DNA from: Vibrio cidicii
GTDB taxonomy: Bacteria; Pseudomonadota; Gammaproteobacteria; Enterobacterales; Vibrionaceae
DNA: 64,000 nt
Reading direction: 5' to 3'
Assembly: GCF_009763805.1 (NCBI RefSeq)
Contig: NZ_CP046804.1
Span: 2,108,001 to 2,172,000, forward strand
In this document: piece after piece, positions 1 to 64,000 of the stretch
Layout: each line of letters begins with the position of its first letter
Numbering within the stretch: position 1 is the first letter of the stretch
Notes under the pieces: model-generated
Databases searched by the model: none
What the model was told of the DNA's origin: nothing
What the model saw: only the letters and a program-made list of their open reading frames with translations
Translations under genes and position numbers: made by a program

Positions 1-708
1 GACATCCACAAGAATGACTACAAATGGATGCAGTTTAACCTAATGGGTGCATTCGACGAGCTTCCAGGTGAATCTTCACATGATTACCTAGAGATGGAAT
101 TTGGCGGCCGCTCTGGTATTTTCGACCTATACGGTTACGTAGATGTATTTAACCTAACAACAGACTCTGGCAGCGATAAAGCAAACGCAGACAAACTGTT
201 CATGAAGTTCGCTCCTCGCATGTCAATTGATGGCCTAACAGGTCAAGACCTTTCGTTTGGTCCAGTACAAGAGCTGTACGTTGCAACTCTAATGGAATGG
301 GGTGGCAAATCAGGTCCAAACAACCAAAAAATCGGTCTAGGTTCAGATGTCAATGTGCCTTGGTTGGGTAAAGTTGGTCTAAACCTATACGCAACCTACG
401 ATGGTTCTCAAAAAGACTGGAACGGTTTCCAAGTTTCTACCAACTGGTTTAAACCTTTCTACTTCTTTGAAAACGGTTCATTTATCTCTTACCAAGGTTA
501 CATTGATTACCAATTTGGCATGAAAGAAGAACTTGGAGCATCATCAACTAACGGTGGTGCAATGTTTAACGGCTTCTACTGGCACTCAGATCGCTATGCG
601 GTAGGTTACGGCCTAAAAGCATACAAAGATATCTACGGTATCAAAGATACTGATGCATTTAAGTCAACTGGCGTAGCCCACTACCTTGCAGTGACTTACA
701 AGTTCTAA
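1..708 (+). CDS. ompK: OmpK/Tsx-type nucleoside-specific outer-membrane channel (5' end outside window)
   Basis: The reading frame is open from base 1 (it reads DIHKNDYKWMQFNL) and ends at a TAA, so about 235 C-terminal residues are present and the signal peptide lies outside the window. The protein has alternating aromatic beta strands and ends in a C-terminal YKF, as outer-membrane barrels do. The segments LPGESSHDYLEMEFGG and GYVDVFNL are typical of the Tsx/OmpK family. Members form a 12-stranded barrel that lets nucleosides through; in vibrios OmpK is also the known receptor of phage KVP40. The family call is firm. Whether nucleosides are the true substrate here is inferred from the family. 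A strong hairpin terminator follows. Confidence 0.85.
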   Translation, partial: DIHKNDYKWMQFNLMGAFDELPGESSHDYLEMEFGGRSGIFDLYGYVDVFNLTTDSGSDKANADKLFMKFAPRMSIDGLTGQDLSFGPVQELYVATLMEWGGKSGPNNQKIGLGSDVNVPWLGKVGLNLYATYDGSQKDWNGFQVSTNWFKPFYFFENGSFISYQGYIDYQFGMKEELGASSTNGGAMFNGFYWHSDRYAVGYGLKAYKDIYGIKDTDAFKSTGVAHYLAVTYKF

Positions 709-727
709 TTGAACTTAGTTGTAATGC

Positions 728-757
728 AAAAATGGCGCTTTCGAGCGCCATTTTTAT
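728..757 (+). terminator. Rho-independent terminator after ompK
   Basis: A 9-bp perfect stem, AATGGCGCT/AGCGCCATT, closes a TTCG tetraloop at 731-752. An A-run precedes it and a T-rich tail follows it. It sits 20 bases after the ompK stop and separates it from panE. Confidence 0.85.
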
Positions 758-817
758 TTGCTTTCGCCAATTCCCTCATTATCCTTGCAGCAAATCCTTT
801 TTGATGAAGATGATTTG

Positions 818-1708
818 GTGAACATTGTCATTTTAGGCCCGGGCGCGGTTGGCTCACTTTGGGCGCTCAAATTACAGCAAGCTGGCCACAAAGTGGCACT
901 GTGGGCAAGAGAGAATGCTCCGACACTCTCACTGCAGTTGGATCAAGGCCCCTTATACTCTTTTGCCAATCAGTCGCCGCAAGAGATAAAGCATGCGGAT
1001 CTGTTACTTGTTACCGTTAAAGCTTGGCAGGTTGCAGAGGCTTTAGCACCGCTGGTCGATTCCCTTTCAAGCGACAGCATAATTGTGCTAATGCATAACG
1101 GCATGGGCACGGCTGAACAGGTAGCGGCTTTGTTACCCGCCAATCCACTGGTCATAGCCACCACCACACACGGGGCATACAAGCCTTCGCGCCAGCAGGT
1201 TTTGCACACCGGCTTAGGCACTACCCAACTTGGCGGAGTGAATGCGCTTGGTAAGCAGTGCGCTTTTCTCGCTGACGTGTTTGACCACGCCCTGCCCGCG
1301 GCGCACTGGAATGAACAGATTGAGCACGCCCTGTGGACCAAACTGGCAATCAATTGCGCCATCAACCCGCTCACCGCCATTCATCAATGCAAAAATGGCC
1401 AGCTGGCAGACGCTCGTTTTGCGCCTATGCTGAGTGAAGTCTGTGCAGAGCTTGCCGCCGTCATGCAACGCGAAAGAATCGCGAGCGATCACGCTGATCT
1501 GCTGCGCAGCGTCATGCAGGTAGTAGAGGCAACCGCCGAAAATTACTCCTCCATGCAGCAAGATATCTATTACCAACGCAAAAGCGAAATTGACTTTATT
1601 AACGGTTACTTACTGCGCTGCGCTGCCAAACATCACATTGAAACGCCTCACAATCAAAAACTGTTTGAACAAATCAAACAGATAGAACAGAGCTGGACAA
1701 CATCATGA
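818..1708 (+). CDS. panE: 2-dehydropantoate 2-reductase (ketopantoate reductase)
   Basis: PanE reduces ketopantoate to pantoate with NADPH in the cytoplasm, a step of pantothenate and CoA synthesis. The protein opens with the Rossmann motif ILGPGAVGSLWA. It has the ketopantoate-reductase segments LLLVTVKAWQV, HNGMGTAEQ and ATTTHGAY, and the C-terminal domain includes KLAINCAINPLTA with the catalytic-type lysine. I start at the GTG at 818, which gives 296 residues, the usual length, and places the nucleotide-binding strand at the very N-terminus. The same frame is open upstream to a TTG at 758, but that would put the start inside the tail of the ompK terminator. The stop overlaps the yajL start by four bases (ATGA), so translation of panE, yajL and csdA is probably coupled. 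Confidence 0.9.
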   Translation: MNIVILGPGAVGSLWALKLQQAGHKVALWARENAPTLSLQLDQGPLYSFANQSPQEIKHADLLLVTVKAWQVAEALAPLVDSLSSDSIIVLMHNGMGTAEQVAALLPANPLVIATTTHGAYKPSRQQVLHTGLGTTQLGGVNALGKQCAFLADVFDHALPAAHWNEQIEHALWTKLAINCAINPLTAIHQCKNGQLADARFAPMLSEVCAELAAVMQRERIASDHADLLRSVMQVVEATAENYSSMQQDIYYQRKSEIDFINGYLLRCAAKHHIETPHNQKLFEQIKQIEQSWTTS

Positions 1709-2304
1709 CAAAACGAATTTTGGTGCCGATTGCACCGGGAACCGAAGAGATGGAAGCGGTCACCGCCATTGATATGATGGTGCGCGCCGGGTATGAAGTA
1801 ACGGTCGCCAGCGCCGACTTTGAGGGCGACCTAACGGTCACGGCGTCGCGCGGCGTGATTTTGGGTGCCCAGTGCCTTTTGGTCGACGTCGCCGATGAAC
1901 CCTTTGACGTGATTATTCTTTCTGGCGGCGTTGCGGGTGCAGAGGCGTTTCGCGACAGTCCACTGTTGCTAGAGATGATCAAACAGCATATGTACGAAGG
2001 CAAACTGCTGGCAGCAATTTGCGCCGCGCCTGCACTGGTATTACAACACCACAACCTCTACCCCAAGGCGCTCATGACCTGTCACCCCAATTTTCGCGCG
2101 CACATCCCACAGGATAACTGGCGCGCCAAACGGGTGACTTACGATGTCAACCACAATCTGCTCACTAGCCAAGGGCCGGGCACTGCATTGGAATTTGCTA
2201 TGGAAATCATCATTCTGCTTTCCGGTAAACAGCATGCTCGCCAAGTCGCCGAGCCGATGGTGACGGTTCCAGTACTGAACTACCACAAGCTGGGTGAAGA
2301 GTGA
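1705..2304 (+). CDS. yajL: YajL/DJ-1 superfamily protein (ThiJ/PfpI family)
   Basis: This 199-residue protein belongs to the DJ-1/ThiJ/PfpI superfamily. The conserved nucleophile-elbow cysteine is C106 in LLAAICAAPALV, and the acidic partner lies in GTEEMEAV near residue 15. E. coli YajL is described as an oxidative-stress chaperone and as a protein/nucleotide deglycase for methylglyoxal adducts; the deglycase activity is debated. The gene overlaps panE by four bases, and its TGA overlaps the csdA start, so it is the middle gene of a tight three-gene run. No other domain is visible. The family call is very safe; the precise cellular substrate is not known from sequence. Confidence 0.88.
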   Translation: MTKRILVPIAPGTEEMEAVTAIDMMVRAGYEVTVASADFEGDLTVTASRGVILGAQCLLVDVADEPFDVIILSGGVAGAEAFRDSPLLLEMIKQHMYEGKLLAAICAAPALVLQHHNLYPKALMTCHPNFRAHIPQDNWRAKRVTYDVNHNLLTSQGPGTALEFAMEIIILLSGKQHARQVAEPMVTVPVLNYHKLGEE

Positions 2305-3515
2305 TGTTTGACGTCGATTCGGTACGCGCGCAATTTCCCGCGCTGCAACAAAGCGTCCATGGCTCACCGCTGGTCTATCTGGACAGCGCAGCCACGACGC
2401 AAAAACCTCAATGTGTGATTGATGCCATCAGCCACTACTACAGCCGACACAATGCCAATGTGCATCGCGGTAGCCACAGTTTAACCGCCGAAGCCACCAG
2501 CCAGTTTGAGCAGGCAAGGCACAGCATCGCGCAGTTTATCGGCGCGCAAAGTGACCAAGAGATCATCTGGACACGCGGCGCCACCGAGGCGCTCAACTTG
2601 ATCGCCCAGACCTATGCGCGCAGCACTTTACAGCCCGGTGATGAGATTTTGGTTGGTGAAATGGAGCATCACGCCAATATCGTCCCGTGGCAAATGGTCG
2701 CCGAGCAAACGGGGGCAAAAGTGGTGAAAATCCCTATGACCAAAGATTGCCAATGGGACATGGCCGCCTTTTCGCAGCATTTGAGCAACCGATGTAAAAT
2801 CGTTGCCGTGGCGCAAATCACTAACGTCACCGCCAGCCGTCAACCGATTGAAGCAATCATTACACTTGCCCACCAAGTGGGGGCCATTGTGGTGGTCGAC
2901 GGGGCGCAAGGCATTGTGCACGAGCCTGTGAAGGTCGCGGAATTAAACGCCGACTTTTACGTTTTTTCAGGGCATAAACTTTATGCACCCGCGGGTATTG
3001 GCGTTTTGTATGGCAAGCTCGCCCTACTGGACGCGATGCCACCCTGGCATGGCGGCGGGAAAATGGTAGAGAGGGTGTCGTTTGACAAGACGACGTTTTC
3101 CGCTTTGCCGGGCAAATTCGAGGCGGGCACGCCCAACGTTGCGGGGGCACTTGCCCTAGCGAAAGCGATTGAGTGGTATCAAGGCTTTGAGCGCCAAGAG
3201 GTCGAAGCGCATTTGCATCAGCTGCAATCCGCGGCGTATCAGGCACTCGTCAACATCGATGATATTCGTGTGCTCGGTTACCAAACCAATGCGTCGGTAC
3301 TGACTTTTGTCGTCGACGGCGTACACCATCAAGACATCGCCACTTTGCTCGACCAGCAAGGCATTGCGGTGCGTGCAGGCCACCACTGCGCCCATCCTTT
3401 GATGGACGCGCTGGGCGTCTCGGGCACGGTGCGGGTGTCGTTTGCGATTTACAACACCATGGATGATGTTGAGCGTCTTATCGCTGCGGTGAAAAAAGCA
3501 CTCGAGTTGTTGTGA
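2304..3515 (+). CDS. csdA: Cysteine desulfurase CsdA (class V aminotransferase fold)
   Basis: This PLP enzyme removes sulfur from cysteine as a protein persulfide. Counting from the GTG at 2301, the Schiff-base lysine is K226 in VFSGHKLYAP and the persulfide cysteine is C363 in VRAGHHCAHPLMDALG. The SufS/CsdA-type N-terminus VYLDSAATTQKP is clear. The ATG at 2304 overlaps the yajL TGA by one base and gives 403 residues; the GTG one codon earlier is equally possible. Its partner csdE lies just beyond on the opposite strand, which supports CsdA over SufS (no other suf genes are present). Persulfide is passed to CsdE and probably on to TcdA-linked tRNA chemistry or Fe-S repair. Confidence 0.92.
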   Translation: MFDVDSVRAQFPALQQSVHGSPLVYLDSAATTQKPQCVIDAISHYYSRHNANVHRGSHSLTAEATSQFEQARHSIAQFIGAQSDQEIIWTRGATEALNLIAQTYARSTLQPGDEILVGEMEHHANIVPWQMVAEQTGAKVVKIPMTKDCQWDMAAFSQHLSNRCKIVAVAQITNVTASRQPIEAIITLAHQVGAIVVVDGAQGIVHEPVKVAELNADFYVFSGHKLYAPAGIGVLYGKLALLDAMPPWHGGGKMVERVSFDKTTFSALPGKFEAGTPNVAGALALAKAIEWYQGFERQEVEAHLHQLQSAAYQALVNIDDIRVLGYQTNASVLTFVVDGVHHQDIATLLDQQGIAVRAGHHCAHPLMDALGVSGTVRVSFAIYNTMDDVERLIAAVKKALELL

Positions 3516-3526
3516 GGAAGAGAGAG

Positions 3527-3673
3527 GTGCTAGGTACTAGGTACTAGGTACTAGGTACTAGGTACTAGGTACTAGGTACTAGGTACTAGGTACTAGGTAC
3601 TAGGTACTAGGTACTAGGTACTAGGTACTAGGTACTAGGTACTAGGTACTAGGTACTAGGTACTAGGTGCTAG
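3527..3673. repeat. 7-bp tandem repeat array, 21 units (GTACTAG)
   Basis: Nineteen exact copies of GTACTAG run without interruption from 3534 to 3666. One variant GTGCTAG stands at each end (3527-3533 and 3667-3673). The array fills the gap between the convergent csdA and csdE genes. The unit length is not a multiple of three and each unit contains TAG on both strands, so all six frames are closed throughout. Such a perfect short array is expected to vary in copy number by slippage. Confidence 0.97.
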
Positions 3674-3704
3674 GTAGCGAGTCTCTCCTTTGGGGATGAG
3701 TTGT

Positions 3705-4139
3705 CTAGTCGGTTTGAACTTGCTGTTTGATCTGCTCCACAATCGCTTTTAGCCCGTTGCCACGCGACGGGCTAAGGTGAGCAATCAAACCCAGTTTGGT
3801 GAAGTAATCATCGATATCAAAGGCCAAAATCTGCTCGGCACTCTTGCCGTCAAACGCCGCCATCACCAGTGCAATCAAGCCACGCACAATGCGTGCGTCT
3901 GAATCGGCGCAGAAGAACCAACGCCCATCCCGCTGCTGGCTCAAGAGCCAAACTTGGCTTTCGCAGCCAGCCACCGTGATTTGCGCCGATTTTAGCGCTT
4001 CAGGCATAACTGGCAGCTGTTTGCCCCACAAAATCACCTGACGATAGCGATCTTCCCAACCAGAGAAGCCTTGCATCACCGACACAATCTCATCGCTGTT
4101 GATCTCAGAACCAAAAGGGGAAGCGGGAAAATCAGACAT
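3705..4139 (-). CDS. csdE: Sulfur acceptor protein CsdE (SufE family)
   Basis: CsdE accepts sulfur from CsdA and stimulates the desulfurase. The protein is 144 residues long with the SufE-family segments GFSGWEDRYRQVILWGKQLP and ITVAGCESQVWLL, in which C59 is the acceptor cysteine. I start at the ATG at 4139 because a good Shine-Dalgarno (AGGAG) lies seven to eight bases upstream; the frame is open further up but without family similarity. The gene is transcribed toward csdA, with the heptamer array between them, and tcdA lies upstream on the same strand. In E. coli the order is csdA-csdE-csdL (tcdA) on one strand, so here csdA has been separated from its partners by orientation. Confidence 0.9.
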   Translation of the reverse strand: MSDFPASPFGSEINSDEIVSVMQGFSGWEDRYRQVILWGKQLPVMPEALKSAQITVAGCESQVWLLSQQRDGRWFFCADSDARIVRGLIALVMAAFDGKSAEQILAFDIDDYFTKLGLIAHLSPSRGNGLKAIVEQIKQQVQTD

Positions 4140-4177
4140 GGTGAGGCTCCTAATATTGCAGGGACATTGAGACAAAA

Positions 4178-4987
4178 TTACTGTTTGTGCTTTTGGATTA
4201 ACTTTTCCACGATGCGCGCCACGGCGACAAAAGCAAACGAGGCCGTGACCACCGTCGCCGCGCCAAAACCACTGGCACAGTCCATCCGTTTTGGTCCTTC
4301 GGCGCTCGATTTCACCGCGCAAACAGACCCATCCGCTTGCGGATATTTCAACTGCTCGGTGGAAAACACGCAGTCTATGCCAAACTTACGCGCCGGATTT
4401 TTCGGGAAGTTATGATGGCGACGCAAAGTATCTTTGATCTTTTTCGCCAGCGGATCTTGAATCGTCTTGGTCAAATCCGCTACTTGGATTTGGGTCGGAT
4501 CCACTTGTCCACCCGCACCGCCAATGGTGATCACTTTGATTTTGTTGCTGCGACAGTATGCCAGCAGCGACGCTTTGGCTTTGACGCTGTCAATCGCATC
4601 CAGCACGTAATCGAACGATTTGCTGAGATACTGGTGCTGATTGTCGGGCGTAATGAAATCGTCAATCAGGTTCACTTTGCACTCCGGGTTGATCAGCTTG
4701 ACTCGCTCAGCCATCACTTCGATTTTACTCTGCCCGATAGTACCGCTCATCGCATGAATTTGGCGGTTAATGTTGGTCACACACACATCATCCATATCGA
4801 TCAGCGTCAGCTCGCCAATCCCCGTCCGCGCTAACGCTTCGACCGCCCAAGAGCCCACGCCGCCAATGCCAATCACACACACGTGCGCAGCGCGAAGTAT
4901 CTCTACTTCACTGTTGCCGTACAAACGACGCGTGCCACCAAATCGTTGATTGTAGCTATCAGAAGCTGGGGTATCGAGTTCGCGCAT
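4178..4987 (-). CDS. tcdA: tRNA threonylcarbamoyladenosine dehydratase TcdA (CsdL/YgdL)
   Basis: TcdA is an E1-like, ATP-dependent enzyme that cyclises t6A37 of tRNA to ct6A. The 269-residue protein starts with the family signature YNQRFGGTRRLYG. It then has the nucleotide-binding segment CVIGIGGVGSWAVEALARTG, the E1-type LIDMDDVCVTNINRQ, and D-A-I-D-S-V-K further on. The C-terminal segment AFVAVARIVEKLI could be a short membrane-associated helix, as in E. coli. It lies 38 bases upstream of csdE on the same strand, matching its known link with the Csd sulfur-transfer pair, which is reported to stimulate the reaction. Confidence 0.93.
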   Translation of the reverse strand: MRELDTPASDSYNQRFGGTRRLYGNSEVEILRAAHVCVIGIGGVGSWAVEALARTGIGELTLIDMDDVCVTNINRQIHAMSGTIGQSKIEVMAERVKLINPECKVNLIDDFITPDNQHQYLSKSFDYVLDAIDSVKAKASLLAYCRSNKIKVITIGGAGGQVDPTQIQVADLTKTIQDPLAKKIKDTLRRHHNFPKNPARKFGIDCVFSTEQLKYPQADGSVCAVKSSAEGPKRMDCASGFGAATVVTASFAFVAVARIVEKLIQKHKQ

Positions 4988-5069
4988 AATCTAAGTTCCA
5001 AAGCTCGCCAGAAAAACAAAGAGTGCGATTTATACGCACTCTAAGAGGAAATGTCCAGATGAGGAAAAG

Positions 5070-6173
5070 CTATTGTAGCTTTTCCGGTGGCATTGCCCAA
5101 GGGGCTTGCGTTGGCGTGCCTTCCAAACCCAATTTCCATACTCGGCCAAAATGTTTGTAGTGGCCCGCTTCCGTTCCCGCTCGTGGTCCCATACCATGAT
5201 AAAGGTCAAGGTGGTTCTGTTTCACCGCCCCGCCCGTATCGAGCACGATCAGCAGGCGCAATTGGTGAGCCCCACTCCAAGTGCCATCAGCGTTGAGCAG
5301 CGGTACTTCAGCCAAAATCGGCGTACCCATCGGGAAAATCGAGCGATCGCCGGCAACCGAAGCCATCGGCAGCAGAGGGATCCCAGCCGTTCCCGTCACA
5401 GGCGCTGCGGCGCGCGGCGCAAAAAAGACAAAAGAAGGGTTCTGTTCGAGCAGTTCTCGCACACTGGCTTCATCGTTACGCAGCACCCAATCTTTGATCG
5501 CCTTGAGCGACATTTTTTCTCGTGCCACTTCGCCGCGTTCAATCAACACCTTACCAATGCTGACGTACGCTTTGTTGTTTTTCCCGGCATAAGCGAAATA
5601 TTCCAGCGTATCGTCGTCACCAAAATGAACAAAGCCGCTGCCTTGCACTTCCATGATAAACGGATCGATTAAATTCTCTGCGTAGCCAAGCTCCAATCCT
5701 TGTCCTTGCAGCGCACCAGCATAAATTTGCGCGCGAGTCGGACAATCCTCACTACACTCCGGTTTGCGGTAAACAGGATAGCGAAAACGCTCATCAGGCT
5801 GATGGCGAAGCTCCATCACTGGAGAAAAATAGCCAGTAAACAATACATTGCCTTGCTTATCTCCACCGCCGAGCTGCGCGGTTTGAATGCCAAACGCGCT
5901 CAGCTCACTCGGCTCGCCGCTTTGCAACACCCATTCATTGAGTTTTTCGTACAGCGGTTGATAGAGCGCCGCCAGCGATGGAGAGTTGCTCACTACCGCC
6001 TCAGACTGGCGGGCAAATTCGGTAAAATCGCGCGGTTTGCTTGAGTTGACTTTCTCGACTTTATTGAGCGGATCGGCGAACTCGCCATCAAGATACTGTT
6101 GAGCCCGATCGGTTGGCTGCGCACAGCCAAACAGAAGTAAAGAAGCAAACAGAGGAAAGGAAGGTTTTAGCAC
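5070..6173 (-). CDS. mltA: Membrane-bound lytic murein transglycosylase A
   Basis: MltA cleaves peptidoglycan glycan strands to 1,6-anhydromuropeptides from the inner face of the outer membrane. The N-terminus is a lipoprotein signal ending in the lipobox LLFGCAQ, so C17 should be lipidated. MltA features include FTGYFSPVMELR, EVQGSGFVHF, and the C-terminal 3D domain with LIVLDTGGAVK, which holds the catalytic aspartate type seen in MltA, followed by DLYHGMG. Length is 367 residues, as usual. It stands alone on the minus strand, with 80 bases to the tcdA start and 118 bases to the DUF2850 gene upstream. Confidence 0.93.
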   Translation of the reverse strand: MLKPSFPLFASLLLFGCAQPTDRAQQYLDGEFADPLNKVEKVNSSKPRDFTEFARQSEAVVSNSPSLAALYQPLYEKLNEWVLQSGEPSELSAFGIQTAQLGGGDKQGNVLFTGYFSPVMELRHQPDERFRYPVYRKPECSEDCPTRAQIYAGALQGQGLELGYAENLIDPFIMEVQGSGFVHFGDDDTLEYFAYAGKNNKAYVSIGKVLIERGEVAREKMSLKAIKDWVLRNDEASVRELLEQNPSFVFFAPRAAAPVTGTAGIPLLPMASVAGDRSIFPMGTPILAEVPLLNADGTWSGAHQLRLLIVLDTGGAVKQNHLDLYHGMGPRAGTEAGHYKHFGRVWKLGLEGTPTQAPWAMPPEKLQ

Positions 6174-6291
6174 ACGTTATCATCCATCAATCAAGGTGAA
6201 GTGAAGGATGGCAAACTCACGCCACAAGCGCAATGGAAAAGGCGTAACCGACTGTGAGACTGACACAAATCTGACCCGATAGGATTGGCAA

Positions 6292-6765
6292 CTAACGTAA
6301 AGAGAGGTTTTGCCGCCCTTCTAAGCGGAAGATAGGCAAGTAGTGATCGTCGGAATCCAGCTTCATCTCAACGTATTGCTGCTGACCTAAAATACGAAAG
6401 CGGCGCTCTTTCCCCCCGGTTTGGTAGGAAAAGTATTTCCCATCGAACTCGAAACTGGTCGCCACCACCGAGCCGTTTGACGTCACCCCTTCCGCACTGA
6501 GCTCAAACACTTCACGGTCATAATGGGGCACATCTTGTTCCACCCACTTGCCATAAATCAGGCTTTTCGGCAGCGGTGGATTAATCGCGCGCGAAATCAA
6601 ATCACCATACAAAAACAGCACCACCACCGTTCCTATCAGGGCTATCCCCATCAGGACTCGCTCCACAATTTTGCGCTGCTTACGCTTTTTCGCATCCATC
6701 TCCATTGCGGTATCTAAGTCGGTTTGATTCTTCTTAACAGTCGGCGGCATCTTGTTATCTTTCAT
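6292..6765 (-). CDS. DUF2850 family inner-membrane protein
   Basis: I recognise this as the Vibrionaceae-type DUF2850 family, which has no known function. The protein has 157 residues: a charged cytoplasmic N-terminus (about 1-35, rich in K and R), one membrane helix around 36-58 (VLMGIALIGTVVVLFLYG), then a soluble domain of about 95 residues with KSLIYGKWVEQDVPHY and YFSYQTGGKERRFRI. A type II (N-in) orientation is likely. It lies upstream of mltA on the same strand and is divergent from argA. A role in the envelope is possible, but this rests only on the membrane helix. Confidence 0.75.
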   Translation of the reverse strand: MKDNKMPPTVKKNQTDLDTAMEMDAKKRKQRKIVERVLMGIALIGTVVVLFLYGDLISRAINPPLPKSLIYGKWVEQDVPHYDREVFELSAEGVTSNGSVVATSFEFDGKYFSYQTGGKERRFRILGQQQYVEMKLDSDDHYLPIFRLEGRQNLSLR

Positions 6766-6880
6766 TAATAGAACCCGGCTATATTACACCTCTGGTCGTG
6801 CTGAACAATCACGCAGATCAATAGTTGCTATCTCAACAAAAAAACACCTTGCTAAAGTAAAAATAAAAAGACAGAATTTG

Positions 6881-6894
6881 TGCATAAAAAATCA
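6881..6894 (+). promoter_or_regulatory. Candidate ARG box (ArgR operator) at argA
   Basis: TGCATAAAAAATCA matches 12 of 14 positions of the ARG box consensus TGAATAWWWATTCA. It ends 15 bases before the argA GTG start and directly before the Shine-Dalgarno AAGGA. Arginine repression of argA through ArgR is known in related bacteria. I found no good second box at the usual 2-3 bp spacing, so the call is tentative. Confidence 0.4.
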
Positions 6895-6909
6895 CAAGGA
6901 AATCCAATT

Positions 6910-8247
6910 GTGAAAATTCGCAGCACCGCTCTCGTAAAAGGTTTTAGACAGTCTACTCCTTATGTCAACGCTCATCGTGGCAAAACCATGGTGATTTTGC
7001 TCAGTGGGGAAGCGATTGAAGATAAGAACTTTGGCAACATAATTAATGATATAGCACTAATGCACAGTCTCGGCGTGAAGATTGTTTTGGTTTATGGTGC
7101 CAGACCACAAATCAATCACTTACTGGAGAAGCAAGCGTGCCAAACGCCTTATCATAAAAATATTCGCGTGACTGATGAAAATACCATTTCGGTAGTTATG
7201 CAGGCAGCAGGACAACTGCAACTGGCGATCACCGCCAGCCTGTCGATGAGCCTCAACAACACGCCCATGGCGGGCACTCAACTGAATGTGGTGAGCGGCA
7301 ACTTTGTCATCGCCCAGCCGCTTGGCGTCGATGATGGCGTCGATTACTGCCACAGTGGGCGTATCCGTCGTATCGATACCGAGGCGATTAATGGCTCTCT
7401 CAATCAAGGATCAATTGTGCTGCTTGGTCCGATTGCCAGTTCGGTGACAGGCGAATGTTTTAACTTGCTGTCGGAAGAGGTCGCCACTCAGGTGGCGATT
7501 CGCCTCAATGCCGATAAGCTGATCGGCTTTTGTTCCGAGCAAGGGGTGATCGATGAGAACGGCAATGCGGTTGCTGAGCTGTTCCCAAGTGAAGCGGACG
7601 CGGTGATCAAAAAGCTGTCGCAAGATGTCGATCTGAGCAGTGATTTTAGTTCAGGTACATTGCGCTTTCTCAAAGGAGCGGTGGCCGCGTGTCGCGCGGG
7701 CGTCCCCCGCAGCCACCTGATCAGTTACAAGATCGATGGTGCGCTGATCCAAGAACTGTTCTCGTTTGACGGCATCGGCACACAAGTGGTGATGGCCAGC
7801 TCTGAGCAGGTTCGTCAGGCAGATATTGACGATATCGGTGGCATTTTGGATCTGATTCGCCCGCTGGAAGAGCAAGGCATCTTGGTGAGACGCTCGCGCG
7901 AGCAGTTAGAGCAAGAGGTCGAACGTTTTACCATCATAGAGAAAGATGGCCTGATCATCGGCTGCGCGGCACTTTATCCTTATATTGAAGAGAAGATGGC
8001 GGAAATGGCTTGCGTGGCGATTCATCCCGATTATCGCGATGGCAACCGTGGCTTGATGTTACTTAACCACATGAAACATAAATCAAAACCAATCGGCATT
8101 CAGCAGATCTTTGTTCTGACCACCCACAGCGTGCACTGGTTTAGAGAACAAGGTTTTTATGAGATTGGCGTTGATTCTCTGCCGATGGCGAAGAAAAACC
8201 TCTACAACTATCAGCGCCGTTCCAAGATCTTAGCGCTGCATTTGTAG
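6910..8247 (+). CDS. argA: Amino-acid N-acetyltransferase (N-acetylglutamate synthase)
   Basis: ArgA makes N-acetylglutamate from glutamate and acetyl-CoA, the first step of arginine synthesis, and is normally feedback-inhibited by arginine. The N-terminal amino-acid-kinase domain (about 1-280) begins [21 protein letters not shown], with VYGARPQI following. The C-terminal GNAT domain has [20 protein letters not shown], the acetyl-CoA loop, and ends near [17 protein letters not shown] choose the GTG at 6910 (445 residues) because AAGGA lies nine bases upstream and homologues start there. The frame remains open to another GTG at 6880, but that would begin within the possible ARG box. Confidence 0.93.
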
Positions 8248-8340
8248 AGCTTCCTACTGGCATAAGCGTGAAATCCGATATGCAATGCTTTACATTATTT
8301 TTGCTCACATTTTGTTCTTTTTTTAATCAGCGCACTGCTT

Positions 8341-8467
8341 TATAATGCGCGCCATTCAGGAATACCACCTGAACCAAGGACATCGGAAATACACCATTGC
8401 ACGGAATGCTCGATTGATTACTTAACCGCCGTCAGTAGGCCACGGCTAAGCAATAAAGAGCACTAAT
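8341..8467 (+). promoter_or_regulatory. Promoter -10 and structured leader of the 60-codon gene
   Basis: A TATAAT hexamer stands at 8341-8346; I see no clear -35 at standard spacing. Downstream the leader can fold into two hairpins. One is TTCAGG/CCTGAA at 8355-8373 with a 7-base loop. The other is at about 8420-8452, CTTA plus GCCGT pairing with ACGGC plus TAAG around a small bulge. A leader of more than 100 bases with two stems before a 60-codon gene could be a control element or simply part of an sRNA-like transcript. The fold is read by eye. Confidence 0.4.
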
Positions 8468-8650
8468 ATGAAAACCGTTATTTGTAATTCGTTGCAAAGC
8501 TTCTGGGATATGGCAGATAACCAGTTTCTAGAAGGTCTGGATGTTCACTGTGTTTTCCCAGTGAACGCAGCGTTAAAAGAGTTCATCATGAACTACCAAC
8601 AGCAATACCGAATTCGCAGCATCACTTTCACCAAAGCGTTTCATGCTTAA
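8468..8650 (+). CDS. Small conserved-looking protein of unknown function (60 aa)
   Basis: I do not recognise this protein. It has 60 residues, starts MKTVICNSLQSFWDMADNQF and ends ITFTKAFHA. It has no signal peptide or membrane helix and is mixed alpha/beta with several aromatic residues. Support for a real gene: its own TATAAT-containing leader upstream, a strong terminator immediately after the stop, an ATG with a weak purine-rich site (AAAGAG) before it, and no overlap with any other gene. It lies between argA and recD. The function cannot be told from sequence. Confidence 0.65.
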   Translation: MKTVICNSLQSFWDMADNQFLEGLDVHCVFPVNAALKEFIMNYQQQYRIRSITFTKAFHA

Positions 8651-8659
8651 ACAGTTTTA

Positions 8660-8688
8660 CAAGGCCGGGGTTATCCCGGCCTTGTTGC
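8660..8688. terminator. Bidirectional terminator between the 60-codon gene and recD
   Basis: A perfect 10-bp stem, CAAGGCCGGG/CCCGGCCTTG, with a 5-base loop stands at 8660-8684. It lies ten bases after the 60-codon gene and 31 bases from the recD stop, so it can serve both convergent genes. Confidence 0.8.
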
Positions 8689-8715
8689 ATCTGTGCGATA
8701 CACGGTGTCAACGGC

Positions 8716-10830
8716 CTATCCTTGTAAGCGCTCCACCAAGCCACTCGCCCGCTGAGTACGGACACGAATAGCTCGCTTGAGCACTTGGCCGTCGGCATAT
8801 AGCGCCAGTTTTTTCTTCGCTCGGGTAATGCCGGTGTAAATCAGCTCCCGTGTCAGGATCGGGCTAAACTCTGCTGGCAGCACCATCAGGGTAAAGTCAA
8901 ATTCACTGCCCTGCGATTTATGAATGGTCATGGCATAGGCCGTTTCATGCTCGGGGACACGGCTCGGTAAGATCGCCTTCATACTGCCGTCAGGCAGTTC
9001 AAAAAAGACTTTTAAGCGCGCTTCGCCCTCACTCTCATCACGCATACAAATGCCAATATCGCCATTGTACAAGCCCAGCGCATGGTCGTTGCGCGTCACC
9101 ATCACAGGGCGACCATGGTACCAAAGTTCGTCTTGAGTGCGGATCAACTTGCGCGCCGCAAGCGCTTTTTCAATCCGTTGGTTAAGCCCACTGACACCAA
9201 AATCACCCTCACGCAGCGCGCACAATAAGCGGCATTGATTGAACAGCGCCAAGGCCACTTTGGCCTTTTCGGCACTACTTTCGCTCTCCCCCGTCACCGG
9301 GCTGAGCTGAGTCTCTTGCAGGCGTGCGAGATAGCGGCCATATTCGCTAACCAGCGTTTGGATCATCTGATGGTAGTTCTGCGCATTGAGATCCCAGTGG
9401 GTAATGTCACTCATCTCTCGCTGCCACACTTGATCCACCGCGTGCCCATCCCCCGCGTTAACTGCCCGTGCCAACTGACCAATCCCCGAACGGGCATCAA
9501 AGCGAAAGCTTTTTTGCAGCATGCATAAGCTATCTGCAATCGACACTTTGCTGCGCCCCAGCGAAGTTAAGCTGGCAAAGCCAGTCAAACGCACCAACGC
9601 ACTCGCTTGCTCCGAGCTGTAACCGGTGTGAGAAAAGGAACAAATATCTCCCAGCACCGCGCCCGCTTCCACCGAGGCAAGCTGATCTTTATCGCCGAGC
9701 AAAATCACTCTGGCCTGCTTAGGCAAGGCATCGATCACTTTGTACATCATGGATAAATCCACCATGGACGCTTCATCAATCACCAACACATCCAGATGTA
9801 GCGGGTTTTTACTGTGATGACGAAATTCGGCGCTGCCGGGAATCGCGCCCAGTAAGCGGTGTAAGGTTGACGATTCGGTCGGAATTTTGTTTTTCAATTC
9901 AGGGGAGACAGGCAGAGCCGATACCGCTTTGCCGATCGACTCCGTCAGGCGAGCGGCAGCTTTTCCGGTCGGAGCCACCAGTTTGATGGTGAGATCGTGA
10001 CCGCCAGCTTGCTCAATCAGGGCCGCCAAAAGTTTACATACTGTGGTGGTTTTGCCCGTGCCCGGCCCGCCGGAAATCACTGTAAAACGGCGCGTTAACG
10101 CCACCGCAGCTGCCACTTTTTGCCAGTTGAGGCAGACACTTTGCGCCACCAAGTTATCCAAGGCGCTGAGCTGCTCAACCTTAGTTGCGGCGGCAACTAC
10201 GCGCTCAATCGCCGCCCAGTCGAGCTGACTTGCATTCACCACATCCAAATGATCGCACACTAACTGCTGGCGCAGGCCTGCCGAGTTCGTACTTTCGTTG
10301 CGGCCACGCAGCAGCGCCTCAAGTAAAAAGCGATAGTCACGCGCAAACAGGTGATCAAGTAAATTGGCCAGTTTTTTCATCTCTTCAGCGTCTAAATTTA
10401 CCGCGCTACTGAGCTGGTTGAGCTTGGCCGCAACCATCACTTCATAGTGCCAGTAGCGCTGTAAATAGAGTCGCTGCCCATCAAAGATCAGCGGCAAAGC
10501 CTCATGGCTCTCGCCGACAATGGGCGATGCTTTGAGCCTTTCGGCCCAATCAATCGACGTCAACTGAACATTCAGCGCTTGCGCCGCCTCACCGTATAAC
10601 CCCAAGCGCGCCGCGATATCGAGGCCCTGCCCGTGTGAATAGATTAATGGCAAACAGATATGACCACGCCCCACTTCCGCGCTGACCAGCGCCGCTAACA
10701 GCGCCAGTGCCTCATCGTCACTTTGCGAGGCAATCAAACGGGCAAACTGGTAATCAAGCTGGCGCAGACTGCCTTGCTTGGCAAGGTCGGCAAATAATGG
10801 CAAAAAATGCATCGCTGAATGGGCGCTCAT
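8716..10830 (-). CDS. recD: Exodeoxyribonuclease V subunit RecD (5'-3' helicase)
   Basis: RecD is the fast 5'-3' helicase subunit of RecBCD, which unwinds and resects double-strand breaks until Chi is met. The 704-residue protein has an N-terminal domain, a Walker A motif in SGGPGTGKTTTV at about 253-264, and a Walker B in DVLVIDEASMVDLSMM. The C-terminal helicase motifs include YAMTIHKSQGSEFDFTLM and LIYTGITRAKKKLALYA. Length is slightly above E. coli RecD. Its start overlaps the recB stop by four bases (ATGA), the classic coupled arrangement. Confidence 0.96.
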   Translation of the reverse strand: MSAHSAMHFLPLFADLAKQGSLRQLDYQFARLIASQSDDEALALLAALVSAEVGRGHICLPLIYSHGQGLDIAARLGLYGEAAQALNVQLTSIDWAERLKASPIVGESHEALPLIFDGQRLYLQRYWHYEVMVAAKLNQLSSAVNLDAEEMKKLANLLDHLFARDYRFLLEALLRGRNESTNSAGLRQQLVCDHLDVVNASQLDWAAIERVVAAATKVEQLSALDNLVAQSVCLNWQKVAAAVALTRRFTVISGGPGTGKTTTVCKLLAALIEQAGGHDLTIKLVAPTGKAAARLTESIGKAVSALPVSPELKNKIPTESSTLHRLLGAIPGSAEFRHHSKNPLHLDVLVIDEASMVDLSMMYKVIDALPKQARVILLGDKDQLASVEAGAVLGDICSFSHTGYSSEQASALVRLTGFASLTSLGRSKVSIADSLCMLQKSFRFDARSGIGQLARAVNAGDGHAVDQVWQREMSDITHWDLNAQNYHQMIQTLVSEYGRYLARLQETQLSPVTGESESSAEKAKVALALFNQCRLLCALREGDFGVSGLNQRIEKALAARKLIRTQDELWYHGRPVMVTRNDHALGLYNGDIGICMRDESEGEARLKVFFELPDGSMKAILPSRVPEHETAYAMTIHKSQGSEFDFTLMVLPAEFSPILTRELIYTGITRAKKKLALYADGQVLKRAIRVRTQRASGLVERLQG

Positions 10831-13800
10831 AATAACTCCATCTGACCAGATTGACTGCTGGCTGGCTCTTGTGGCTCCTGACCATCCAGCAGACGATCCA
10901 TTTGTTGTAAAAACGCCAGCGAAGGGCGCGCCGAAAAGATGCCACTGCCACTTTCGCCATCCATGCCACGCAGAAACAGGTAGTAGACGCCGCCAAAGTG
11001 ACGCTGGTAATCGTAATCCGCTACTCGGCTACGTAAAAAGCGGTGCAGCGCCAAGGCATAAATCTGGTATTGCAAATCATAACGGTGATCGACCATCGCC
11101 CCTTTGAGCGCTTCGCCGTGATAAAAGTGCGTCGCATCGCCTAAGTGGTTGGATTTCCAGTCGAGTACGTAATAGCGTCCTTTGTGTTCAAACACTAAGT
11201 CAATAAAGCCTTTGAGCATGCCTTGCACCGTTTGAAAACCGAGGTCGCCAGCTTGAGCTGAGAGCGGATCGTGCCGCTGGCAGACTCGATTGAGCGCGGC
11301 GGCGCTCAGCACTTCGATGGGGAGAAAGAACTCCATCTCGACCAAACGCTGACTAGGCGCTTTGTCTCGCAGGCGCAGCGCTTTGCCATCCAGCGGCGTC
11401 TCCAGCACAGTATCAATTAAGCGTTGCAGTACGGGTAACCAATCACTATCAATCTGCTCTTGCGCCATCAGCTCTGAGATGACTTGGGTATTGTGCTCTG
11501 ATGTGGCTGGCTCGGTAAACTCCACCTCTTCAAACAGGGCATGCAAAAACGTCCCCGGACGGGCGCCGCGAGGGAAGTTAAAAATATTTTTCTCCACTTC
11601 CAGCACCGCGCTCTCATCTCGTTCTCCCGACGAGTCAATATCAAAGCCGCTGAGTTCCAAACTCGCATCGTACTCACTGTGCTGCGATCCTTGTTTGACC
11701 AAGGCAGAATAGCTGGTCATGCGCCACAGACGATCAATCGGCGTGTGCAGCTCTCGCGCCGCGAGCGCACCGACGGGCTGTGCACTGGGCTGAAACTTTT
11801 CCTCCGGCAGCGGCAACGGCGCGCAAACTTCGACGCACGCCAGCACCGCTTTTTGCTGCAACAGCGCCGCAGTGAGATCGGCAATACCGCCCTGTTGACC
11901 ATTTTGCAACAGATAGCCCATGGCACTTTGATGTACCCCTGTCGGCTCTTTGGTCGAGCGACCATTGCGCAGCGGCGCGCTACCGATGAAACAGCCATAC
12001 ACGGCGCGGGTCAGCGCCACGTAGATCAGGCGCAAATCTTCGGCCAAGCGCTCTTTGTCTGCCTGCTTTAACGCCGCTTCGTGGCGGGTGATATCCAACA
12101 CCGTAGTGTCACTGTGCGCGTCGTAATATTTCGCTTCACTCGCCTCTCGGGCCGCAAAAACAAACGGCAGAAACACCAGATCGTATTCCAACCCTTTCGA
12201 TTTGTGGATGGTGACGATCTGCACTAAATTCCGCTCCGATTCCAAGCGCTGGACCTGCTCTTCACTGCCGCCCATGCCCATTTGTGCATCGCTGATCGCC
12301 TGTGCCAACCAGCGCAGCAAGCCGTGGTCACTGTCGAGCTCACCACTGGCTTGCTGTAACAGCTCACCAATGTGCATCAGGTCAGTTAGTACTCGCTCAC
12401 CGTTCTCTTCACCGAGTAGGCGCTCTGCGACGTGGCGCTTAGCCATCACCGAACGCAGCATAGGCAGCACGCCACGTTGCTGCCACAGGCGACGGTACTC
12501 GCGAAACTCATTCAACGCCGTATCCCAAGCCAGCTCGTCATTGTTGAGCGCATCAAGCGTGGAGGCGTCTAAAGCAAACAGCTCAGACGCCAACGAAGCG
12601 CGCAGCGCGCGATCGTTGTCTGGGGTTAACACCGCTTGCAAAAGACGCTGGATGTCCTGCGCAACCGGGCTAAGAAAAACGCTGTCACGATTGGAGAGAT
12701 AGACACTGGCGATGCCTTGCTCTGCCAATGCTTTTTTGATCAAACGTCCTTCACTCCCGGTTCTGACCAGCACCGCAATATTGCCCGGCAAAATGGCTTT
12801 TCGCTCCTCTCCGCGCTGCAGCCACGCATGGCCTTGTTGCGACTGACTGAGCACTTGCTGAATTTGACTCGCGCTCGACGCGGCCATCACTTGCTGGTAC
12901 TCGCCTTTGCTAACCGGGCCTTGCTGCGCCTCTTGTAACCAATAAGTGAGCGCAGGTTGCTTTTGACCACCCATGATCCAAAAGCGATGTTCCGCCCCTG
13001 GACTAGCGCTAACAGGCAAAAAAGGAATGTCTTGATCGTAGATAAACGGGCTATCCGGCCGTTGGAATACCTGATTAACCGCCTGCACCATCTCGGCACT
13101 CGATCGCCAGTTGGTACCAAGCGTATAGTGAGCACTCACTTGATTCCGCGCTTTGATGTAGGTGAAGATGTCTGCGCCGCGAAAGCCGTAAATGGCCTGC
13201 TTGGGATCGCCAATCATAAACAGACCGCACTCGGGATGGTTGAGATAGATACGGCTGAAAATGCTGTATTGCAGCGGGTCGGTGTCCTGAAATTCGTCAA
13301 TCATCGCCACCGGATAGAGGGTGCGAATTCGGCTGCCGAGCAAATCTTGTTCATCATTATCGATTGCTGCGGATAGCTGGGTGAGCAAGTCATCAAAAGA
13401 GAGCCACTGCTTCTGCATTTTGGCTTTCGCCAGCCAAGTGCGGCACTGCGCAATCGCATGAGCCAGCAGCGGCGCTTTTAAACTGATCGGCTGAGCAAGA
13501 AAGGCATCAATAGCGAGAAAAATTTCATGCTCGGGCACGACGCCCTGCGGCGTTTTCTCTGCCAGTTCGGTCTGTGAGAACTTGGCCAACTTGTCTGGAA
13601 AATCGTAGCTGCTGGTTTCACTCTCCGCCCACTGATTGACGGCGGCAAGCCATTCAGGCAGCGACTTTTTACTGTAACTGCGTTTATTGACATCGGACGC
13701 CGAAATCAAAGGCATGAGGTCGTCTTGCACCGCGCGCCAACGCGCTTTTAAATCGGCGATTTTTTCTAGATTGGCTTGATGCAATTCGGCCAAGCTGCCA

Positions 13801-14450
13801 GTCATCGGCGCGACTGTCAGTTTGAGCGACGCGCCCGTTAAGTAGCGGCCAATCTCGGCGAGCAGTGCCGCTGGCGAGCTCCACAATTGGCGCACTTCCG
13901 CGGCCAAAGCCTGCGGTAAAGGATAGAAATTGCGTCGCCAGTAATCGGCGACCACCTGCGCTTTGAGCTGACTTTCATCGGTAACGAACTCATTGTTGAA
14001 ACGACTACCAGACTCAAACGCGTTTTGCGACAACATGCGCTGACAAAAACCGTGAATGGTATACACCGCGGCCTCGTCCATTTGCCGTTCTGCTTGCAAC
14101 AAGATCTGCGCGGCCTGACGATGATCGTCAATCTCGGCCAACAGCGGCTTGATCACCGCATCATCACTTTGCCCACGGGCAAACGCCAATCTTGCGGCAT
14201 GAATACGCGCGCGGATGCGATCACGCAGTTCGGCCGTGGCCGCTTCGGTAAAAGTCACCACCAGAATTTGATCGACGGTTAACGGCACGCGGTGGCGGGT
14301 ATCGTCACTGCCGTGACCGAGCAGCAAGCGCAAATAGAGGCCCGCGATGGTGAAGGTTTTGCCCGTTCCGGCAGACGCTTCAATCAAGCGCGCGCCATGC
14401 AAGGGAAACTGCATGGTGTGCAAAGGAATGGCGACAGGCGTGTCAGTCAT
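10827..14450 (-). CDS. recB: Exodeoxyribonuclease V subunit RecB (3'-5' helicase and nuclease)
   Basis: RecB is the 3'-5' SF1 helicase and the only nuclease of RecBCD. The 1207-residue protein has a Walker A in ASAGTGKTFTIA at about 24-35, UvrD-type motifs (VAMIDEFQDTDPLQ, MIGDPKQAIYGFRGAD, IVTIHKSKGLEYDLVF), and the RecB nuclease motif GFIDLVFEHKGRYYVLDWKSN. The putative metal ligands D1084, D1097 and K1099 have exactly the spacing of E. coli D1067, D1080 and K1082, so the nuclease should be active. recB is followed by recD with a four-base overlap but is separated from the recC stop by 287 bases. Confidence 0.97.
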   Translation of the reverse strand: MTDTPVAIPLHTMQFPLHGARLIEASAGTGKTFTIAGLYLRLLLGHGSDDTRHRVPLTVDQILVVTFTEAATAELRDRIRARIHAARLAFARGQSDDAVIKPLLAEIDDHRQAAQILLQAERQMDEAAVYTIHGFCQRMLSQNAFESGSRFNNEFVTDESQLKAQVVADYWRRNFYPLPQALAAEVRQLWSSPAALLAEIGRYLTGASLKLTVAPMTGSLAELHQANLEKIADLKARWRAVQDDLMPLISASDVNKRSYSKKSLPEWLAAVNQWAESETSSYDFPDKLAKFSQTELAEKTPQGVVPEHEIFLAIDAFLAQPISLKAPLLAHAIAQCRTWLAKAKMQKQWLSFDDLLTQLSAAIDNDEQDLLGSRIRTLYPVAMIDEFQDTDPLQYSIFSRIYLNHPECGLFMIGDPKQAIYGFRGADIFTYIKARNQVSAHYTLGTNWRSSAEMVQAVNQVFQRPDSPFIYDQDIPFLPVSASPGAEHRFWIMGGQKQPALTYWLQEAQQGPVSKGEYQQVMAASSASQIQQVLSQSQQGHAWLQRGEERKAILPGNIAVLVRTGSEGRLIKKALAEQGIASVYLSNRDSVFLSPVAQDIQRLLQAVLTPDNDRALRASLASELFALDASTLDALNNDELAWDTALNEFREYRRLWQQRGVLPMLRSVMAKRHVAERLLGEENGERVLTDLMHIGELLQQASGELDSDHGLLRWLAQAISDAQMGMGGSEEQVQRLESERNLVQIVTIHKSKGLEYDLVFLPFVFAAREASEAKYYDAHSDTTVLDITRHEAALKQADKERLAEDLRLIYVALTRAVYGCFIGSAPLRNGRSTKEPTGVHQSAMGYLLQNGQQGGIADLTAALLQQKAVLACVEVCAPLPLPEEKFQPSAQPVGALAARELHTPIDRLWRMTSYSALVKQGSQHSEYDASLELSGFDIDSSGERDESAVLEVEKNIFNFPRGARPGTFLHALFEEVEFTEPATSEHNTQVISELMAQEQIDSDWLPVLQRLIDTVLETPLDGKALRLRDKAPSQRLVEMEFFLPIEVLSAAALNRVCQRHDPLSAQAGDLGFQTVQGMLKGFIDLVFEHKGRYYVLDWKSNHLGDATHFYHGEALKGAMVDHRYDLQYQIYALALHRFLRSRVADYDYQRHFGGVYYLFLRGMDGESGSGIFSARPSLAFLQQMDRLLDGQEPQEPASSQSGQMELL

Positions 14451-14737
14451 CGGCGTAATATCTCCGGATTATCTGCTAATCGAACTGTGATCAAACATCA
14501 AAAATTCTATGAATATATGCAAAGTGTATAAATATTAGGATGTTGTGAGATCTCTCTCACGGAACCTCTGCACTGCTCTGGTTAGTATGCGCCTCACGAG
14601 CTCTGCCGTACTGTTAACGGTATTCTCCATCGAATCGTGGTCCCTCTGACCTCGTGGCCGTACAGCGAACGCCCTACACCAATAATGATTTTCTGGCGGC
14701 CACTCTACTCTTGCACTTCTCATCATCACCCGCACTG
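14451..14737. other. recC-recB intergenic region, no convincing gene
   Basis: 287 bases separate recC from recB, although recB and recD overlap. The half next to recB is AT-rich and could hold a recB promoter on the minus strand, but I see no well-spaced -35/-10 pair. A short perfect hairpin, GTGAGA/TCTCAC with a TCTC loop, lies at 14545-14560. A 68-codon frame with a TTG start overlaps the recC stop (TTGA) at 14535-14741, but its translation is arginine-rich and looks like non-coding sequence. Confidence 0.5.
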
Positions 14738-17700
14738 TCAAGACGCATCCTCACCGTCAACTACACTGAGCCTTGCTCCTTGCAACACTAAACTACTGAG
14801 CAGACGAACTTCATGCGCCAGCGTTTCGTTCCACTGCGGCCAGATGCGCGCAATATAGACATCACTGCCCTCACCCGCGCCTAAAAAGCCATCGTTAAAG
14901 GTATCGGCCATTTTTTTGTGGGCTTTTTCTTGGTCATCAACCCACTGGCCGCGGTTAAAACCGGCTTCAATCGCCGCCAAGGCGGTGTGCGGGAAATAGG
15001 CTAAGGGGCGATTCATCCCTTCGACAAACAGACGCACCAGCTCGGCAAGCAAGGCTTTGGCTTGCTCTGGTTGATCCTGCGCCGGGTAGATAAGATGCTG
15101 TACGCCCTCTTTGCGATCGTAACCAATCAGGTGTGTCGGCTGAGCCAAACCACTGGCGGACATCGCTAAATGATCTATCCAGCCAGCCAAATAATCCTGC
15201 GCGCGGATCCGCCCACTGCGGTAACGTATCAAACCACATTGATAGTGACGTGTTAACCAGCCCGTTAAGCGGATCGGCTTGCCTTCGCCCAGCAGATCAA
15301 AAGTCAAATCGATTTCGATGTCTTCTTGCTCACGTACTGCGAGAAAGGTCAATTTGTCCACCAGCGCTTCTGCTTGAGCACGGTTAGCGGCAAACTCGAT
15401 TTCACCAAAAGCGCCAACGGGCAAATGGCCGCTAGCTCGCTGCTGTTGTAAAAACTGTTCAATCACTGCTTGTGGATCTTGCTGAGCCACACGAGCTTCA
15501 AGCAAGCGGTCAAGGAGCTCATCACGCAATTGAAAGCTGCTTAGCCCGTCGAGAGTGAAAGGCTCATCATCTTCCATCACCGGTAGCGGCGGTTCAAACA
15601 GGACTTTTAAGCGACGATTGAAAAAGTACTGGACCGGCAAGCGCCAGAAACGTTGCAGCTCAACCAGATCCAGCTCATACGGAAAACTTATCCCCAACCA
15701 ATAATCATCCAATGCACGTAAAAATGCGCCGCGGCTTTGATTGAGTGAAGTTTGGCTTTGCAACTGCGCGGCCGGGATCCACTCTTTGGCGTAGCTGCTC
15801 ATCTCACCTTGAAATGCGCTAGGGCTGAACGGCACCAAAGGATGATGAGTTTGTAAACTGCGCACCAAACGCTCACCGGAAGCATCCACCGCCAGCGCTT
15901 CATCGCCCGCCAAACAGTAGTTTTGCTGGCAATATTCCAGCAGTTCAGAGACCAGCACCGAAGGCACCCGCTCGCTATTATCTTGCACCGAGCGCCCCAC
16001 ATAGCTGATGTACAGCGTCTGCTGCGCAGAGAGCAAGGCTTCGAGGAACAGATAACGGTCGTCATCGCGGCGTGAGCGATCGCCCGGCCGAGCGCGGCCG
16101 TTCATCAGGTCAAAGCCTTCCGGCGGCACCGTGCGCGGATAAACGCCATCGTTCATGCCGAGCAAACAAACGGTGCGAAACGGGATAGAACGCATCGGCA
16201 TGAGAGTACAAAAGTTGACTTGTCCGGCGAGAAAACGTTGGCTGACCCGCGTGCCCGACAGTTTGTTGTGCAAGTATTCACTCACTACCGCCGGAGACAA
16301 GTCCGCGCTAAATGCGGCGTCACTCAACTGCTCTTTCAGTTGCGTTAAGGTGTCACGGATCGACTTAAGCGCCATTTCTCCATCCAGATCGACCTGAAAG
16401 AAATCATCCAGCAAAGCATTCAAAGCGTCACGCCAGCCATCCACTTGGAGGTTTTGCGCTAATTTGCTGCGATATTCGCTAATTTTTTGAATAAAATGGC
16501 TCAGTTTTCCTGCCAGCTCAGCACCCATTCCTTGCACCTCGTTGTAAGGTGCAATCAGCCCGCTACGCGATTGAAATAAGCCCGCCGTGTCGGCCATGGC
16601 ATAACCGAGCAACATGCGACGAATACCAAACTGCCAGGTATTTTGCTCGGTTTGCGGCAGTTCGAACTCACCGCCCGTATGCTCATCCAGCCCCCAGCGA
16701 ATGCCGGACGCTTCGACCCACTGCTTGGCTTGCAGAAAATCCTCATCACTGAGTGCGAAACGGCGCAAAATCGCCGGCGTTTCCAGAAGTTCGAGCAGTT
16801 CTGAGGCTAAACAGCGCGCTTGAGGTAAGTTCAGCAACTGTAGAAAAGCGCTCAAAATCGGGCTTTCCTGCGCGGCGCTGCGGTCTGAAATCGAGTACGG
16901 AATGAAACGCTCGCCCGGCGCGTTACCAAACACCGCCTGAATAGCCGGGCTGTAGGCGTTGATGTCGGCCACCATGACGATAATGTCGCGCGGTTTTAGA
17001 CTGGGATCAGCGTCAAACATCGCCAGCAAACGGTCGTGCAGCACTTCCACTTCCCGCATAGGGCTGTGGCAAACGTGCAGTGACAATGACTGATCACCCA
17101 GTGAAACCACCTGCTTGTGCCCACTGTAGTCGAGTTGATTGTCATCTTGGTGCTCTTCTAGATTGAGGATGTCCGCTTGCAACTGATGCAGCAGAGTGTC
17201 GCGTTCCACCTCAACAAACGCTTCAATTTCATGGGATTCAAGCTGCGAGAGCAGATACAGGTTATCCCGCCCCAGTTTACCCATCGAGGCGAGCAAACTG
17301 TTACCAACCATTTGGCTATGCAGTTCATCGGCAAGATTATCTTCAATCGAGCCTTTTAACTGCTCACTTTCACCCAGCGCTTGCGAATGGTCTTGTTGCC
17401 ACACTAAGTGCTGACGATGCTTGGCCGCCAAGCGAGCGAGAAACTTGCGATCGCGCACGTCTCCCCAGTAGTAACGACAAGGGTTGGTGAACATCAGATG
17501 CACATCGATATGCTCTCCAAGCGCTTTCAGCGCATCGAGATAGCGCGGCGGCAGAGACGAAATACCAAACACAAACAGCCGCTCGGGCAGTTGTTCAAAA
17601 GTTGCCGATGACGCTTGCAGAGCGTGAATAAAGTCTTGATAGAGGTTGGCGCGATGATAGGGCGATTGCCCTAACGCCAAGGTGTGCTGATAAAGCGCCT

Positions 17701-18208
17701 GCCAAAGCGGCGCCTGCCAAGGGTGCTCATCCGCAATTTCCGCCACCGCTTGCCCTGTCTCCCACTTGGCGATCCACTCGGGTCGATAGACCAAGTAACC
17801 ATCGAAAATATCGGCGATTTTCTCGGCCAGCTGGTAGAGCCGACTATGGTCCTCATCTTGCTGTAAATAACGTGCTAATGGTTCGAACGCTGCTTGCTCT
17901 AGCATGCCCGGTAGCAATTGCATCAACTTCCAGGTCATGGCTTCTTTGTTAAATGCGCTGCGCTTGGGCACATCCGGCAGCACCTTGGTAAACATCTCCC
18001 AAATAAACGTCGCGGGCAGAGGAAACTCCATGTTCGCCGCTACGCCAAATTCTTTGGCCAGTTCGATCTTTAGCCACTGCGACATGCCGGGGCTTTGAAC
18101 CAAGATACGCTCTTGCGTGAACGGGTTTTGCAGCGGCTCTCGGCGGATCAGTTCCACCAATAGAGATTTAAGAACATCAACCTGATTGGAGTGATAAACA
18201 GTAAACAA
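14738..18208 (-). CDS. recC: Exodeoxyribonuclease V subunit RecC (Chi-recognition subunit)
   Basis: RecC holds the complex together, splits the DNA strands and reads Chi. It has an SF1-helicase fold with degenerate motifs and an inactive nuclease-like domain. The 1156-residue protein begins MFTVYHSNQVDVLKSLLVEL and includes RILVQSPGMSQWLKIELAKEFG, RLFVFGISSLPPRYLDAL and VCLLGMNDGVYPR, all typical of RecC. It is transcribed first in the recC-recB-recD run. About 250 bases upstream separate it from the divergent sulfatase gene. Vibrio Chi recognition cannot be judged from the protein alone. Confidence 0.96.
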   Translation of the reverse strand: MFTVYHSNQVDVLKSLLVELIRREPLQNPFTQERILVQSPGMSQWLKIELAKEFGVAANMEFPLPATFIWEMFTKVLPDVPKRSAFNKEAMTWKLMQLLPGMLEQAAFEPLARYLQQDEDHSRLYQLAEKIADIFDGYLVYRPEWIAKWETGQAVAEIADEHPWQAPLWQALYQHTLALGQSPYHRANLYQDFIHALQASSATFEQLPERLFVFGISSLPPRYLDALKALGEHIDVHLMFTNPCRYYWGDVRDRKFLARLAAKHRQHLVWQQDHSQALGESEQLKGSIEDNLADELHSQMVGNSLLASMGKLGRDNLYLLSQLESHEIEAFVEVERDTLLHQLQADILNLEEHQDDNQLDYSGHKQVVSLGDQSLSLHVCHSPMREVEVLHDRLLAMFDADPSLKPRDIIVMVADINAYSPAIQAVFGNAPGERFIPYSISDRSAAQESPILSAFLQLLNLPQARCLASELLELLETPAILRRFALSDEDFLQAKQWVEASGIRWGLDEHTGGEFELPQTEQNTWQFGIRRMLLGYAMADTAGLFQSRSGLIAPYNEVQGMGAELAGKLSHFIQKISEYRSKLAQNLQVDGWRDALNALLDDFFQVDLDGEMALKSIRDTLTQLKEQLSDAAFSADLSPAVVSEYLHNKLSGTRVSQRFLAGQVNFCTLMPMRSIPFRTVCLLGMNDGVYPRTVPPEGFDLMNGRARPGDRSRRDDDRYLFLEALLSAQQTLYISYVGRSVQDNSERVPSVLVSELLEYCQQNYCLAGDEALAVDASGERLVRSLQTHHPLVPFSPSAFQGEMSSYAKEWIPAAQLQSQTSLNQSRGAFLRALDDYWLGISFPYELDLVELQRFWRLPVQYFFNRRLKVLFEPPLPVMEDDEPFTLDGLSSFQLRDELLDRLLEARVAQQDPQAVIEQFLQQQRASGHLPVGAFGEIEFAANRAQAEALVDKLTFLAVREQEDIEIDLTFDLLGEGKPIRLTGWLTRHYQCGLIRYRSGRIRAQDYLAGWIDHLAMSASGLAQPTHLIGYDRKEGVQHLIYPAQDQPEQAKALLAELVRLFVEGMNRPLAYFPHTALAAIEAGFNRGQWVDDQEKAHKKMADTFNDGFLGAGEGSDVYIARIWPQWNETLAHEVRLLSSLVLQGARLSVVDGEDAS

Positions 18209-18461
18209 AGTAAGGCTTCCGAGCAGTAAGCGTGACTGAACCTAAGCTTAACATAAGCCTGCAAAATCAAGCACCGCTGTAACTCACTGATTTACTAAAT
18301 GGTTATAACGCATTCCATACAAATTTCTTTAGCTGTCCAAGTGGACTGTAAAATATTACTGACACAGTGATACAAAGTGTGACATACCCCACAACTATTC
18401 CATGTTAAAAAACGCCGTTTTATACTCTTCCGCTTTCCAATCTTGCAGAGGGCCCTTTCGT

Positions 18462-20288
18462 ATGCTGCGTAAACTGTCTGACAACAGCGCTTGGCTAGTC
18501 GCTTTTTTTGTCTGCTTTAGCCTGTTTCTGGCTCTGGCTTGCTATTCATTTTTGCTCCCAGCCGATGCACAGCAAACGTTCAGCACTTTGCAAGTGTTCT
18601 ATCTGATCGCCACTCAACTCGGCTGGCTGGGATTGTTGGCCTTTTTGCTTGTGCTTTTAGCTCTGCCATTGACTTGGTTGCCAACCCAGTGGTTTAGGGG
18701 AGGCGTTGTGCTGCTCGCGGCCCTCTTGTTAATCCTTTTGCAAGTGGACATTACCGTCTTTCAGCACTACAAGTTTCACATTAATGGCTTGCTGGTGCGT
18801 ATGTTTGTCGACAGTGGCAGCGAAGTGTTTCATATCTCGTGGCTCAGTTGGGCACTTTTTATCTCCGAAATCGCCGTACTGCTGATCGGCTTAGCCGTGA
18901 CTGTCTGGCTGACAGGCCGTTTAGCCACACGGAAAAGCAAATATGCGATGGTGGTTGTGTGGTTTGCACTGCTCGTAAGTAGCCAAGCAATCCATGCTTA
19001 CAAGAATGCCTTGTATGACAACGAAGTGAGCCAGTTCACCAGCAATTGGCCACTGTACTACCCACTCACCGCACGCTCTTGGATTTATCAGCACGGTTGG
19101 GTGGATGAAAAAGTGGCCGCCCGCAATCGAGTTGAGCTAAAAAATGTCACTAGCAGTCCATTGCACTACCCGTTGCAACCTGTCGCGGTGACAACGCCAG
19201 AGCAGCAGCCAAACGTGCTGTTTATCCTGATTGACGCGTGGCGCTACAGTGATGCAACCGCCGAGATCATGCCAAACGTGAGTCAATTTGCCGAAAAGAG
19301 CGCGCAATTTTCCCAGCACATGAGCGGCGGGAACTCAACTCAGGCAGGGATGTTTAGCCTGTTTTATAGTTTACCCGCAACGTACTGGGACAGCGTTTAT
19401 GCCAGCCAAACCGCGCCCGTCTTTCTCGACGCGCTACAACATTCCGGCTATCGCATGGGGATCTTTGGTTCCGCGTCACTCACCAGCCCTCCACTGTCGC
19501 GTACCGTGTTCAAGAATGTGAAAGATTTACGTCTTAAAACACCAGGCGATAGCCAAGTGGAGCGTGACGCGCGTATCACAAATGACTTTCTGCAGTTTGT
19601 TCAGCAACCAAACTCTCAGCCGTACTTCGGTTTTCTCTTTTACGATTCAGCCCACGGCACTGAGTTTCCTGAACCTGAAGGGGCGAAATTCACCCCCTAC
19701 TGGGAACGTGTGGATCATATTCTGCTCAATAACGATTTTGACGCCGAGCTCTACCACAATCGCTACAAAAACTCGCTGTACTACATCGATGGTCTGATTG
19801 GCAAGGTGCTGAAAAATATCGATTTAAGTAACACCATCGTAGTACTCACATCAGATCATGGTGAAGAGTTCAACGACAACGGTATGAACTACTGGGGCCA
19901 CTCTGGTAACTACAGTCAAGCGCAGATCCATGTGCCGCTGTACATTTACACGCCTGACCAACCAGCGGTTCGCTACGATTACCGTACCACCCATTTTGAT
20001 CTGGTGCCGACCTTGATGGAACGTTTATTCGGTGAGCAAACCGATACCGCTACTTACAGCGTCGGGCATAATTTGTTTGATGACTCAGTCAAGCGTGAGT
20101 GGTTTATTGCTGGCAGTTACTACAACTATGCACTGGTGGGGCAAGAGATCATGATGGTGGTTAATCCGGCAGGTAATGCCAAACAGTTGAACAGCCAACT
20201 GAGTGTGGTCCGGGAAGAAAAAATCCCGCCGAGTGTGATTCAACAATCGCTCGACGAAATGTCGCGCTTTTTCGCGAAAAAAAGCTAA
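18462..20288 (+). CDS. YejM/PbgA-like membrane sulfatase-fold protein (DUF3413 + sulfatase domain)
   Basis: The N-terminal third carries about five membrane helices (residues 1-190, DUF3413 type). A large periplasmic sulfatase/alkaline-phosphatase-fold domain follows from about residue 245, with NVLFILIDAWRYSDAT at its start and the metal-site-like VVLTSDHGEEFNDNG. This is the architecture of E. coli YejM (PbgA/LapC), which senses periplasmic LPS and controls LpxC turnover. Usually yejM sits beside yejK/yejL; here it does not, so this may be a paralogue with a different job, such as lipid or LPS head-group transfer. I start at the ATG at 18462 (608 residues), which has AGAGGG ten bases upstream; an ATG at 18402 has none. 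Confidence 0.8.
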   Translation: MLRKLSDNSAWLVAFFVCFSLFLALACYSFLLPADAQQTFSTLQVFYLIATQLGWLGLLAFLLVLLALPLTWLPTQWFRGGVVLLAALLLILLQVDITVFQHYKFHINGLLVRMFVDSGSEVFHISWLSWALFISEIAVLLIGLAVTVWLTGRLATRKSKYAMVVVWFALLVSSQAIHAYKNALYDNEVSQFTSNWPLYYPLTARSWIYQHGWVDEKVAARNRVELKNVTSSPLHYPLQPVAVTTPEQQPNVLFILIDAWRYSDATAEIMPNVSQFAEKSAQFSQHMSGGNSTQAGMFSLFYSLPATYWDSVYASQTAPVFLDALQHSGYRMGIFGSASLTSPPLSRTVFKNVKDLRLKTPGDSQVERDARITNDFLQFVQQPNSQPYFGFLFYDSAHGTEFPEPEGAKFTPYWERVDHILLNNDFDAELYHNRYKNSLYYIDGLIGKVLKNIDLSNTIVVLTSDHGEEFNDNGMNYWGHSGNYSQAQIHVPLYIYTPDQPAVRYDYRTTHFDLVPTLMERLFGEQTDTATYSVGHNLFDDSVKREWFIAGSYYNYALVGQEIMMVVNPAGNAKQLNSQLSVVREEKIPPSVIQQSLDEMSRFFAKKS

Positions 20289-20292
20289 TACC

Positions 20293-20315
20293 AAGCCCGG
20301 CTTCCCGCCGGGCTT
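20293..20315. terminator. Bidirectional terminator, sulfatase / TDT transporter
   Basis: A perfect 9-bp stem, AAGCCCGGC/GCCGGGCTT, with loop TTCCC lies between two convergent genes, five bases after the sulfatase-gene stop. Confidence 0.8.
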
Positions 20316-20321
20316 ACTACT

Positions 20322-21305
20322 TTAGCACTGTCTTACTTGAGCCTGCTGCATCTTGGGCAAAATGAGCAAGTTATAACCGTATTGCATCGCCACATAGCCA
20401 ACCACTAAGGTGGCGACAATAAGTTCTAAGCTCGCTAGCCACTGCACCTGCGCCACATATTCCGCGCTGATATCGACCGTTTTCATCCAAGCCGCCATTT
20501 TAAACAGCGCGGTCGAACCAATCACCATCGGAAAGGTAAACGCCGCATAACCAGGGCTAAAAGGCAGTCGCAACAAGGTAAAAAACGCCAGATAGATGAT
20601 GGCCGTCATCAACACTGCAATGCCAAACAGCAGCGCCACAATCACAGGCGAAGGATGCGCGGTGACGGTCAAATAGCCAGCCAAAGAGAGACTCGCCGGC
20701 GCGGCCAGAATCGCCATGGTGGGTTTGGCGGCATCGGGCACTTCATGGGTAAACATGAAACGGTAGATCATGATGGGTAGCATCACCGCATAGGCAATCA
20801 TGCCAAAGAGCAAAGCACCGTGCGCAACAGGCGCCAATACAGGGTTACCGGAGAAAGAGACATCCGCGACGATAATGCCAACCGGAGGCACAAACCAACT
20901 GGGCACCATGTGGTGAAGTTCAAACTCTTTTGCACGGTGATAAACAAAACTCAGCAAAAATACGATGTGTAGCGCAACCGCCACAGACCACATAACATCC
21001 CCAGCGATAGGGAAGAAATGCCCTAGCGAATTCGACACCACCATGGTCGCCATGGCAAAAGTCGGCACCACACTGCCCACAACGGGGTGTGCCAAATCTT
21101 GTCTCAGCAAATGGCGATGAAAAAGGAATTTTACCGCTAGGATCAACAGCAAGACACTGGCAAGCGCTGCGCTAAGCCACTGTCCGTAGCCATGGAGTTC
21201 GGCGAAGTTTTCCCAGCACCAACCCAAACTGGCAATTCCTAGCGCCAAGCCAGCCATCGGCGTCGGAGCACCCATCACTTTTGCTTTTGTTGCTTGAATC
21301 ATCAT
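20322..21305 (-). CDS. TDT-family (TehA/SLAC1-like) transporter
   Basis: A 327-residue integral membrane protein with about ten hydrophobic helices, matching the tellurite-resistance/dicarboxylate transporter (TDT) fold shared by TehA and plant SLAC1. Recognisable stretches are PTPMAGLALGIASLGWCWEN, the proline-containing MVPSWFVPPVGIIVA, and FSPGYAAFTFPMVIGSTALFKMA near the C-terminus. Members are anion channels or exporters. The substrate here is unknown; TehA-type proteins are linked to tellurite and weak acids, others to sulfite or malate. The divergent LysR gene (103 bases away) is probably its regulator. Two consecutive ATGs (21305 and 21302) could each be the start. Confidence 0.8.
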   Translation of the reverse strand: MMIQATKAKVMGAPTPMAGLALGIASLGWCWENFAELHGYGQWLSAALASVLLLILAVKFLFHRHLLRQDLAHPVVGSVVPTFAMATMVVSNSLGHFFPIAGDVMWSVAVALHIVFLLSFVYHRAKEFELHHMVPSWFVPPVGIIVADVSFSGNPVLAPVAHGALLFGMIAYAVMLPIMIYRFMFTHEVPDAAKPTMAILAAPASLSLAGYLTVTAHPSPVIVALLFGIAVLMTAIIYLAFFTLLRLPFSPGYAAFTFPMVIGSTALFKMAAWMKTVDISAEYVAQVQWLASLELIVATLVVGYVAMQYGYNLLILPKMQQAQVRQC

Positions 21306-21408
21306 GACCTCGACCTACTGTTTTTAGGAAACAAGCTCATTTTAAACTTGCGTCATGTTTAAAGATATCTAATTATTTATAACTAACGTTCAACTAAATT
21401 AAACAAGC

Positions 21409-22302
21409 ATGGCCAGCCACATTTCACTGCGACAACTGAAAGTTTTCATCACCATCACGCAGCATCATACCTTGACGGCGGCATCCGAAAGTCTGTTCCT
21501 TTCCAAAGCTGCGGTTAGCATGGCGCTCTCTGAACTGGAGAAACAGATCGGCCACGCGCTGTTTGACCGAGTGAACAACCGTTTAATTCTCAATCAAGAA
21601 GGGCAAAAGCTCTTACCTTTAGCCGACGAACTGCTCAACCGCGCTCGAGATATCGAAAGCCTGTTTGATGGTGACGCGAGCTTATCCGGCCAGTTACGCA
21701 TCGGTGCCAGTGACACCATCGGCAACCAAGTGGCCCCTTATCTACTGCGTGATTTTCGCCGTCAGACCCAGCATCAGTCACAAAGCTTGTTTATTTCCAA
21801 TTCGGCACAGATCTGCGACAAACTGGTCGACTATGAGCTGGATATTGCGCTGATAGAAGGCAAAACACTGCATCCAGAGTTACATTCCAGCCAGTTTAGC
21901 CAAGACGAAATGTGCGTGATCTGCGCTATGGATGCCCCATTCGACGCCAATCAAATCATGACGCTGAGTGAACTGGAAAACAGCGAGTGGATTTTGCGCG
22001 AAGCCGGTTCAGGTTCCCGCGAGTTTTTTCTGCGTGTCATCGCGCCGCGTTTAGAACAGTGGCAAGAAGCGTTTCAGCTCAATACGACGGAAGCGCTGAT
22101 CAACTCTGTTTCCGCGGGTTTGGGATTAGGCTGCCTATCACGCTTGTCCGCCGAGCCTGCTATCCGTGAGGGGCGAGTAAAAATGCTCCACATGCCACTG
22201 GATATGAAACGCCGCTTTTGGCTGCTGGTACACAAAGAGAAATACCAAAACCCGCTTCTGCAAGCGTTTATCGCCTTTTGTAAAGAGTGGCAGAACGTGT
22301 AA
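21409..22302 (+). CDS. LysR-family transcriptional regulator
   Basis: A 297-residue protein with the standard LysR N-terminal winged helix-turn-helix (residues about 6-65, including LTAASESLFLSKAAVSMALSELEKQ) and a substrate-binding effector domain (about 92-294). It is divergent from the TDT-family transporter gene and shares its 103-base control region, so it most likely regulates that transporter in response to an anion or acid. The sequence resembles YeiE/CysB-like regulators more than GcvA-like ones, but I cannot name the effector. The start is the ATG at 21409; no strong Shine-Dalgarno is visible. Confidence 0.82.
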   Translation: MASHISLRQLKVFITITQHHTLTAASESLFLSKAAVSMALSELEKQIGHALFDRVNNRLILNQEGQKLLPLADELLNRARDIESLFDGDASLSGQLRIGASDTIGNQVAPYLLRDFRRQTQHQSQSLFISNSAQICDKLVDYELDIALIEGKTLHPELHSSQFSQDEMCVICAMDAPFDANQIMTLSELENSEWILREAGSGSREFFLRVIAPRLEQWQEAFQLNTTEALINSVSAGLGLGCLSRLSAEPAIREGRVKMLHMPLDMKRRFWLLVHKEKYQNPLLQAFIAFCKEWQNV

Positions 22303-22360
22303 AACGCTGGATTCATCAGCCTCTCATTCTGACAGGCACAATTGGACATTACCGAACAAA

Positions 22361-22380
22361 AACTGTATAAACAGACAGTA
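22361..22380 (+). promoter_or_regulatory. LexA (SOS) box upstream of yebG
   Basis: AACTGTATAAACAGACAGTA contains CTG-N10-CAG with an AT-rich core and closely matches the consensus TACTGTATATATATACAGTA. It lies 34 bases before the yebG ATG. yebG is a known LexA target in E. coli, so this is a strong call. Confidence 0.88.
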
Positions 22381-22413
22381 AATTTTCGCAACGACTAACC
22401 TAGGGGATTAACC

Positions 22414-22722
22414 ATGGCTGTTATCGTCAAGTACGTGGTAGAACGCAACGGAGAAGAGAAAATGACTTTTACCTCTAAAGCGGATGCTGACGCATACGAC
22501 AAGATGCTCGATATGGCAGACGAGCTTTTCGAACTACTGGGTAAAAGTGACCTTCTAGAAGATGAAGGCAAGCAGGAAGATCTGGCGATGTTCCTTGCAC
22601 AGAACAAAGAAGAGCTCCTCTACGCTCTGGGTGCAAAACGTCGCCCAGCGCCAAAGAAAGAGAAAAAGCTCACTGCTGTGGATGAACCATCAGCAGAAGA
22701 GTCCGCTGAAGACGCAGCTTAA
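22414..22722 (+). CDS. yebG: DNA-damage-inducible protein YebG
   Basis: A 102-residue cytoplasmic protein of the YebG family, expressed as part of the SOS response; its biochemical role is not known. The N-terminal signature MAVIVKYVVERNGEEKMTF and SKADADAYDKMLDMADELF match E. coli YebG. The C-terminus is a charged, low-complexity tail (KKEKK then acidic residues), which varies in the family. A LexA box lies just upstream and the ATG is preceded by AGGGGA. Confidence 0.92.
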   Translation: MAVIVKYVVERNGEEKMTFTSKADADAYDKMLDMADELFELLGKSDLLEDEGKQEDLAMFLAQNKEELLYALGAKRRPAPKKEKKLTAVDEPSAEESAEDAA

Positions 22723-22742
22723 ACTCTGATCACGCCTCCAAG

Positions 22743-22770
22743 AAACCGTCGCGCCAGTGGCGGTTTTTTA
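22743..22770 (+). terminator. Terminator after yebG
   Basis: AAACCG/CGGTTT pair at 22743-22748 and 22761-22766 across a GC-rich loop, followed by a T-run, 20 bases after the yebG stop. Confidence 0.6.
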
Positions 22771-22784
22771 TTGGCTGTACGACA

Positions 22785-22848
22785 CAATTTCTCATCAAAG
22801 AAATTTCTCGTGAAAGCAATTTCTCGTTAAAGAAATATATCGCTAAAA
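22785..22848. repeat. Four imperfect 16-bp tandem repeats
   Basis: Four head-to-tail 16-bp units lie between yebG and dapD: CAATTTCTCATCAAAG, AAATTTCTCGTGAAAG, CAATTTCTCGTTAAAG and AAATATATCGCTAAAA. The first three share the core AATTTCTC followed by a G/A-T-x-AAAG tail; the last is more diverged. Units differ at two to seven positions, suggesting an old duplication. No coding frame runs through. Confidence 0.8.
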
Positions 22849-22987
22849 AGACAAAAGGTATCCACTGACGGACTTTCTCCCCGCTAGACCTTTAAGTTCG
22901 TTTTTTGTCTCTTTATGATGAACTCAACCTTATTCATGCTCTTCAGTGAACAGACGAGCACCAAGATTCAACAGATGGAGATCTCCT

Positions 22988-24019
22988 ATGGCTTACTTTT
23001 CCCTAGCCTTTGGCACGGCGACTAAAAACCGCGATGGCAAAATTATCGAAGCGTTTTTTCCTCATCCAGTTTTAAACCCAAGCGAAGCACTGGTTGACGC
23101 ACTGGCTGTAGTAGCTGGATACGAGCAAGGCAACCAAGCCATTGAGATCTCTGCTGCGCAAAGTGCCGAGCTTGCTAGCGCGTTTGAGAAAAACGGCGAT
23201 GCGGCCAACGCCGCGTTTGCGGCTAAAGCGGCGCAGTCTACCCAGCCGCTGGTACTGGTGATTCTCGCAACAGATGAGCAATCTCAGTCGGTGGCGGAAG
23301 GTTTCCTCAAGCTGCAGTTGATTTCGCACCGTTTGATCAAACCACACGGCACCGTACTGGACGGCATTTTTGGCCTGCTGCACAACATCGCCTGGACCAA
23401 CGAAGGCCCGATCGATCTGCCTGAGCTGGCTGAACGCCAAATCGAAGCGCGCCTTGCAGGCCGCGTATTGACTGTCGATTGCGTCGACAAGTTCCCGAAA
23501 ATGGTCGATTACATCGTACCAACGGGAGTGCGCATTGCTGACACTTCTCGCGTGCGACTTGGTGCTCATGTGGGCGAAGGCACCACAGTAATGCACGAAG
23601 GCTTTATCAACTTTAACGCCGGTACGGCAGGCGTGAGCATGGTTGAAGGCCGTATTTCTGCTGGCGTGGTGGTCGGAAACGGCTCAGACATCGGCGGCGG
23701 CGCGTCTATCATGGGCACGCTCTCTGGGGGCGGTAAAGTGGTGGTATCGATTGGCGAGAACTCACTGCTTGGTGCAAACGCAGGTCTTGGTTTCCCGCTG
23801 GGCGATCGCTGCACAGTGGAGTCCGGTTTGTATGTCACCGCAGGTTCGAAAGTGCGCATGCTAGACTCAAGCGGTCAAGAAGTCGAAATGGTTAAAGCGC
23901 GCGATCTGGCTGGTGTCTCTGATCTGCTGTTCCGCCGCAACTCAGTGACAGGACAAATCGAGTGTCTTGCCAACAAAACCGCGGTGGAACTCAACAGCGA
24001 ACTGCACAAAAATAACTAA
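22988..24019 (+). CDS. dapD: 2,3,4,5-tetrahydropyridine-2,6-dicarboxylate N-succinyltransferase
   Basis: DapD succinylates tetrahydrodipicolinate in the lysine/diaminopimelate pathway, using succinyl-CoA. The 343-residue protein has the C-terminal left-handed beta-helix built of hexapeptide repeats, seen in GVRIADTSRVRLGAHVGEGT and VVVGNGSDIGGGASIMGTLSG. The start is the ATG at 22988, with GGAG six bases upstream; the frame is open for 14 codons before it without a ribosome site. This is the longer DapD type found in vibrios and pseudomonads rather than the 274-residue E. coli type. A terminator follows. Confidence 0.93.
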   Translation: MAYFSLAFGTATKNRDGKIIEAFFPHPVLNPSEALVDALAVVAGYEQGNQAIEISAAQSAELASAFEKNGDAANAAFAAKAAQSTQPLVLVILATDEQSQSVAEGFLKLQLISHRLIKPHGTVLDGIFGLLHNIAWTNEGPIDLPELAERQIEARLAGRVLTVDCVDKFPKMVDYIVPTGVRIADTSRVRLGAHVGEGTTVMHEGFINFNAGTAGVSMVEGRISAGVVVGNGSDIGGGASIMGTLSGGGKVVVSIGENSLLGANAGLGFPLGDRCTVESGLYVTAGSKVRMLDSSGQEVEMVKARDLAGVSDLLFRRNSVTGQIECLANKTAVELNSELHKNN

Positions 24020-24565
24020 GCTAAAACATTACTGAGCACGCAGAGCACCTTTGCCGACAGCTCCGTTGGTTTGACCATTCAGGCGATAGCACAGGCTGTC
24101 GCCTTTTATTTTACCAACAGATCCCGATTTCGCTGCTTAAACACTCGACTTCGAACCTTCTTTTAAACTCCATTTGGTATGACCAGTCAGACTACCCGTC
24201 GCTGGCTATTTAAGCGAACAGCCAACATGCTGCGCACTCATCTCACATTTCCCTAACCTAGCTCTGCTTACCTAGTTAATAAAATGTAAGATTCTCTGAT
24301 ACTTAACGAGAATATACCGCTTCGACATCTCAAGTACATGGCTGACTGTCTATGAAAACGATGCCTTCAATCGCCTGTTGCGCGAAAAATGTTCAAACAA
24401 TGACTTATTTAACAAAAAAGATACGTATCATTAATAAAATTATGCTCGAACGCTCAATTTGATTGATTGTTTGTTTTCGCAATCGTTTAAATGTGCAAAA
24501 TAACCGCTGTGCATGTGGTTTATAAAAATAAGCACGCCGACTGTGGAACATAAAGGACTCTTACC
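24020..24565. other. dapD-glpF intergenic region (546 bp)
   Basis: The dapD terminator lies near the left end: AGGCGA, one mismatch, AGC, loop ACAG, GCT, mismatch, TCGCCT at 24081-24104, then T-rich sequence. The right half is AT-rich and carries several half-matches to the GlpR operator at 24388-24407, 24441-24460 and 24466-24485, as expected for glpF control. I see no gene on either strand and no RNA gene I can name. Confidence 0.7.
24441..24460 (+). promoter_or_regulatory. Candidate GlpR operator upstream of glpF
   Basis: TATGCTCGAACGCTCAATTT matches 12 of 20 positions of the E. coli GlpR operator WATGTTCGWTAWCGAACATW, mostly in the left half. It shares the run CGCTCAAT with the candidate at glpD (28128-28147). 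A second site with a clean left half (AATGTTC) lies at 24388-24407. Only the half-site and the repeated motif support the call. Confidence 0.4.
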
Positions 24566-25418
24566 ATGACAAACAAAAAAACAACTCTCTTCGGAGAGTG
24601 CCTGGCCGAATTCATCGGTACAGGTCTACTAATCTTTTTCGGTGTTGGCTGCGTTGCCGCGCTGGTTCTTGCCGGTGCTCAATTTGGTCAATGGGAAATC
24701 AGCATTGTGTGGGGCTTTGGGGTCACCATCGCTATCTACTGCACCGCAGGGGTATCGGGTGCGCACATCAACCCTGCGGTGACCATCGCACTGGCTGCTT
24801 TCCACGGCTTCGACAAAGCGAAAGTCGTGCCTTACATCATCGCTCAACTGCTTGGCGCATTTTGCTCTGCGGCGCTGGTTTACAGCCTGTACAGCAACCT
24901 CTTCACTGACTACGAAACTGGCACACAACCTGATCCGTGGTAGCAAAGAAGGCTTGGCAACGGCTGGCATCTTCTCCACTTACCCACACGCTTCACTCTC
25001 TTTCCTTGGCGCTTTTGCGGTGGAATTTGTGATTACTGCGGTACTGATGTTTGCCATTTTGGCACTAGGCGATGAACACAACGGCGCTTCTCGCGGTGCG
25101 ATGAACCCACTATTGATCGGCATTTTGATTGCGGTCATCGGTGGCTCACTTGGCCCACTAACCGGTTTTGCCATGAACCCGGCTCGTGACTTCGGACCAA
25201 AACTGTTTGCTTACTTTGCAGGCTGGGATTATGCCCTCACTGGTGCGAAAGACATCCCTTACTTTATCGTGCCAATCCTTGCTCCGATTGCCGGTGCTTG
25301 CTTTGGTGGCTGGTTGTATCCAAAAGCAATTGCGGCTTACCTACCTAATGTTGGCCAAGGTTGCACCATCCCGAATCAATGCGATGCTGCTGAAGACGTT
25401 GAAGAAGCTCGCGCTTAA
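24566..25418 (+). pseudogene. glpF: Glycerol uptake facilitator GlpF, apparent one-base frameshift
   Basis: GlpF is the aquaglyceroporin that lets glycerol diffuse through the inner membrane. The first frame (125 codons) contains helices 1-3 with the first pore motif GAHINPAVT and ends DYETGTQPDPW. The second frame continues with AHNLIRGSKEGLATAGIFSTYP and the second pore motif GFAMNPARDFGP. The total span is 3n+1 bases. Deleting one A from GAAAC at 24914-24918 joins them as YELAHNLIRG and gives 283 residues, the usual length. Its Shine-Dalgarno context (AAAGGA..CTTACCATG) is the same as that of glpK, 43 bases downstream in the same operon. Everything else looks intact, so a sequence error is a likely explanation. 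Confidence 0.88.
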
Positions 25419-25461
25419 TAAATTGACTAAAATATAACTAACGAAACGAAAGGATCTTACC

Positions 25462-26979
25462 ATGACTGAGCAGAAGTACATTGTGGCGCTGGACCAAGGC
25501 ACAACCAGTTCCCGCGCGGTGGTTTTAGACCACGACGCGAATATTGTTTCCGTTTCCCAGCGCGAATTCACTCAGATCTACCCTCAAGCAGGATGGGTAG
25601 AGCACGATCCCATGGAAATTTACGCCACCCAGAGCTCAACCTTAGTGGAAGTTTTGGGTAAATCGGGCATTCGCAGCGACCAAGTAGCCGCCATCGGTAT
25701 CACCAACCAACGTGAAACCACCATTGTATGGAATAAAGAGACAGGCAAACCGGTGTATAACGCGATTGTGTGGCAATGTCGCCGCACCGCCGATATCTGT
25801 GAAGATCTGAAAGCACGCGGCTTGGAGAGCTACATCCGTGACAATACAGGCCTAGTGCTCGACCCTTACTTCTCGGGCACTAAGGTGAAGTGGATTCTCG
25901 ATAACGTGGAGGGCGCGCGCGAAGACGCCGAAGCTGGCAAACTGCTGTTTGGTACCGTCGATACTTGGCTCGTTTGGAAAATGACCCAAGGTCGTGTGCA
26001 CGTAACCGACTACACCAACGCCTCTCGTACTATGCTATTTAACATCAACGATTTGTGTTGGGATCAGAAGCTTCTAGACGAAATGGGTATTCCAGCCTCA
26101 ATGATGCCAGAAGTGAAACGCTCTTCTGAAGTCTACGGCCAAACCAACATTGGTGGTAAAGGTGGTACGCGTATTCCAATCGCTGGGATCGCAGGTGACC
26201 AACAAGCAGCACTGTACGGACAAATGTGTGTCGAAGCGGGGCAAGCGAAAAACACCTACGGTACTGGCTGCTTCTTGCTGATGAACACGGGCAAAGAGAA
26301 AGTGGCGTCGCAAAACGGCCTACTGACCACACTGGCTTGTGGCCCACAAGGCGAGCCCGCCTACGCACTGGAAGGCGCGGTATTTATGGGCGGCGCATCG
26401 ATTCAATGGCTACGCGATGAGCTTAAGCTGATTTCTGATGCGCACGACTCCGAATACTTTGCTACCAAAGTGGACACTTCAAACGGCGTGTATGTGGTGC
26501 CTGCCTTTACTGGCCTTGGCGCACCATACTGGGATGCCTATGCTCGCGGTACCATTGTCGGCCTGACTCGCGGCGTGAACGCCAATCACATCATCCGCGC
26601 GACACTGGAAGGCATCGCCTACCAAACTCGCGACGTGTTGGATGCGATGCAAGCCGACTCGGGCATCAAGCTCTCAGCGCTACGTGTCGATGGTGGTGCA
26701 GTGGCCAACAACTTCTTAATGCAGTTCCAATCGGATGTATTGGATACCGAAGTACACCGTCCGAAAGTGACCGAAGTAACCGCACTTGGCGCGGCATACC
26801 TTGCTGGACTTGCCGTGGGTTACTGGAACAGCATTGATGAGCTGAAGAACAAAGCAGAAATCGATCGCTCTTTCCTTCCTCATCACGACGAAGAGAAACG
26901 CAACCGCCGCTACAAAGGCTGGAAGCGTGCCGTTAAGTGTGCGCAAACTTGGTCTGAAATGCGCGATCTCGAAGATTAA
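25462..26979 (+). CDS. glpK: Glycerol kinase
   Basis: GlpK phosphorylates glycerol to glycerol-3-phosphate with ATP, trapping it in the cell. The 505-residue protein of the FGGY family has the ATP-site motif [13 protein letters not shown] near residue 9, the glycerol-binding segment [11 protein letters not shown], and the FGGY signatures [13 protein letters not shown] and [20 protein letters not shown]. It lies 43 bases behind glpF with an identical ribosome-binding context and before a strong terminator, so glpF-glpK form one transcript. In enteric relatives GlpK is inhibited by enzyme IIA-Glc and by fructose-1,6-bisphosphate; whether that holds here is not visible. Confidence 0.96.
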
Positions 26980-27000
26980 TTCTTACCTCCCCCTCTGTTT

Positions 27001-27025
27001 GGGCGCCTTCATGGCGCCCTTTTTT
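27001..27025 (+). terminator. Terminator after glpK
   Basis: GGGCGCC (27001-27007) pairs with GGCGCCC (27013-27019) over loop TTCAT, followed by a run of six Ts. Confidence 0.88.
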
Positions 27026-27164
27026 GTTGTTTCAGCCGATTTCTTGATGTTGGTTGCTTCTATGAATGCGTTATTTAGCGCACAATAGCCCGAGTGATTA
27101 TTTTCGAATGCCAGCATTTCTAACCCTTAAGGACTAAGCTGGTTAGAGGCATCAGGGAGACAAA

Positions 27165-27932
27165 GTGAAGCAGATACCAAGACATCAACAAATCATTGAA
27201 ATGGTGAAAAAGCAGGGATATGTCAGCACCGAGGAGCTGGTCGAGAAATTTAATGTTAGCCCGCAGACCATTCGCCGTGATCTGAACGAACTTGCCGACG
27301 AGAATAAAATCCGCCGCTACCATGGTGGTGCAACCATTCCGCTCAGCTCAGAAAACACCTCCTACTCGACCCGTAAAAAAGAGCACTTTACCGAGAAAGA
27401 TCTGATCGCCGAAGAGCTGGCCAAGCACATTCCCGATGGCGCGACGTTGTTTATTGACATCGGAACCACGCCTGAGGCGGTTGCCAAAGCGCTCAACAAA
27501 AATCACAAGCAATTGCGCGTCGTTACCAACAACATCAACGTCGCCAGTATTTTGCTCAGCAATCCAGAGATCAAAGTTATCCTCGCGGGCGGAGAAGTGC
27601 GTAACCGGGATGGCGGCATTGTCGGAGAAGCCACGCTGGATTTCATCAAACAGTTCCGCCTCGATTTCGGCATCTTAGGCATCAGTGGCATTGATTATGA
27701 TGGCTCTCTACTCGATTTCGACTATCACGAAGTGCGCGTTAAGCAAGCCATTATCGAAAACAGCCGCAGTGTGTACTTAGCGGTCGACCACAGCAAATTT
27801 GGCCGTAATGCAATGGTGAAACTGGGCAACATTTCGCAAATTAACTTACTGATCACCAATCAGCAGCCTCCCGAAGAGATCAGCGCCATCCTTAAAGAGC
27901 ATCAAATTCCGTTAGAAATCGCCAGCCACTAA
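27165..27932 (+). CDS. glpR: Glycerol-3-phosphate regulon repressor (DeoR family)
   Basis: GlpR represses glp genes and is released by glycerol-3-phosphate. The 255-residue protein has the N-terminal DeoR helix-turn-helix (residues 1-57, GYVSTEELVEKFNVSPQTIRRDLNEL) and a sugar-phosphate-binding C-terminal domain with DIGTTPEAVAKAL. The start is a GTG at 27165, with GGGAG seven bases upstream. Its own gene lies between glpK and glpD, with terminators on both sides, so it is probably transcribed alone, unlike E. coli, where glpR is in the glpEGR operon. Confidence 0.93.
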   Translation: MKQIPRHQQIIEMVKKQGYVSTEELVEKFNVSPQTIRRDLNELADENKIRRYHGGATIPLSSENTSYSTRKKEHFTEKDLIAEELAKHIPDGATLFIDIGTTPEAVAKALNKNHKQLRVVTNNINVASILLSNPEIKVILAGGEVRNRDGGIVGEATLDFIKQFRLDFGILGISGIDYDGSLLDFDYHEVRVKQAIIENSRSVYLAVDHSKFGRNAMVKLGNISQINLLITNQQPPEEISAILKEHQIPLEIASH

Positions 27933-27956
27933 TCTACTTTCCTCAAGTTCGCTTTG

Positions 27957-27985
27957 CGCCTCACCTCTTTGGTGGGGCGTTTCTG
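27957..27985 (+). terminator. Terminator after glpR
   Basis: CGCCTCACC (27957-27965) pairs with GGTGGGGCG (27971-27979), one G-T pair, loop TCTTT, followed by TTTCTGTTTT. Confidence 0.75.
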
Positions 27986-28059
27986 TTTTCGCCACCGTAA
28001 ACACCCAAACGCACGCCTTATCAGCTTCCCTTTCTTCGTTCTTATGCGCAAATCACACA

Positions 28060-28147
28060 AACGCTCAAAAACGAAAATAAAGGATGATCTCATTCGAAAA
28101 TTCAGTTAGGCTTCTTTTAGTTTCCAAAATGTTCGTTCGCTCAATAT
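28060..28147 (+). promoter_or_regulatory. Candidate GlpR operators upstream of glpD
   Basis: Two matches to the E. coli GlpR operator consensus stand before glpD. AACGCTCAAAAACGAAAATA at 28060-28079 matches 15 of 20 positions (right half nine of ten). AATGTTCGTTCGCTCAATAT at 28128-28147 matches 13 of 20 (left half complete). Two operators would allow cooperative repression or looping. The second repeats the CGCTCAAT seen before glpF. Confidence 0.5.
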
Positions 28148-28173
28148 AACAATACAAAAATAGGTCAGCTTCT

Positions 28174-29715
28174 ATGATGAACTCACAACCTCAACAATCT
28201 CCAATTCTTGATCTCATTGTCGTTGGCGGTGGGATCAATGGCGCAGGTATCGCCGCCGACGCAGCAGGCCGTGGGCTTAGCGTTGGTTTATACGAAATGA
28301 AAGACTTCGCTTCAGCTACCTCGTCAGCCAGTTCGAAACTGATCCACGGTGGTCTGCGCTACCTTGAACACTATGAGTTTCGTTTGGTCTCAGAAGCGCT
28401 TGCTGAACGTGAAGTGTTGCTGAAAAAAGCGCCGCACATCGCCTTTCCGATGCGCTTTCGTTTACCACATCGCTCCTATCTACGCCCAGCATGGATGATT
28501 CGCTGTGGGCTATTTTTGTATGACCACCTTGGCAAACGCACAACGTTACCAAGCAGTGAAAAGGTCAATCTGGCGCAGACAGGCCTTCTCAAAGAAGAGA
28601 TGAAAGTGGGCTTTGAGTACTCCGATTGCTGGGTGGATGATGCCAGACTCACACTCTTAAATGCTCTTTCCGCACAGCAAAATGGCGCGGAAGTGCGCAA
28701 CTATTGCAAAGTGGAAAAAGCCGAACGCACGGAAGGGATGTGGAAAGTCACGCTGCAAGATCAGCACACCGGCGAGCGTTTTGAGCGCATGGCGCGTGCG
28801 TTGATCAATGCGGCTGGCCCTTGGGTAAAAGCGTTTTACGATCAAAGCTTGGATACACCATCACCGCGCAATATTCGTTTGATCAAAGGCTCACACATCG
28901 TGGTACCGCGCGTGCATCCTGATCCTCAGGCGTATATTTTGCAAAACAACGATGGCCGGATCGTTTTTGTTATCCCTTACCTAGACAAGTTCTCAATTGT
29001 CGGCACCACCGATGTGGAATACAAAGGCGACCCGCGCGAAGTGGCCATCTCCGAACAAGAGATCGAATACTTGATTGATATCGTCAATCAGCACTTTATC
29101 CACCAGCTTGAGCGTAAAGACGTCGTGTGGACATACAGCGGCGTGCGCCCTTTGTGCGATGATGAGTCGGACTCACCGCAAGCCATTACCCGCGACTACA
29201 CTATCGAGCTTGAGCAAGAGTTAGACCAAGCGCCGCTGCTCTCCATCTTTGGGGGTAAACTGACCACGTACCGCAAACTGGCAGAATCGGCAATGCGCAA
29301 ATTAGCGCCCTACTTTAGCGAGATGGGTCAGGCATGGACCGCCAACCAAGCCCTGCCGGGCGGGCACTTCAGTTGTACACGTGAGCAACTCGCCACGTTA
29401 CTGACCCAGCAGCACGCATGGCTTACCCCTGCTTTGGCACAACGCTACGTAGCGCAATTTGGTAGCGATGCTCGAGCGCTGCTGCAAAATGTCACTCAAG
29501 AGAGTGACATGGGTACGCAGTTTGCCGAGGGTGTCTACCAAAAAGAGATCGATTATATGCTGAACCATGAGTTTGCCCGTTGCGCAGACGATGTACTGTG
29601 GCGACGTACTAAACTTGGCCTTTATCTTACCCCTGAGCAGGTCGATGAACTCACACGCTACATTAAGCAGCAAGTAGAAAGCACTCAGCCAGCACCACTT
29701 AAAGCGGTCTGTTAA
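28174..29715 (+). CDS. glpD: Aerobic glycerol-3-phosphate dehydrogenase
   Basis: GlpD is an FAD-dependent, membrane-associated enzyme that oxidises glycerol-3-phosphate to dihydroxyacetone phosphate and feeds electrons to quinone. The 513-residue protein begins with the FAD dinucleotide-binding motif LIVVGGGINGAGIAADAAGRG. It has the family segments SKLIHGGLRYLEHYEF and IVFVIPYLDKFSIVGTTDVEY, and the C-terminal FGGKLTTYRKLAE. Candidate GlpR operators precede it. A long inverted repeat follows the stop and reaches into the zntB ribosome-binding region. Confidence 0.96.
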   Translation: MMNSQPQQSPILDLIVVGGGINGAGIAADAAGRGLSVGLYEMKDFASATSSASSKLIHGGLRYLEHYEFRLVSEALAEREVLLKKAPHIAFPMRFRLPHRSYLRPAWMIRCGLFLYDHLGKRTTLPSSEKVNLAQTGLLKEEMKVGFEYSDCWVDDARLTLLNALSAQQNGAEVRNYCKVEKAERTEGMWKVTLQDQHTGERFERMARALINAAGPWVKAFYDQSLDTPSPRNIRLIKGSHIVVPRVHPDPQAYILQNNDGRIVFVIPYLDKFSIVGTTDVEYKGDPREVAISEQEIEYLIDIVNQHFIHQLERKDVVWTYSGVRPLCDDESDSPQAITRDYTIELEQELDQAPLLSIFGGKLTTYRKLAESAMRKLAPYFSEMGQAWTANQALPGGHFSCTREQLATLLTQQHAWLTPALAQRYVAQFGSDARALLQNVTQESDMGTQFAEGVYQKEIDYMLNHEFARCADDVLWRRTKLGLYLTPEQVDELTRYIKQQVESTQPAPLKAVC

Positions 29716-29721
29716 ACCTAA

Positions 29722-29807
29722 GCTCTCTGTTTCTTAGCAAACAACACTGGCGTCATGGCAGTAAGTCGCGTACTTTGAACACTGCCATTTTTTAGGAAAC
29801 AGAGAGC
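29722..29807 (+). promoter_or_regulatory. Nested inverted repeats in the glpD-zntB leader
   Basis: An outer perfect 12-bp pair, GCTCTCTGTTTC (29722-29733) with GAAACAGAGAGC (29796-29807), encloses an inner perfect 8-bp pair, ATGGCAGT (29755-29762) with ACTGCCAT (29781-29788). The right outer arm contains the only well-placed purine-rich ribosome site for zntB (GAGAG, seven bases before the ATG). Folding would hide it. The inner stem followed by TTTTTT could also act as the glpD terminator. This is read by eye only. Confidence 0.6.
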
Positions 29808-29813
29808 CTATCC

Positions 29814-30743
29814 ATGGGATTTATCATTGATCACTGGGATTTCAATTCCGCCCCGGCGAATCAGCCAAATAACAATCAACCGCGCATGCAAGCAGGTCAC
29901 TGGTATCATTGTGAACGCCACCATCCTGATATCCGCCACTGGCTAATCGACAATCAAGTGCCCCTCAGCACCATCAACCACCTTTTAGCAGACGAAACTC
30001 GGCCCTCTTTTCATCGCTATGATGATGAGAGCTTCATGCTGATCCTGCGTGGTGTGAACATGAATGAAAACGCCACCCCAGAAGACATGCTAAGTGTGCG
30101 TATTCTCTATTTTAATGGCTGCTTAATCTCTACACGTAAAATCTCCTCCAAAGCCATTTCCGAGATCCGTGAAACGCTCTTGCAACATAAAGGGCCGCAA
30201 ACACTCGGCGATCTGCTGCTCGCCATTATTGATGGCTTGACGGGGAAAATGCAGAGCTATCTGCAAACGATCGAAGATCAAATCGAACGCTTTGAGTTGG
30301 ACACCGAGCAGATTGGCGATGTGATTGAGGTGCAGAAATCGCTCCTGAGCGTTAAACGCTTCATTCGCCCACAGCAATACGCGATTGCCGACTTCGCCAT
30401 GTCTGAACTCAATCTTTTACAAAACAAAACACTGCTGATTAATTACGCGCTCAGTAACATCACGCGTATTAATGAAACTATCGATTTCTACTTAGATGAG
30501 CTGCAACTGTTGAAAGAACAAATTCAACAGTTGCGCGAAGACAAGATCAGCCGCAACAGCTACTTATTTACCTTGATTGCCAGTATTTTCCTGCCGACCA
30601 GTTTTTTAACGGGATTGCTGGGCATCAACATCGGTGGTATCCCGGGTGTGGAATCCCCGGTTGCCTTTATGTGGTTTTGCATTGGTTTAGTGGTAATTTT
30701 TGCCGCTGAAGTGCTGCTACTCAAACGGCTCAAATTTTGGTGA
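29814..30743 (+). CDS. zntB: ZntB-type CorA-family metal transporter
   Basis: A 309-residue member of the CorA/ZntB 2-TM family. A large N-terminal cytoplasmic domain (1-245) ends in a long helix, followed by two membrane helices at the C-terminus (about 250-272 and 283-303). The loop motif is LGINIGGIPG; the GxN-type loop with GGIPG is characteristic of ZntB rather than of GMN-motif CorA magnesium channels. ZntB moves zinc (reported first as efflux, later as proton-coupled uptake). It is 98 bases behind glpD and its ribosome site falls in an inverted repeat. The C39-peptidase gene ends only 12 bases downstream on the other strand. Confidence 0.85.
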   Translation: MGFIIDHWDFNSAPANQPNNNQPRMQAGHWYHCERHHPDIRHWLIDNQVPLSTINHLLADETRPSFHRYDDESFMLILRGVNMNENATPEDMLSVRILYFNGCLISTRKISSKAISEIRETLLQHKGPQTLGDLLLAIIDGLTGKMQSYLQTIEDQIERFELDTEQIGDVIEVQKSLLSVKRFIRPQQYAIADFAMSELNLLQNKTLLINYALSNITRINETIDFYLDELQLLKEQIQQLREDKISRNSYLFTLIASIFLPTSFLTGLLGINIGGIPGVESPVAFMWFCIGLVVIFAAEVLLLKRLKFW

Positions 30744-30755
30744 CCATTGCCACTA

Positions 30756-31856
30756 TTATCGAGGTACACGGCCTGGTTTGATCACCACGCAAGCCGTGTG
30801 TTTCTGCTTGCCAAAACCAATGATCTGCGACAACGCCTTTTTACTCACCGTCACATGTGCCGAGGCTATGACATCTTGCTCAGACTCGGCATGCGGATCG
30901 TGAATAAAGAAAAAGCGCTCGCTCATACCGCTCAACAGCACCCAGTGCGGCTCCTTACTACCATTAAAGCGGTAGGTGCTGATCAGCAGCAGCACGCTCG
31001 CCCCTTCGCTGACCCACTGCTCCAATTGCATTTGGGTTGGCGGCGCTTCAATCATGCTGACGTCAAACTCTTGCAACTGTTGGCAGAAATCTTGATGGAC
31101 GATTTCAATCACTTGCTTTTTGTTTTCATCTCGCACGCTGTCGATAAACGGAGTCGATTTGGCATGACTCCACAGCTCGACATGGTAACCACGTCGCGCC
31201 GCAGCAAGCGCCAAACCGTGGCCACTGCAACCGCCGTGCCCAGCGGCCATGAAAATGGTTGTCGCTTCACGCCACAGTTGTAACTCCTCTTTTCTTGACG
31301 GCGTAAACTCCGGAGTGTGATGTGCAAAAGCCATCAGCAAACAGGCCGCGCCACAAGTAAACGGCGTAGTCTGCACGTATAAAGGCATCGGCAGTAACGT
31401 TTTCGGCCCATAGTGCGCCAGCCGCTTTTGCATGCGGATGCCATCACACAAATCATCATAATAATGAATCAGTAATTTAAAGGTTTTGTAACCCAATTTT
31501 TGGTACAAATTTATTGCGGCTGTATTGTCTTCGCGAACCTCAAGGCGTAATGTAGTGAAACCCTGTTCAATGGCCGAACGCTCACATAGTTCAATCAAAG
31601 ACTGAGCAATCTTCTGCCCACGAAACTCAGGTCTTACAGCAATCGAATACAATCTTGATAGTTGTGTTCCTTGATGAAACAGTAACAGCGCATAGCCTGC
31701 TAACTGTTGGCCACTATCCGCAACCAGCAGTACGGCATGGTCAGATTGGATAAAACGTTTCATTTGTCTCGGTGCAATTCTGTCACCCGTGAAAAGTTCT
31801 TTTTCCAGCTTGTTCAACGCATCAAGATCGGTCATTTTCGCGACACGAAAATCCAT
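30756..31856 (-). CDS. GNAT acetyltransferase fused to a C39-like papain-fold peptidase
   Basis: This 366-residue two-domain protein has an N-terminal GNAT domain (about 1-145) with the acetyl-CoA loop SIAVRPEFRGQKIAQSL and LYQKLGYKTF. A C-terminal peptidase-C39-like domain follows (about 165-366). The latter has Q-T-T-P-F-T-C-G-A-A-C-L as the nucleophile site, HWVLLSG with the probable catalytic histidine, and FFIHDPHAE with the aspartate, so the papain triad looks complete. It is divergent from the RLAN/RimK-like ligase, with 66 bases between the starts. Comparative work on ATP-grasp amidoligases (Iyer, Aravind and colleagues) places GNAT and papain-like peptidases beside such ligases. The substrate is unknown; peptide-tag removal or processing plus N-acetylation is an inference. 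Confidence 0.8.
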   Translation of the reverse strand: MDFRVAKMTDLDALNKLEKELFTGDRIAPRQMKRFIQSDHAVLLVADSGQQLAGYALLLFHQGTQLSRLYSIAVRPEFRGQKIAQSLIELCERSAIEQGFTTLRLEVREDNTAAINLYQKLGYKTFKLLIHYYDDLCDGIRMQKRLAHYGPKTLLPMPLYVQTTPFTCGAACLLMAFAHHTPEFTPSRKEELQLWREATTIFMAAGHGGCSGHGLALAAARRGYHVELWSHAKSTPFIDSVRDENKKQVIEIVHQDFCQQLQEFDVSMIEAPPTQMQLEQWVSEGASVLLLISTYRFNGSKEPHWVLLSGMSERFFFIHDPHAESEQDVIASAHVTVSKKALSQIIGFGKQKHTACVVIKPGRVPR

Positions 31857-31922
31857 TTGGCACCTTCGGGAATGAGTAAGAAAGCTTCCTCATCATAGCT
31901 CGTTTATTAAGGAAAAAAAGAG

Positions 31923-33374
31923 ATGGCAAATCTTTTAATTGTGACTGACCAAACCAGTGATTGGCAGCAGTATTTTCCATCCGAACAAGTGGTCAATGTT
32001 GCCCAATATTTAGACAGTGAATGGCAACACAATCAGCGCAGTGTACAGGTGGTTAACCTGTGCCGAGATTACAGTTACATGAGCAGTGGCTACTACTGTT
32101 CACTGATGGCAGGCGCACGTGGACATCGCGTCATCCCGACCGTTACCGCCATCAACGACATTACCCAACCATTATTGATCTCCTCCGGTTTTCTTCGCCT
32201 TCATCGTCTACCGAAAGATCAAGATGAGATCGCGTGCAAGATCTACTTTGGCCGCACAGAGCAAAAGGGGCTAGAAAAGTTGGCCAGACGCCTGTTTGAA
32301 CAGTTTATGGTGCCGGTGATTGAGCTGAAAATGACCCGCAATCAGCACAACTGGCAAATCGACTCAGTGCAGCCTTTCCCATTCCAAGATCTTGAAGAAC
32401 AAGAGGAAAACTTCTTTATCGAGTCGCTAGAGATGTTCTCCAACAAAGTATGGCGCAAACCCAAGCAAGAGAAAAAATATCGCTACGATATCGCAATGCT
32501 GGTCGATGAAGAAGAGAAAATGCCCCCGTCAGACCCTTCCGCGCTCAAGCGCTTTAAGCGTGCCGCGGCACGTTTAGGGATGAATTTGGAAACCATTTCT
32601 CGTGATGAAATTTCGCGCCTTGGCGAGTTCGATGGCCTATTTATCCGCGCGACCACCAATATCAGCAACTATACCTACCGCTTTGCTAAAACGGCCGAGA
32701 AACTAGGACTGGTGGTGATGGACGACTCCGAGTCGATCATGAAGTGCACCAACAAGGTCTTTCTCACTGAGCTTCTGAAAAACAACAAAGTACCCGCGCC
32801 AGCCAGCGTGATTTTGAAAAACTTTGACCCGGAGTGGAAAAGCGATCTACTCAGCGAACTAACCTTTCCCATGGTACTGAAAATTCCAGATGGCGCATTT
32901 TCACGTGGTGTGGTGAAAGTGCGTAATGATGAAGAGCTGGAAAAAGAAGCGGCGGCGTTGTTTGAAAAGAGCGAGTTGATTTTGGCACAAGCCTTTATGC
33001 CAACCGACTTTGACTGGCGCGTTGGAATTTTGAACCGCCAAGCGATCTTTGGCTGTAAATACATGATGAGCCGTGGTCACTGGCAGATTTATCAGCATCA
33101 CAACAGTGGCCGCGTCTCTTCCGGTGGCTTTGAAACGCTGGATCTAAAACAAGTGCCGAAAAATGTGGTGGATGTGGCGCTCAAAGCGGCCAACTTGATC
33201 GGTAATGGCCTTTACGGCGTGGATCTCAAAGAGATTGATGGCCAAGTGTACGTGATTGAAGTCAATGACAACCCGAGCATCGATCATCATGTCGAAGACG
33301 CCTTCCTCGGTGATTTACTTTACGATCGCATCATGACCGAATTCTTGCGCCGTATTCAGATGCGCGGTTTCTAA
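31923..33374 (+). CDS. RimK-like ATP-grasp ligase with RLAN N-terminal domain
   Basis: A 483-residue protein with an N-terminal RLAN domain (about 1-190, recognised by MANLLIVTDQTSDW, CRDYSYMSSGYYCSLMAGARGH and FGRTEQKGLEKLARRLFE) and a C-terminal ATP-grasp domain (about 200-480). The ATP-grasp hallmarks are present: FPMVLKIPDGAFSRGVVKV (lysine and flexible loop) and YVIEVNDNPSIDHHVED (metal-binding E and N). RimK relatives add glutamate or other amino acids to a carboxyl group by ATP-driven amide formation. RLAN proteins have no established substrate. The gene is divergent from the GNAT/C39 peptidase gene, suggesting that the pair makes and trims a peptide bond on the same target. A strong bidirectional terminator follows. 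Confidence 0.85.
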   Translation: MANLLIVTDQTSDWQQYFPSEQVVNVAQYLDSEWQHNQRSVQVVNLCRDYSYMSSGYYCSLMAGARGHRVIPTVTAINDITQPLLISSGFLRLHRLPKDQDEIACKIYFGRTEQKGLEKLARRLFEQFMVPVIELKMTRNQHNWQIDSVQPFPFQDLEEQEENFFIESLEMFSNKVWRKPKQEKKYRYDIAMLVDEEEKMPPSDPSALKRFKRAAARLGMNLETISRDEISRLGEFDGLFIRATTNISNYTYRFAKTAEKLGLVVMDDSESIMKCTNKVFLTELLKNNKVPAPASVILKNFDPEWKSDLLSELTFPMVLKIPDGAFSRGVVKVRNDEELEKEAAALFEKSELILAQAFMPTDFDWRVGILNRQAIFGCKYMMSRGHWQIYQHHNSGRVSSGGFETLDLKQVPKNVVDVALKAANLIGNGLYGVDLKEIDGQVYVIEVNDNPSIDHHVEDAFLGDLLYDRIMTEFLRRIQMRGF

Positions 33375-33400
33375 TCTTACACAACAAGCTCTGCGAACAA

Positions 33401-33432
33401 CTAAGCCACTCGCCACGAGTGGCTTAGTTTTT
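33401..33432. terminator. Bidirectional terminator, RLAN ligase / nnrS
   Basis: A perfect 12-bp stem, CTAAGCCACTCG/CGAGTGGCTTAG, with a 3-base CCA loop is followed by TTTTTT. It lies between two convergent genes. Confidence 0.9.
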
Positions 33433-33436
33433 TCTA

Positions 33437-34621
33437 TCATCCCGGATGTCCATCCACCCTTGGCGTGAGTAACATCTTGCCAAACTTAACCACAAACAAG
33501 GTAAAAGCGATAACCCACAGCGCCGCACTCAAGTTTACCCACACAAACAGATGTTCAGGAAAAGCGATCACCCCCAAGCTGCGCACGCAAGCCGCCAACA
33601 AGATGGAGAAAAAAGCGACGCGCAGATTAGGCCCTTTGTATATCATCCGCCCCGTGTGCCCCATTGTTACGCGCGCAATCATCGCCAAGATCAAGCCGCC
33701 CAGCGCACCGATGGCGAACAGATGCAGCAAATTATGCGTTGCCAACGGAGTGTGCCAAATACCTCGCAAGATCAAGCTAAGCGGCAGACACAAATACGCG
33801 CCGTGTAGTGACCAAACCAACGGCTCGCTCAATGTTCGCCATGGTTGCCAACGGCAAAAACGAACCAGTTGAGCAACCCCTGTAAACAGCATCAGCGCCG
33901 GACCGATTTGCAGAAAAGTGACCGGGAAAAAGCTGAGAACAAACAGCAAAACCAGTGGCAAGTTTGCCAGCCAATCTAACCAAACTAAAGTCGGCGCTTT
34001 TTCAAAGTTAAAACGACGAGCAGTAAAAAACGGGATAACGCGGCCACCCATGACCGAAAGGAGTAAGGTAAACCACCACAACATCGCCTGCCACACTGCA
34101 GAGGCACTAAAAGGCGGCATGCCTTTTATGGTGGCGTAACTGGCAAAATTGGCCGCTATCGCCAACAGAAAAAGGGGCACGAAAAACAGGTTGCGCCAAC
34201 CTTTCGCTTTTACCACACGACTGCCGACTTCATACGCGACTAAAGCAAGGAACAAGGCTTCAATACTGGAGGTCAGCCAAAGTGGCGTGGGTGTCCAGAG
34301 CAGAACTCTTGGCAAGATCCAAAGTACCACCAGCCAAGCGAGACGATGGTGTTTGGTGCCATTTGATCCTGTCCAGTTTTGTACTGCGGTGAGTAAAAAG
34401 CCAGCGACGATCGCCATGGCAAATCCGAACAGCATTTCGTGGACATGCCACCACAACGCGGGGACTGCCAACCAAGAAGGTTGCCCTTTTTGAAACATCC
34501 ATACCCAAGCAACAATGGCGACAACTGCATAAATAGAGCCCAGTAGAAAGAAAGGACGAAACCCCAATCTTAACCAAGGTGGGATCGCTTCCTCCACCCG
34601 CTTATCCGTAATGTTTAGCAT
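33437..34621 (-). CDS. nnrS: NnrS family heme/copper-dependent membrane protein
   Basis: A polytopic inner-membrane protein of about 394 residues with some 12 hydrophobic helices. Family marks are WLRLGFRPFFLLGSIYA, WHVHEMLFGFAMAIVAGFLLTAVQNWTG (conserved His and Glu), GRVIPFFTARRF, and HLFAIGALGGLILAMIARVTMGHTGR. NnrS is associated with nitric-oxide stress; in V. cholerae it protects when NO damages the cell, and it is controlled by NsrR. I start at the ATG at 34621 (MLNITDKRVEEAIPPW), which has GGGGG upstream; ATGs at 34633 and 34657 are alternatives. A candidate NsrR site lies 56 bases upstream. Confidence 0.88.
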   Translation of the reverse strand: MLNITDKRVEEAIPPWLRLGFRPFFLLGSIYAVVAIVAWVWMFQKGQPSWLAVPALWWHVHEMLFGFAMAIVAGFLLTAVQNWTGSNGTKHHRLAWLVVLWILPRVLLWTPTPLWLTSSIEALFLALVAYEVGSRVVKAKGWRNLFFVPLFLLAIAANFASYATIKGMPPFSASAVWQAMLWWFTLLLSVMGGRVIPFFTARRFNFEKAPTLVWLDWLANLPLVLLFVLSFFPVTFLQIGPALMLFTGVAQLVRFCRWQPWRTLSEPLVWSLHGAYLCLPLSLILRGIWHTPLATHNLLHLFAIGALGGLILAMIARVTMGHTGRMIYKGPNLRVAFFSILLAACVRSLGVIAFPEHLFVWVNLSAALWVIAFTLFVVKFGKMLLTPRVDGHPG

Positions 34622-34676
34622 CGCAGCCCCCATAGCTTGATTTGATTTTGCTCGCATGTCCGCAGTGTAACACCAA

Positions 34677-34699
34677 AAGATGCAAAATAAATACAAGTT
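34677..34699. promoter_or_regulatory. Candidate NsrR operator between nnrS and the cyclotransferase gene
   Basis: AAGATGCA, seven AT bases, TACAAGTT has the left half of the NsrR consensus (AAGATGCATTTAAAATGCATCTT) exactly and five of eight positions of the right half. It lies upstream of nnrS (a known NsrR target) and just before the TATAAAT (34720-34726) of the divergent cyclotransferase gene, so it could affect both. Confidence 0.45.
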
Positions 34700-34756
34700 T
34701 AAAATTATTCTCAGGTGGGTATAAATAGTCTCACCGCGATCACTTTGGGAGCTCTT

Positions 34757-35311
34757 ATGTACATCTTTGGTTATGGTAGTTTGATCAATTCAGCATCGCG
34801 CCAATTAACCGGGCAAACAGGCGAAGCAATTCCTGTTATTGCTCATGGCCTAGTGCGCTATTGGGGCAAAGTGGACGAGAGTTATATCCTCTCACCTTTG
34901 GTGGTTAACCGTGGCGACAGCCAAGTCAATGGTGTGTTGCTTGAGATTGATGAGCGGGCATTAGCTGAGTTTGATCGAAGAGAGCGCGGTTATCACCGCA
35001 TTGCCATCAGCGCAGAACAGATAGAAACGGAGCACACTTTTCATCGTGACTATCCAATTTGGGTTTATGTAAAAGAGCGGCCAGAGCCCCCCTGCACTTT
35101 AAGCCCTATCATGCAAAGCTATGTCGATACGGTTTTAGCTGGTTGCTTGGAAATCTCAACCGATTTCGCCCGTCATTTTATCGACTACACCGTCGGTTGG
35201 CACTTTCCCAAAGAAAACGACCGCGGCGCACCAAAATACGGCAATTTAGCTGGCGTTGAGGAGCATCACTATCCACTGATCGATGCACTGATAACACAAA
35301 AGGGAGCATAA
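34757..35311 (+). CDS. Gamma-glutamylcyclotransferase-fold protein
   Basis: A 184-residue protein of the GGCT/BtrG-like superfamily, which releases 5-oxoproline from gamma-glutamyl amines or peptides. It opens with the family motif MYIFGYGSLINSASR, and the catalytic-type glutamate is in AEFDRRERGYHRI. The start is the ATG at 34757, with GGGAG upstream; an open stretch to a GTG at 34715 lacks similarity. It is longer than ChaC-type or human GGCT domains only in its C-terminal region (ECHH-like GVEEHHYPLIDAL). The substrate is unknown. Its nearness to the RLAN/RimK-like ligase suggests that it could remove gamma-glutamyl groups, but nnrS lies between them, so the link is weak. Confidence 0.78.
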   Translation: MYIFGYGSLINSASRQLTGQTGEAIPVIAHGLVRYWGKVDESYILSPLVVNRGDSQVNGVLLEIDERALAEFDRRERGYHRIAISAEQIETEHTFHRDYPIWVYVKERPEPPCTLSPIMQSYVDTVLAGCLEISTDFARHFIDYTVGWHFPKENDRGAPKYGNLAGVEEHHYPLIDALITQKGA

Positions 35312-35320
35312 TGCTCCCTT
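35300..35320. terminator. Hairpin at the end of the cyclotransferase gene
   Basis: AAGGGAGC (35300-35307) pairs perfectly with GCTCCCTT (35313-35320); the stop codon TAA lies in the stem-loop. It separates two convergent genes. No long T-run follows on the plus strand. Confidence 0.55.
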
Positions 35321-35341
35321 GGGTCAACCATCAAGTAATCA

Positions 35342-35975
35342 TCAGAACTTGTAACGACCACCGATGTAAAGGGCTGTTAGGTCAACATTAGTGTCGTAGA
35401 AACTCTGTGCCAAGAGCGCGGTAACCGCCTTGGATCATCCAACCAGAGTCAAACTCGTAGCCAGCTTCAATACCGTAAGTGAAACCATTGCCACTTTCGC
35501 TCTCCAACTTGGCAGAGTTGTAGTTGCTTTTGGTCAGCTCTACTTCAAATTTAGTTGCTGAATAACCCAGTAGAGCCCCTAAATAAAACTTAGTATTAGA
35601 AAAATAGTACTTCGGGCGAATATTCAGACCATAGCCTGAAAATGATCCTTCAACATCCGCAGAAACAATCCCACCATTAGTGGTCGTTGCTAGTGCACTA
35701 CCCAAATTTTTAGAGCCGTAATTGACGTACTCAAACTCAATACCAGTCACGAAATTGTCAGTGATTTTTTTATCGAAACCAATAGAAAATGCAGCCCCGG
35801 CATCCAGATCATAAGACTTCGCATTTGCATCGTTGATGGAAACTTCTGTTTTTAGTCCTTCAAGCCCCACATACCAGCCCTGTTTTGGGCCAACGTGAGT
35901 TTGTTCGATCTCTTCCGCACCTGCTGTAAATGCAGCACCCATAGCCAATGCCAGAATCGGCAAAATTTTTTTCAT
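35342..35975 (-). CDS. OmpA/OmpW-like outer-membrane beta-barrel protein, apparent frameshift near C-terminus
   Basis: The protein has a signal peptide (MKKILPILALAMGAAFTAGA, cleavage near AGA-EE) and an eight-stranded-barrel pattern (GWYVGLEG, FVTGIEFEYVNYG, GLNIRPKYYF, FTYGIEAGYEF). The frame runs to GYRALGTEF and then hits a stop after FLRH. Deleting one base in GAAAC at 35399-35403 (plus strand) restores FYDTNVDLTALYIGGRYKF with the C-terminal aromatic residue that barrels need. The corrected length is 210 residues. The start is the ATG at 35975, with AAGGGAA upstream. I cannot say which ligand, if any, it binds. Confidence 0.75.
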
Positions 35976-36258
35976 TATAATTCCCTTGTATATCATACTG
36001 TTAAACAGTAAACCAATCGCGCGGGATTATAATCTTTATTACTTTGTAACCAATTAAAAATCTCATAAAATGAGACCAATTCCATAAAAATGGATGATAT
36101 ATTTATACTTTTGTATACTAATCAACCATCAGATAACTTTCTTGCAAGCATAAGTCGTTACGTGTGCAAACAGTCTTTAGATATGTTTGGCAGATCAAAG
36201 AAGTGAAGAGATACAAAGCCCAACACTCAGCATCTCTCTTCTCCTATTCTCAACACCG

Positions 36259-37861
36259 TTAAATTTTAAAGCGCGTCATTTTTTCATCGAGCTGGCGAGA
36301 GAGATCCGCTAATGTTTCACTCTCTTCGGCCAAGAAATTGGCGGCTTGCGACATCTCCATCGCGGCGTCGTTAATCCCACTGACGTTACGATTCATCTCT
36401 TCCGCCACGGCACTCTGTTCTTCCGCTGCGGTCGCTATTTGCGTCGCTTTGTCACTCACATGACGAATATGGTCAACGATAAGCTGTAAATCTTCTCCAG
36501 CATGCTCTGCCTGTGCAACACTGCTGTCGGCCAAAGAGCGGCTTTTTTGCATCGCATCCACCGCAGCCACAGCAAGTTGCTGTAGAAGATTTATCGTGGT
36601 TTGAATTTCATCGGTCGAATGATGAGTACGCCCAGCGAGATTACGCACTTCGTCTGCGACCACGGCAAAGCCTCGTCCTTGTTCACCAGCGCGAGCGGCT
36701 TCAATTGCCGCATTAAGAGCCAGAAGGTTGGTTTGTTCAGAAATGCCGCTAATCACACTGGTCACTTCACTGATTTGCATCACGCCTTCTTTGAGTTTGT
36801 TGACCTGCTCATTAGCCACATTTAACTCAACAGAAAGTTGGCGAATACTATCGACACTAGAATGCACATCCTTATCACCGAGGTTGGCTTCTTTGGTTGC
36901 ATCGAGTGTATCGCGCGCCGTATCTTCAGCATGCCCGGCCACATCGGCCACCGTCGCACTCATCTCATTCATCGCAGTCGCCAATTGATTGAGTTGATCG
37001 CGCTGACTGACTACCGCTTGGCTGGTCTCTTCCGCTGAAGTAGCAATACGCACCGCGGCATCGGCCACTTCTGACGCTGACTGCACGGATTCATACAGAG
37101 CATCCCGAAACCGAGGCAATGCTTTGATTAATATCGTGCGCTAAGCGGCCGAACTCATCTCGACCTTCAACCTTCACGCGAGCGGTTAAATCGCCTTTCG
37201 CCACTTGCTTCATGCTTTCGCGAATCGCTTGCAATGGCTCAACCACTGCGCGGGTAATCACGATACCCAAGCCGCTCATCAGCAAGGTGACGATTAAAGT
37301 GGCTAGCCCCATTTTCATGATCTGCTGATTGACCGCCGATTCAATGTCATCTAGCAGCATACCCGAACCAATAATCCATCCCCATGGCGCAAAACCTTGT
37401 ACCACCGAGAGCTTTTCGGCTGGCTGGCCAGCATTATTCTGCCAAGGGTAGATCAATGATCCAGTTCGGCCACTACTGCCTTTTTCTACCATGGTGAACC
37501 AAAATTGCCCGTCGCTACCATTGCCCATCTGCTTTCCGACCAGATCATCACGAATGGGATGGACAACGGTGTAGCGGTTTTCATCTATCACAAACAGATA
37601 ATTTTCGCCGTCAAAGCGTGTATGTTTGATCAATGCTTGCGCTTGTTGCTGCGCTTCTTGTCTCGGTAACGTCTGATTAAGATAAGCTACTTGAGAAAAC
37701 ACACTGCGGATCACCGCATTTAAGCGAGCTTCTCTTTCAAAAATGAGATTTTGTTTGAGTGCATTGGCAGAAATAGCCAGAAGAGAGAGAAATCCCAGTA
37801 TTCCAACCGCAATAATAATAGTCAGCTTGTAGCTGACTTTGATGTTTCTTAGCTTCAACAT
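36259..37861 (-). pseudogene. Methyl-accepting chemotaxis protein, apparent one-base frameshift
   Basis: An inner-membrane chemoreceptor: TM1 (about 12-34), a periplasmic single-Cache domain (about 40-185, with FDGENYLFVIDENRYTVVHP and PWGWIIGSGMLLDD), TM2 (about 190-212), HAMP (VVEPLQAIRESMKQVAKGDL), then the cytoplasmic signalling domain with the hairpin motif [34 protein letters not shown]. The upstream frame ends in [10 protein letters not shown]. Deleting one base of GAAAC at 37107-37111 (plus strand) gives [14 protein letters not shown] and joins the two parts into 533 residues. The ligand is unknown; single-Cache receptors often sense small organic acids. It is transcribed alone. Confidence 0.85.
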
Positions 37862-38059
37862 GACGTGATACCACCCTAAATCAATCTTGAATAAATGTTG
37901 AGACTGATAATTTTGTTATTTTTAGACTCACTTTATTTAGCATGGTCGACGGTTTTTACTTTGCCAGAATAGAAATGCAGATTGTTATTAAGCTCAAAAA
38001 ATATTATGCAAAACTATGAAATGCACCAAGTGGTTATGCGTCTATTCTAGCCATTTAAC

Positions 38060-38974
38060 CTATTCGATCGAAGCTTTCACCACCCCTCTAAGCCACAGTC
38101 CCTTATCACTTTGTGTGGCACTCGAATGCCAAACCAAGGAGATATCGAAATCGGCTACGGCGAGAGGTGGCTGAAACGTCACCAGACCATCATCAAAACC
38201 GTTCGCTTTCGCCATACGTTCTGGCACGATGGCGATTAACTCTCGGCCAGCGAGAAGATGGCGAATCGTGAGAAAGTTTCGACTGGCTAAAGAGACACGG
38301 CGGCTCAAACCGTATGAAGCTAACGTTTTATCGGTTTGTGTCGTCAAACTGCCATCGGTACTGACCAACGCCTGTTCAAGCGCCGCAAACTTCTCTAACG
38401 TCATACTTTGCACATCAATAAGCTTTGGATCGCACAGGCATACATGGCGCTCAGTGTAGAGGTACTGCGCACAAAACTTGCTATCCAGTTGCGGGATCGA
38501 CCCTATCACCACATCCAACTTTTCTTGTTCCGTTAAGGAGAGATAGTTTTGACGGTTGACATTGACAAAGCTGACTTGCGCGTTAGGTGCTTCCGAACGT
38601 ATCGCGTCATACAATTGAGACGCGAAGATGAACTCTGCATAGTCGGTCAAACCGATACGGCAAACACCTTCAAACTGTGATGGGCAGAACTCACGCCGAG
38701 TCAAAAGCTCGCGTGAAATCGATTCAAGTAGCCCATCAATAAACGGCGCAATTTTATGTGCGTACTCAGTTGGCTCCATCTTGTGCCCTTTGCGTTCAAA
38801 CAGCGGATCGTCCAACATAATGCGTAGTCGGCCTAAGCTGTGGCTCATGGCCGACTGACTAACAAAGCCCATTTCGGCGGCGACGCTGACACTCCGGTAG
38901 CGGTAAAGCTGTGAGAAGACCACCAGCAGGTTCAGATCCATATTCTTCCAGTTCAGATCGCCGAGCACTTTCAT
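38060..38974 (-). CDS. LysR-family transcriptional regulator divergent from chrA
   Basis: A 304-residue LysR protein. The helix-turn-helix covers about 12-70 (MDLNLLVVFSQLYRYRSVSVAAEMGFVSQSAMSHSLGRLRIML) and a NodD/LinR-like effector domain follows. M12 (NMDLNLL) could also be the start. It is divergent from the chromate-transporter gene with 93 bases between, so it probably controls that gene. The inducer is unknown. The phrase LGRLRIMLDDPLFERKG is typical of the NahR/NodD branch. Confidence 0.82.
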   Translation of the reverse strand: MKVLGDLNWKNMDLNLLVVFSQLYRYRSVSVAAEMGFVSQSAMSHSLGRLRIMLDDPLFERKGHKMEPTEYAHKIAPFIDGLLESISRELLTRREFCPSQFEGVCRIGLTDYAEFIFASQLYDAIRSEAPNAQVSFVNVNRQNYLSLTEQEKLDVVIGSIPQLDSKFCAQYLYTERHVCLCDPKLIDVQSMTLEKFAALEQALVSTDGSLTTQTDKTLASYGLSRRVSLASRNFLTIRHLLAGRELIAIVPERMAKANGFDDGLVTFQPPLAVADFDISLVWHSSATQSDKGLWLRGVVKASIE

Positions 38975-39067
38975 CCCATCCTATTCATACAAAAAATGAA
39001 AACTATTAATTTGAATCATTATAAGTCGCTGCGTACAGTGTGCTCATCATTTCTATGAGAAAAATCC

Positions 39068-40210
39068 ATGTTCACAATTTTCAAAACCTTCTTTTACTTG
39101 GGCTGGATCAGTTTCGGCGGCCCTGCAGCACATATTGGTTACTTTCGTCATACCTTTGTGGAAAAACACCATTGGCTAAGCGATGAGGAGTACGCTCAAT
39201 TAGTCGCTTTAAGCCAATTTTTGCCGGGGCCGGGCTCAAGTCAGGTCGGTTTTGGTTTAGGCTACAAACAAGGGGGCTTAGCTGGAGCTTGTGCGGCTTT
39301 TTTCGGTTTTACGCTTCCGTCAGTCATTGTCATGTTGCTGTTGGCGCTGCTAAGCAGCCAAATCATGGGCAATGTCTGGTTCGAACAGGTAGTGCATGGT
39401 CTCAAGCTGCTGGCCGTAGTCGTGGTCGCCGATGCGGCTTGGGGCATGTATCAGAATTTTTGTCGCACGCGTCTAACCACTGCGCTGTGTGTGGTCACTG
39501 CTTTTGCCCTGCTGGTTTTCCCTTCGATCGCGACACAAATGTTGCTGTTGCTTGTAGCTGCTTTGATTGGTGTGGCCTTTATAAAAAGCGACAAGGTCGC
39601 TTCTCCATCCGAGTTTAAACCGTCACTATGGCCACTGGTGATGTTTGTTCTGCTGCTATTGGTTCTGCCCATTGCCGCGACCCAACACTCTCTTTTCACG
39701 CTTTTCAACGACTTCTTCCAAGCAGGCAGTCTGGTGTTTGGTGGCGGTCATGTAGTGCTGCCTCTTTTGCAAAACATTGTCGGCGATAAGCTCAGTCAAG
39801 ACGCCTTTTTAACCGGTTACGCCGCTGCGCAAGCCGTACCTGGGCCTATGTTTACCTTTGCTACCTACATTGGCTATGCACTTCATCCACAAGCACCTAT
39901 TTTCGGCGCCTTAGTCGCGACATGCGCCGTCTTTCTGCCTGGTTTTCTTCTGATGCTCGCTGTCTTGAAAAACTGGCAACAACTGGCAAACAAACCGAAA
40001 GTCAGTGGCGCATTGATGGGCGTCAACGCGTCAGTGGTGGGCCTACTGGTAGCGGCACTTTATCAACCGGTGTTTAGCAGTGCGGTAAGTACTGGTCTTG
40101 ATGTCGGGCTAATTTTGTGCGGCTTTTTTCTGCACAAACAGATAAAGCTGCCCATATTGGCGTTGGTTATTTTCTTTATGCTCGCAGGTATTGTCAGCGG
40201 CTGGTTTTAA
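39068..40210 (+). CDS. chrA: Chromate transporter ChrA (two CHR domains)
   Basis: A 380-residue membrane protein with two homologous CHR halves. The first has the motif WISFGGPAAHIGYFRHTFVEK and LSQFLPGPGSSQVGFGLGY. The second repeats the pattern as AGSLVFGGGHVVLPLLQ and YAAAQAVPGPMFTFATYIG. Long-chain ChrA proteins export chromate coupled to the proton gradient, but many relatives near LysR genes have no proven chromate role and may move sulfate-like anions. About ten hydrophobic helices. Its neighbour is the divergent LysR gene. A weak hairpin at 40238-40273 (TTGC/GCAA and CAACGG/CCGTTG arms) may terminate it. Confidence 0.85.
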   Translation: MFTIFKTFFYLGWISFGGPAAHIGYFRHTFVEKHHWLSDEEYAQLVALSQFLPGPGSSQVGFGLGYKQGGLAGACAAFFGFTLPSVIVMLLLALLSSQIMGNVWFEQVVHGLKLLAVVVVADAAWGMYQNFCRTRLTTALCVVTAFALLVFPSIATQMLLLLVAALIGVAFIKSDKVASPSEFKPSLWPLVMFVLLLLVLPIAATQHSLFTLFNDFFQAGSLVFGGGHVVLPLLQNIVGDKLSQDAFLTGYAAAQAVPGPMFTFATYIGYALHPQAPIFGALVATCAVFLPGFLLMLAVLKNWQQLANKPKVSGALMGVNASVVGLLVAALYQPVFSSAVSTGLDVGLILCGFFLHKQIKLPILALVIFFMLAGIVSGWF

Positions 40211-40459
40211 TCCAGATCGCAAGTCATCAAACGTATTGATTGCTCAACGGATTGTTTTGACTACCGTTGGGCAACGCCGCTCTCTCCTCTCAATGCCACA
40301 TCCCGGCAAAAGTCAGCGAAGCAAATTAGCGACATGGCTTGACACAATTTCTCACCAACAAACGTGGATTTTTATTTCTGGCCAACCCAAATCATGCTAA
40401 ATTAACAACAAATTAACATAAAAATAACGATTGTTTTGCCAATAACATGGAGTTAGAGA

Positions 40460-42146
40460 ATGATTCAGCCTAACGAGTTAAGCAAACCCAACTGCGCTCT
40501 CCCACCGCCAAATGAAATGATCTTAAAATGGGCAGCGGAACGCCCGAATGAGGTCTATCTAAAACAAATCATTAACCGCCAGTTCGTCGAGTTCACCTAT
40601 GAGCAAGTCGCTGACCAAGCGCTGCGTTTAGTCACCGCTCTTCGCGAGCTCGGGGTACAACCGGGCGATCGTGTCGCACTGATTTCGAAAAACTGCGCCG
40701 AGTGGTTTATCTGCGATTTAGCGATGATGCTTGGTGATTACGTCAGTGTCCCGATCTTTCCAACTGCCAGCTCAGAAACGATTGAATACTGCTTGAGCCA
40801 CAGTGAAAGTAAAGTTTTGATCGCGGGTAAACTTGATAATCCGGAGACTACGCAAAAAGTTATCGACGAGATGACCGATATCAAGAGCATCGCGTTGCCG
40901 TATGATTCTGCGCCACAATGCCAGTATCAGTACAAAAACTTGATTGCCAAGGCCGAGCAGAGTCAAGAGCGCCCGCAGCACCACGATGATAAACTGATGT
41001 CTTTAGTTTACACCTCGGGCACCTCTGGTCTGCCGAAAGGCGCGATGCTCACTTATGGCGCATTTTGTTGGTCGGTGCATCAACTGATTAAACACATCGG
41101 AATTCAAGAAAACGACCGCCTGTTTCTCCTATTTACCTCTCGCGCACATCACTGAGCGCGTCTATATCTTTGGCTCCTCAGTAATCGGCGGTGTTCCGAC
41201 TGCCTTTCCGGAATCGCTAGATACTTTTATCGAAGATGTCAAAATGCAGCGCCCAACGCTGTTCATTTCAGTACCACGTTTATGGACACTGTTCCAGCAA
41301 CGCATCCAGGACAAATTGCCGCAAAAACGTCTTAATTTTTTGCTAAAGATTCCCTTGGTCAATTCCTTGATCAAAAAGAAGCTGGCCGATGGACTTGGTT
41401 TAGATCAAGCTCGCGTGCTGGGTTGTGGCTCCGCTCCAGTTTCTCCTGCACTGCTCCAGTGGTACCACAGTGTCGGGCTCAACATTACTGAAGCTTGGGG
41501 AATGACAGAGGCCTTTGCCTACACCACATTGAATTACCCATTTAGGGCCGACAAAATCGGCAGTGTTGGTAATGCAGGGCCGGGCATTGAACTTAAAATC
41601 GCTGAAGATAGCGAGATCATGGTTCGCAGCCAAGGGCTCTTTTCTGGCTACTATAAGAATGACATTGCCACCAAAGAGTCCTTTGATAAAGAAGGTTGGC
41701 TACATACTGGCGATATAGGCTCTATCGACAGCGAGGGCTATTTGACCATTCAAGGGCGTAAAAAAGACACCTTCAAAACCGCCAAAGGCAAGTTTGTCGC
41801 ACCTGTTCCTATCGAGAAAAAACTCTTTGAATACAGCCGTGTGGAGATGATGTGCCTCATTGGATCCGGGTTACCCGCACCAATATTACTGGTTGTGCCA
41901 CATAACTTCCCTCATTTTGACCGTGAGCGGTATGAACGAACCACGCAAAAAGTCATCAAACGCATGAATGACGAATTGGAATCTCATGAGCAGATCAAGG
42001 GAGTCCTTATGATTAAAGAGCCCTGGAGTATCGATAACGGCATTTTGACGCCAACATTGAAAATAAAGCGCCATGTGCTTGAGCAGAAGTATCACGAAGT
42101 TGGCCACAACTGGCCAAAAGACAAACTGGTGGTTTGGGAGCAATAA
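40460..42146 (+). pseudogene. Long-chain fatty-acid--CoA ligase-like AMP-binding protein, apparent one-base frameshift
   Basis: An adenylate-forming enzyme of the long-chain acyl-CoA synthetase (ACSL) type, which activates fatty acids to acyl-CoA by way of acyl-AMP. The first frame has the phosphate-binding motif LVYTSGTSGLPKGAML and ends abruptly in FTSRAHH. The second frame resumes in the family segment LPLAHITERVYIFGSSVIGGVP and has the adenylation motif EAWGMTEAFAY and YLTIQGRKKDTFKTAKGKFVAP. Deleting one T from GTTTC at 41122-41126 rejoins them as DRLFSYLPLAHITERV (561 residues). It lies close to fusA2, as in V. cholerae. Apart from the shift no other damage is seen. Confidence 0.85.
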
Positions 42147-42173
42147 CCTCTCCATCAACACGTCTTAAAGACT

Positions 42174-42216
42174 CAAAAACCGCAGGCTCACTCCTATTCT
42201 TGAACCTGCGGTTTTT
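42174..42216. terminator. Bidirectional terminator, acyl-CoA ligase / DUF1127
   Basis: AAAAACCGCAGG (42175-42186) pairs with CCTGCGGTTTTT (42205-42216) over an 18-base loop, with A-runs and T-runs on the outer sides, between two convergent genes. Confidence 0.85.
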
Positions 42217-42248
42217 TCCTTTACAAACATCGATATGACCTTTCTCAG

Positions 42249-42452
42249 TTAGTCCCAAAAGCTACGCTTCACCTCATTCGAAACTTGTTCTTTAGTCAGA
42301 CCAAGATCTTTGTACATATGTTCCGACAACTCGGACAACTGTCGCCGCGTGTGATGGTTTCGTTTCCAACGCAGCACTTCGATAAATAAACGCTTAAGTG
42401 ACCGTACTGTTTTCTTAGCATTAAGAGGTAGATGATTTATGCTGGATTCCAT
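42249..42452 (-). CDS. DUF1127 small protein
   Basis: A 67-residue basic protein whose C-terminal half (about 25-63, FIEVLRWKRNHHTRRQLSELSEHMYKDLGLTKEQV) is a DUF1127 domain. In other proteobacteria short DUF1127 proteins act as RNA-binding or regulatory proteins in phosphate, carbon and stress responses; nothing specific is known for this one. The arginine-rich helix and the final DLGL motif are clear. It is divergent from a LysR gene (99 bases apart), which may regulate it, and ends at a shared terminator. Confidence 0.8.
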   Translation of the reverse strand: MESSINHLPLNAKKTVRSLKRLFIEVLRWKRNHHTRRQLSELSEHMYKDLGLTKEQVSNEVKRSFWD

Positions 42453-42551
42453 ATTGACTCCTTGAAATTAAGCTTTGTTCGAGCTAATAATCGCTTTATC
42501 GTCCCCAATCCTCAAACGATAAAAATCATCATTAAGTTAAGGAATACTTAA

Positions 42552-43481
42552 GTGAAAGAGAGAATGCCACCGCTGCAAGGTTTGTATTACTTTTATGTCG
42601 CATGTCAGCAAGGCAGCTTCAAGCGTGCAGCCGAGCAGTTATTTGTTTCCGCAGCCGCAGTCAGTCAGCAGATTCGACAATTGGAAGAGTGGTTAAACGT
42701 TGATCTTTTTGTTCGCCAGCATAGAAAAGTACAACTGACTACAGAAGGTGCACTGCTTTTTGAACAGGCAAAGAAAGGCTTTACCCACTTGCAAGAAGGT
42801 ATTCGCTTAATCAATACCGACCCAAACCCCAATCAGCTATCGGTTTCCACTTTGCCCTCTTTTGCTCAGCATTGGTTAGTGCCTAGGTTGACCGAGTTCA
42901 AAAGCCGCTATCCTCATATCGCTCTGCTACTCGAACCAACCAATCAACTGATCACATTTGATGATTCCCGAATCGATTTATGCATTCGCTATGGACGAGG
43001 AAACTACCCCAATATTGAGAGCCAATGGCTAATGGATGACGTTATGTACCCCGTTTGTCATCCAATTTATCGGCAACAACACGATATCCAAACGCTGGCA
43101 GACATCAACCGCGTCGATCTGATTGAAGACACTTGGCCTGACATGGATTGGGCCTCTTTTCTAAGTAATCTAGGTCTTAATGGGGGACAGTCGACACTCA
43201 AATACGATGGATCGCATTTTGTTTTGGAGGGAGCCCTGGCGGTGCAGGGGGTCGGATTAGTCAAGCACTCACTAGCAGCGCGTTACATAAAAGAAGGGAA
43301 ACTGGTGCGCATTGGCAGTACTGCGTTAAAGCCAAGGTATAGCTACTACATGTGCGCGCCTACTGGATATTTCCGCAGAGAGAAAGTCCAACTTTTTCGC
43401 CAGTGGCTTCTCGACGAAATAGCCAACTTTCAATACGCTTATCCTCTCACCGACATCGATGTGATCAACGATATCGAATAG
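42552..43481 (+). CDS. LysR-family regulator of the GcvA type
   Basis: A 309-residue LysR protein. The N-terminal helix-turn-helix (about 5-65) has MPPLQGLYYFYVACQQGSFKRAAEQLFVSAAAVSQQIRQLE, which places it in the GcvA-like branch. The effector domain includes the GcvA-type SVSTLPSFAQHWLVPRLTEFKSRYPHI and DLCIRYGRG. The start is the GTG at 42552, with GGA eight bases upstream; ATG at 42564 is an alternative. It is divergent from the DUF1127 gene, an arrangement common for GcvA-like regulators and short DUF1127 genes, so control of that gene is plausible. Confidence 0.85.
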   Translation: MKERMPPLQGLYYFYVACQQGSFKRAAEQLFVSAAAVSQQIRQLEEWLNVDLFVRQHRKVQLTTEGALLFEQAKKGFTHLQEGIRLINTDPNPNQLSVSTLPSFAQHWLVPRLTEFKSRYPHIALLLEPTNQLITFDDSRIDLCIRYGRGNYPNIESQWLMDDVMYPVCHPIYRQQHDIQTLADINRVDLIEDTWPDMDWASFLSNLGLNGGQSTLKYDGSHFVLEGALAVQGVGLVKHSLAARYIKEGKLVRIGSTALKPRYSYYMCAPTGYFRREKVQLFRQWLLDEIANFQYAYPLTDIDVINDIE

Positions 43482-43534
43482 TTGATTCAAATGAACAAAG
43501 AGGGCCGCTTAGCGCACCTTGATATTCAAATAAT

Positions 43535-43565
43535 AAAAAACCCGCAGTTGCCTGCGGGTTTTTCT
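43535..43565. terminator. Bidirectional terminator, LysR / fusA2
   Basis: AACCCGCAG (43539-43547), loop TTGC, CTGCGGGTT (43552-43560), flanked by A-run and T-run, between convergent genes. Confidence 0.85.
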
Positions 43566-43586
43566 GTTATCGAGTTAAGTTAAGAA

Positions 43587-45675
43587 TTACTTCTTAGCGT
43601 TACGCTCTTTAACTTCAGCAATTACTTGCTCTGCTACGTTGTTTGGACATGGTGCGTAGTGTGAGAATTCCATAGAGAAACTGACCACGACCAGAAGTCA
43701 TTGTACGTAGAGTACCGATGTAGCCGAACATTTCAGAAAGTGGTACGTCTGCTTTAACGCGAACGCCAGTTGCACCCATTTCTTGGTTCTTGATCATGCC
43801 ACGACGACGGTTCAAGTCACCGATTACGTCACCAACGTGATCTTCAGGAGTGAACACGTCAACTTTCATGATTGGCTCAAGAAGCTGAGGAGCCGCTTTA
43901 GGAATTGACTGACGGAATGCGCCTTTCGCTGCGATTTCAAATGCGATTGCAGATGAGTCAACTGCGTGGAAGCCACCGTCGAACAGTTCAACTTCAACGT
44001 CTAGTACAGGGAAACCAGCCAAAGTACCAGTCGCCATCATAGACTTGAAGCCTTTCTCAACTGCTGGCCAGAATTCCTTAGGAACGTTACCACCAACAAC
44101 AGTTGACTTGAAGGTGAAACCAGTGTTTTGCTCTCCTGGCTTGATACGGTAATCGATCTTACCGAACTGACCAGAACCACCAGACTGTTTCTTGTGCGTG
44201 TAGCTGTCTTCAACTGCTTTCGTGATAGTTTCACGGTAAGCTACCTGTGGAGCACCTACTTCTAGCTCAACGCCATAAGTACGCTTCAGGATGTCAACTT
44301 TGATGTCTAGGTGAAGTTCGCCCATACCTTTAAGGATGGTTTCGCCTGAATCTTCGTCAGTCTCAACTTGGAATGATGGATCTTCTGCAACCATTTTACC
44401 GATCGCGATACCCATTTTCTCAGAGCCGTTCTTATCTTTTGGCTTAACAGCGATAGAGATAACTGGATCTGGGAAGATCATTGGCTCAAGAGTACATTCG
44501 TGCTTAGGATCACATAGAGTGTGACCAGTTTGAACGTTCTTCATACCAACGATAGCGATAATGTCACCTGCTTGTGCAGATTCTAGCTCGTTACGGTCGT
44601 TTGCGTGCATTTCCACCATGCGGCCAACACGCTCAGTTTTACCTGTTGCGCTGTTAAGAATGGTATCACCCTTCTTGATTCGACCTGAGTAAACACGAAC
44701 GAAAGTCAGGGCACCAAAACGGTCATCCATGATCTTGAACGCAAGCGCTTTTAGAGGAGCATCAACAGATACTGTTGCAACTTCACCAGTTGGCTCACCC
44801 GTTTCTGGGTTAGTCAGAGGCTGAGGTTCAACTTCAGTTGGAGACGGTAGGTAATCAACAACTGCGTCTAGTACAAGTTGCATACCTTTGTTTTTGAATG
44901 CAGAACCACAGTATGTTGGGAAGAACGCTAGTTCACGAGTACCTTTACGGATACACGCTTTGATTTGCTCGATAGATGGCTCTTCGCCGTCCATGTAAGC
45001 CATCATTAGTTCGTCGTCTTGCTCAACAGCAGATTCGATCATCATCTCACGGTATTCTTCAACTTGATCTACCATGTCTGCTGGGATTTCTTTGATTTCG
45101 TAGTTTTCTGGAAGACCTGAGTCATCCCATACGAATGCTTGACGAGTTAATACGTCAACTACACCAACGAACTCGTCTTCACGGCCGATAGGTAGAGTCA
45201 TCACTAGAGGGTTAGCGCCTAGTACTTTCTTCACTTGCTCAACAACGCGGAAGAAGTCTGCACCCATACGGTCTAGTTTGTTTACGAAGATCAGACGAGA
45301 TACTTCTGATTCGTTTGCGTAACGCCAGTTTGTTTCTGACTGAGGTTCAACACCGCCAGAACCACAGAATACACCGATACCACCGTCAAGAACTTTCAGA
45401 GAACGGTAAACTTCAACAGTGAAGTCAACGTGTCCAGGGGTGTCGATTACGTTAAAACGGTGGTCTTTCCAGAAACAGGTAGTCGCAGCAGACTGGATAG
45501 TGATACCACGCTCAGCTTCCTGTTCCATGAAGTCCATCGTTGAAGCGCCGTCATGTACTTCACCCAGACGGTGGATTTTACCAGTAAGCTTCAAGATACG
45601 CTCAGTGGTAGTGGTTTTACCCGCGTCAACGTGCGCGAAAATACCAATGTTTCTGTATTTTGATAAATCTGCCAT
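43587..45675 (-). CDS. fusA2: Elongation factor G, second copy (EF-G2), apparent frameshift at the C-terminus
   Basis: A translational GTPase of the EF-G family. The G motifs are [27 protein letters not shown] and [10 protein letters not shown]; domains II-V follow. The open frame loses its normal end after GRGQF and reads a short wrong tail. Deleting one base of GAAAC at 43677-43681 (plus strand) restores [33 protein letters not shown] sequence and the stop at 43587, for 695 residues. It is not in a str operon with rpsL/rpsG/tufA but next to radA, where V. cholerae keeps its second EF-G gene. The true role of EF-G2 (translocation, recycling or stress translation) is not settled here. Confidence 0.88.
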
Positions 45676-45862
45676 TGTCTTACTCTGTTAATAAGGTATA
45701 AAGTGCGCGCAGAGTATATCACAATCGTTCAAGACTGATACCCTTGCATGCTATTCGTTAAGAAAAATTTTCTTCTACAACAGTAAAGCTTACCAATGCT
45801 TAGCTTGCAAAGCAGCGTGAAACTATATTTTCGCTCTCTTTACTGATGCACAGAATTTCGTT

Positions 45863-45894
45863 TTCTATTGTTTCTCTATTCTATTGTTTCTCTA
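45863..45894. repeat. 16-bp perfect tandem duplication
   Basis: TTCTATTGTTTCTCTA occurs twice head to tail (45863-45878 and 45879-45894), followed by the AT-rich TATAGATATATAGAT that runs into the radA stop. It lies in the fusA2-radA gap, upstream of fusA2 on the minus strand. Confidence 0.9.
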
Positions 45895-45910
45895 TATAGA
45901 TATATAGATG

Positions 45911-47290
45911 TTAAAGCTCATCAAAAGCACTGATCGCATCGGCAAGTTTTTTCACCCCGTGGATCTGCATGCCCGTAATTCCCCCTTTCGGCATATTCGC
46001 CATTGGGACAATCGCTTTCTTAAAGCCATGTTTGAACGCTTCATTGAGACGCTCTTGACCACTGGGGACTGGGCGGATCTCGCCAGCCAAGCCCACTTCG
46101 CCAAAAATCACCACATCTTTTGGCAGTGGCCGATCACGAAAACTCGACAGCAGCGCCATAATCAGCGCCAAGTCAGCGCTGGTTTCACTCACCTTTACCC
46201 CACCGACCACATTAACAAAGACATCTTGGTCTGCCATTTGTAAGCCGCCGTGCTTATGTAAGACCGCCAATAATAAAGAGAGACGGTTTTGCTCAAGACC
46301 AACAGCGACCCGACGAGGATTAGCAAGCTGCGAGTAGTCCACCAGAGCTTGGATCTCGACCAGAAGCGGCCTAGTACCTTCCCAAACCACCATTACCGAA
46401 CTGCCAGAGGTTGCTTCTTCTCCACGTGACAAGAAAATCGCCGATGGATTACTTACTTCTCGCAGCCCTTGCCCGGTCATCGCGAATACGCCGAGCTCAT
46501 TCACCGCACCAAAGCGGTTTTTGTGGCTACGCAGGGTCCGAAAGCGGCTATCGGTATCGCCATCAAGTAGCACAGAACAGTCAATAATATGCTCTAATAC
46601 TTTCGGCCCCGCTAAGGTGCCATCTTTAGTTACGTGCCCAACAATAAAGACAGCGACATTGTTTTGTTTGGCATAACGGGTTAATGCCGTCGCGGATTCA
46701 CGTACTTGTGCAACACTACCGGGTGAAGATTGCACATCAGAGACGTGCATGACCTGAATCGAATCAATCACCATAATGCGTGGTCGCACTTCTTCGGCAA
46801 TTTGGCAAATCTTATCCACGTTAGTCTCTGAGAGCATTTTCAAATGCTCTTTCGGCAATCCCAAACGAGAAGCTCGCATTGCAACCTGTTGTAAAGACTC
46901 TTCGCCTGTGACGTACAACGCTGGCATGTGTGCCGAGAGTGCACACATCGTTTGCAACAACAACGTCGACTTACCCGCACCTGGGCTTCCGCCAATCAAG
47001 ATTGCCGCACCGGGTACGATACCACCACCCAACACGCGATCCAGCTCTTTAAAACCACTGGTAAAACGTGGGACTTCCTGCAAATCGATATCAGACAAAG
47101 TCTGTACTTTAGACTCGGTTGCACTGCCCGCATAACCTGACAAACGCTCATTACGAGCGACACTTGGAGAAGCGGCTAGCCTAACTTCAGTTATGGTATT
47201 CCAAGAGCCACAGGCGTTGCATTGCCCCTGCCAGCGAGGGAAATCCGCCCCACAGTCGTTACATACATACGCGCGTTTTGCTTTCACCAT
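45911..47290 (-). CDS. radA: DNA repair protein RadA (Sms)
   Basis: RadA is a RecA-like, DnaB-type helicase that helps extend recombination intermediates. The 459-residue protein has the N-terminal zinc finger CNDCG-(10)-CNACG, a Walker A in GGSPGAGKSTLLLQ at about 98-111, the RadA-specific KNRFG motif in SHKNRFGAVNELGVF, and a C-terminal Lon-like domain (VFVNVVGGVKVSETSADLA, GEVGLAGEIRPV). It is upstream of fusA2 on the same strand with 235 bases between, and divergent from the PilZ gene. Confidence 0.96.
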   Translation of the reverse strand: MVKAKRAYVCNDCGADFPRWQGQCNACGSWNTITEVRLAASPSVARNERLSGYAGSATESKVQTLSDIDLQEVPRFTSGFKELDRVLGGGIVPGAAILIGGSPGAGKSTLLLQTMCALSAHMPALYVTGEESLQQVAMRASRLGLPKEHLKMLSETNVDKICQIAEEVRPRIMVIDSIQVMHVSDVQSSPGSVAQVRESATALTRYAKQNNVAVFIVGHVTKDGTLAGPKVLEHIIDCSVLLDGDTDSRFRTLRSHKNRFGAVNELGVFAMTGQGLREVSNPSAIFLSRGEEATSGSSVMVVWEGTRPLLVEIQALVDYSQLANPRRVAVGLEQNRLSLLLAVLHKHGGLQMADQDVFVNVVGGVKVSETSADLALIMALLSSFRDRPLPKDVVIFGEVGLAGEIRPVPSGQERLNEAFKHGFKKAIVPMANMPKGGITGMQIHGVKKLADAISAFDEL

Positions 47291-47424
47291 GCCGCCTCAA
47301 ATTTTCCAACCTGTGATCCTGTCAGACCACAGATTCATTAAACACAGAACAAAGTGCTGTTATACTTAAGTTTATTATCACTTTGCCGATACGCTTATCA
47401 AGAACAGATACTGTAACAGAAAAG

Positions 47425-49773
47425 ATGGAACAAGCTGAAATTCTCTCAATCGCAGAAAGGCTCATCCCGCTTTACAACGCGGAAGATTTTGATTTTGTCC
47501 TGAGTCAACTGACTGAGGGAGAACCGCCATCGGCTAAGTTATTGGTTAAGATGGAGCTTAACCGCATCATGGCGCCATGTAAGAAAAGTATCGACTTACG
47601 GGGTCGTGTACAAGGTGAATGCCGTGAATACGAGCTGGATGGTTTAAAACATTGGCTTGATGATGTCGCTTTTAATGCTTATCACAAAAACACCAAGAAA
47701 TTTGGTCGTTATACCGAAGGGGTATGGGAAGCATTAAGCAATACGCGCAATAGTTTCCGTGTTTTGGGCAAAAACACGCAGCAACAGGAAGGGCTCGGGT
47801 TAACGGATCCGGCCAGCCCTTACGAAGCAGAAACAATTTATCTTGGCTACGATCTCAAAAGACAAGAAAAACGCCTGCGCGTGCAGTCACAGGTGGAAAT
47901 AAAACTGGCTAAAGGCCAAGTTTTGCATGGTGTGAGCGTCGATCTCTCTAGCTCTGGTGCCAAATTCAAAGTGCCAAGTGCTTTTAGTTACAACCTCGGT
48001 GAAATTATCCAGATCTCCTTTTCCGAACTCGCCAAAACTTCGCAAGTGGCAAACATCGACAAAAAGTTGGAGTATCGCGTGCTTGCCGTCGAAGACTCTT
48101 ATGAGAACGATGCGGTTAAATTTCTACGTTGTCTGCGCCTAACCGAAACCAACATCATTGCTCGTGTGATCGATGAGTCACTAAGTAATTCAGCCAAACG
48201 GACTCGCCACGACAACCAGGACAAAATCATTCGTTCAAGAACGCGGGGATACGAGCACATCTATCTGAAGCACACCTGTAACCTGCCACTGTTTTTCCAA
48301 GGAAGTGAACTTAAACTGGCGATGATGACGCCAAACAATGCGCCGATTTGGAATTACTGGCACGATGAGCGAAAACAACAAGTCTTCGGCACCTTATTTA
48401 ACCCACAAAGAATGGAAATGTTGATTAAGGCTGGAGTGAAGGGAACGAGCAACGTCATCTACTCCTTCACTCATGAACATGAGAACAAGACATTCTTCTA
48501 TTCGATGCTGATGCCAGAAGCGACTCGAGAACAACGACAGCTTTTTTGGCATTTAGGAGCACGTCGTTCAAGCTGGCGCGCGTTTCGCATTTCCATCTTT
48601 GAGCTTTCAGACAAAGAGAAGCAGCAGTTGGCCTCTTTCTCTTCTGAGCTCGCCGATGCGTCAACCGCCCTCACCCACTGCGGTATTTTGCAAGAAATCG
48701 CCGATGACAGTGTGGGTGATGATTACCTATTTACCGAGAAACCTCGAATCCCTGCCAGCACCTTGAATACATTCCGTCACCCACGAAAGATCGTCGGCTC
48801 GCCCAAAGGGGTTTTCTTTGACGCAAAGTCAAGACGCAAAGAACCAAGATACAGCTTTCAATCGCCCCTGCTCTTAACTAAGAGTGACGGCTTACAAGCA
48901 CAGGGGAATACACTCGATTTATCCAAACGCGGGCTGAGTTTACAATTGAATGCACCTCTAGAGCTGATTGCTGGGGAGGAGGTTGAGGTTAATTACCTTG
49001 AACTGCAGCTGTATGATAAAAAACTGCCACTCGATAAAGTACCGTATCGAGTAATACGCGTCAGCCCTGATGGTCAACAAGTACAACTGGTGATTGACGA
49101 AAACAGTCAAACCATCAAAACCATCGCTTTTTTCAATAGTATTATTGAACACAACCAAGATAAGTTGATTGCTCAACAAGAGATCTTACCGAGCAATGAA
49201 CTACTGGAGTCGTTGCACAGTACATTGCTCTCCAAAATGGTGAGCACACCTATTTTTATCAGTAAAAATCCATCTGGTTATCGCACCAAAGCGATTGGGG
49301 TGAATTTTCCACTTGAAAAACACTTGATGCTACTGGCAAAGCTAGGCCACAAAGAGAACTTCTCTCTCGAGCCACTCTACAAAGGCCGCTCGAATACGCT
49401 GATTGCGAATCCGACCAAAAGGATCGACGGAGCAGAACCCGTTCACCACGAGATTTATATTGCCGTTACCAAATTCGGTGACAAGATCAAAGCCGTCCAG
49501 ACCAAGATGCCGATGGAATTCGACAGCGTCAAAGAGCGTATCCAATTTGTGAAAAAAGCGAAAATGTCTGGTGAGTTTTATGTGCTGAGGCTCTCCACCG
49601 CGCCGATTTTCAGCCCGATGACCTCATTGCTGCAAAAAGATCTGAACGATTTAGCCCACCTGAGTATGCACCAAGCCAGCAAACTGGAAAAAGAGCTCTC
49701 CACCTTGATGGGTTATTGTGAAATGGAAGACGTCACCGAAGAAGTACTGATTCGGCTTGAATTAAGCGATTAA
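47425..49773 (+). CDS. plzC: Double PilZ-domain cyclic-di-GMP-binding protein (PlzC type)
   Basis: A large cytoplasmic protein of about 782 residues with two PilZ domains that both keep the full c-di-GMP signature. The first is RQEKR at 146-150 with DLSSSG at 173-178; the second is RKEPR at 471-475 with DLSKRG at 498-503. The N-terminal 140 residues and the C-terminal 200 residues match no domain I can name. In V. cholerae the PilZ protein beside radA is PlzC, so I use that symbol. I start at the ATG at 47425, although no strong ribosome site is visible; a TTG at 47383 is in frame. A terminator shared with serB follows. Confidence 0.85.
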   Translation: MEQAEILSIAERLIPLYNAEDFDFVLSQLTEGEPPSAKLLVKMELNRIMAPCKKSIDLRGRVQGECREYELDGLKHWLDDVAFNAYHKNTKKFGRYTEGVWEALSNTRNSFRVLGKNTQQQEGLGLTDPASPYEAETIYLGYDLKRQEKRLRVQSQVEIKLAKGQVLHGVSVDLSSSGAKFKVPSAFSYNLGEIIQISFSELAKTSQVANIDKKLEYRVLAVEDSYENDAVKFLRCLRLTETNIIARVIDESLSNSAKRTRHDNQDKIIRSRTRGYEHIYLKHTCNLPLFFQGSELKLAMMTPNNAPIWNYWHDERKQQVFGTLFNPQRMEMLIKAGVKGTSNVIYSFTHEHENKTFFYSMLMPEATREQRQLFWHLGARRSSWRAFRISIFELSDKEKQQLASFSSELADASTALTHCGILQEIADDSVGDDYLFTEKPRIPASTLNTFRHPRKIVGSPKGVFFDAKSRRKEPRYSFQSPLLLTKSDGLQAQGNTLDLSKRGLSLQLNAPLELIAGEEVEVNYLELQLYDKKLPLDKVPYRVIRVSPDGQQVQLVIDENSQTIKTIAFFNSIIEHNQDKLIAQQEILPSNELLESLHSTLLSKMVSTPIFISKNPSGYRTKAIGVNFPLEKHLMLLAKLGHKENFSLEPLYKGRSNTLIANPTKRIDGAEPVHHEIYIAVTKFGDKIKAVQTKMPMEFDSVKERIQFVKKAKMSGEFYVLRLSTAPIFSPMTSLLQKDLNDLAHLSMHQASKLEKELSTLMGYCEMEDVTEEVLIRLELSD

Positions 49774-49783
49774 AACTCATATA

Positions 49784-49812
49784 CAACAAGGAGCGATGAA
49801 TGCTCCTTGTTG
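49784..49812. terminator. Bidirectional terminator, plzC / serB
   Basis: AACAAGGAGC (49785-49794) pairs perfectly with GCTCCTTGTT (49802-49811), loop GATGAAT, between convergent genes. Confidence 0.85.
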
Positions 49813-49832
49813 TTTAGAGAATGCTCAATCGA

Positions 49833-50813
49833 CTAAGGCTTACTTTGCCAACTGATTTTTTGCTGCCGCGCCAATACACCAGACAAAATACACACAATGC
49901 CACCTAAACCAGCAAAGCGCACCGCATTTTGTGCCTGCTTTTCTACTTTGGGTTTGGCATGATAGGCAATTCCCAGCCCAGCCGCCTGCATCATCACCAA
50001 ATCATTGGCACCATCGCCGACAGCAATCGTGTTGTGCATTTCGACGTCATATTTCTCGGCAAGCTCGATGAGAATATCGGCTTTGGTTTGCGCCGAAACC
50101 ACCTCGCCCAACACCTTCCCCGTCAACCGTCCGTCAATAATTTCTAGTTGGTTAGATTGGGCATGATCTAAACCCAAATTCTGCTTTAAATGATCAGAAA
50201 AATAGGTGAATCCACCTGAGGCAATCGCCGTCTTCCAACCAAACGCTTTTAAGGTGTTGATAAGCTCAGGCAAATCCGGCATTAAAGGCAACTGCGCGCG
50301 CACGCTTTCCAGAATCGACTCATCAGCGCCTTGCAACTTTCCGACACGAGCTCGCAAGCTCTGCTCAAAATCCAGCTCGCCCTGCATAGCCCGTTCGGTG
50401 ACTTCAGCAACTTCATCGCCTACGCCCGCCAACTTAGCGATTTCATCAATGCATTCAATTTGAATGGCGGTGGAATCCATATCCAGAACAATCAACCCCG
50501 GTTTGGAGAGATCGGGAACATCTTGCAAATTGGCGTAATCAATTCGTAAGCCTTGCAAGATGGTTTCATGTTCTGCAGTCAGTTCGCCCGCCATCAGCGC
50601 CACCTCGTAGCGCCCGACTTTCCAAGTATCGATGATCGGGTTATACATACCGGTAAAAAAATCGATATCCTCAAAATGTCCCGGAGCCAAGTACTCCGCA
50701 TACATCAGCCAGCTGGCTTTGTTTTTATCCAGTTGTGTAGCAAATCGAGTTTCTGGCAAACGAGTCAAAAGTTGGGTATGCCTTCTCAGCGGCAATGTCT
50801 TTAGCGCTTCCAT
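49833..50813 (-). CDS. serB: Phosphoserine phosphatase
   Basis: SerB makes serine from phosphoserine, the last step of serine synthesis. The 326-residue protein has an N-terminal ACT-like regulatory region and a C-terminal HAD phosphatase (about 105-310). The catalytic motif is LIVLDMDSTAIQIECIDEIAKLAG (nucleophile and acid/base aspartates), then SGGFTYFSDHLK and AVGDGANDLVMMQAAGLGIAYHAKP. The gene is divergent from ytjB, as in E. coli, with the serB start close to the ytjB frame. Confidence 0.95.
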   Translation of the reverse strand: MEALKTLPLRRHTQLLTRLPETRFATQLDKNKASWLMYAEYLAPGHFEDIDFFTGMYNPIIDTWKVGRYEVALMAGELTAEHETILQGLRIDYANLQDVPDLSKPGLIVLDMDSTAIQIECIDEIAKLAGVGDEVAEVTERAMQGELDFEQSLRARVGKLQGADESILESVRAQLPLMPDLPELINTLKAFGWKTAIASGGFTYFSDHLKQNLGLDHAQSNQLEIIDGRLTGKVLGEVVSAQTKADILIELAEKYDVEMHNTIAVGDGANDLVMMQAAGLGIAYHAKPKVEKQAQNAVRFAGLGGIVCILSGVLARQQKISWQSKP

Positions 50814-50915
50814 GAATCTAATCCTTTGTGAACCTTGGCAAACGTTAACCTATTGCAATTTGAAAAGGCAAGCCCCAAACTGGCATTTGTTCGCGAATCA
50901 AAGTTAGTGCTAGAT

Positions 50916-51515
50916 ATGAAAGAGTCTCTTTTTTCACTGCGTAATGCCTTACGCGTTGTCGCGCTGATCATTTTAGGGGTGATGTTTTTCATCACCATCA
51001 AAAATAGCGTGGTGATCAGCAAGGGGAATGAACGCATCCAGGCGCAACAACTGGAAACCTTAACCAAAGTGTTAAGCTCTCAGGCTGCCCTTTCGGCCAG
51101 TGATATGATTGTGCAAAAAGATCAGGAACAGTTGCTCAAATTAACCAATCAGTTAGCAAAAGAACGTTTGGTCTTTGATGCCACCATTTACGACGCAGAA
51201 GGCATCCGTCTCGCTTCCAGCGAAAAAGCGCTGACGGTGCGTGAGGTGTTGGGACTGGATACGCCGCTAGCAACAGCGGGTATTGGACGCCAACAGTTGG
51301 TCGAACCCGTTTATGCCGATAACAGCATCATCGGTTTTATCCGCATCACGTTTGAGACTGGCAAAGTGACGGCAATTTCTGATCATCACTACCGTAAAAG
51401 TGACCGCTATATGTTTTTGATGATCTTGATGAGTTTCGTCGGCGGCATGCTCTTTATTCTCATCCTGCGCAAAAAGCCGCAGCCTAAAGTCGAGAAACCT
51501 GTTACTCACTCATAA
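50916..51515 (+). CDS. ytjB: YtjB/Smp family membrane protein
   Basis: An inner-membrane protein of about 199 residues with one helix near the N-terminus (VVALIILGVMFFITI), a periplasmic domain of about 120 residues (FDATIYDAEGIRLASSEKALTVREVLG is typical of the family), and a second helix near the C-terminus (YMFLMILMSFVGGMLFILILR). The family is found beside serB in enteric bacteria and vibrios; its function is not known. The frame is open from a TTG at 50835, but the promoter must fit in the 22-base gap to serB if that were the start, so I prefer the ATG at 50916. The start is uncertain. Confidence 0.75.
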   Translation: MKESLFSLRNALRVVALIILGVMFFITIKNSVVISKGNERIQAQQLETLTKVLSSQAALSASDMIVQKDQEQLLKLTNQLAKERLVFDATIYDAEGIRLASSEKALTVREVLGLDTPLATAGIGRQQLVEPVYADNSIIGFIRITFETGKVTAISDHHYRKSDRYMFLMILMSFVGGMLFILILRKKPQPKVEKPVTHS

Positions 51516-51526
51516 AGATCCATAAA

Positions 51527-51554
51527 AAAGAGCCTGCGTTTTCGCAGGCTCTTT
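51527..51554. terminator. Bidirectional terminator, ytjB / deoD
   Basis: AAAGAGCCTGCG (51527-51538), loop TTTT, CGCAGGCTCTTT (51543-51554): a perfect 12-bp stem between convergent genes. Confidence 0.9.
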
Positions 51555-51581
51555 GATATTGCGTTGTAAAATCTAAAGCAC

Positions 51582-52301
51582 TTACTCAGCATCACCTAGC
51601 AGTACAGAGTCCAACGCGATGATCATCATATCGTTGAAGGTGTTCTGACGCTCTTCCGAGGTGGTTTGCTCACCAGTTTTGATGTGGTCAGACACAGTAC
51701 AAATCGTCAATGCTTTCGCGCCGTATTCTGCAGCAACGCCGTAGATACCCGCCGCTTCCATCTCCACACCCACGATGCCGTATTTATCCATCACGTCGAA
51801 CATATCTGGATCTGGCGTGTAGAACAGTTCAGCTGAGAATAGGTTACCCACTTTTACATCGATACCACGCGCTTTCGCCGCTTCTTCAGCGGCTTTAACC
51901 ATTTTGTAATCCGCGATAGCAGCAAAGTCATGACCTTTGAAGCGGATGCGATTCACTTTGGAATCCGTACACGCGCCCATACCGATCACCACATCACGCA
52001 CTTTGATCGCTTCGCTCACTGCGCCACAGCTACCTACGCGAATGATTTTCTTCACGCCGTAGTCTTTGATAAGTTCAGTCGCATAAATAGAGCAAGATGG
52101 GATGCCCATACCATGACCCATAACCGATACTTTACGACCTTTGTAAGTACCAGTGAAACCGAACATATTACGTACATCACACACTTGAACCACGTCTTCT
52201 AGAAACGTCTCTGCGATGTATTTTGCACGTAGTGGGTCACCAGGCATCAGAACGACGTCTGCAAAATCACCCATTTCAGCATTAATATGCGGAGTTGCCA
52301 T
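51582..52301 (-). CDS. deoD: Purine-nucleoside phosphorylase DeoD
   Basis: DeoD splits purine (deoxy)nucleosides with phosphate to base and (deoxy)ribose-1-phosphate. The 239-residue protein has the hexameric PNP signature [34 protein letters not shown], and [18 protein letters not shown] with the sugar-binding Met/Glu. The C-terminal catalytic [10 protein letters not shown] is present (Asp in SDH). The start is the ATG at 52301, with AAGGAAA upstream. Last gene of the deoC-deoA-deoB-deoD run; about 100 bases separate it from the deoB stop. Confidence 0.96.
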
Positions 52302-52404
52302 GTTTTTGTTTCCTTGTTTTTCATTCACAAAAGACTTGCTTTGTATTCGCAAAAGAATAGAGAGGCACACCTCTCTATTCAATAAGTTCCATTATAGCTC
52401 TGGA

Positions 52405-53625
52405 TTAGAGAAAGTTTTTGCCGTAATCCATTGGCGATGTGCCAAAGTAGCTCGCCAGTGTTTGGCCAATATCCGCGAACGTTTCGCGGCGACCCAATGA
52501 GCCCGCAGGGACTTTTTGACCATAGACAAGCACTGGAATGTGCTCGCGAGTGTGGTCGGTGCCCGGCCAAGTTGGGTCGCAGCCGTGGTCGGCCGTGAGG
52601 ATAAGGATGTCGTCTTCTTGCATCAATTCCATCACTTCGTGGATGCGACCATCGAAGTACTCCAGCGCGGCAGCGTAACCCGCCACATCGCGGCGGTGGC
52701 CGTAAGCAGAGTCGAAATCAACGAAGTTGGTGAAGACGATGGTGTTATCACCCGCCGCTTTAATTTGCTCAAGTGTCGCTTCAAAAAGCGCTGGAATGCC
52801 CGTCGCTTTGACTTTTTTGGTGATACCGCAGTTGGCGTAGATATCGGCAATCTTACCAATAGAGACCACTTGGCCTTGTTTTTCCTCAGCCAACTTTTGC
52901 AGAACGGTCGCTGATGGCGGCTCAACAGAAAGATCGCGACGATTACCGGTACGCTCAAACTGACCTTTACCCGGGCCAATGAACGGACGCGCAATCACAC
53001 GACCGATGTTGTAGTCTGCTAGCTCTTCACGAGCGATTTGGCAAAGCTCAAGTAGGCGTTCTAGACCGAATGTCTCTTCGTGACAGGCGATTTGGAATAC
53101 CGAGTCCGCAGAGGTGTAAAAAATTGGCTTGCCCGTTCTCATGTGCTCCTCACCAAGGTCATCAAGCACTTGTGTACCTGACGCATGGCAGTTGCCGAGG
53201 AAACCATCAATGCCAGCACGGGCAAGAATGCGATCAGTCAGCTCTTTCGGGAAGCTGTTTGCTTTGTCAGTGAAGTAACCCCATTCAAACAAAACAGGGA
53301 CGCCAGCAATTTCCCAGTGACCAGACGGTGTGTCTTTACCAGAAGAAAGCTCCGCGGCATGGCCGTACGCGCCAATAATCTCCGCATTGGCATCCAAACC
53401 TGGAGCAAAACGACCAGTTGACTCTTTGTGCGCCATTGCCAAGCCCAGTTTGGACAGATTTGGCAGACGAAGAGCCCCTTGACGCTTGTCATTGTTTGCC
53501 AAGCCTTGCTCACACTGGTCCGCAATATGGCCCAGTGTATCGGCCCCCACATCGCCAAACTGCTCGGCATCCGCCGTTGCACCAATACCAAAAGAATCCA
53601 GTACTAAAATAAATGCTCTTTTCAT
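52405..53625 (-). CDS. deoB: Phosphopentomutase DeoB
   Basis: DeoB interconverts (deoxy)ribose-1- and -5-phosphate with Mn2+. The 406-residue protein of the alkaline-phosphatase superfamily starts [20 protein letters not shown] and keeps the metal-binding DTPSGHWE and [20 protein letters not shown]. The start is the ATG at 53625, with GAGGAAG upstream; the frame is open for 16 further codons but without similarity. It follows deoA with 54 bases between. Confidence 0.96.
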
Positions 53626-53679
53626 TGCTTCTTCCTCAGGCCTGCCGGTACGCAAATGTGCAAGCAGGCCCAATAGTCA

Positions 53680-55008
53680 TTAAATATCTTCTTCGCGAAT
53701 CAGGCCGTAAACATCAGGAGTTGGTACGTAGTCGCCACCCACTTTAATCGCCGCTTGCAGCGCATTTGCCGCTTCTTGCCATTGCGCTTCGCTACGCGCA
53801 TGAATCACCGCCAAAGGCTTGTTACTGTCTGCAACTTCACCCAAACGGATGAAGCTATCAAAGCCAACCGCATAATCGATGCTGTCGGTCGCAACGCGGC
53901 GTCCACCGCCCATCGCAACCACCGCCATACCGATGGCACGTGTATCCATTGCCGACACCACGCCGCTCTCTTTGGCATAAACCGGCTTGACGATTTCCGC
54001 CTTATCTAAGTAGTGATCGTAGTTGTCGATAAAGTCCGCAGGGCCGCCCAAACCAGCCACCATTTTGCCAAAACACTCGGCGGCTTTGCCGTTATCCAAC
54101 ACCGCCATCAACTTCGCGCGCGCTTCATCGGTATCTTGCGCCAGCTTACCTAGCACCAACATTTCCGCACACAGCGCTAACGTCACTTCGAGCAAACGAG
54201 GATTGCGGTACTCTCCTTTGAGGAATTGCACCGCTTCGCGCACTTCCAGCGCATTTCCCGCCGATGAGGCCAACACTTGGTTCATGTCGGTAAGAATGGC
54301 GGTGGTTTTAGTGCCCGCACCATTGGCCACGGCAACAATCGATTTCGCCAGCTCTTGTGACGCTTGGTAGGTTGGCATAAAGGCACCAGAGCCCACTTTC
54401 ACGTCCATCACCAGTGATTCAAGGCCAGCAGCCAGCTTCTTCGACAAGATGGAAGCGGTGATCAGCGAGATGTTGTCCACCGTCGCCGTAATGTCACGCG
54501 TGGCATAAACACGTTTGTCTGCTGGTGCAAGATCGCCCGTTTGGCCGATGATCGCCACGCCAGCATCTTTAGTTACTTGACCGAAAACATCATTGCTTGG
54601 GGTGATGTTGTAGCCCGGAATCGCTTCCAGTTTGTCCAAGGTGCCGCCAGTATGGCCAAGGCCACGACCAGAAATCATTGGCACGAAACCACCACATGCA
54701 GCCACCATAGGGCCAAGCATCAGTGAGGTCACATCGCCCACACCGCCAGTGGAGTGTTTATCGACAATAGGGCCACCGAAATTCATGTGGCTCCAGTCGA
54801 TCACCATGCCGGAATCGCGCATGGCACACGTCAGTGCGATGCGTTCAGGCATGGTCATTTCATTAAAGAAAATCGTCATAGCAAAGGCCGCAATCTGACC
54901 TTCAGACACGGTATTTTTCGCCACGCCTTGAATGAAAAAGTGAATTTCATCGGCAGTCAGCACTTCGCCATCACGTTTTTTACGAATAATTTCTTGAGGT
55001 AAATACAT
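53680..55008 (-). CDS. deoA: Thymidine phosphorylase DeoA
   Basis: DeoA splits thymidine and deoxyuridine to base and deoxyribose-1-phosphate. The 442-residue dimeric enzyme has the family signature [21 protein letters not shown] and the conserved [10 protein letters not shown] (phosphate site), plus [13 protein letters not shown]. The start [17 protein letters not shown] fits homologues. It sits between deoC and deoB in the deo run. Confidence 0.96.
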
Positions 55009-55100
55009 TAGAGCCTCCCAAGCTCAAAATGAGCCGTGGTAACAGTAGAGTAAGAAGGTTGCGTGGCGCAAAACGCGCCACGCTCAGACATTTATTAGAA

Positions 55101-55877
55101 TTAGTACGCCGCAGGATCGGCGACTTGGTCTGTCACTTCTAATGTATTGAGTAGATTGGTTAGCAAGCTAGATGCACCAAAACGGTAGTGCATATTATCC
55201 GCCCAGTCAGCACCTAGGATCTCATCTGCCATTGCTAAGTAAGCCGCAGCGTCTTCCGCAGTACGCACTCCGCCAGCTGGCTTGAAGCCCACTTTTTCAG
55301 CCACACCCATGTCACGAATAACTTCGAGCATCATACGTGCATATTCTGGGGTTGCGTTGACTGGCACTTTACCCGTTGAGGTTTTGATAAAGTCGGCACC
55401 CGCTTCAATACAGATTTGCGATGCTTTCTTAATCAGTGCTTCTTCTTTGAGCTCACCGGTTTCGATGATCACTTTCAGAAGAATATTGCCACAGGCTTCT
55501 TTACATTGCTTAACCAGTTCAAAGCCGACTTTTTCATCACCAGCGATCAGCGCGCGGTATGGAAATACGACGTCAACTTCATCGGCACCGTAAGCAACTG
55601 CGGCTTTGGTTTCTGCCACAGCGATAGCGATATCGTCGTTACCGTGTGGGAAGTTGGTTACGGTCGCTATGCGAACCTCTGGTGTACCTTGCTCACGAAG
55701 TGTCTTCTTAGCAATAGGAATAAAGCGAGGGTAAATACAGATCGCAGCCGTGTTACCTACAGGCGTTTTGGCGTCATGACAAAGCTTGATGACTTTCGCA
55801 TCCGTGTCATCGTCATTTAGCGTGGTTAGGTCCATAAGTTTCAGTGCACGTAGTGCTGCTGCTTTTAAATCGCTCAT
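55101..55877 (-). CDS. deoC: Deoxyribose-phosphate aldolase DeoC
   Basis: DeoC cleaves deoxyribose-5-phosphate to acetaldehyde and glyceraldehyde-3-phosphate. The 258-residue class I aldolase has the Schiff-base lysine in [12 protein letters not shown] and the second lysine in [15 protein letters not shown]. It is the first gene of the deo run. The upstream region (more than 500 bases to nupC) has no gene; a TATAAT-like element on the minus strand lies at 56240-56245, but I see no convincing -35. Confidence 0.96.
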
Positions 55878-56452
55878 TTCTATCTCCGATCAATATTCAA
55901 AAATTTTACTACTCAGCCCCTTTTCCCTGTTTCTGCTCACCTCAAAAGCAAACAGCAACTCAGTAAAAAGGTCTTTGCTAAACAGTCATTGATGAACGGA
56001 CTTGGTTCCCTGAAGACTCGGCAGTCATTACTTGCCAATTGCTATCCTTGTCACCGCACAGTACCAATTTGGCCTATGGCACAACAATCTATGATTGCGG
56101 TGTCTTTTTATCTGCACTTGGCGCCACCCACTCTATCAGCTTAGCTAACCAAGGCAGAGAGTATCGGGCAATTCATTTGCCCAAAACATATCTATTCAGA
56201 TGAGCGATGAAACGTCCTGCCTCGTCCCTCTTCTGTGATTACTACATTATAGATATTCATCGCAAAACTGTAGCACCAAATAGAGCGCAAACGGTTTGTA
56301 TCTCAAAAAAACTCAGCCTCGACGCCCATGACGATTCGCTCTCACAGAGCCCATTTCATTCACTGTGGCGCAAAAACTGAAAACGCCCCGCAGCAATCTC
56401 TTGCTACGGGGCGAAATTAAACGGCGTCTATAAATACTGTCTCTTAACTAAC
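55878..56452. other. nupC-deoC intergenic region (575 bp)
   Basis: The nupC terminator lies at the right end: CGCCCCG with CGGGGCG and inner AGCAA/TTGCT at 56384-56413, with T-rich sequence after it on the minus strand. The rest should contain the deo promoter and CytR/DeoR/CRP control sites, but only a minus-strand TATAAT (near 56240) and a poor CRP-like TGTGATTACTAC are visible. I find no gene or RNA in it. Confidence 0.6.
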
Positions 56453-57716
56453 TTAGAAAGACAGGAAGAAGCCAGCGATGGTCGCTGCCATCAGGTTAGA
56501 TAGCGTACCCGCTGCAACCGCTTTAACACCCATACGAGCGATGTCGTGACGACGGTTTGGCGCTAGGCCACCTAGACCACCCAGTAGAATTGCGATAGAA
56601 GAAAGGTTCGCAAAACCACACAGAGCGAAAGAGATGATTGCAGCAGTCTTAGTAGACATCACTGCACCCGTTGCCGCAACAACTTGTGCGTTTCTCACCA
56701 ACGTAAGGAACAAAGTTTAGGTACGCAACGAACTCGTTCACCACCAGTTTTTGACCGATGAAAGAACCCGCTAGTGTTGCTTCTTCCCATGGCACACCAA
56801 TTAGGAATGCAAGTGGAGAGAAGATGTAGCCTAGGATGATTTCTAGCGTCAGTTCAGGCATACCGAACCAACCACCAACACCACCAAGGATACCGTTGAT
56901 CAGAGCGATCAAACCGATGAATGCCAATAGCATTGCACCTACGTTCAGTGCAAGTTGCAAACCAACAGATGCGCCGCCAGCAGCTGCATCGATTACGTTT
57001 GCAGGCTTGTCGTCACCGCCGTCGATCTCAGCGCCAAGATCTTCTTTTGGCGTATCAACTTCAGGTTTGATGATTTTTGCGAACAGTAGACCACCCGGTG
57101 CCGCCATGAATGATGCCGCAACTAGGTACTCTAGAGGAACACCCATTGATGCGTAACCAGCCAGTACACCACCAGCAACAGAAGCAAGACCACCACACAT
57201 TACGGCAAACAGTTCAGATTGCGTCATGTGAGGAACAAACGGACGAACCACAAGTGGCGCTTCAGTTTGACCTACGAAAATGTTTGCAGCAGCAGACATT
57301 GACTCGGCGCGAGACGTGCCCAGTGCTTTCTGCAGGCCACCACCAAGGATCTTGATAACCCACTGCATCACACCAATGTAGTAAAGTACAGAGATAAGTG
57401 CTGAGAAGAAAATCAGTGTTGGTAGTACTTGGAAGGCAAAAATAAAGCCGATACCGTCAACTGAAAAGTTAACTAGGCTGCCGAACAAGAAACCAGTACC
57501 GTCTTTACCGAAGTCGATAACGCTTTGAACACCAGCAGAGAAACCTGCTAGTAGATCACGACCCCATGGTACGTAAAGAACGAAACCACCGATGATAAAT
57601 TGGATAGCAAAAGCGCCACCCACAGTTCTTAGATTGATAGCTTTGCGGTTGTCAGACAGTAAGAATGCAATTCCTAGCAATACTGCCATGCCGACTAGGC
57701 TCATAAACAGGCTCAT
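56453..57716 (-). pseudogene. nupC: NupC-family nucleoside:cation symporter, apparent one-base frameshift
   Basis: A concentrative nucleoside transporter (CNT/NupC family). The first frame (355 codons) carries helices 1-8 with [29 protein letters not shown] and [14 protein letters not shown], and ends wrongly after [11 protein letters not shown]. The second frame continues with [34 protein letters not shown], the conserved CNT C-terminal motif. Deleting one base from GTTTC at 56690-56694 (plus strand) joins them as [15 protein letters not shown] (420 residues). It lies upstream of the deo genes on the same strand, an apt partner for nucleoside breakdown. A perfect CRP site stands upstream. 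Confidence 0.88.
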
Positions 57717-57861
57717 AGTTTATGACTTCCTTATTAAGTTATTTATTGGCGTGTTACAAAATGGAGCTATAAAGCGGAGGCAATTATACTCACGCCTCAA
57801 CAATTAAAGTAATGCCACCTTCACACTTTCCCATCAGACTCGGTGCAAATTCACTTTTGTT

Positions 57862-57877
57862 TGTGAGTATCTTCACA
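57862..57877. promoter_or_regulatory. CRP site upstream of nupC
   Basis: TGTGAGTATCTTCACA is an exact match to TGTGA-N6-TCACA. A minus-strand TATAAT (plus ATTATA at 57783-57788) lies between it and the nupC start, so the site would sit about 90 bases upstream of that start point. nupC is cAMP-CRP controlled in E. coli. Confidence 0.6.
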
Positions 57878-57921
57878 ATAATATACAAAACATCATATTG
57901 TTTGAGTGGGAATGTTAGATT

Positions 57922-58701
57922 TCATTCACAGATAGAGAACAGCGAATTGCTATTTTTCCAAAGTTGCGAAGCAACCGTTTGCTTTGTCTGATTTCTCAAC
58001 TCACAGAGTATAGTCAAGATGTTAACTATTTGTGATGGCGTATTTACCACACCCTGATAACCACTCAGTGGCATATCTGGTGCGTCGGTTTCCAAAAGCA
58101 GATGTTCAAGCGGCAGTTTCGCCACCGCTTGGCGAGTTTTGTTGGCGCGCGGATAGGTGATTGTGCCGCCAATACCGAGCGAGAAGCCCAATCTCAGCCA
58201 CTCCATCCCTTGTTCATAACTGCCAGAGAATGCATGCAGTACGCCCCCTTTAGGCAAATTAGCGGCTTTGACCATCTGGATCAGGCGATTATGCGCCTTA
58301 CGGCCATGTAAAATAACCGGCAGACCATACTGCCTCGCTAACTCAAATTGCCACCGCAACGCTTCTTCTTGTAAGGCAGGGTTAACCTTAATGGCAAAAT
58401 CTAGCCCACATTCACCAATGGCGACACAGCGCGTCGGACGCGCATCCAATCGTGCCATCAGTTGTGTTTGGTAGAGCGTATAGTCAGCGTTTAAGAAATA
58501 AGGGTGCAGGCCGAGTGCGTAGTAAATCTCTGGATGTTGCGATGACAGCTCTGCGACTCGCGACCAATTTTCCGGACCAACGGAAGGAATAAGGAATCGC
58601 TTCACACCCACGCGCTGAGCAGATTGCAAGATATGCGAAAAGTCGGTCTCAAACACCGGAAAATCGAGGTGGCAGTGACTATCAAACAGCGTCATTGTCA
58701 T
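57922..58701 (-). CDS. yjjV: TatD-family metal-dependent hydrolase YjjV
   Basis: A TIM-barrel amidohydrolase of the TatD family, putative metal-dependent DNase. The 259-residue protein has the metal-binding FDSHCHLDFP at the N-terminus, ALGLHPYF, AIGECGLDFA, VILHGRKA and LLLETDAPDMPLSGYQG, all the family metal ligands. E. coli YjjV is the closest name; in vitro TatD proteins are nucleases, but the natural target is unclear. The ATG at 58701 overlaps the stop of the small DUF5363 gene (ATGA); a second ATG two codons on (58695) is an alternative. Confidence 0.85.
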   Translation of the reverse strand: MTMTLFDSHCHLDFPVFETDFSHILQSAQRVGVKRFLIPSVGPENWSRVAELSSQHPEIYYALGLHPYFLNADYTLYQTQLMARLDARPTRCVAIGECGLDFAIKVNPALQEEALRWQFELARQYGLPVILHGRKAHNRLIQMVKAANLPKGGVLHAFSGSYEQGMEWLRLGFSLGIGGTITYPRANKTRQAVAKLPLEHLLLETDAPDMPLSGYQGVVNTPSQIVNILTILCELRNQTKQTVASQLWKNSNSLFSICE

Positions 58702-58820
58702 AGCGTTTCTCGCGCAGGATCTTGCTTGTAGGGTACACAACTGCGCTTTTGCTCCGGCGTTAAACCAAGCTCTCGACACCAATCGTCATAGCGCTTTAAC
58801 CACTTTTTCAACCACTGCAT
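58698..58820 (-). CDS. DUF5363 family small protein (40 aa)
   Basis: A very short gene: the product begins MQWLKKWLKRYDDWCRELGL and goes on TPEQKRSCVPYKQDP to a stop that overlaps the yjjV ATG by four bases. I recognise the C-[RK]-E-L-G-L and R-S-C-V-P pattern as the DUF5363 family, of unknown function. GGAG stands nine bases before the ATG at 58820; in-frame ATGs at 58826 and 58829 are closer to it, so the start may be up to three codons earlier. The overlap predicts translational coupling with yjjV. Confidence 0.7.
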   Translation of the reverse strand: MQWLKKWLKRYDDWCRELGLTPEQKRSCVPYKQDPARETL

Positions 58821-58908
58821 ACTCATCATCTCCACACTGTTTTACGCACCATATAAAAAAGCGCCCCGGGCTGCAAACCCAGGGCGATGATTCTCAATCA
58901 CTCAGCGC

Positions 58909-60498
58909 TTAGTGCTCACGTGTGGCACGGAACTCTACCTCAGGGAAGCGTTCTTTGGCTAAGTTCAAGTTGACCATGGTTGGCGCGATGTAGGTAAGAT
59001 TGTCACCGCCATCCAGCGCTAGGTTAGCTTGGTTCTTACGTTGGAACTCATCGAGTTTCTTCGCATCCGCACATTCAACCCAACGAGCCGTAGCAACGTT
59101 TACCCCCTCGTAGATCGCCTCCACGTTGTATTCTGATTTCAAACGCGCCACCACCACGTCAAACTGCAGCACACCGACCGCGCCGACTATCAAATCGTTG
59201 TTTTGCAGCGGGCGGAATACCTGTACTGCACCTTCTTCAGACAGCTGAACCAGCCCTTTGAGCAGTTGTTTTTGCTTTAGAGGATCGCGTAGACGAATAC
59301 GACGGAACAGTTCTGGGGCAAAGTTGGGAATACCCGAGAACTTCAGTGTTTCACCTTGAGTAAAGGTGTCACCGATTTGAATTGTGCCGTGGTTGTGCAA
59401 ACCAATGATGTCACCGGCGTAGGCATCCTCAGCACGAGAACGGTCTCCCGCCATAAAGGTCACGGCATCCGAAATATTGATCTGTTTCCCAAGGCGAACA
59501 TGGTTCATTTTCATCCCTTGGTTGTAAGTACCAGATACAATGCGCATGAAAGCGATGCGGTCACGGTGTTTCGGATCCATATTCGCTTGGATCTTAAACA
59601 CGAACCCAGTAAATTTGTCTTCGGTTGCTTCCACCTGACGCTCATTGGCCATACGCGGCAGTGGCGCAGGCGCCCATTGAGTCAGGCCATCCAGCATGTG
59701 GTCAACACCAAAGTTACCTAAAGCGGTACCAAAGAAAACCGGCGTCAGTTCGCCTTTGAGGAACATCTCAAGATCAAATTCATGCGAAGCACCCAGCACC
59801 AATTCAAGCTCTTCACGCAGTTGCTCAGCCAGATCAGCACCAATTTCAGTATCCAGCTCTGGATTGTCTAATCCTTTGATAATGCGCTCTTCTTGGATCG
59901 TGTGGCCGTGACCAGTGGCGTACAAAATCGTTTCATCGCGGTGAATGTGATAGACACCTTTAAACTCTTTACCACAGCCGATTGGCCAAGAGACAGGCGC
60001 ACAAGCGATATTGAGTTCGCTTTCAACTTCGTCCAGCAGTTCCATCGGATCACGAATATCGCGGTCCAGTTTGTTCATGAAGGTGACGATCGGTGTATCA
60101 CGCAGGCGAGTAACTTCCATCAGCTTACGCGTTCGATCTTCAACACCTTTGGCGGCGTCGATCACCATCAAGCACGAGTCAACGGCAGTCAGCGTACGAT
60201 AGGTATCTTCCGAGAAGTCTTCGTGTCCCGGAGTATCAAGCAGGTTGACCAAGCAGTCATTGTAAGGAAACTGCATCACAGAAGTGGTCACCGAGATGCC
60301 ACGTTCTTTCTCCATTTCCATCCAGTCGGATTTGGCATGCTGGCTTGAGCCGCGGCCTTTCACGGTACCAGCAGTCTGAATAGCACGTCCGAATAACAGG
60401 ACTTTTTCTGTAATGGTGGTTTTACCCGCATCCGGGTGCGAGATAATAGCGAACGTTCTGCGCTTGGCAACTTCGCTCAAAAATGGAGCATTTGACAT
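58909..60498 (-). CDS. prfC: Peptide chain release factor 3
   Basis: RF3 is a GTPase that removes RF1/RF2 from the ribosome after peptide release. The 529-residue protein has G1 in [17 protein letters not shown]3 in [16 protein letters not shown] and G4 in [10 protein letters not shown]. It has the RF3 length and the C-terminal segment [17 protein letters not shown]. It lies upstream of the DUF5363/yjjV pair on the same strand with 88 bases between. Confidence 0.96.
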
Positions 60499-60834
60499 GA
60501 CACTGATCTTCTTGTGTGTTCTGGACGGGAAACGGGCGGCTATCGCTTTTGCTCAATAACCCTGCAGATTGCTATCTGCGGCGCCCCTTCCTGAGGTAGA
60601 TTCAATTTTGCGCGGTATTCTCGCTTATTATTCGCCAATCGGCAACTCTGGACAGCAAAGTGCCGTGCGTTCAAAAAGCACTCAACGCTCTGCCTGTGAG
60701 AAATTTCCATCATGACGACTCGATTTTTCAACATCTATGTGTAGCAACACAAACGATTTTATCTCGTTCAAGTATTTTGGGTTACTTGGCTATATGTTCT
60801 ATAACTATAGAAGTAAGAAGGATTGGTTGACGGT
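60499..60834. other. prfC-diguanylate cyclase/phosphodiesterase intergenic region (336 bp)
   Basis: Two divergent genes share this region. A perfect 6-bp hairpin GCAGAT/ATCTGC with loop TGCT stands at about 60573-60588 in the prfC leader. The right half is AT-rich; AAGTAAGAAGGA at 60811-60822 is the likely ribosome site of the GGDEF-EAL gene. A 64-codon minus-strand frame at 60540-60734 has no recognisable product. Confidence 0.55.
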
Positions 60835-62884
60835 ATGCTAAAAAATAAAAAAGTACATTCTTTAGCTTTTAAGCAGGCACGAACCGTGTTTCTGGTTTCG
60901 GTTGTTCTTGGCCTGTGTTTTAGCTTGTACCATATTCTGGTTGATCTCCATCAGGAGCAGCGGCGCATCGAAGAGCACTATCAGTTTAAGTTGATGCAAA
61001 ATTATTCCAACGCCAGCCAAGCCGCATATCACTTAAACCACCTGCTAGCGGAGCAAGTCGCCTCCAGTTTGATGATGGATAACGCCGTCTACAGTGTCGC
61101 GATTGTTGACGATTTCGGTGACGTTCTCACACAAAAAAATCGGCCGATTGAAGCTCAAGATATGATCACGCAACTGCTTTCCACTATCTTGACGCCCGCC
61201 TCACCGTTTTACAAAACCGAGCTCCACCAGCCAAACTCAAACGTGGTGGTTGGCACGCTCAGCTTTTCCGTCAATGGTTCCAGTATCGCCGAAGCGTTTA
61301 TCAGCAAATCGAGCCGAATTCTGTTATTTGATTTGTTTCGTAATATTTTATTGACCACCATTTTGCTGGCTTTCTTCTATGTGAAGCTATCGAAACCGAT
61401 CATCACGTTGAATAATTGGGTGAATTCGCTGCAAAACCGCAAAACGGCGATCGAGCTACCACCAAGAAACAGTAATGATGAGCTCGGTCGTTTGGCGCTC
61501 TCTTTTCACAATTTATGGCAAGCGCGCGCGGCGGCAGAAAGCCAGTTAAACCAACTAGCTTACTACGATACGCTGACTGGGCTTGCTAACCGCAGCCTGC
61601 TGCTGAAAACGCTCAATGATAGTTTGAATGAAGCACTACGTAATAACAGCAATGGCGTTTTGTTCTACATGGATTTGGATCGTTTCAAAACCATCAACGA
61701 TTCGCTCGGTCACACCATCGGCGACAATTTAATGCGAGCCATTGCCAAGCGTTTGGAGGGTTGGCTACACGATGGCGAAACGGCAGCTCGTATCGGTGGT
61801 GATGAGTTCGCCATTCTGATCCCTAACTTGTCGCTGGAGCATGCGGCAAATAAAGCTCAGCAGTTACTCGCGTTAATATCAAATCCCTATTCGATTGATG
61901 ATCACCAACTTTATTGCACAGTGAGTATTGGCATTTCCAAGTTCCCCAGTGAAGGAATTTCCAGCATTGATGTTTTGCGCCAAGCCGATACGGCGCTCTA
62001 TCGCGCTAAGGTCGCAGGACGCAATAAATACATGTTTTATGAGCCAGAAATGCACGCTCAAGTTGAGTCGTTTCTGGAAATCGAAAAAGGTCTGCATGAA
62101 GCACTGCATCAACAACAACTTGAACTCTATTACCAACCTCAAGTGAACGACAAGATGCAAATCATCGGCGTGGAAGCCTTAATTCGTTGGAATCACCCAG
62201 AAACGCGGATTGCTCCCCCCTGGTGTTTTCATGCCTATCGCAGAAGAAACCGGGCAAATTCTGCCAATCGGTGACTGGATAATCGAACAAGCTTGTTACC
62301 AGTACGCGCAGTGGAAAAAGTTGGGCGTTTTCCCGGACACCTTCCGTCGCTTAGCAATCAACATCAGCCCGCTGCAGTTTTCTCAGCAGTTTTTTGTCGA
62401 GCACATTACCCATGCCCTTACACAAGCGGGTATTTCCGGCGAGCATATCGAACTGGAAATTACGGAAAGTTTGCTGTTAGAGAACGTGGAAAGCGCAATG
62501 AACAAGATGGCACAACTCAAAGAGCTTGATCTGAAAATTTCTATCGACGATTTCGGTACGGGCTACTCATCCTTGCGCTACCTTAAACATTTGGCGGTGG
62601 ACGTACTGAAAATCGACCGCTCCTTTGTCACCCAATTGCATCTAGATCAAAGCGACCAAGCGATCGTCGACACCATTATCATGACCGCGGATCGCCTCAA
62701 CTTAGAAGTGATCGCCGAAGGGGTGGAAGAGCACGAAGAGATGGAAGCATTAATGAAGCTCGGTTGTGAGCAGTTTCAGGGCTATCTCTTTGATAAGCCG
62801 CAGCCGGTTGATGTCATCACGCAAAGATTAAAAGAGAACAGCTACGGCGAAACCCGAGCCGCCGCGATGCTCAAAAGCAGTTGA
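60835..62884 (+). pseudogene. GGDEF-EAL c-di-GMP phosphodiesterase/diguanylate cyclase, apparent one-base frameshift
   Basis: A membrane-anchored c-di-GMP enzyme. TM1 at about 14-36, a periplasmic sensor region to about 165, TM2 at about 166-186, HAMP (to about 240), GGDEF with RIGGDEFAILIPN (no RxxD I-site), and EAL. The EAL motifs are intact across the break: EALIRWNHP, LAINISPLQF, ELEITES, IDDFGTGYSSLRYL, LKIDRSF, EGVEE. The first frame stops soon after WNHPETRIAPPW. Deleting one A in GAAAC at 62200-62204 gives NHPERGLLPPGVFMPIAEETG, a near-consensus EAL stretch, and 682 residues in total. Its stop runs 14 bases past the rimI stop on the other strand (convergent overlap). Confidence 0.85.
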
Positions 62885-63323
62885 ACAGATAACTCATAAT
62901 GATGGCATCTTCGTGACCCGTTTTGGTCGGGTAGTAATTGCGGCGACGATCCACCTCGTTAAAGCCCGCGTCTTGATATAAGGCCAATGCACGCTGGTTA
63001 CTCTCACGCACCTCCAGCCAAGCGCTTTCAGCGCTTTGTTGCTCGCCTAACTCAATAAAAGCGTCCAGCAGCTGACGTCCGTATCCTTTGCCTTGCTGAG
63101 TCGGACAAACGGCGATATTGAGTAAAGTTACCTCACCGACAATATTTTGCGCGTAAAAGTAGCCCACTACGTTGCCGTCAACCAGCATCACGTGATGCAT
63201 TGCCCCACGGCTGGAGAGATCGTGGATCAAGCTTTGCGCCCAAGGGTGGGAGTGAGCACGTGTTTCTATCTGATAAACCGCGTCGAGGTGCTCGACATTC
63301 ATAGCGACTAAAGTACAACTCAT
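62871..63323 (-). CDS. rimI: Ribosomal protein bS18-alanine N-acetyltransferase RimI
   Basis: RimI acetylates the N-terminal alanine of ribosomal protein S18. The 150-residue GNAT protein has the acetyl-CoA motif LLNIAVCPTQQGKGYGRQLLDAFI and the RimI C-terminal ALALYQDAGFNEVDRRRNYYPTKTGHEDAIIMS. It lies six bases after holD, the usual holD-rimI operon. Its 3' end overlaps the end of the GGDEF-EAL gene by 14 bases on the other strand. Confidence 0.92.
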   Translation of the reverse strand: MSCTLVAMNVEHLDAVYQIETRAHSHPWAQSLIHDLSSRGAMHHVMLVDGNVVGYFYAQNIVGEVTLLNIAVCPTQQGKGYGRQLLDAFIELGEQQSAESAWLEVRESNQRALALYQDAGFNEVDRRRNYYPTKTGHEDAIIMSYLFNCF

Positions 63324-63329
63324 TTCTAT

Positions 63330-63734
63330 TTACTCATAAGCACAAATTTGCTGCCAAAGCGCACGGCGATGCTCGTTATTCCCATCGATGTCACTCAATG
63401 CAGGAGAGTGCAGTACGTTCACCGTCGCTGCCACAGGTTGAGTCACTGTACCAGCAAACCAGATCCAAGTGAGAGGTTCTAGGTTTACCAGCGCAAGCTC
63501 TGCGGGAGAAACGTGTCTCGCTTGTGAAAGCTCAAGCTTGATACTTTTCAGCACTCTTTCAAACAGTTGCGCGGTGTGATTTTTAGGGCACTGTTCTGCC
63601 ACCAATAGCAAGCAACACTCTGCCGGTAGCTCGATTGGAGCAAATTGGAAGCCTGCCAACCGTTCAGGATGCGTGAGTTCCCAAGTGGGGATACCCATTT
63701 GCTGTAAGTAGAGTTTTTCGTTTTCTGACATCAT
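63330..63734 (-). CDS. holD: DNA polymerase III psi subunit HolD
   Basis: HolD links the clamp loader (gamma complex) to chi and SSB. The 134-residue protein begins MSENEKLYLQQMGIPTWELTHPE, with the N-terminal segment by which psi binds the clamp loader, and has ECCLLLVAEQCP. The rimI start is six bases downstream, so the genes are co-transcribed, as in E. coli. Psi proteins are poorly conserved, but the position and N-terminus make the call good. Confidence 0.88.
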   Translation of the reverse strand: MMSENEKLYLQQMGIPTWELTHPERLAGFQFAPIELPAECCLLLVAEQCPKNHTAQLFERVLKSIKLELSQARHVSPAELALVNLEPLTWIWFAGTVTQPVAATVNVLHSPALSDIDGNNEHRRALWQQICAYE

Positions 63735-63827
63735 CTGACCATTTCCATCAACGGCGCAATAGTATCAAAAATTTGTCGTCGAGTCAGAGTAAGTCTGACA
63801 CTGACTTTTTGCGATGCTTGGAGCGCC

Positions 63828-63853
63828 AAACGGCCTGTACAGCAGGCCGTTTG
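63828..63853. terminator. Terminator at the end of the partial right-edge gene
   Basis: AAACGGCCTG/CAGGCCGTTT is a perfect 10-bp stem with loop TACAG (about 63828-63853), just after the stop of the right-edge minus-strand gene. Confidence 0.8.
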
Positions 63854-63855
63854 GC

Positions 63856-64000
63856 TTAAAACATGGAAAATTCCGCACTGTACTCAATGTTACCTTGGTG
63901 CCCTTGAAATTCATTGTCGGCTAACGCGAGCGATTGAAAAGCCCCTTCAGGCACCTCCCACTGACATGCAAATCCCAAGTCACTCGCAGCAGTAAAACCG
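63856..64000 (-). CDS. C-terminal end of an unidentified protein (5' end outside window)
   Basis: The minus strand is open from the window edge to a TAA at 63856-63858. The last 47 residues read GFTAASDLGFACQWEVPEGA and continue to IEYSAEFSMF. There is no stop or start in between, and a strong terminator follows, so it is very likely the end of a real gene. I do not recognise the family. The segment is rich in aromatic and small residues, without a membrane helix. Confidence 0.55.
   Translation of the reverse strand, partial: GFTAASDLGFACQWEVPEGAFQSLALADNEFQGHQGNIEYSAEFSMF

Follow-up and report, generated by a model that had tools for sequence, protein, structure and literature searches.

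One-base insertions at GAAC in a Vibrio assembly carrying a Dnd island are very likely long-read miscalls at phosphorothioate sites

Published motifs of Dnd phosphorothioate (PT) modification include GAAC/GTTC, and 10-15% of sites are used. In Salmonella, the motif tends to be preceded by A or C and followed by G or T at modified sites, with C favoured at position -2, and one report describes the rule for PT site choice as unknown (PMC9521924). Native nanopore reads of Salmonella enterica Cerro 87 err at GAAC/GTTC in a dnd-dependent manner, in a study that states as a limitation that GAAC substrates are common to both modifications, PT and methylation (PMC9069010). According to two further sources, unmodelled modifications leave motif-centred consensus errors in nanopore assemblies: in a Listeria case the errors are reported as mismatches at GCAGC/GCTGG and not put down to indels, and in a K. 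pneumoniae case as A/G and C/T ambiguity (PMC10687267; PMC11610573).

We analyzed a Vibrio genome (G000), its closest named proteins being those of V. navarrensis, in which, like in the Cerro 87 study, apparent errors at GAAC/GTTC go together with dnd genes. Unlike in that work, where read errors were scored against an amplified control (PMC9069010), a one-base insertion here appears to have been fixed in a finished public consensus, where it is visible as frameshifts. It also differs from the Listeria and K. pneumoniae cases in that a base is inserted and the modification is probably one of the backbone (PMC10687267; PMC11610573). Among the literature matches listed, we found no earlier report of PT-caused insertions in a nanopore consensus.

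The window, a stretch of 64,000 nucleotides, had been predicted from its letters to hold seven +1 frame breaks, each at GAAAC or GTTTC. All seven are present, with the pentamer in gene sense in three genes and antisense in four as proposed, and so is the unaltered GAGAACG at 7555 that the original prediction had pointed to. Breaks were located by comparing the gene pieces, unedited, with relatives' proteins, Pfam domains and codon statistics; the relatives' proteins span 51,049 of the 64,000 window bases. In glpF (24914..24918, GAAAC and gene both on the + strand), the MIP family is split over two frames, the proteins of three relatives switch frame at 24915, and codon statistics show the break as well. 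The other two sense cases are nupC (56690..56694, GAAAC and gene on the - strand, GTTTC on +), where two relatives switch at 56692 and Nucleos_tra2_C positions 1-146 and 148-213 lie in two frames, and a GGDEF-EAL gene (62200..62204, GAAAC and gene on +), where EAL positions 4-58 and 41-236 lie in two frames and two relatives switch at 62207-62229. The nupC halves and the EAL-domain halves each continue within one Pfam family.

Antisense pentamers break an outer-membrane barrel gene, a chemoreceptor, an acyl-CoA ligase and fusA2. The barrel break lies near the gene end (35399..35403, GAAAC on +, gene on -) and was missed by the codon model; five of seven homologues match up to 35400 and resume in another frame from 35413, a sixth shows the same switch weakly (E 0.47) and the seventh does not show it. 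The chemoreceptor position (37107..37111, GAAAC on +, gene on -) is covered by none of the relatives' proteins, and the call comes from Cache/HAMP and the signalling domain lying in different frames and from codon statistics, which call +1. In the ligase (41122..41126, GAAAC on -, that is GTTTC on +, gene on +), the AMP-binding family extends over two frames and six relatives switch at 41124. The fusA2 break, also near the gene end and also missed by the codon model, was detected through twelve relatives at 43678 and by a site test (43677..43681, GAAAC on +, gene on -). Every other break in the relative-protein listing for the window is backed by a single relative, apart from one with three relatives and a shift of 22 that lies at 24501-24554, upstream of where glpF starts. 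An eighth candidate at 33367, proposed by codon statistics, was rejected because its homologues have the same length.

The window contains 156 GAAAC/GTTTC, and the pentamer lies within 25 bases of 0.1164 of random coding positions, so that seven of seven would arise by chance with a probability of about 3e-7. We ran the proposed genome-wide check for enrichment of GAAAC at frameshifts on a 464 kb sample of G000, with breaks placed without homology, and it strongly favored GAAAC. The pentamer stood within 25 bases of 39 of the 61 insertion-type breaks (7.1 expected) and GAAAC was the top 5-mer at such breaks. The site test was positive at 43 of 834 GAAAC, some of these sites being false (L004:6643 is the dptG/dptH junction), against 37 of 7,334 sites across the eight remaining xAAAy contexts, and 30 of these 37 have GAAAC within 60 bases. 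A gene-junction flag applied to 13 of 19 insertion events with no pentamer in reach; it was not used as a filter because it was also frequent among pentamer events (18 of 43). A plain homopolymer error was rejected: insertions do not reach a similar rate at the other AAA contexts, and GAAAC is not in excess among deletion-type events, only 3 of 32 of which were near the pentamer. The errors center on a single short motif, whichever strand carries it, the pattern by which modification-mediated consensus errors are recognized in nanopore assemblies.

We further investigated the modification genes of G000. Its island holds the dndBCDE-dptFGH phosphorothioation genes, and a PT-DNA restriction enzyme is present as well. 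In one cluster (L004), dndB, dndC, dndD and dndE match TIGR03233, TIGR03183, TIGR03185 and TIGR03184 above the cut-off, with dndC lying over two frames, and the restriction partners dptF, dptG and dptH match TIGR03238, TIGR03236 and TIGR03237 above the cut-off and are called DndF, DndG and DndH by PADLOC. The Dnd proteins are 52-74% identical to their counterparts in E. coli 55989. The gene set, the 4-base motif and the apparently partial use of sites are like those of the E. coli B7A and Salmonella Cerro 87 systems. Unlike in these systems, no dndA was seen beside the cluster; candidate IscS-family genes lie elsewhere in the genome, and the profile TIGR03402, for the cysteine desulfurase (DndA or IscS) that would donate the sulfur, gave four genome matches, none over the cut-off and none beside dnd.

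The same signature is found in a second dnd-positive Vibrio species (G010), where 23 of 32 insertion events are near the pentamer. Pooling 23 other Vibrio genomes gave 5 of 63, which is background (7.3 expected). While both affected genomes carry dnd, found in 29 of 227 Vibrio genomes, 15 of the 16 other dnd-positive Vibrio genomes sampled were clean, and dnd is therefore not sufficient. The affected genomes number two only and perhaps come from one laboratory. Counting an earlier 40 kb of each, the insertion events near GAAAC were 4 of 15 in 200 kb of G206 and, in 120 kb each, 1 of 5 in G161, 1 of 7 in G092 and 1 of 4 in G230; together these make 7 of 31, somewhat over the 3.6 expected, and the four were not counted as affected. 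G206 also has a split TIGR04096 gene, and GAAAC occurs close to it. A class-wide search for dptH matched 1 of 369 genomes, the source genome itself, and no further species. In E. coli RefSeq, dndC is present in 204 of 5,426 genomes, and among the 60 dptFGH records listed, of 218, no span was longer than the query, except one with a transposase; this result says little because RefSeq drops frameshift-rich assemblies.

Genes beyond the window and the rRNA copies bear on how the extra base arises. In each of G000 and G010, one of the eleven 23S rRNA copies reads GAAAC and the other ten read GAAC. Among aligned relatives, 32 of 37 have four bases where the pentamer stands, and none of the 37 has the pentamer. 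Programmed ribosomal frameshifting at GAAAC could account for a common motif and for two pieces that continue each other within a family, but the pentamer is in gene sense in only three of the seven window genes and at 28 of 58 sites in the larger sample (30 antisense, some neighboring sites being one break). With an rRNA copy affected as well and the relatives having four bases, recoding is hardly credible, in line with the argument from orientation in the original prediction.

A site-specific mutator inserting true bases, perhaps through nicking and repair at PT sites, would fit the presence of PT modification and PT restriction genes in both affected genomes, but glyQ, whose product is essential, is split. 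For glyQ and for the other split genes guaA, acnB, secD-like, PBP1b, fabV and nagA, both halves fall in the family; fliF, whose second half had no family match, was left uncounted. The dnd genes themselves are split at GTTTC, dndC in G000 and dndD in G010, scaled rates imply about 440 and about 1,200 breaks per genome, and the rRNA copy deviates at a conserved place. Of the causes originally listed, a mutator thus becomes very improbable, while a systematic base-calling error, rated likeliest from the start, gains support, the last step being that the extra base probably exists in the reads but is absent from the DNA.

Such an error could stem from sequence context, with the caller or polisher failing at GAAC in unmodified DNA, and long-read context errors are common. 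However, most GAAC in G000 are unaltered, including the ten 23S copies that share the local sequence of the deviating one. The 23 other Vibrio genomes, whose platforms may differ, show no excess, and both affected genomes are dnd-positive against 29 of 227 in the genus. We therefore regard an ordinary context error as improbable.

The suggestion that a modified base might be involved gains support as regards modification, and the likely mark is the Dnd backbone phosphorothioate rather than methylation, given the Dnd locus and a motif and apparently partial site use that match published Dnd systems. Misreading of another modification at GAAC is unlikely, although somewhat less so than the preceding alternatives; it could be methylation, for which the island's own PT-associated methyltransferase TIGR04096 is a possible source, or a combination of PT and methyl marks. 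TIGR04096 adjoins dnd in each of the two affected genomes, the methyltransferase families PF01555 and PF02384 both have a match in G000 (a strong one for PF02384), and the shared GAAC substrates are conceded in PMC9069010 itself. Against this, a search with PF01555 and PF02384 found no type I or type III methyltransferase that the two genomes clearly share, the former being absent from G010 and the latter matching there only weakly, and TIGR04096 is present in five of the six clean dnd-positive genomes searched for it, which makes it no better a predictor than dnd. No longer or bipartite motif emerged, with no partner base found within 12 bases of the motif. The share of coding GAAC affected, 0.018 in G000 and 0.041 in G010 (about 2% and 4%), is a miscall share and not a PT share, and it is easier to reconcile with partial PT than with methylation at nearly all sites.

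Flank preference is partly like that of the Salmonella system in G000, where A or C precedes the motif at 38 of 43 sites (1,073 of 2,315 in the background) and G or T follows it at 29 of 43; at -2, G000 favors G where Salmonella favors C. In G010 the corresponding counts, 12 of 24 before and 14 of 24 after, show no preference, and that of G000 is not replicated.

Altogether, the best explanation, and a very likely one, is that long reads of native DNA systematically miscalled GAAC where it carries phosphorothioate, and that these errors were retained in the assembly. The Dnd island would swap a backbone oxygen for sulfur at a minority of the GAAC/GTTC sites. The assembly probably derives from nanopore sequencing of native DNA, and the altered signal may lead the base-caller or consensus to write one extra base at some sites, giving GAAAC/GTTTC and, inside a gene, an apparent +1 frameshift.

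The seven genes are thus very probably intact in the cell, despite their broken public sequence. The insertions seem to be an artefact, yet an informative one, with the public sequence retaining a faint trace of the modification. Pseudogene counts, typing and completeness scores would be skewed by false frameshifts in hundreds of genes. We think it probable that finished genomes of Dnd bacteria built from native nanopore reads alone keep a readable print of the PT epigenome as one-base insertions at GAAC, that PT status, motif and favored sites can be mined from the assembled letters without the reads, and that many apparent pseudogenes, Dnd genes included, are false. This opens up a cheap test, in which GAAAC-bound frameshifts are sought in dnd-positive assemblies and site choice is compared across species, and the false letters may reveal where the backbone modification sits.

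The pentamer GAAAC/GTTTC lies at 24914-24918 in glpF, 35399-35403 in an outer-membrane barrel gene, 37107-37111 in a chemoreceptor gene, 41122-41126 in an acyl-CoA ligase gene, 43677-43681 in fusA2, 56690-56694 in nupC and 62200-62204 in a GGDEF-EAL gene, in gene sense in three and antisense in four, as originally noted. We compared unedited pieces of these genes, with no sequence editing, and all seven pentamer-linked frame breaks were confirmed from relatives' proteins, domain frames and codon statistics. Protein matches of related Vibrio switch frame at 24915 in glpF (three relatives), 41124 in the ligase (six), 43678 in fusA2 (twelve), 56692 in nupC (two) and 62207-62229 in the GGDEF-EAL gene (two), and five of seven homologues of the barrel do so at 35400/35413. 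The chemoreceptor has Cache/HAMP in one frame and its signalling domain in another, the break being +1 by codon statistics. DNA alignment of relatives (37 segments, covering five of the seven sites) returned the pentamer in none: 32 segments have four bases where the window has five, precisely GAAC/GTTC in 13 cases. The remaining five have another five-base form, four of these at the GGDEF gene, where the aligned relatives are distant.

A frameshift-aware gene model, trained on the window and a further twenty 20-kb stretches of its genome (G000; 464 kb in total), placed frame breaks without motif input. Insertion-type events numbered 61 and deletion-type events 32; some of these are false, such as one at the dptG/dptH junction (L004:6643, in the dnd island). 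The pentamer lies within 25 bases of 39 insertion-type events (7.1 expected, the coding background being 0.1164; P about 6e-22) and of three deletion-type events (3.7 expected). GAAAC was the top enriched 5-mer at insertion events (38 vs 5.7), AGAAAC and CGAAAC led the 6-mers, and the same count showed no excess of GAAC; the proposed genome-wide test, applied to these 464 kb, strongly favours GAAAC. With slightly changed training, 41 of 62 insertion events fell near the pentamer. Five of the seven window sites were recovered by the model; the two missed, in the barrel and fusA2, are close to gene ends. The fusA2 break was caught by a site test, which scored 43 of 834 coding GAAAC vs 37 of 7,334 sites across the eight remaining xAAAy contexts; 30 of these 37 have GAAAC within 60 bases. 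Two sampled stretches, L011 and L012 (G000:C2:1200001-1220000 and 1400001-1420000), show a low typical coding share (0.30 and 0.11), have one identical frame-shift site in common and lack Rfam matches; they are perhaps a repeated mobile element.

Comparison of 23S rRNA copies within each genome provided a test without the gene model. In G000, one of 11 copies reads GAGAAAC where ten have GAAC; of three further indel columns, one holds a variant common to three copies and two are single-copy, beside a C run and inside a G run. In a second Vibrio genome, G010, the sole indel column of 2,891 is GAGAAAC in one copy vs GAGAAC in ten. The six copies of G075 have no indel columns, and the many indels of G007 are nearly all owed to two divergent copies of eleven (L168, L170).

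G000 comprises two contigs (3.43 and 1.32 Mb), and V. navarrensis supplies the closest named matches to its proteins (barrel 95% over 95%, RimK-like protein 98%). Its island encodes an integrase piece, dptF, dptG, dptH, a phosphorothioate (PT)-DNA restriction enzyme, a DGQHR protein, dndE, dndD, dndC and dndB, the Dnd proteins sharing 52-74% identity with their E. coli 55989 counterparts. Adjoining the dnd cluster is a gene for a putative PT-associated methyltransferase, TIGR04096 (L005:350-1930; G000:C2:670350-671930), which is spread over two frames and has a GAAAC close by. A search of eight dnd+ Vibrio genomes recovered this family in seven. A second IscS/CsdA-like class V aminotransferase (window 2301-3515) is a possible extra sulfur donor. 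Of the 5,426 complete genomes of E. coli in the ecoli_genomes collection, 204 carry dndC-like DNA, always on chromosomes.

The Dnd systems of E. coli B7A and Salmonella Cerro 87 mark GAAC/GTTC at 10-15% of sites, according to PMC8053081; PMC9521924 gives 3,870 PT sites, or 12% of 32,795, with A/C favoured before the motif and T/G after it in Salmonella. Native nanopore reads of Salmonella err at GAAC/GTTC PT sites, and the sites called rose 1.8-fold on dndB deletion and fell 25-fold on dndC deletion (PMC9069010). In G000, A/C precedes the motif at 38 of 43 assigned sites (background 1,073/2,315; P 2e-8), including all seven in the window, and T/G follows at 29 (1,104/2,315; P 0.013), while position -2 favours G, unlike the C of Salmonella (PMC9521924). 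Neither flank preference appears in G010 (12/24 before, 14/24 after), which leaves this evidence mixed. A bipartite type I target is argued against by the lack of strong base preference outside -2 to +3, within 12 bases each side, in G000.

Could the insertions be real mutations? The assigned sites, 43 in 464 kb of G000 and 24 in 100 kb of G010, scale to roughly 440 and 1,200 per genome. Both halves match one family and continue each other in glyQ, which is essential, and in guaA, acnB, a SecD homologue, PBP1b, fabV and nagA; scanning second halves upheld the split in seven of eight genes, fliF being the exception. dndC of G000 is itself split, with a frame switch at L004:18167/18168 within GTTTC relative to the intact G010 homologue, and its loss would leave the cell unable to make the mark. 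Given these rates and split genes, real insertion mutation is very unlikely. dndD of G010 is also split at GTTTC.

Across Vibrio, dndC scored above the family cut-off in 29 of 227 genomes, G000 counted; from the other 28 we sampled 16, alongside eight genomes without dndC. In G010 (dnd+, two contigs, completeness 95, contamination 5) the pentamer marks 23 of 32 insertion events in 100 kb, at 0.24 events per kb vs 0.09 in G000, a heavier hit rate that may explain the completeness of 95. The other 23 genomes pooled gave five of 63 events in 1,092 kb, where the G000 background, if applicable, predicts 7.3, and four of them sampled further gave seven of 31. Dnd is thus found in both affected genomes, yet is not sufficient, from which we infer that the remaining dnd+ genomes were made or polished from other reads. 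A strong PF02384 match was found only in G000, and no PF01555 match in G010. In G206 (dnd+), the TIGR04096 gene switches frame near GAAAC and a C run (L171 near 10017); such events are otherwise few there (4/15 in 200 kb).

Altogether, the breaks are very probably systematic miscalls at a modified step, most likely PT, which supports the original reading of a base-calling error, perhaps at a modified base, and makes it more specific. The underlying biology is already known. In the open-licence literature we found no report of the form it takes here, in which single-base insertions are retained in the consensus of a finished public genome and lead back to the modification.
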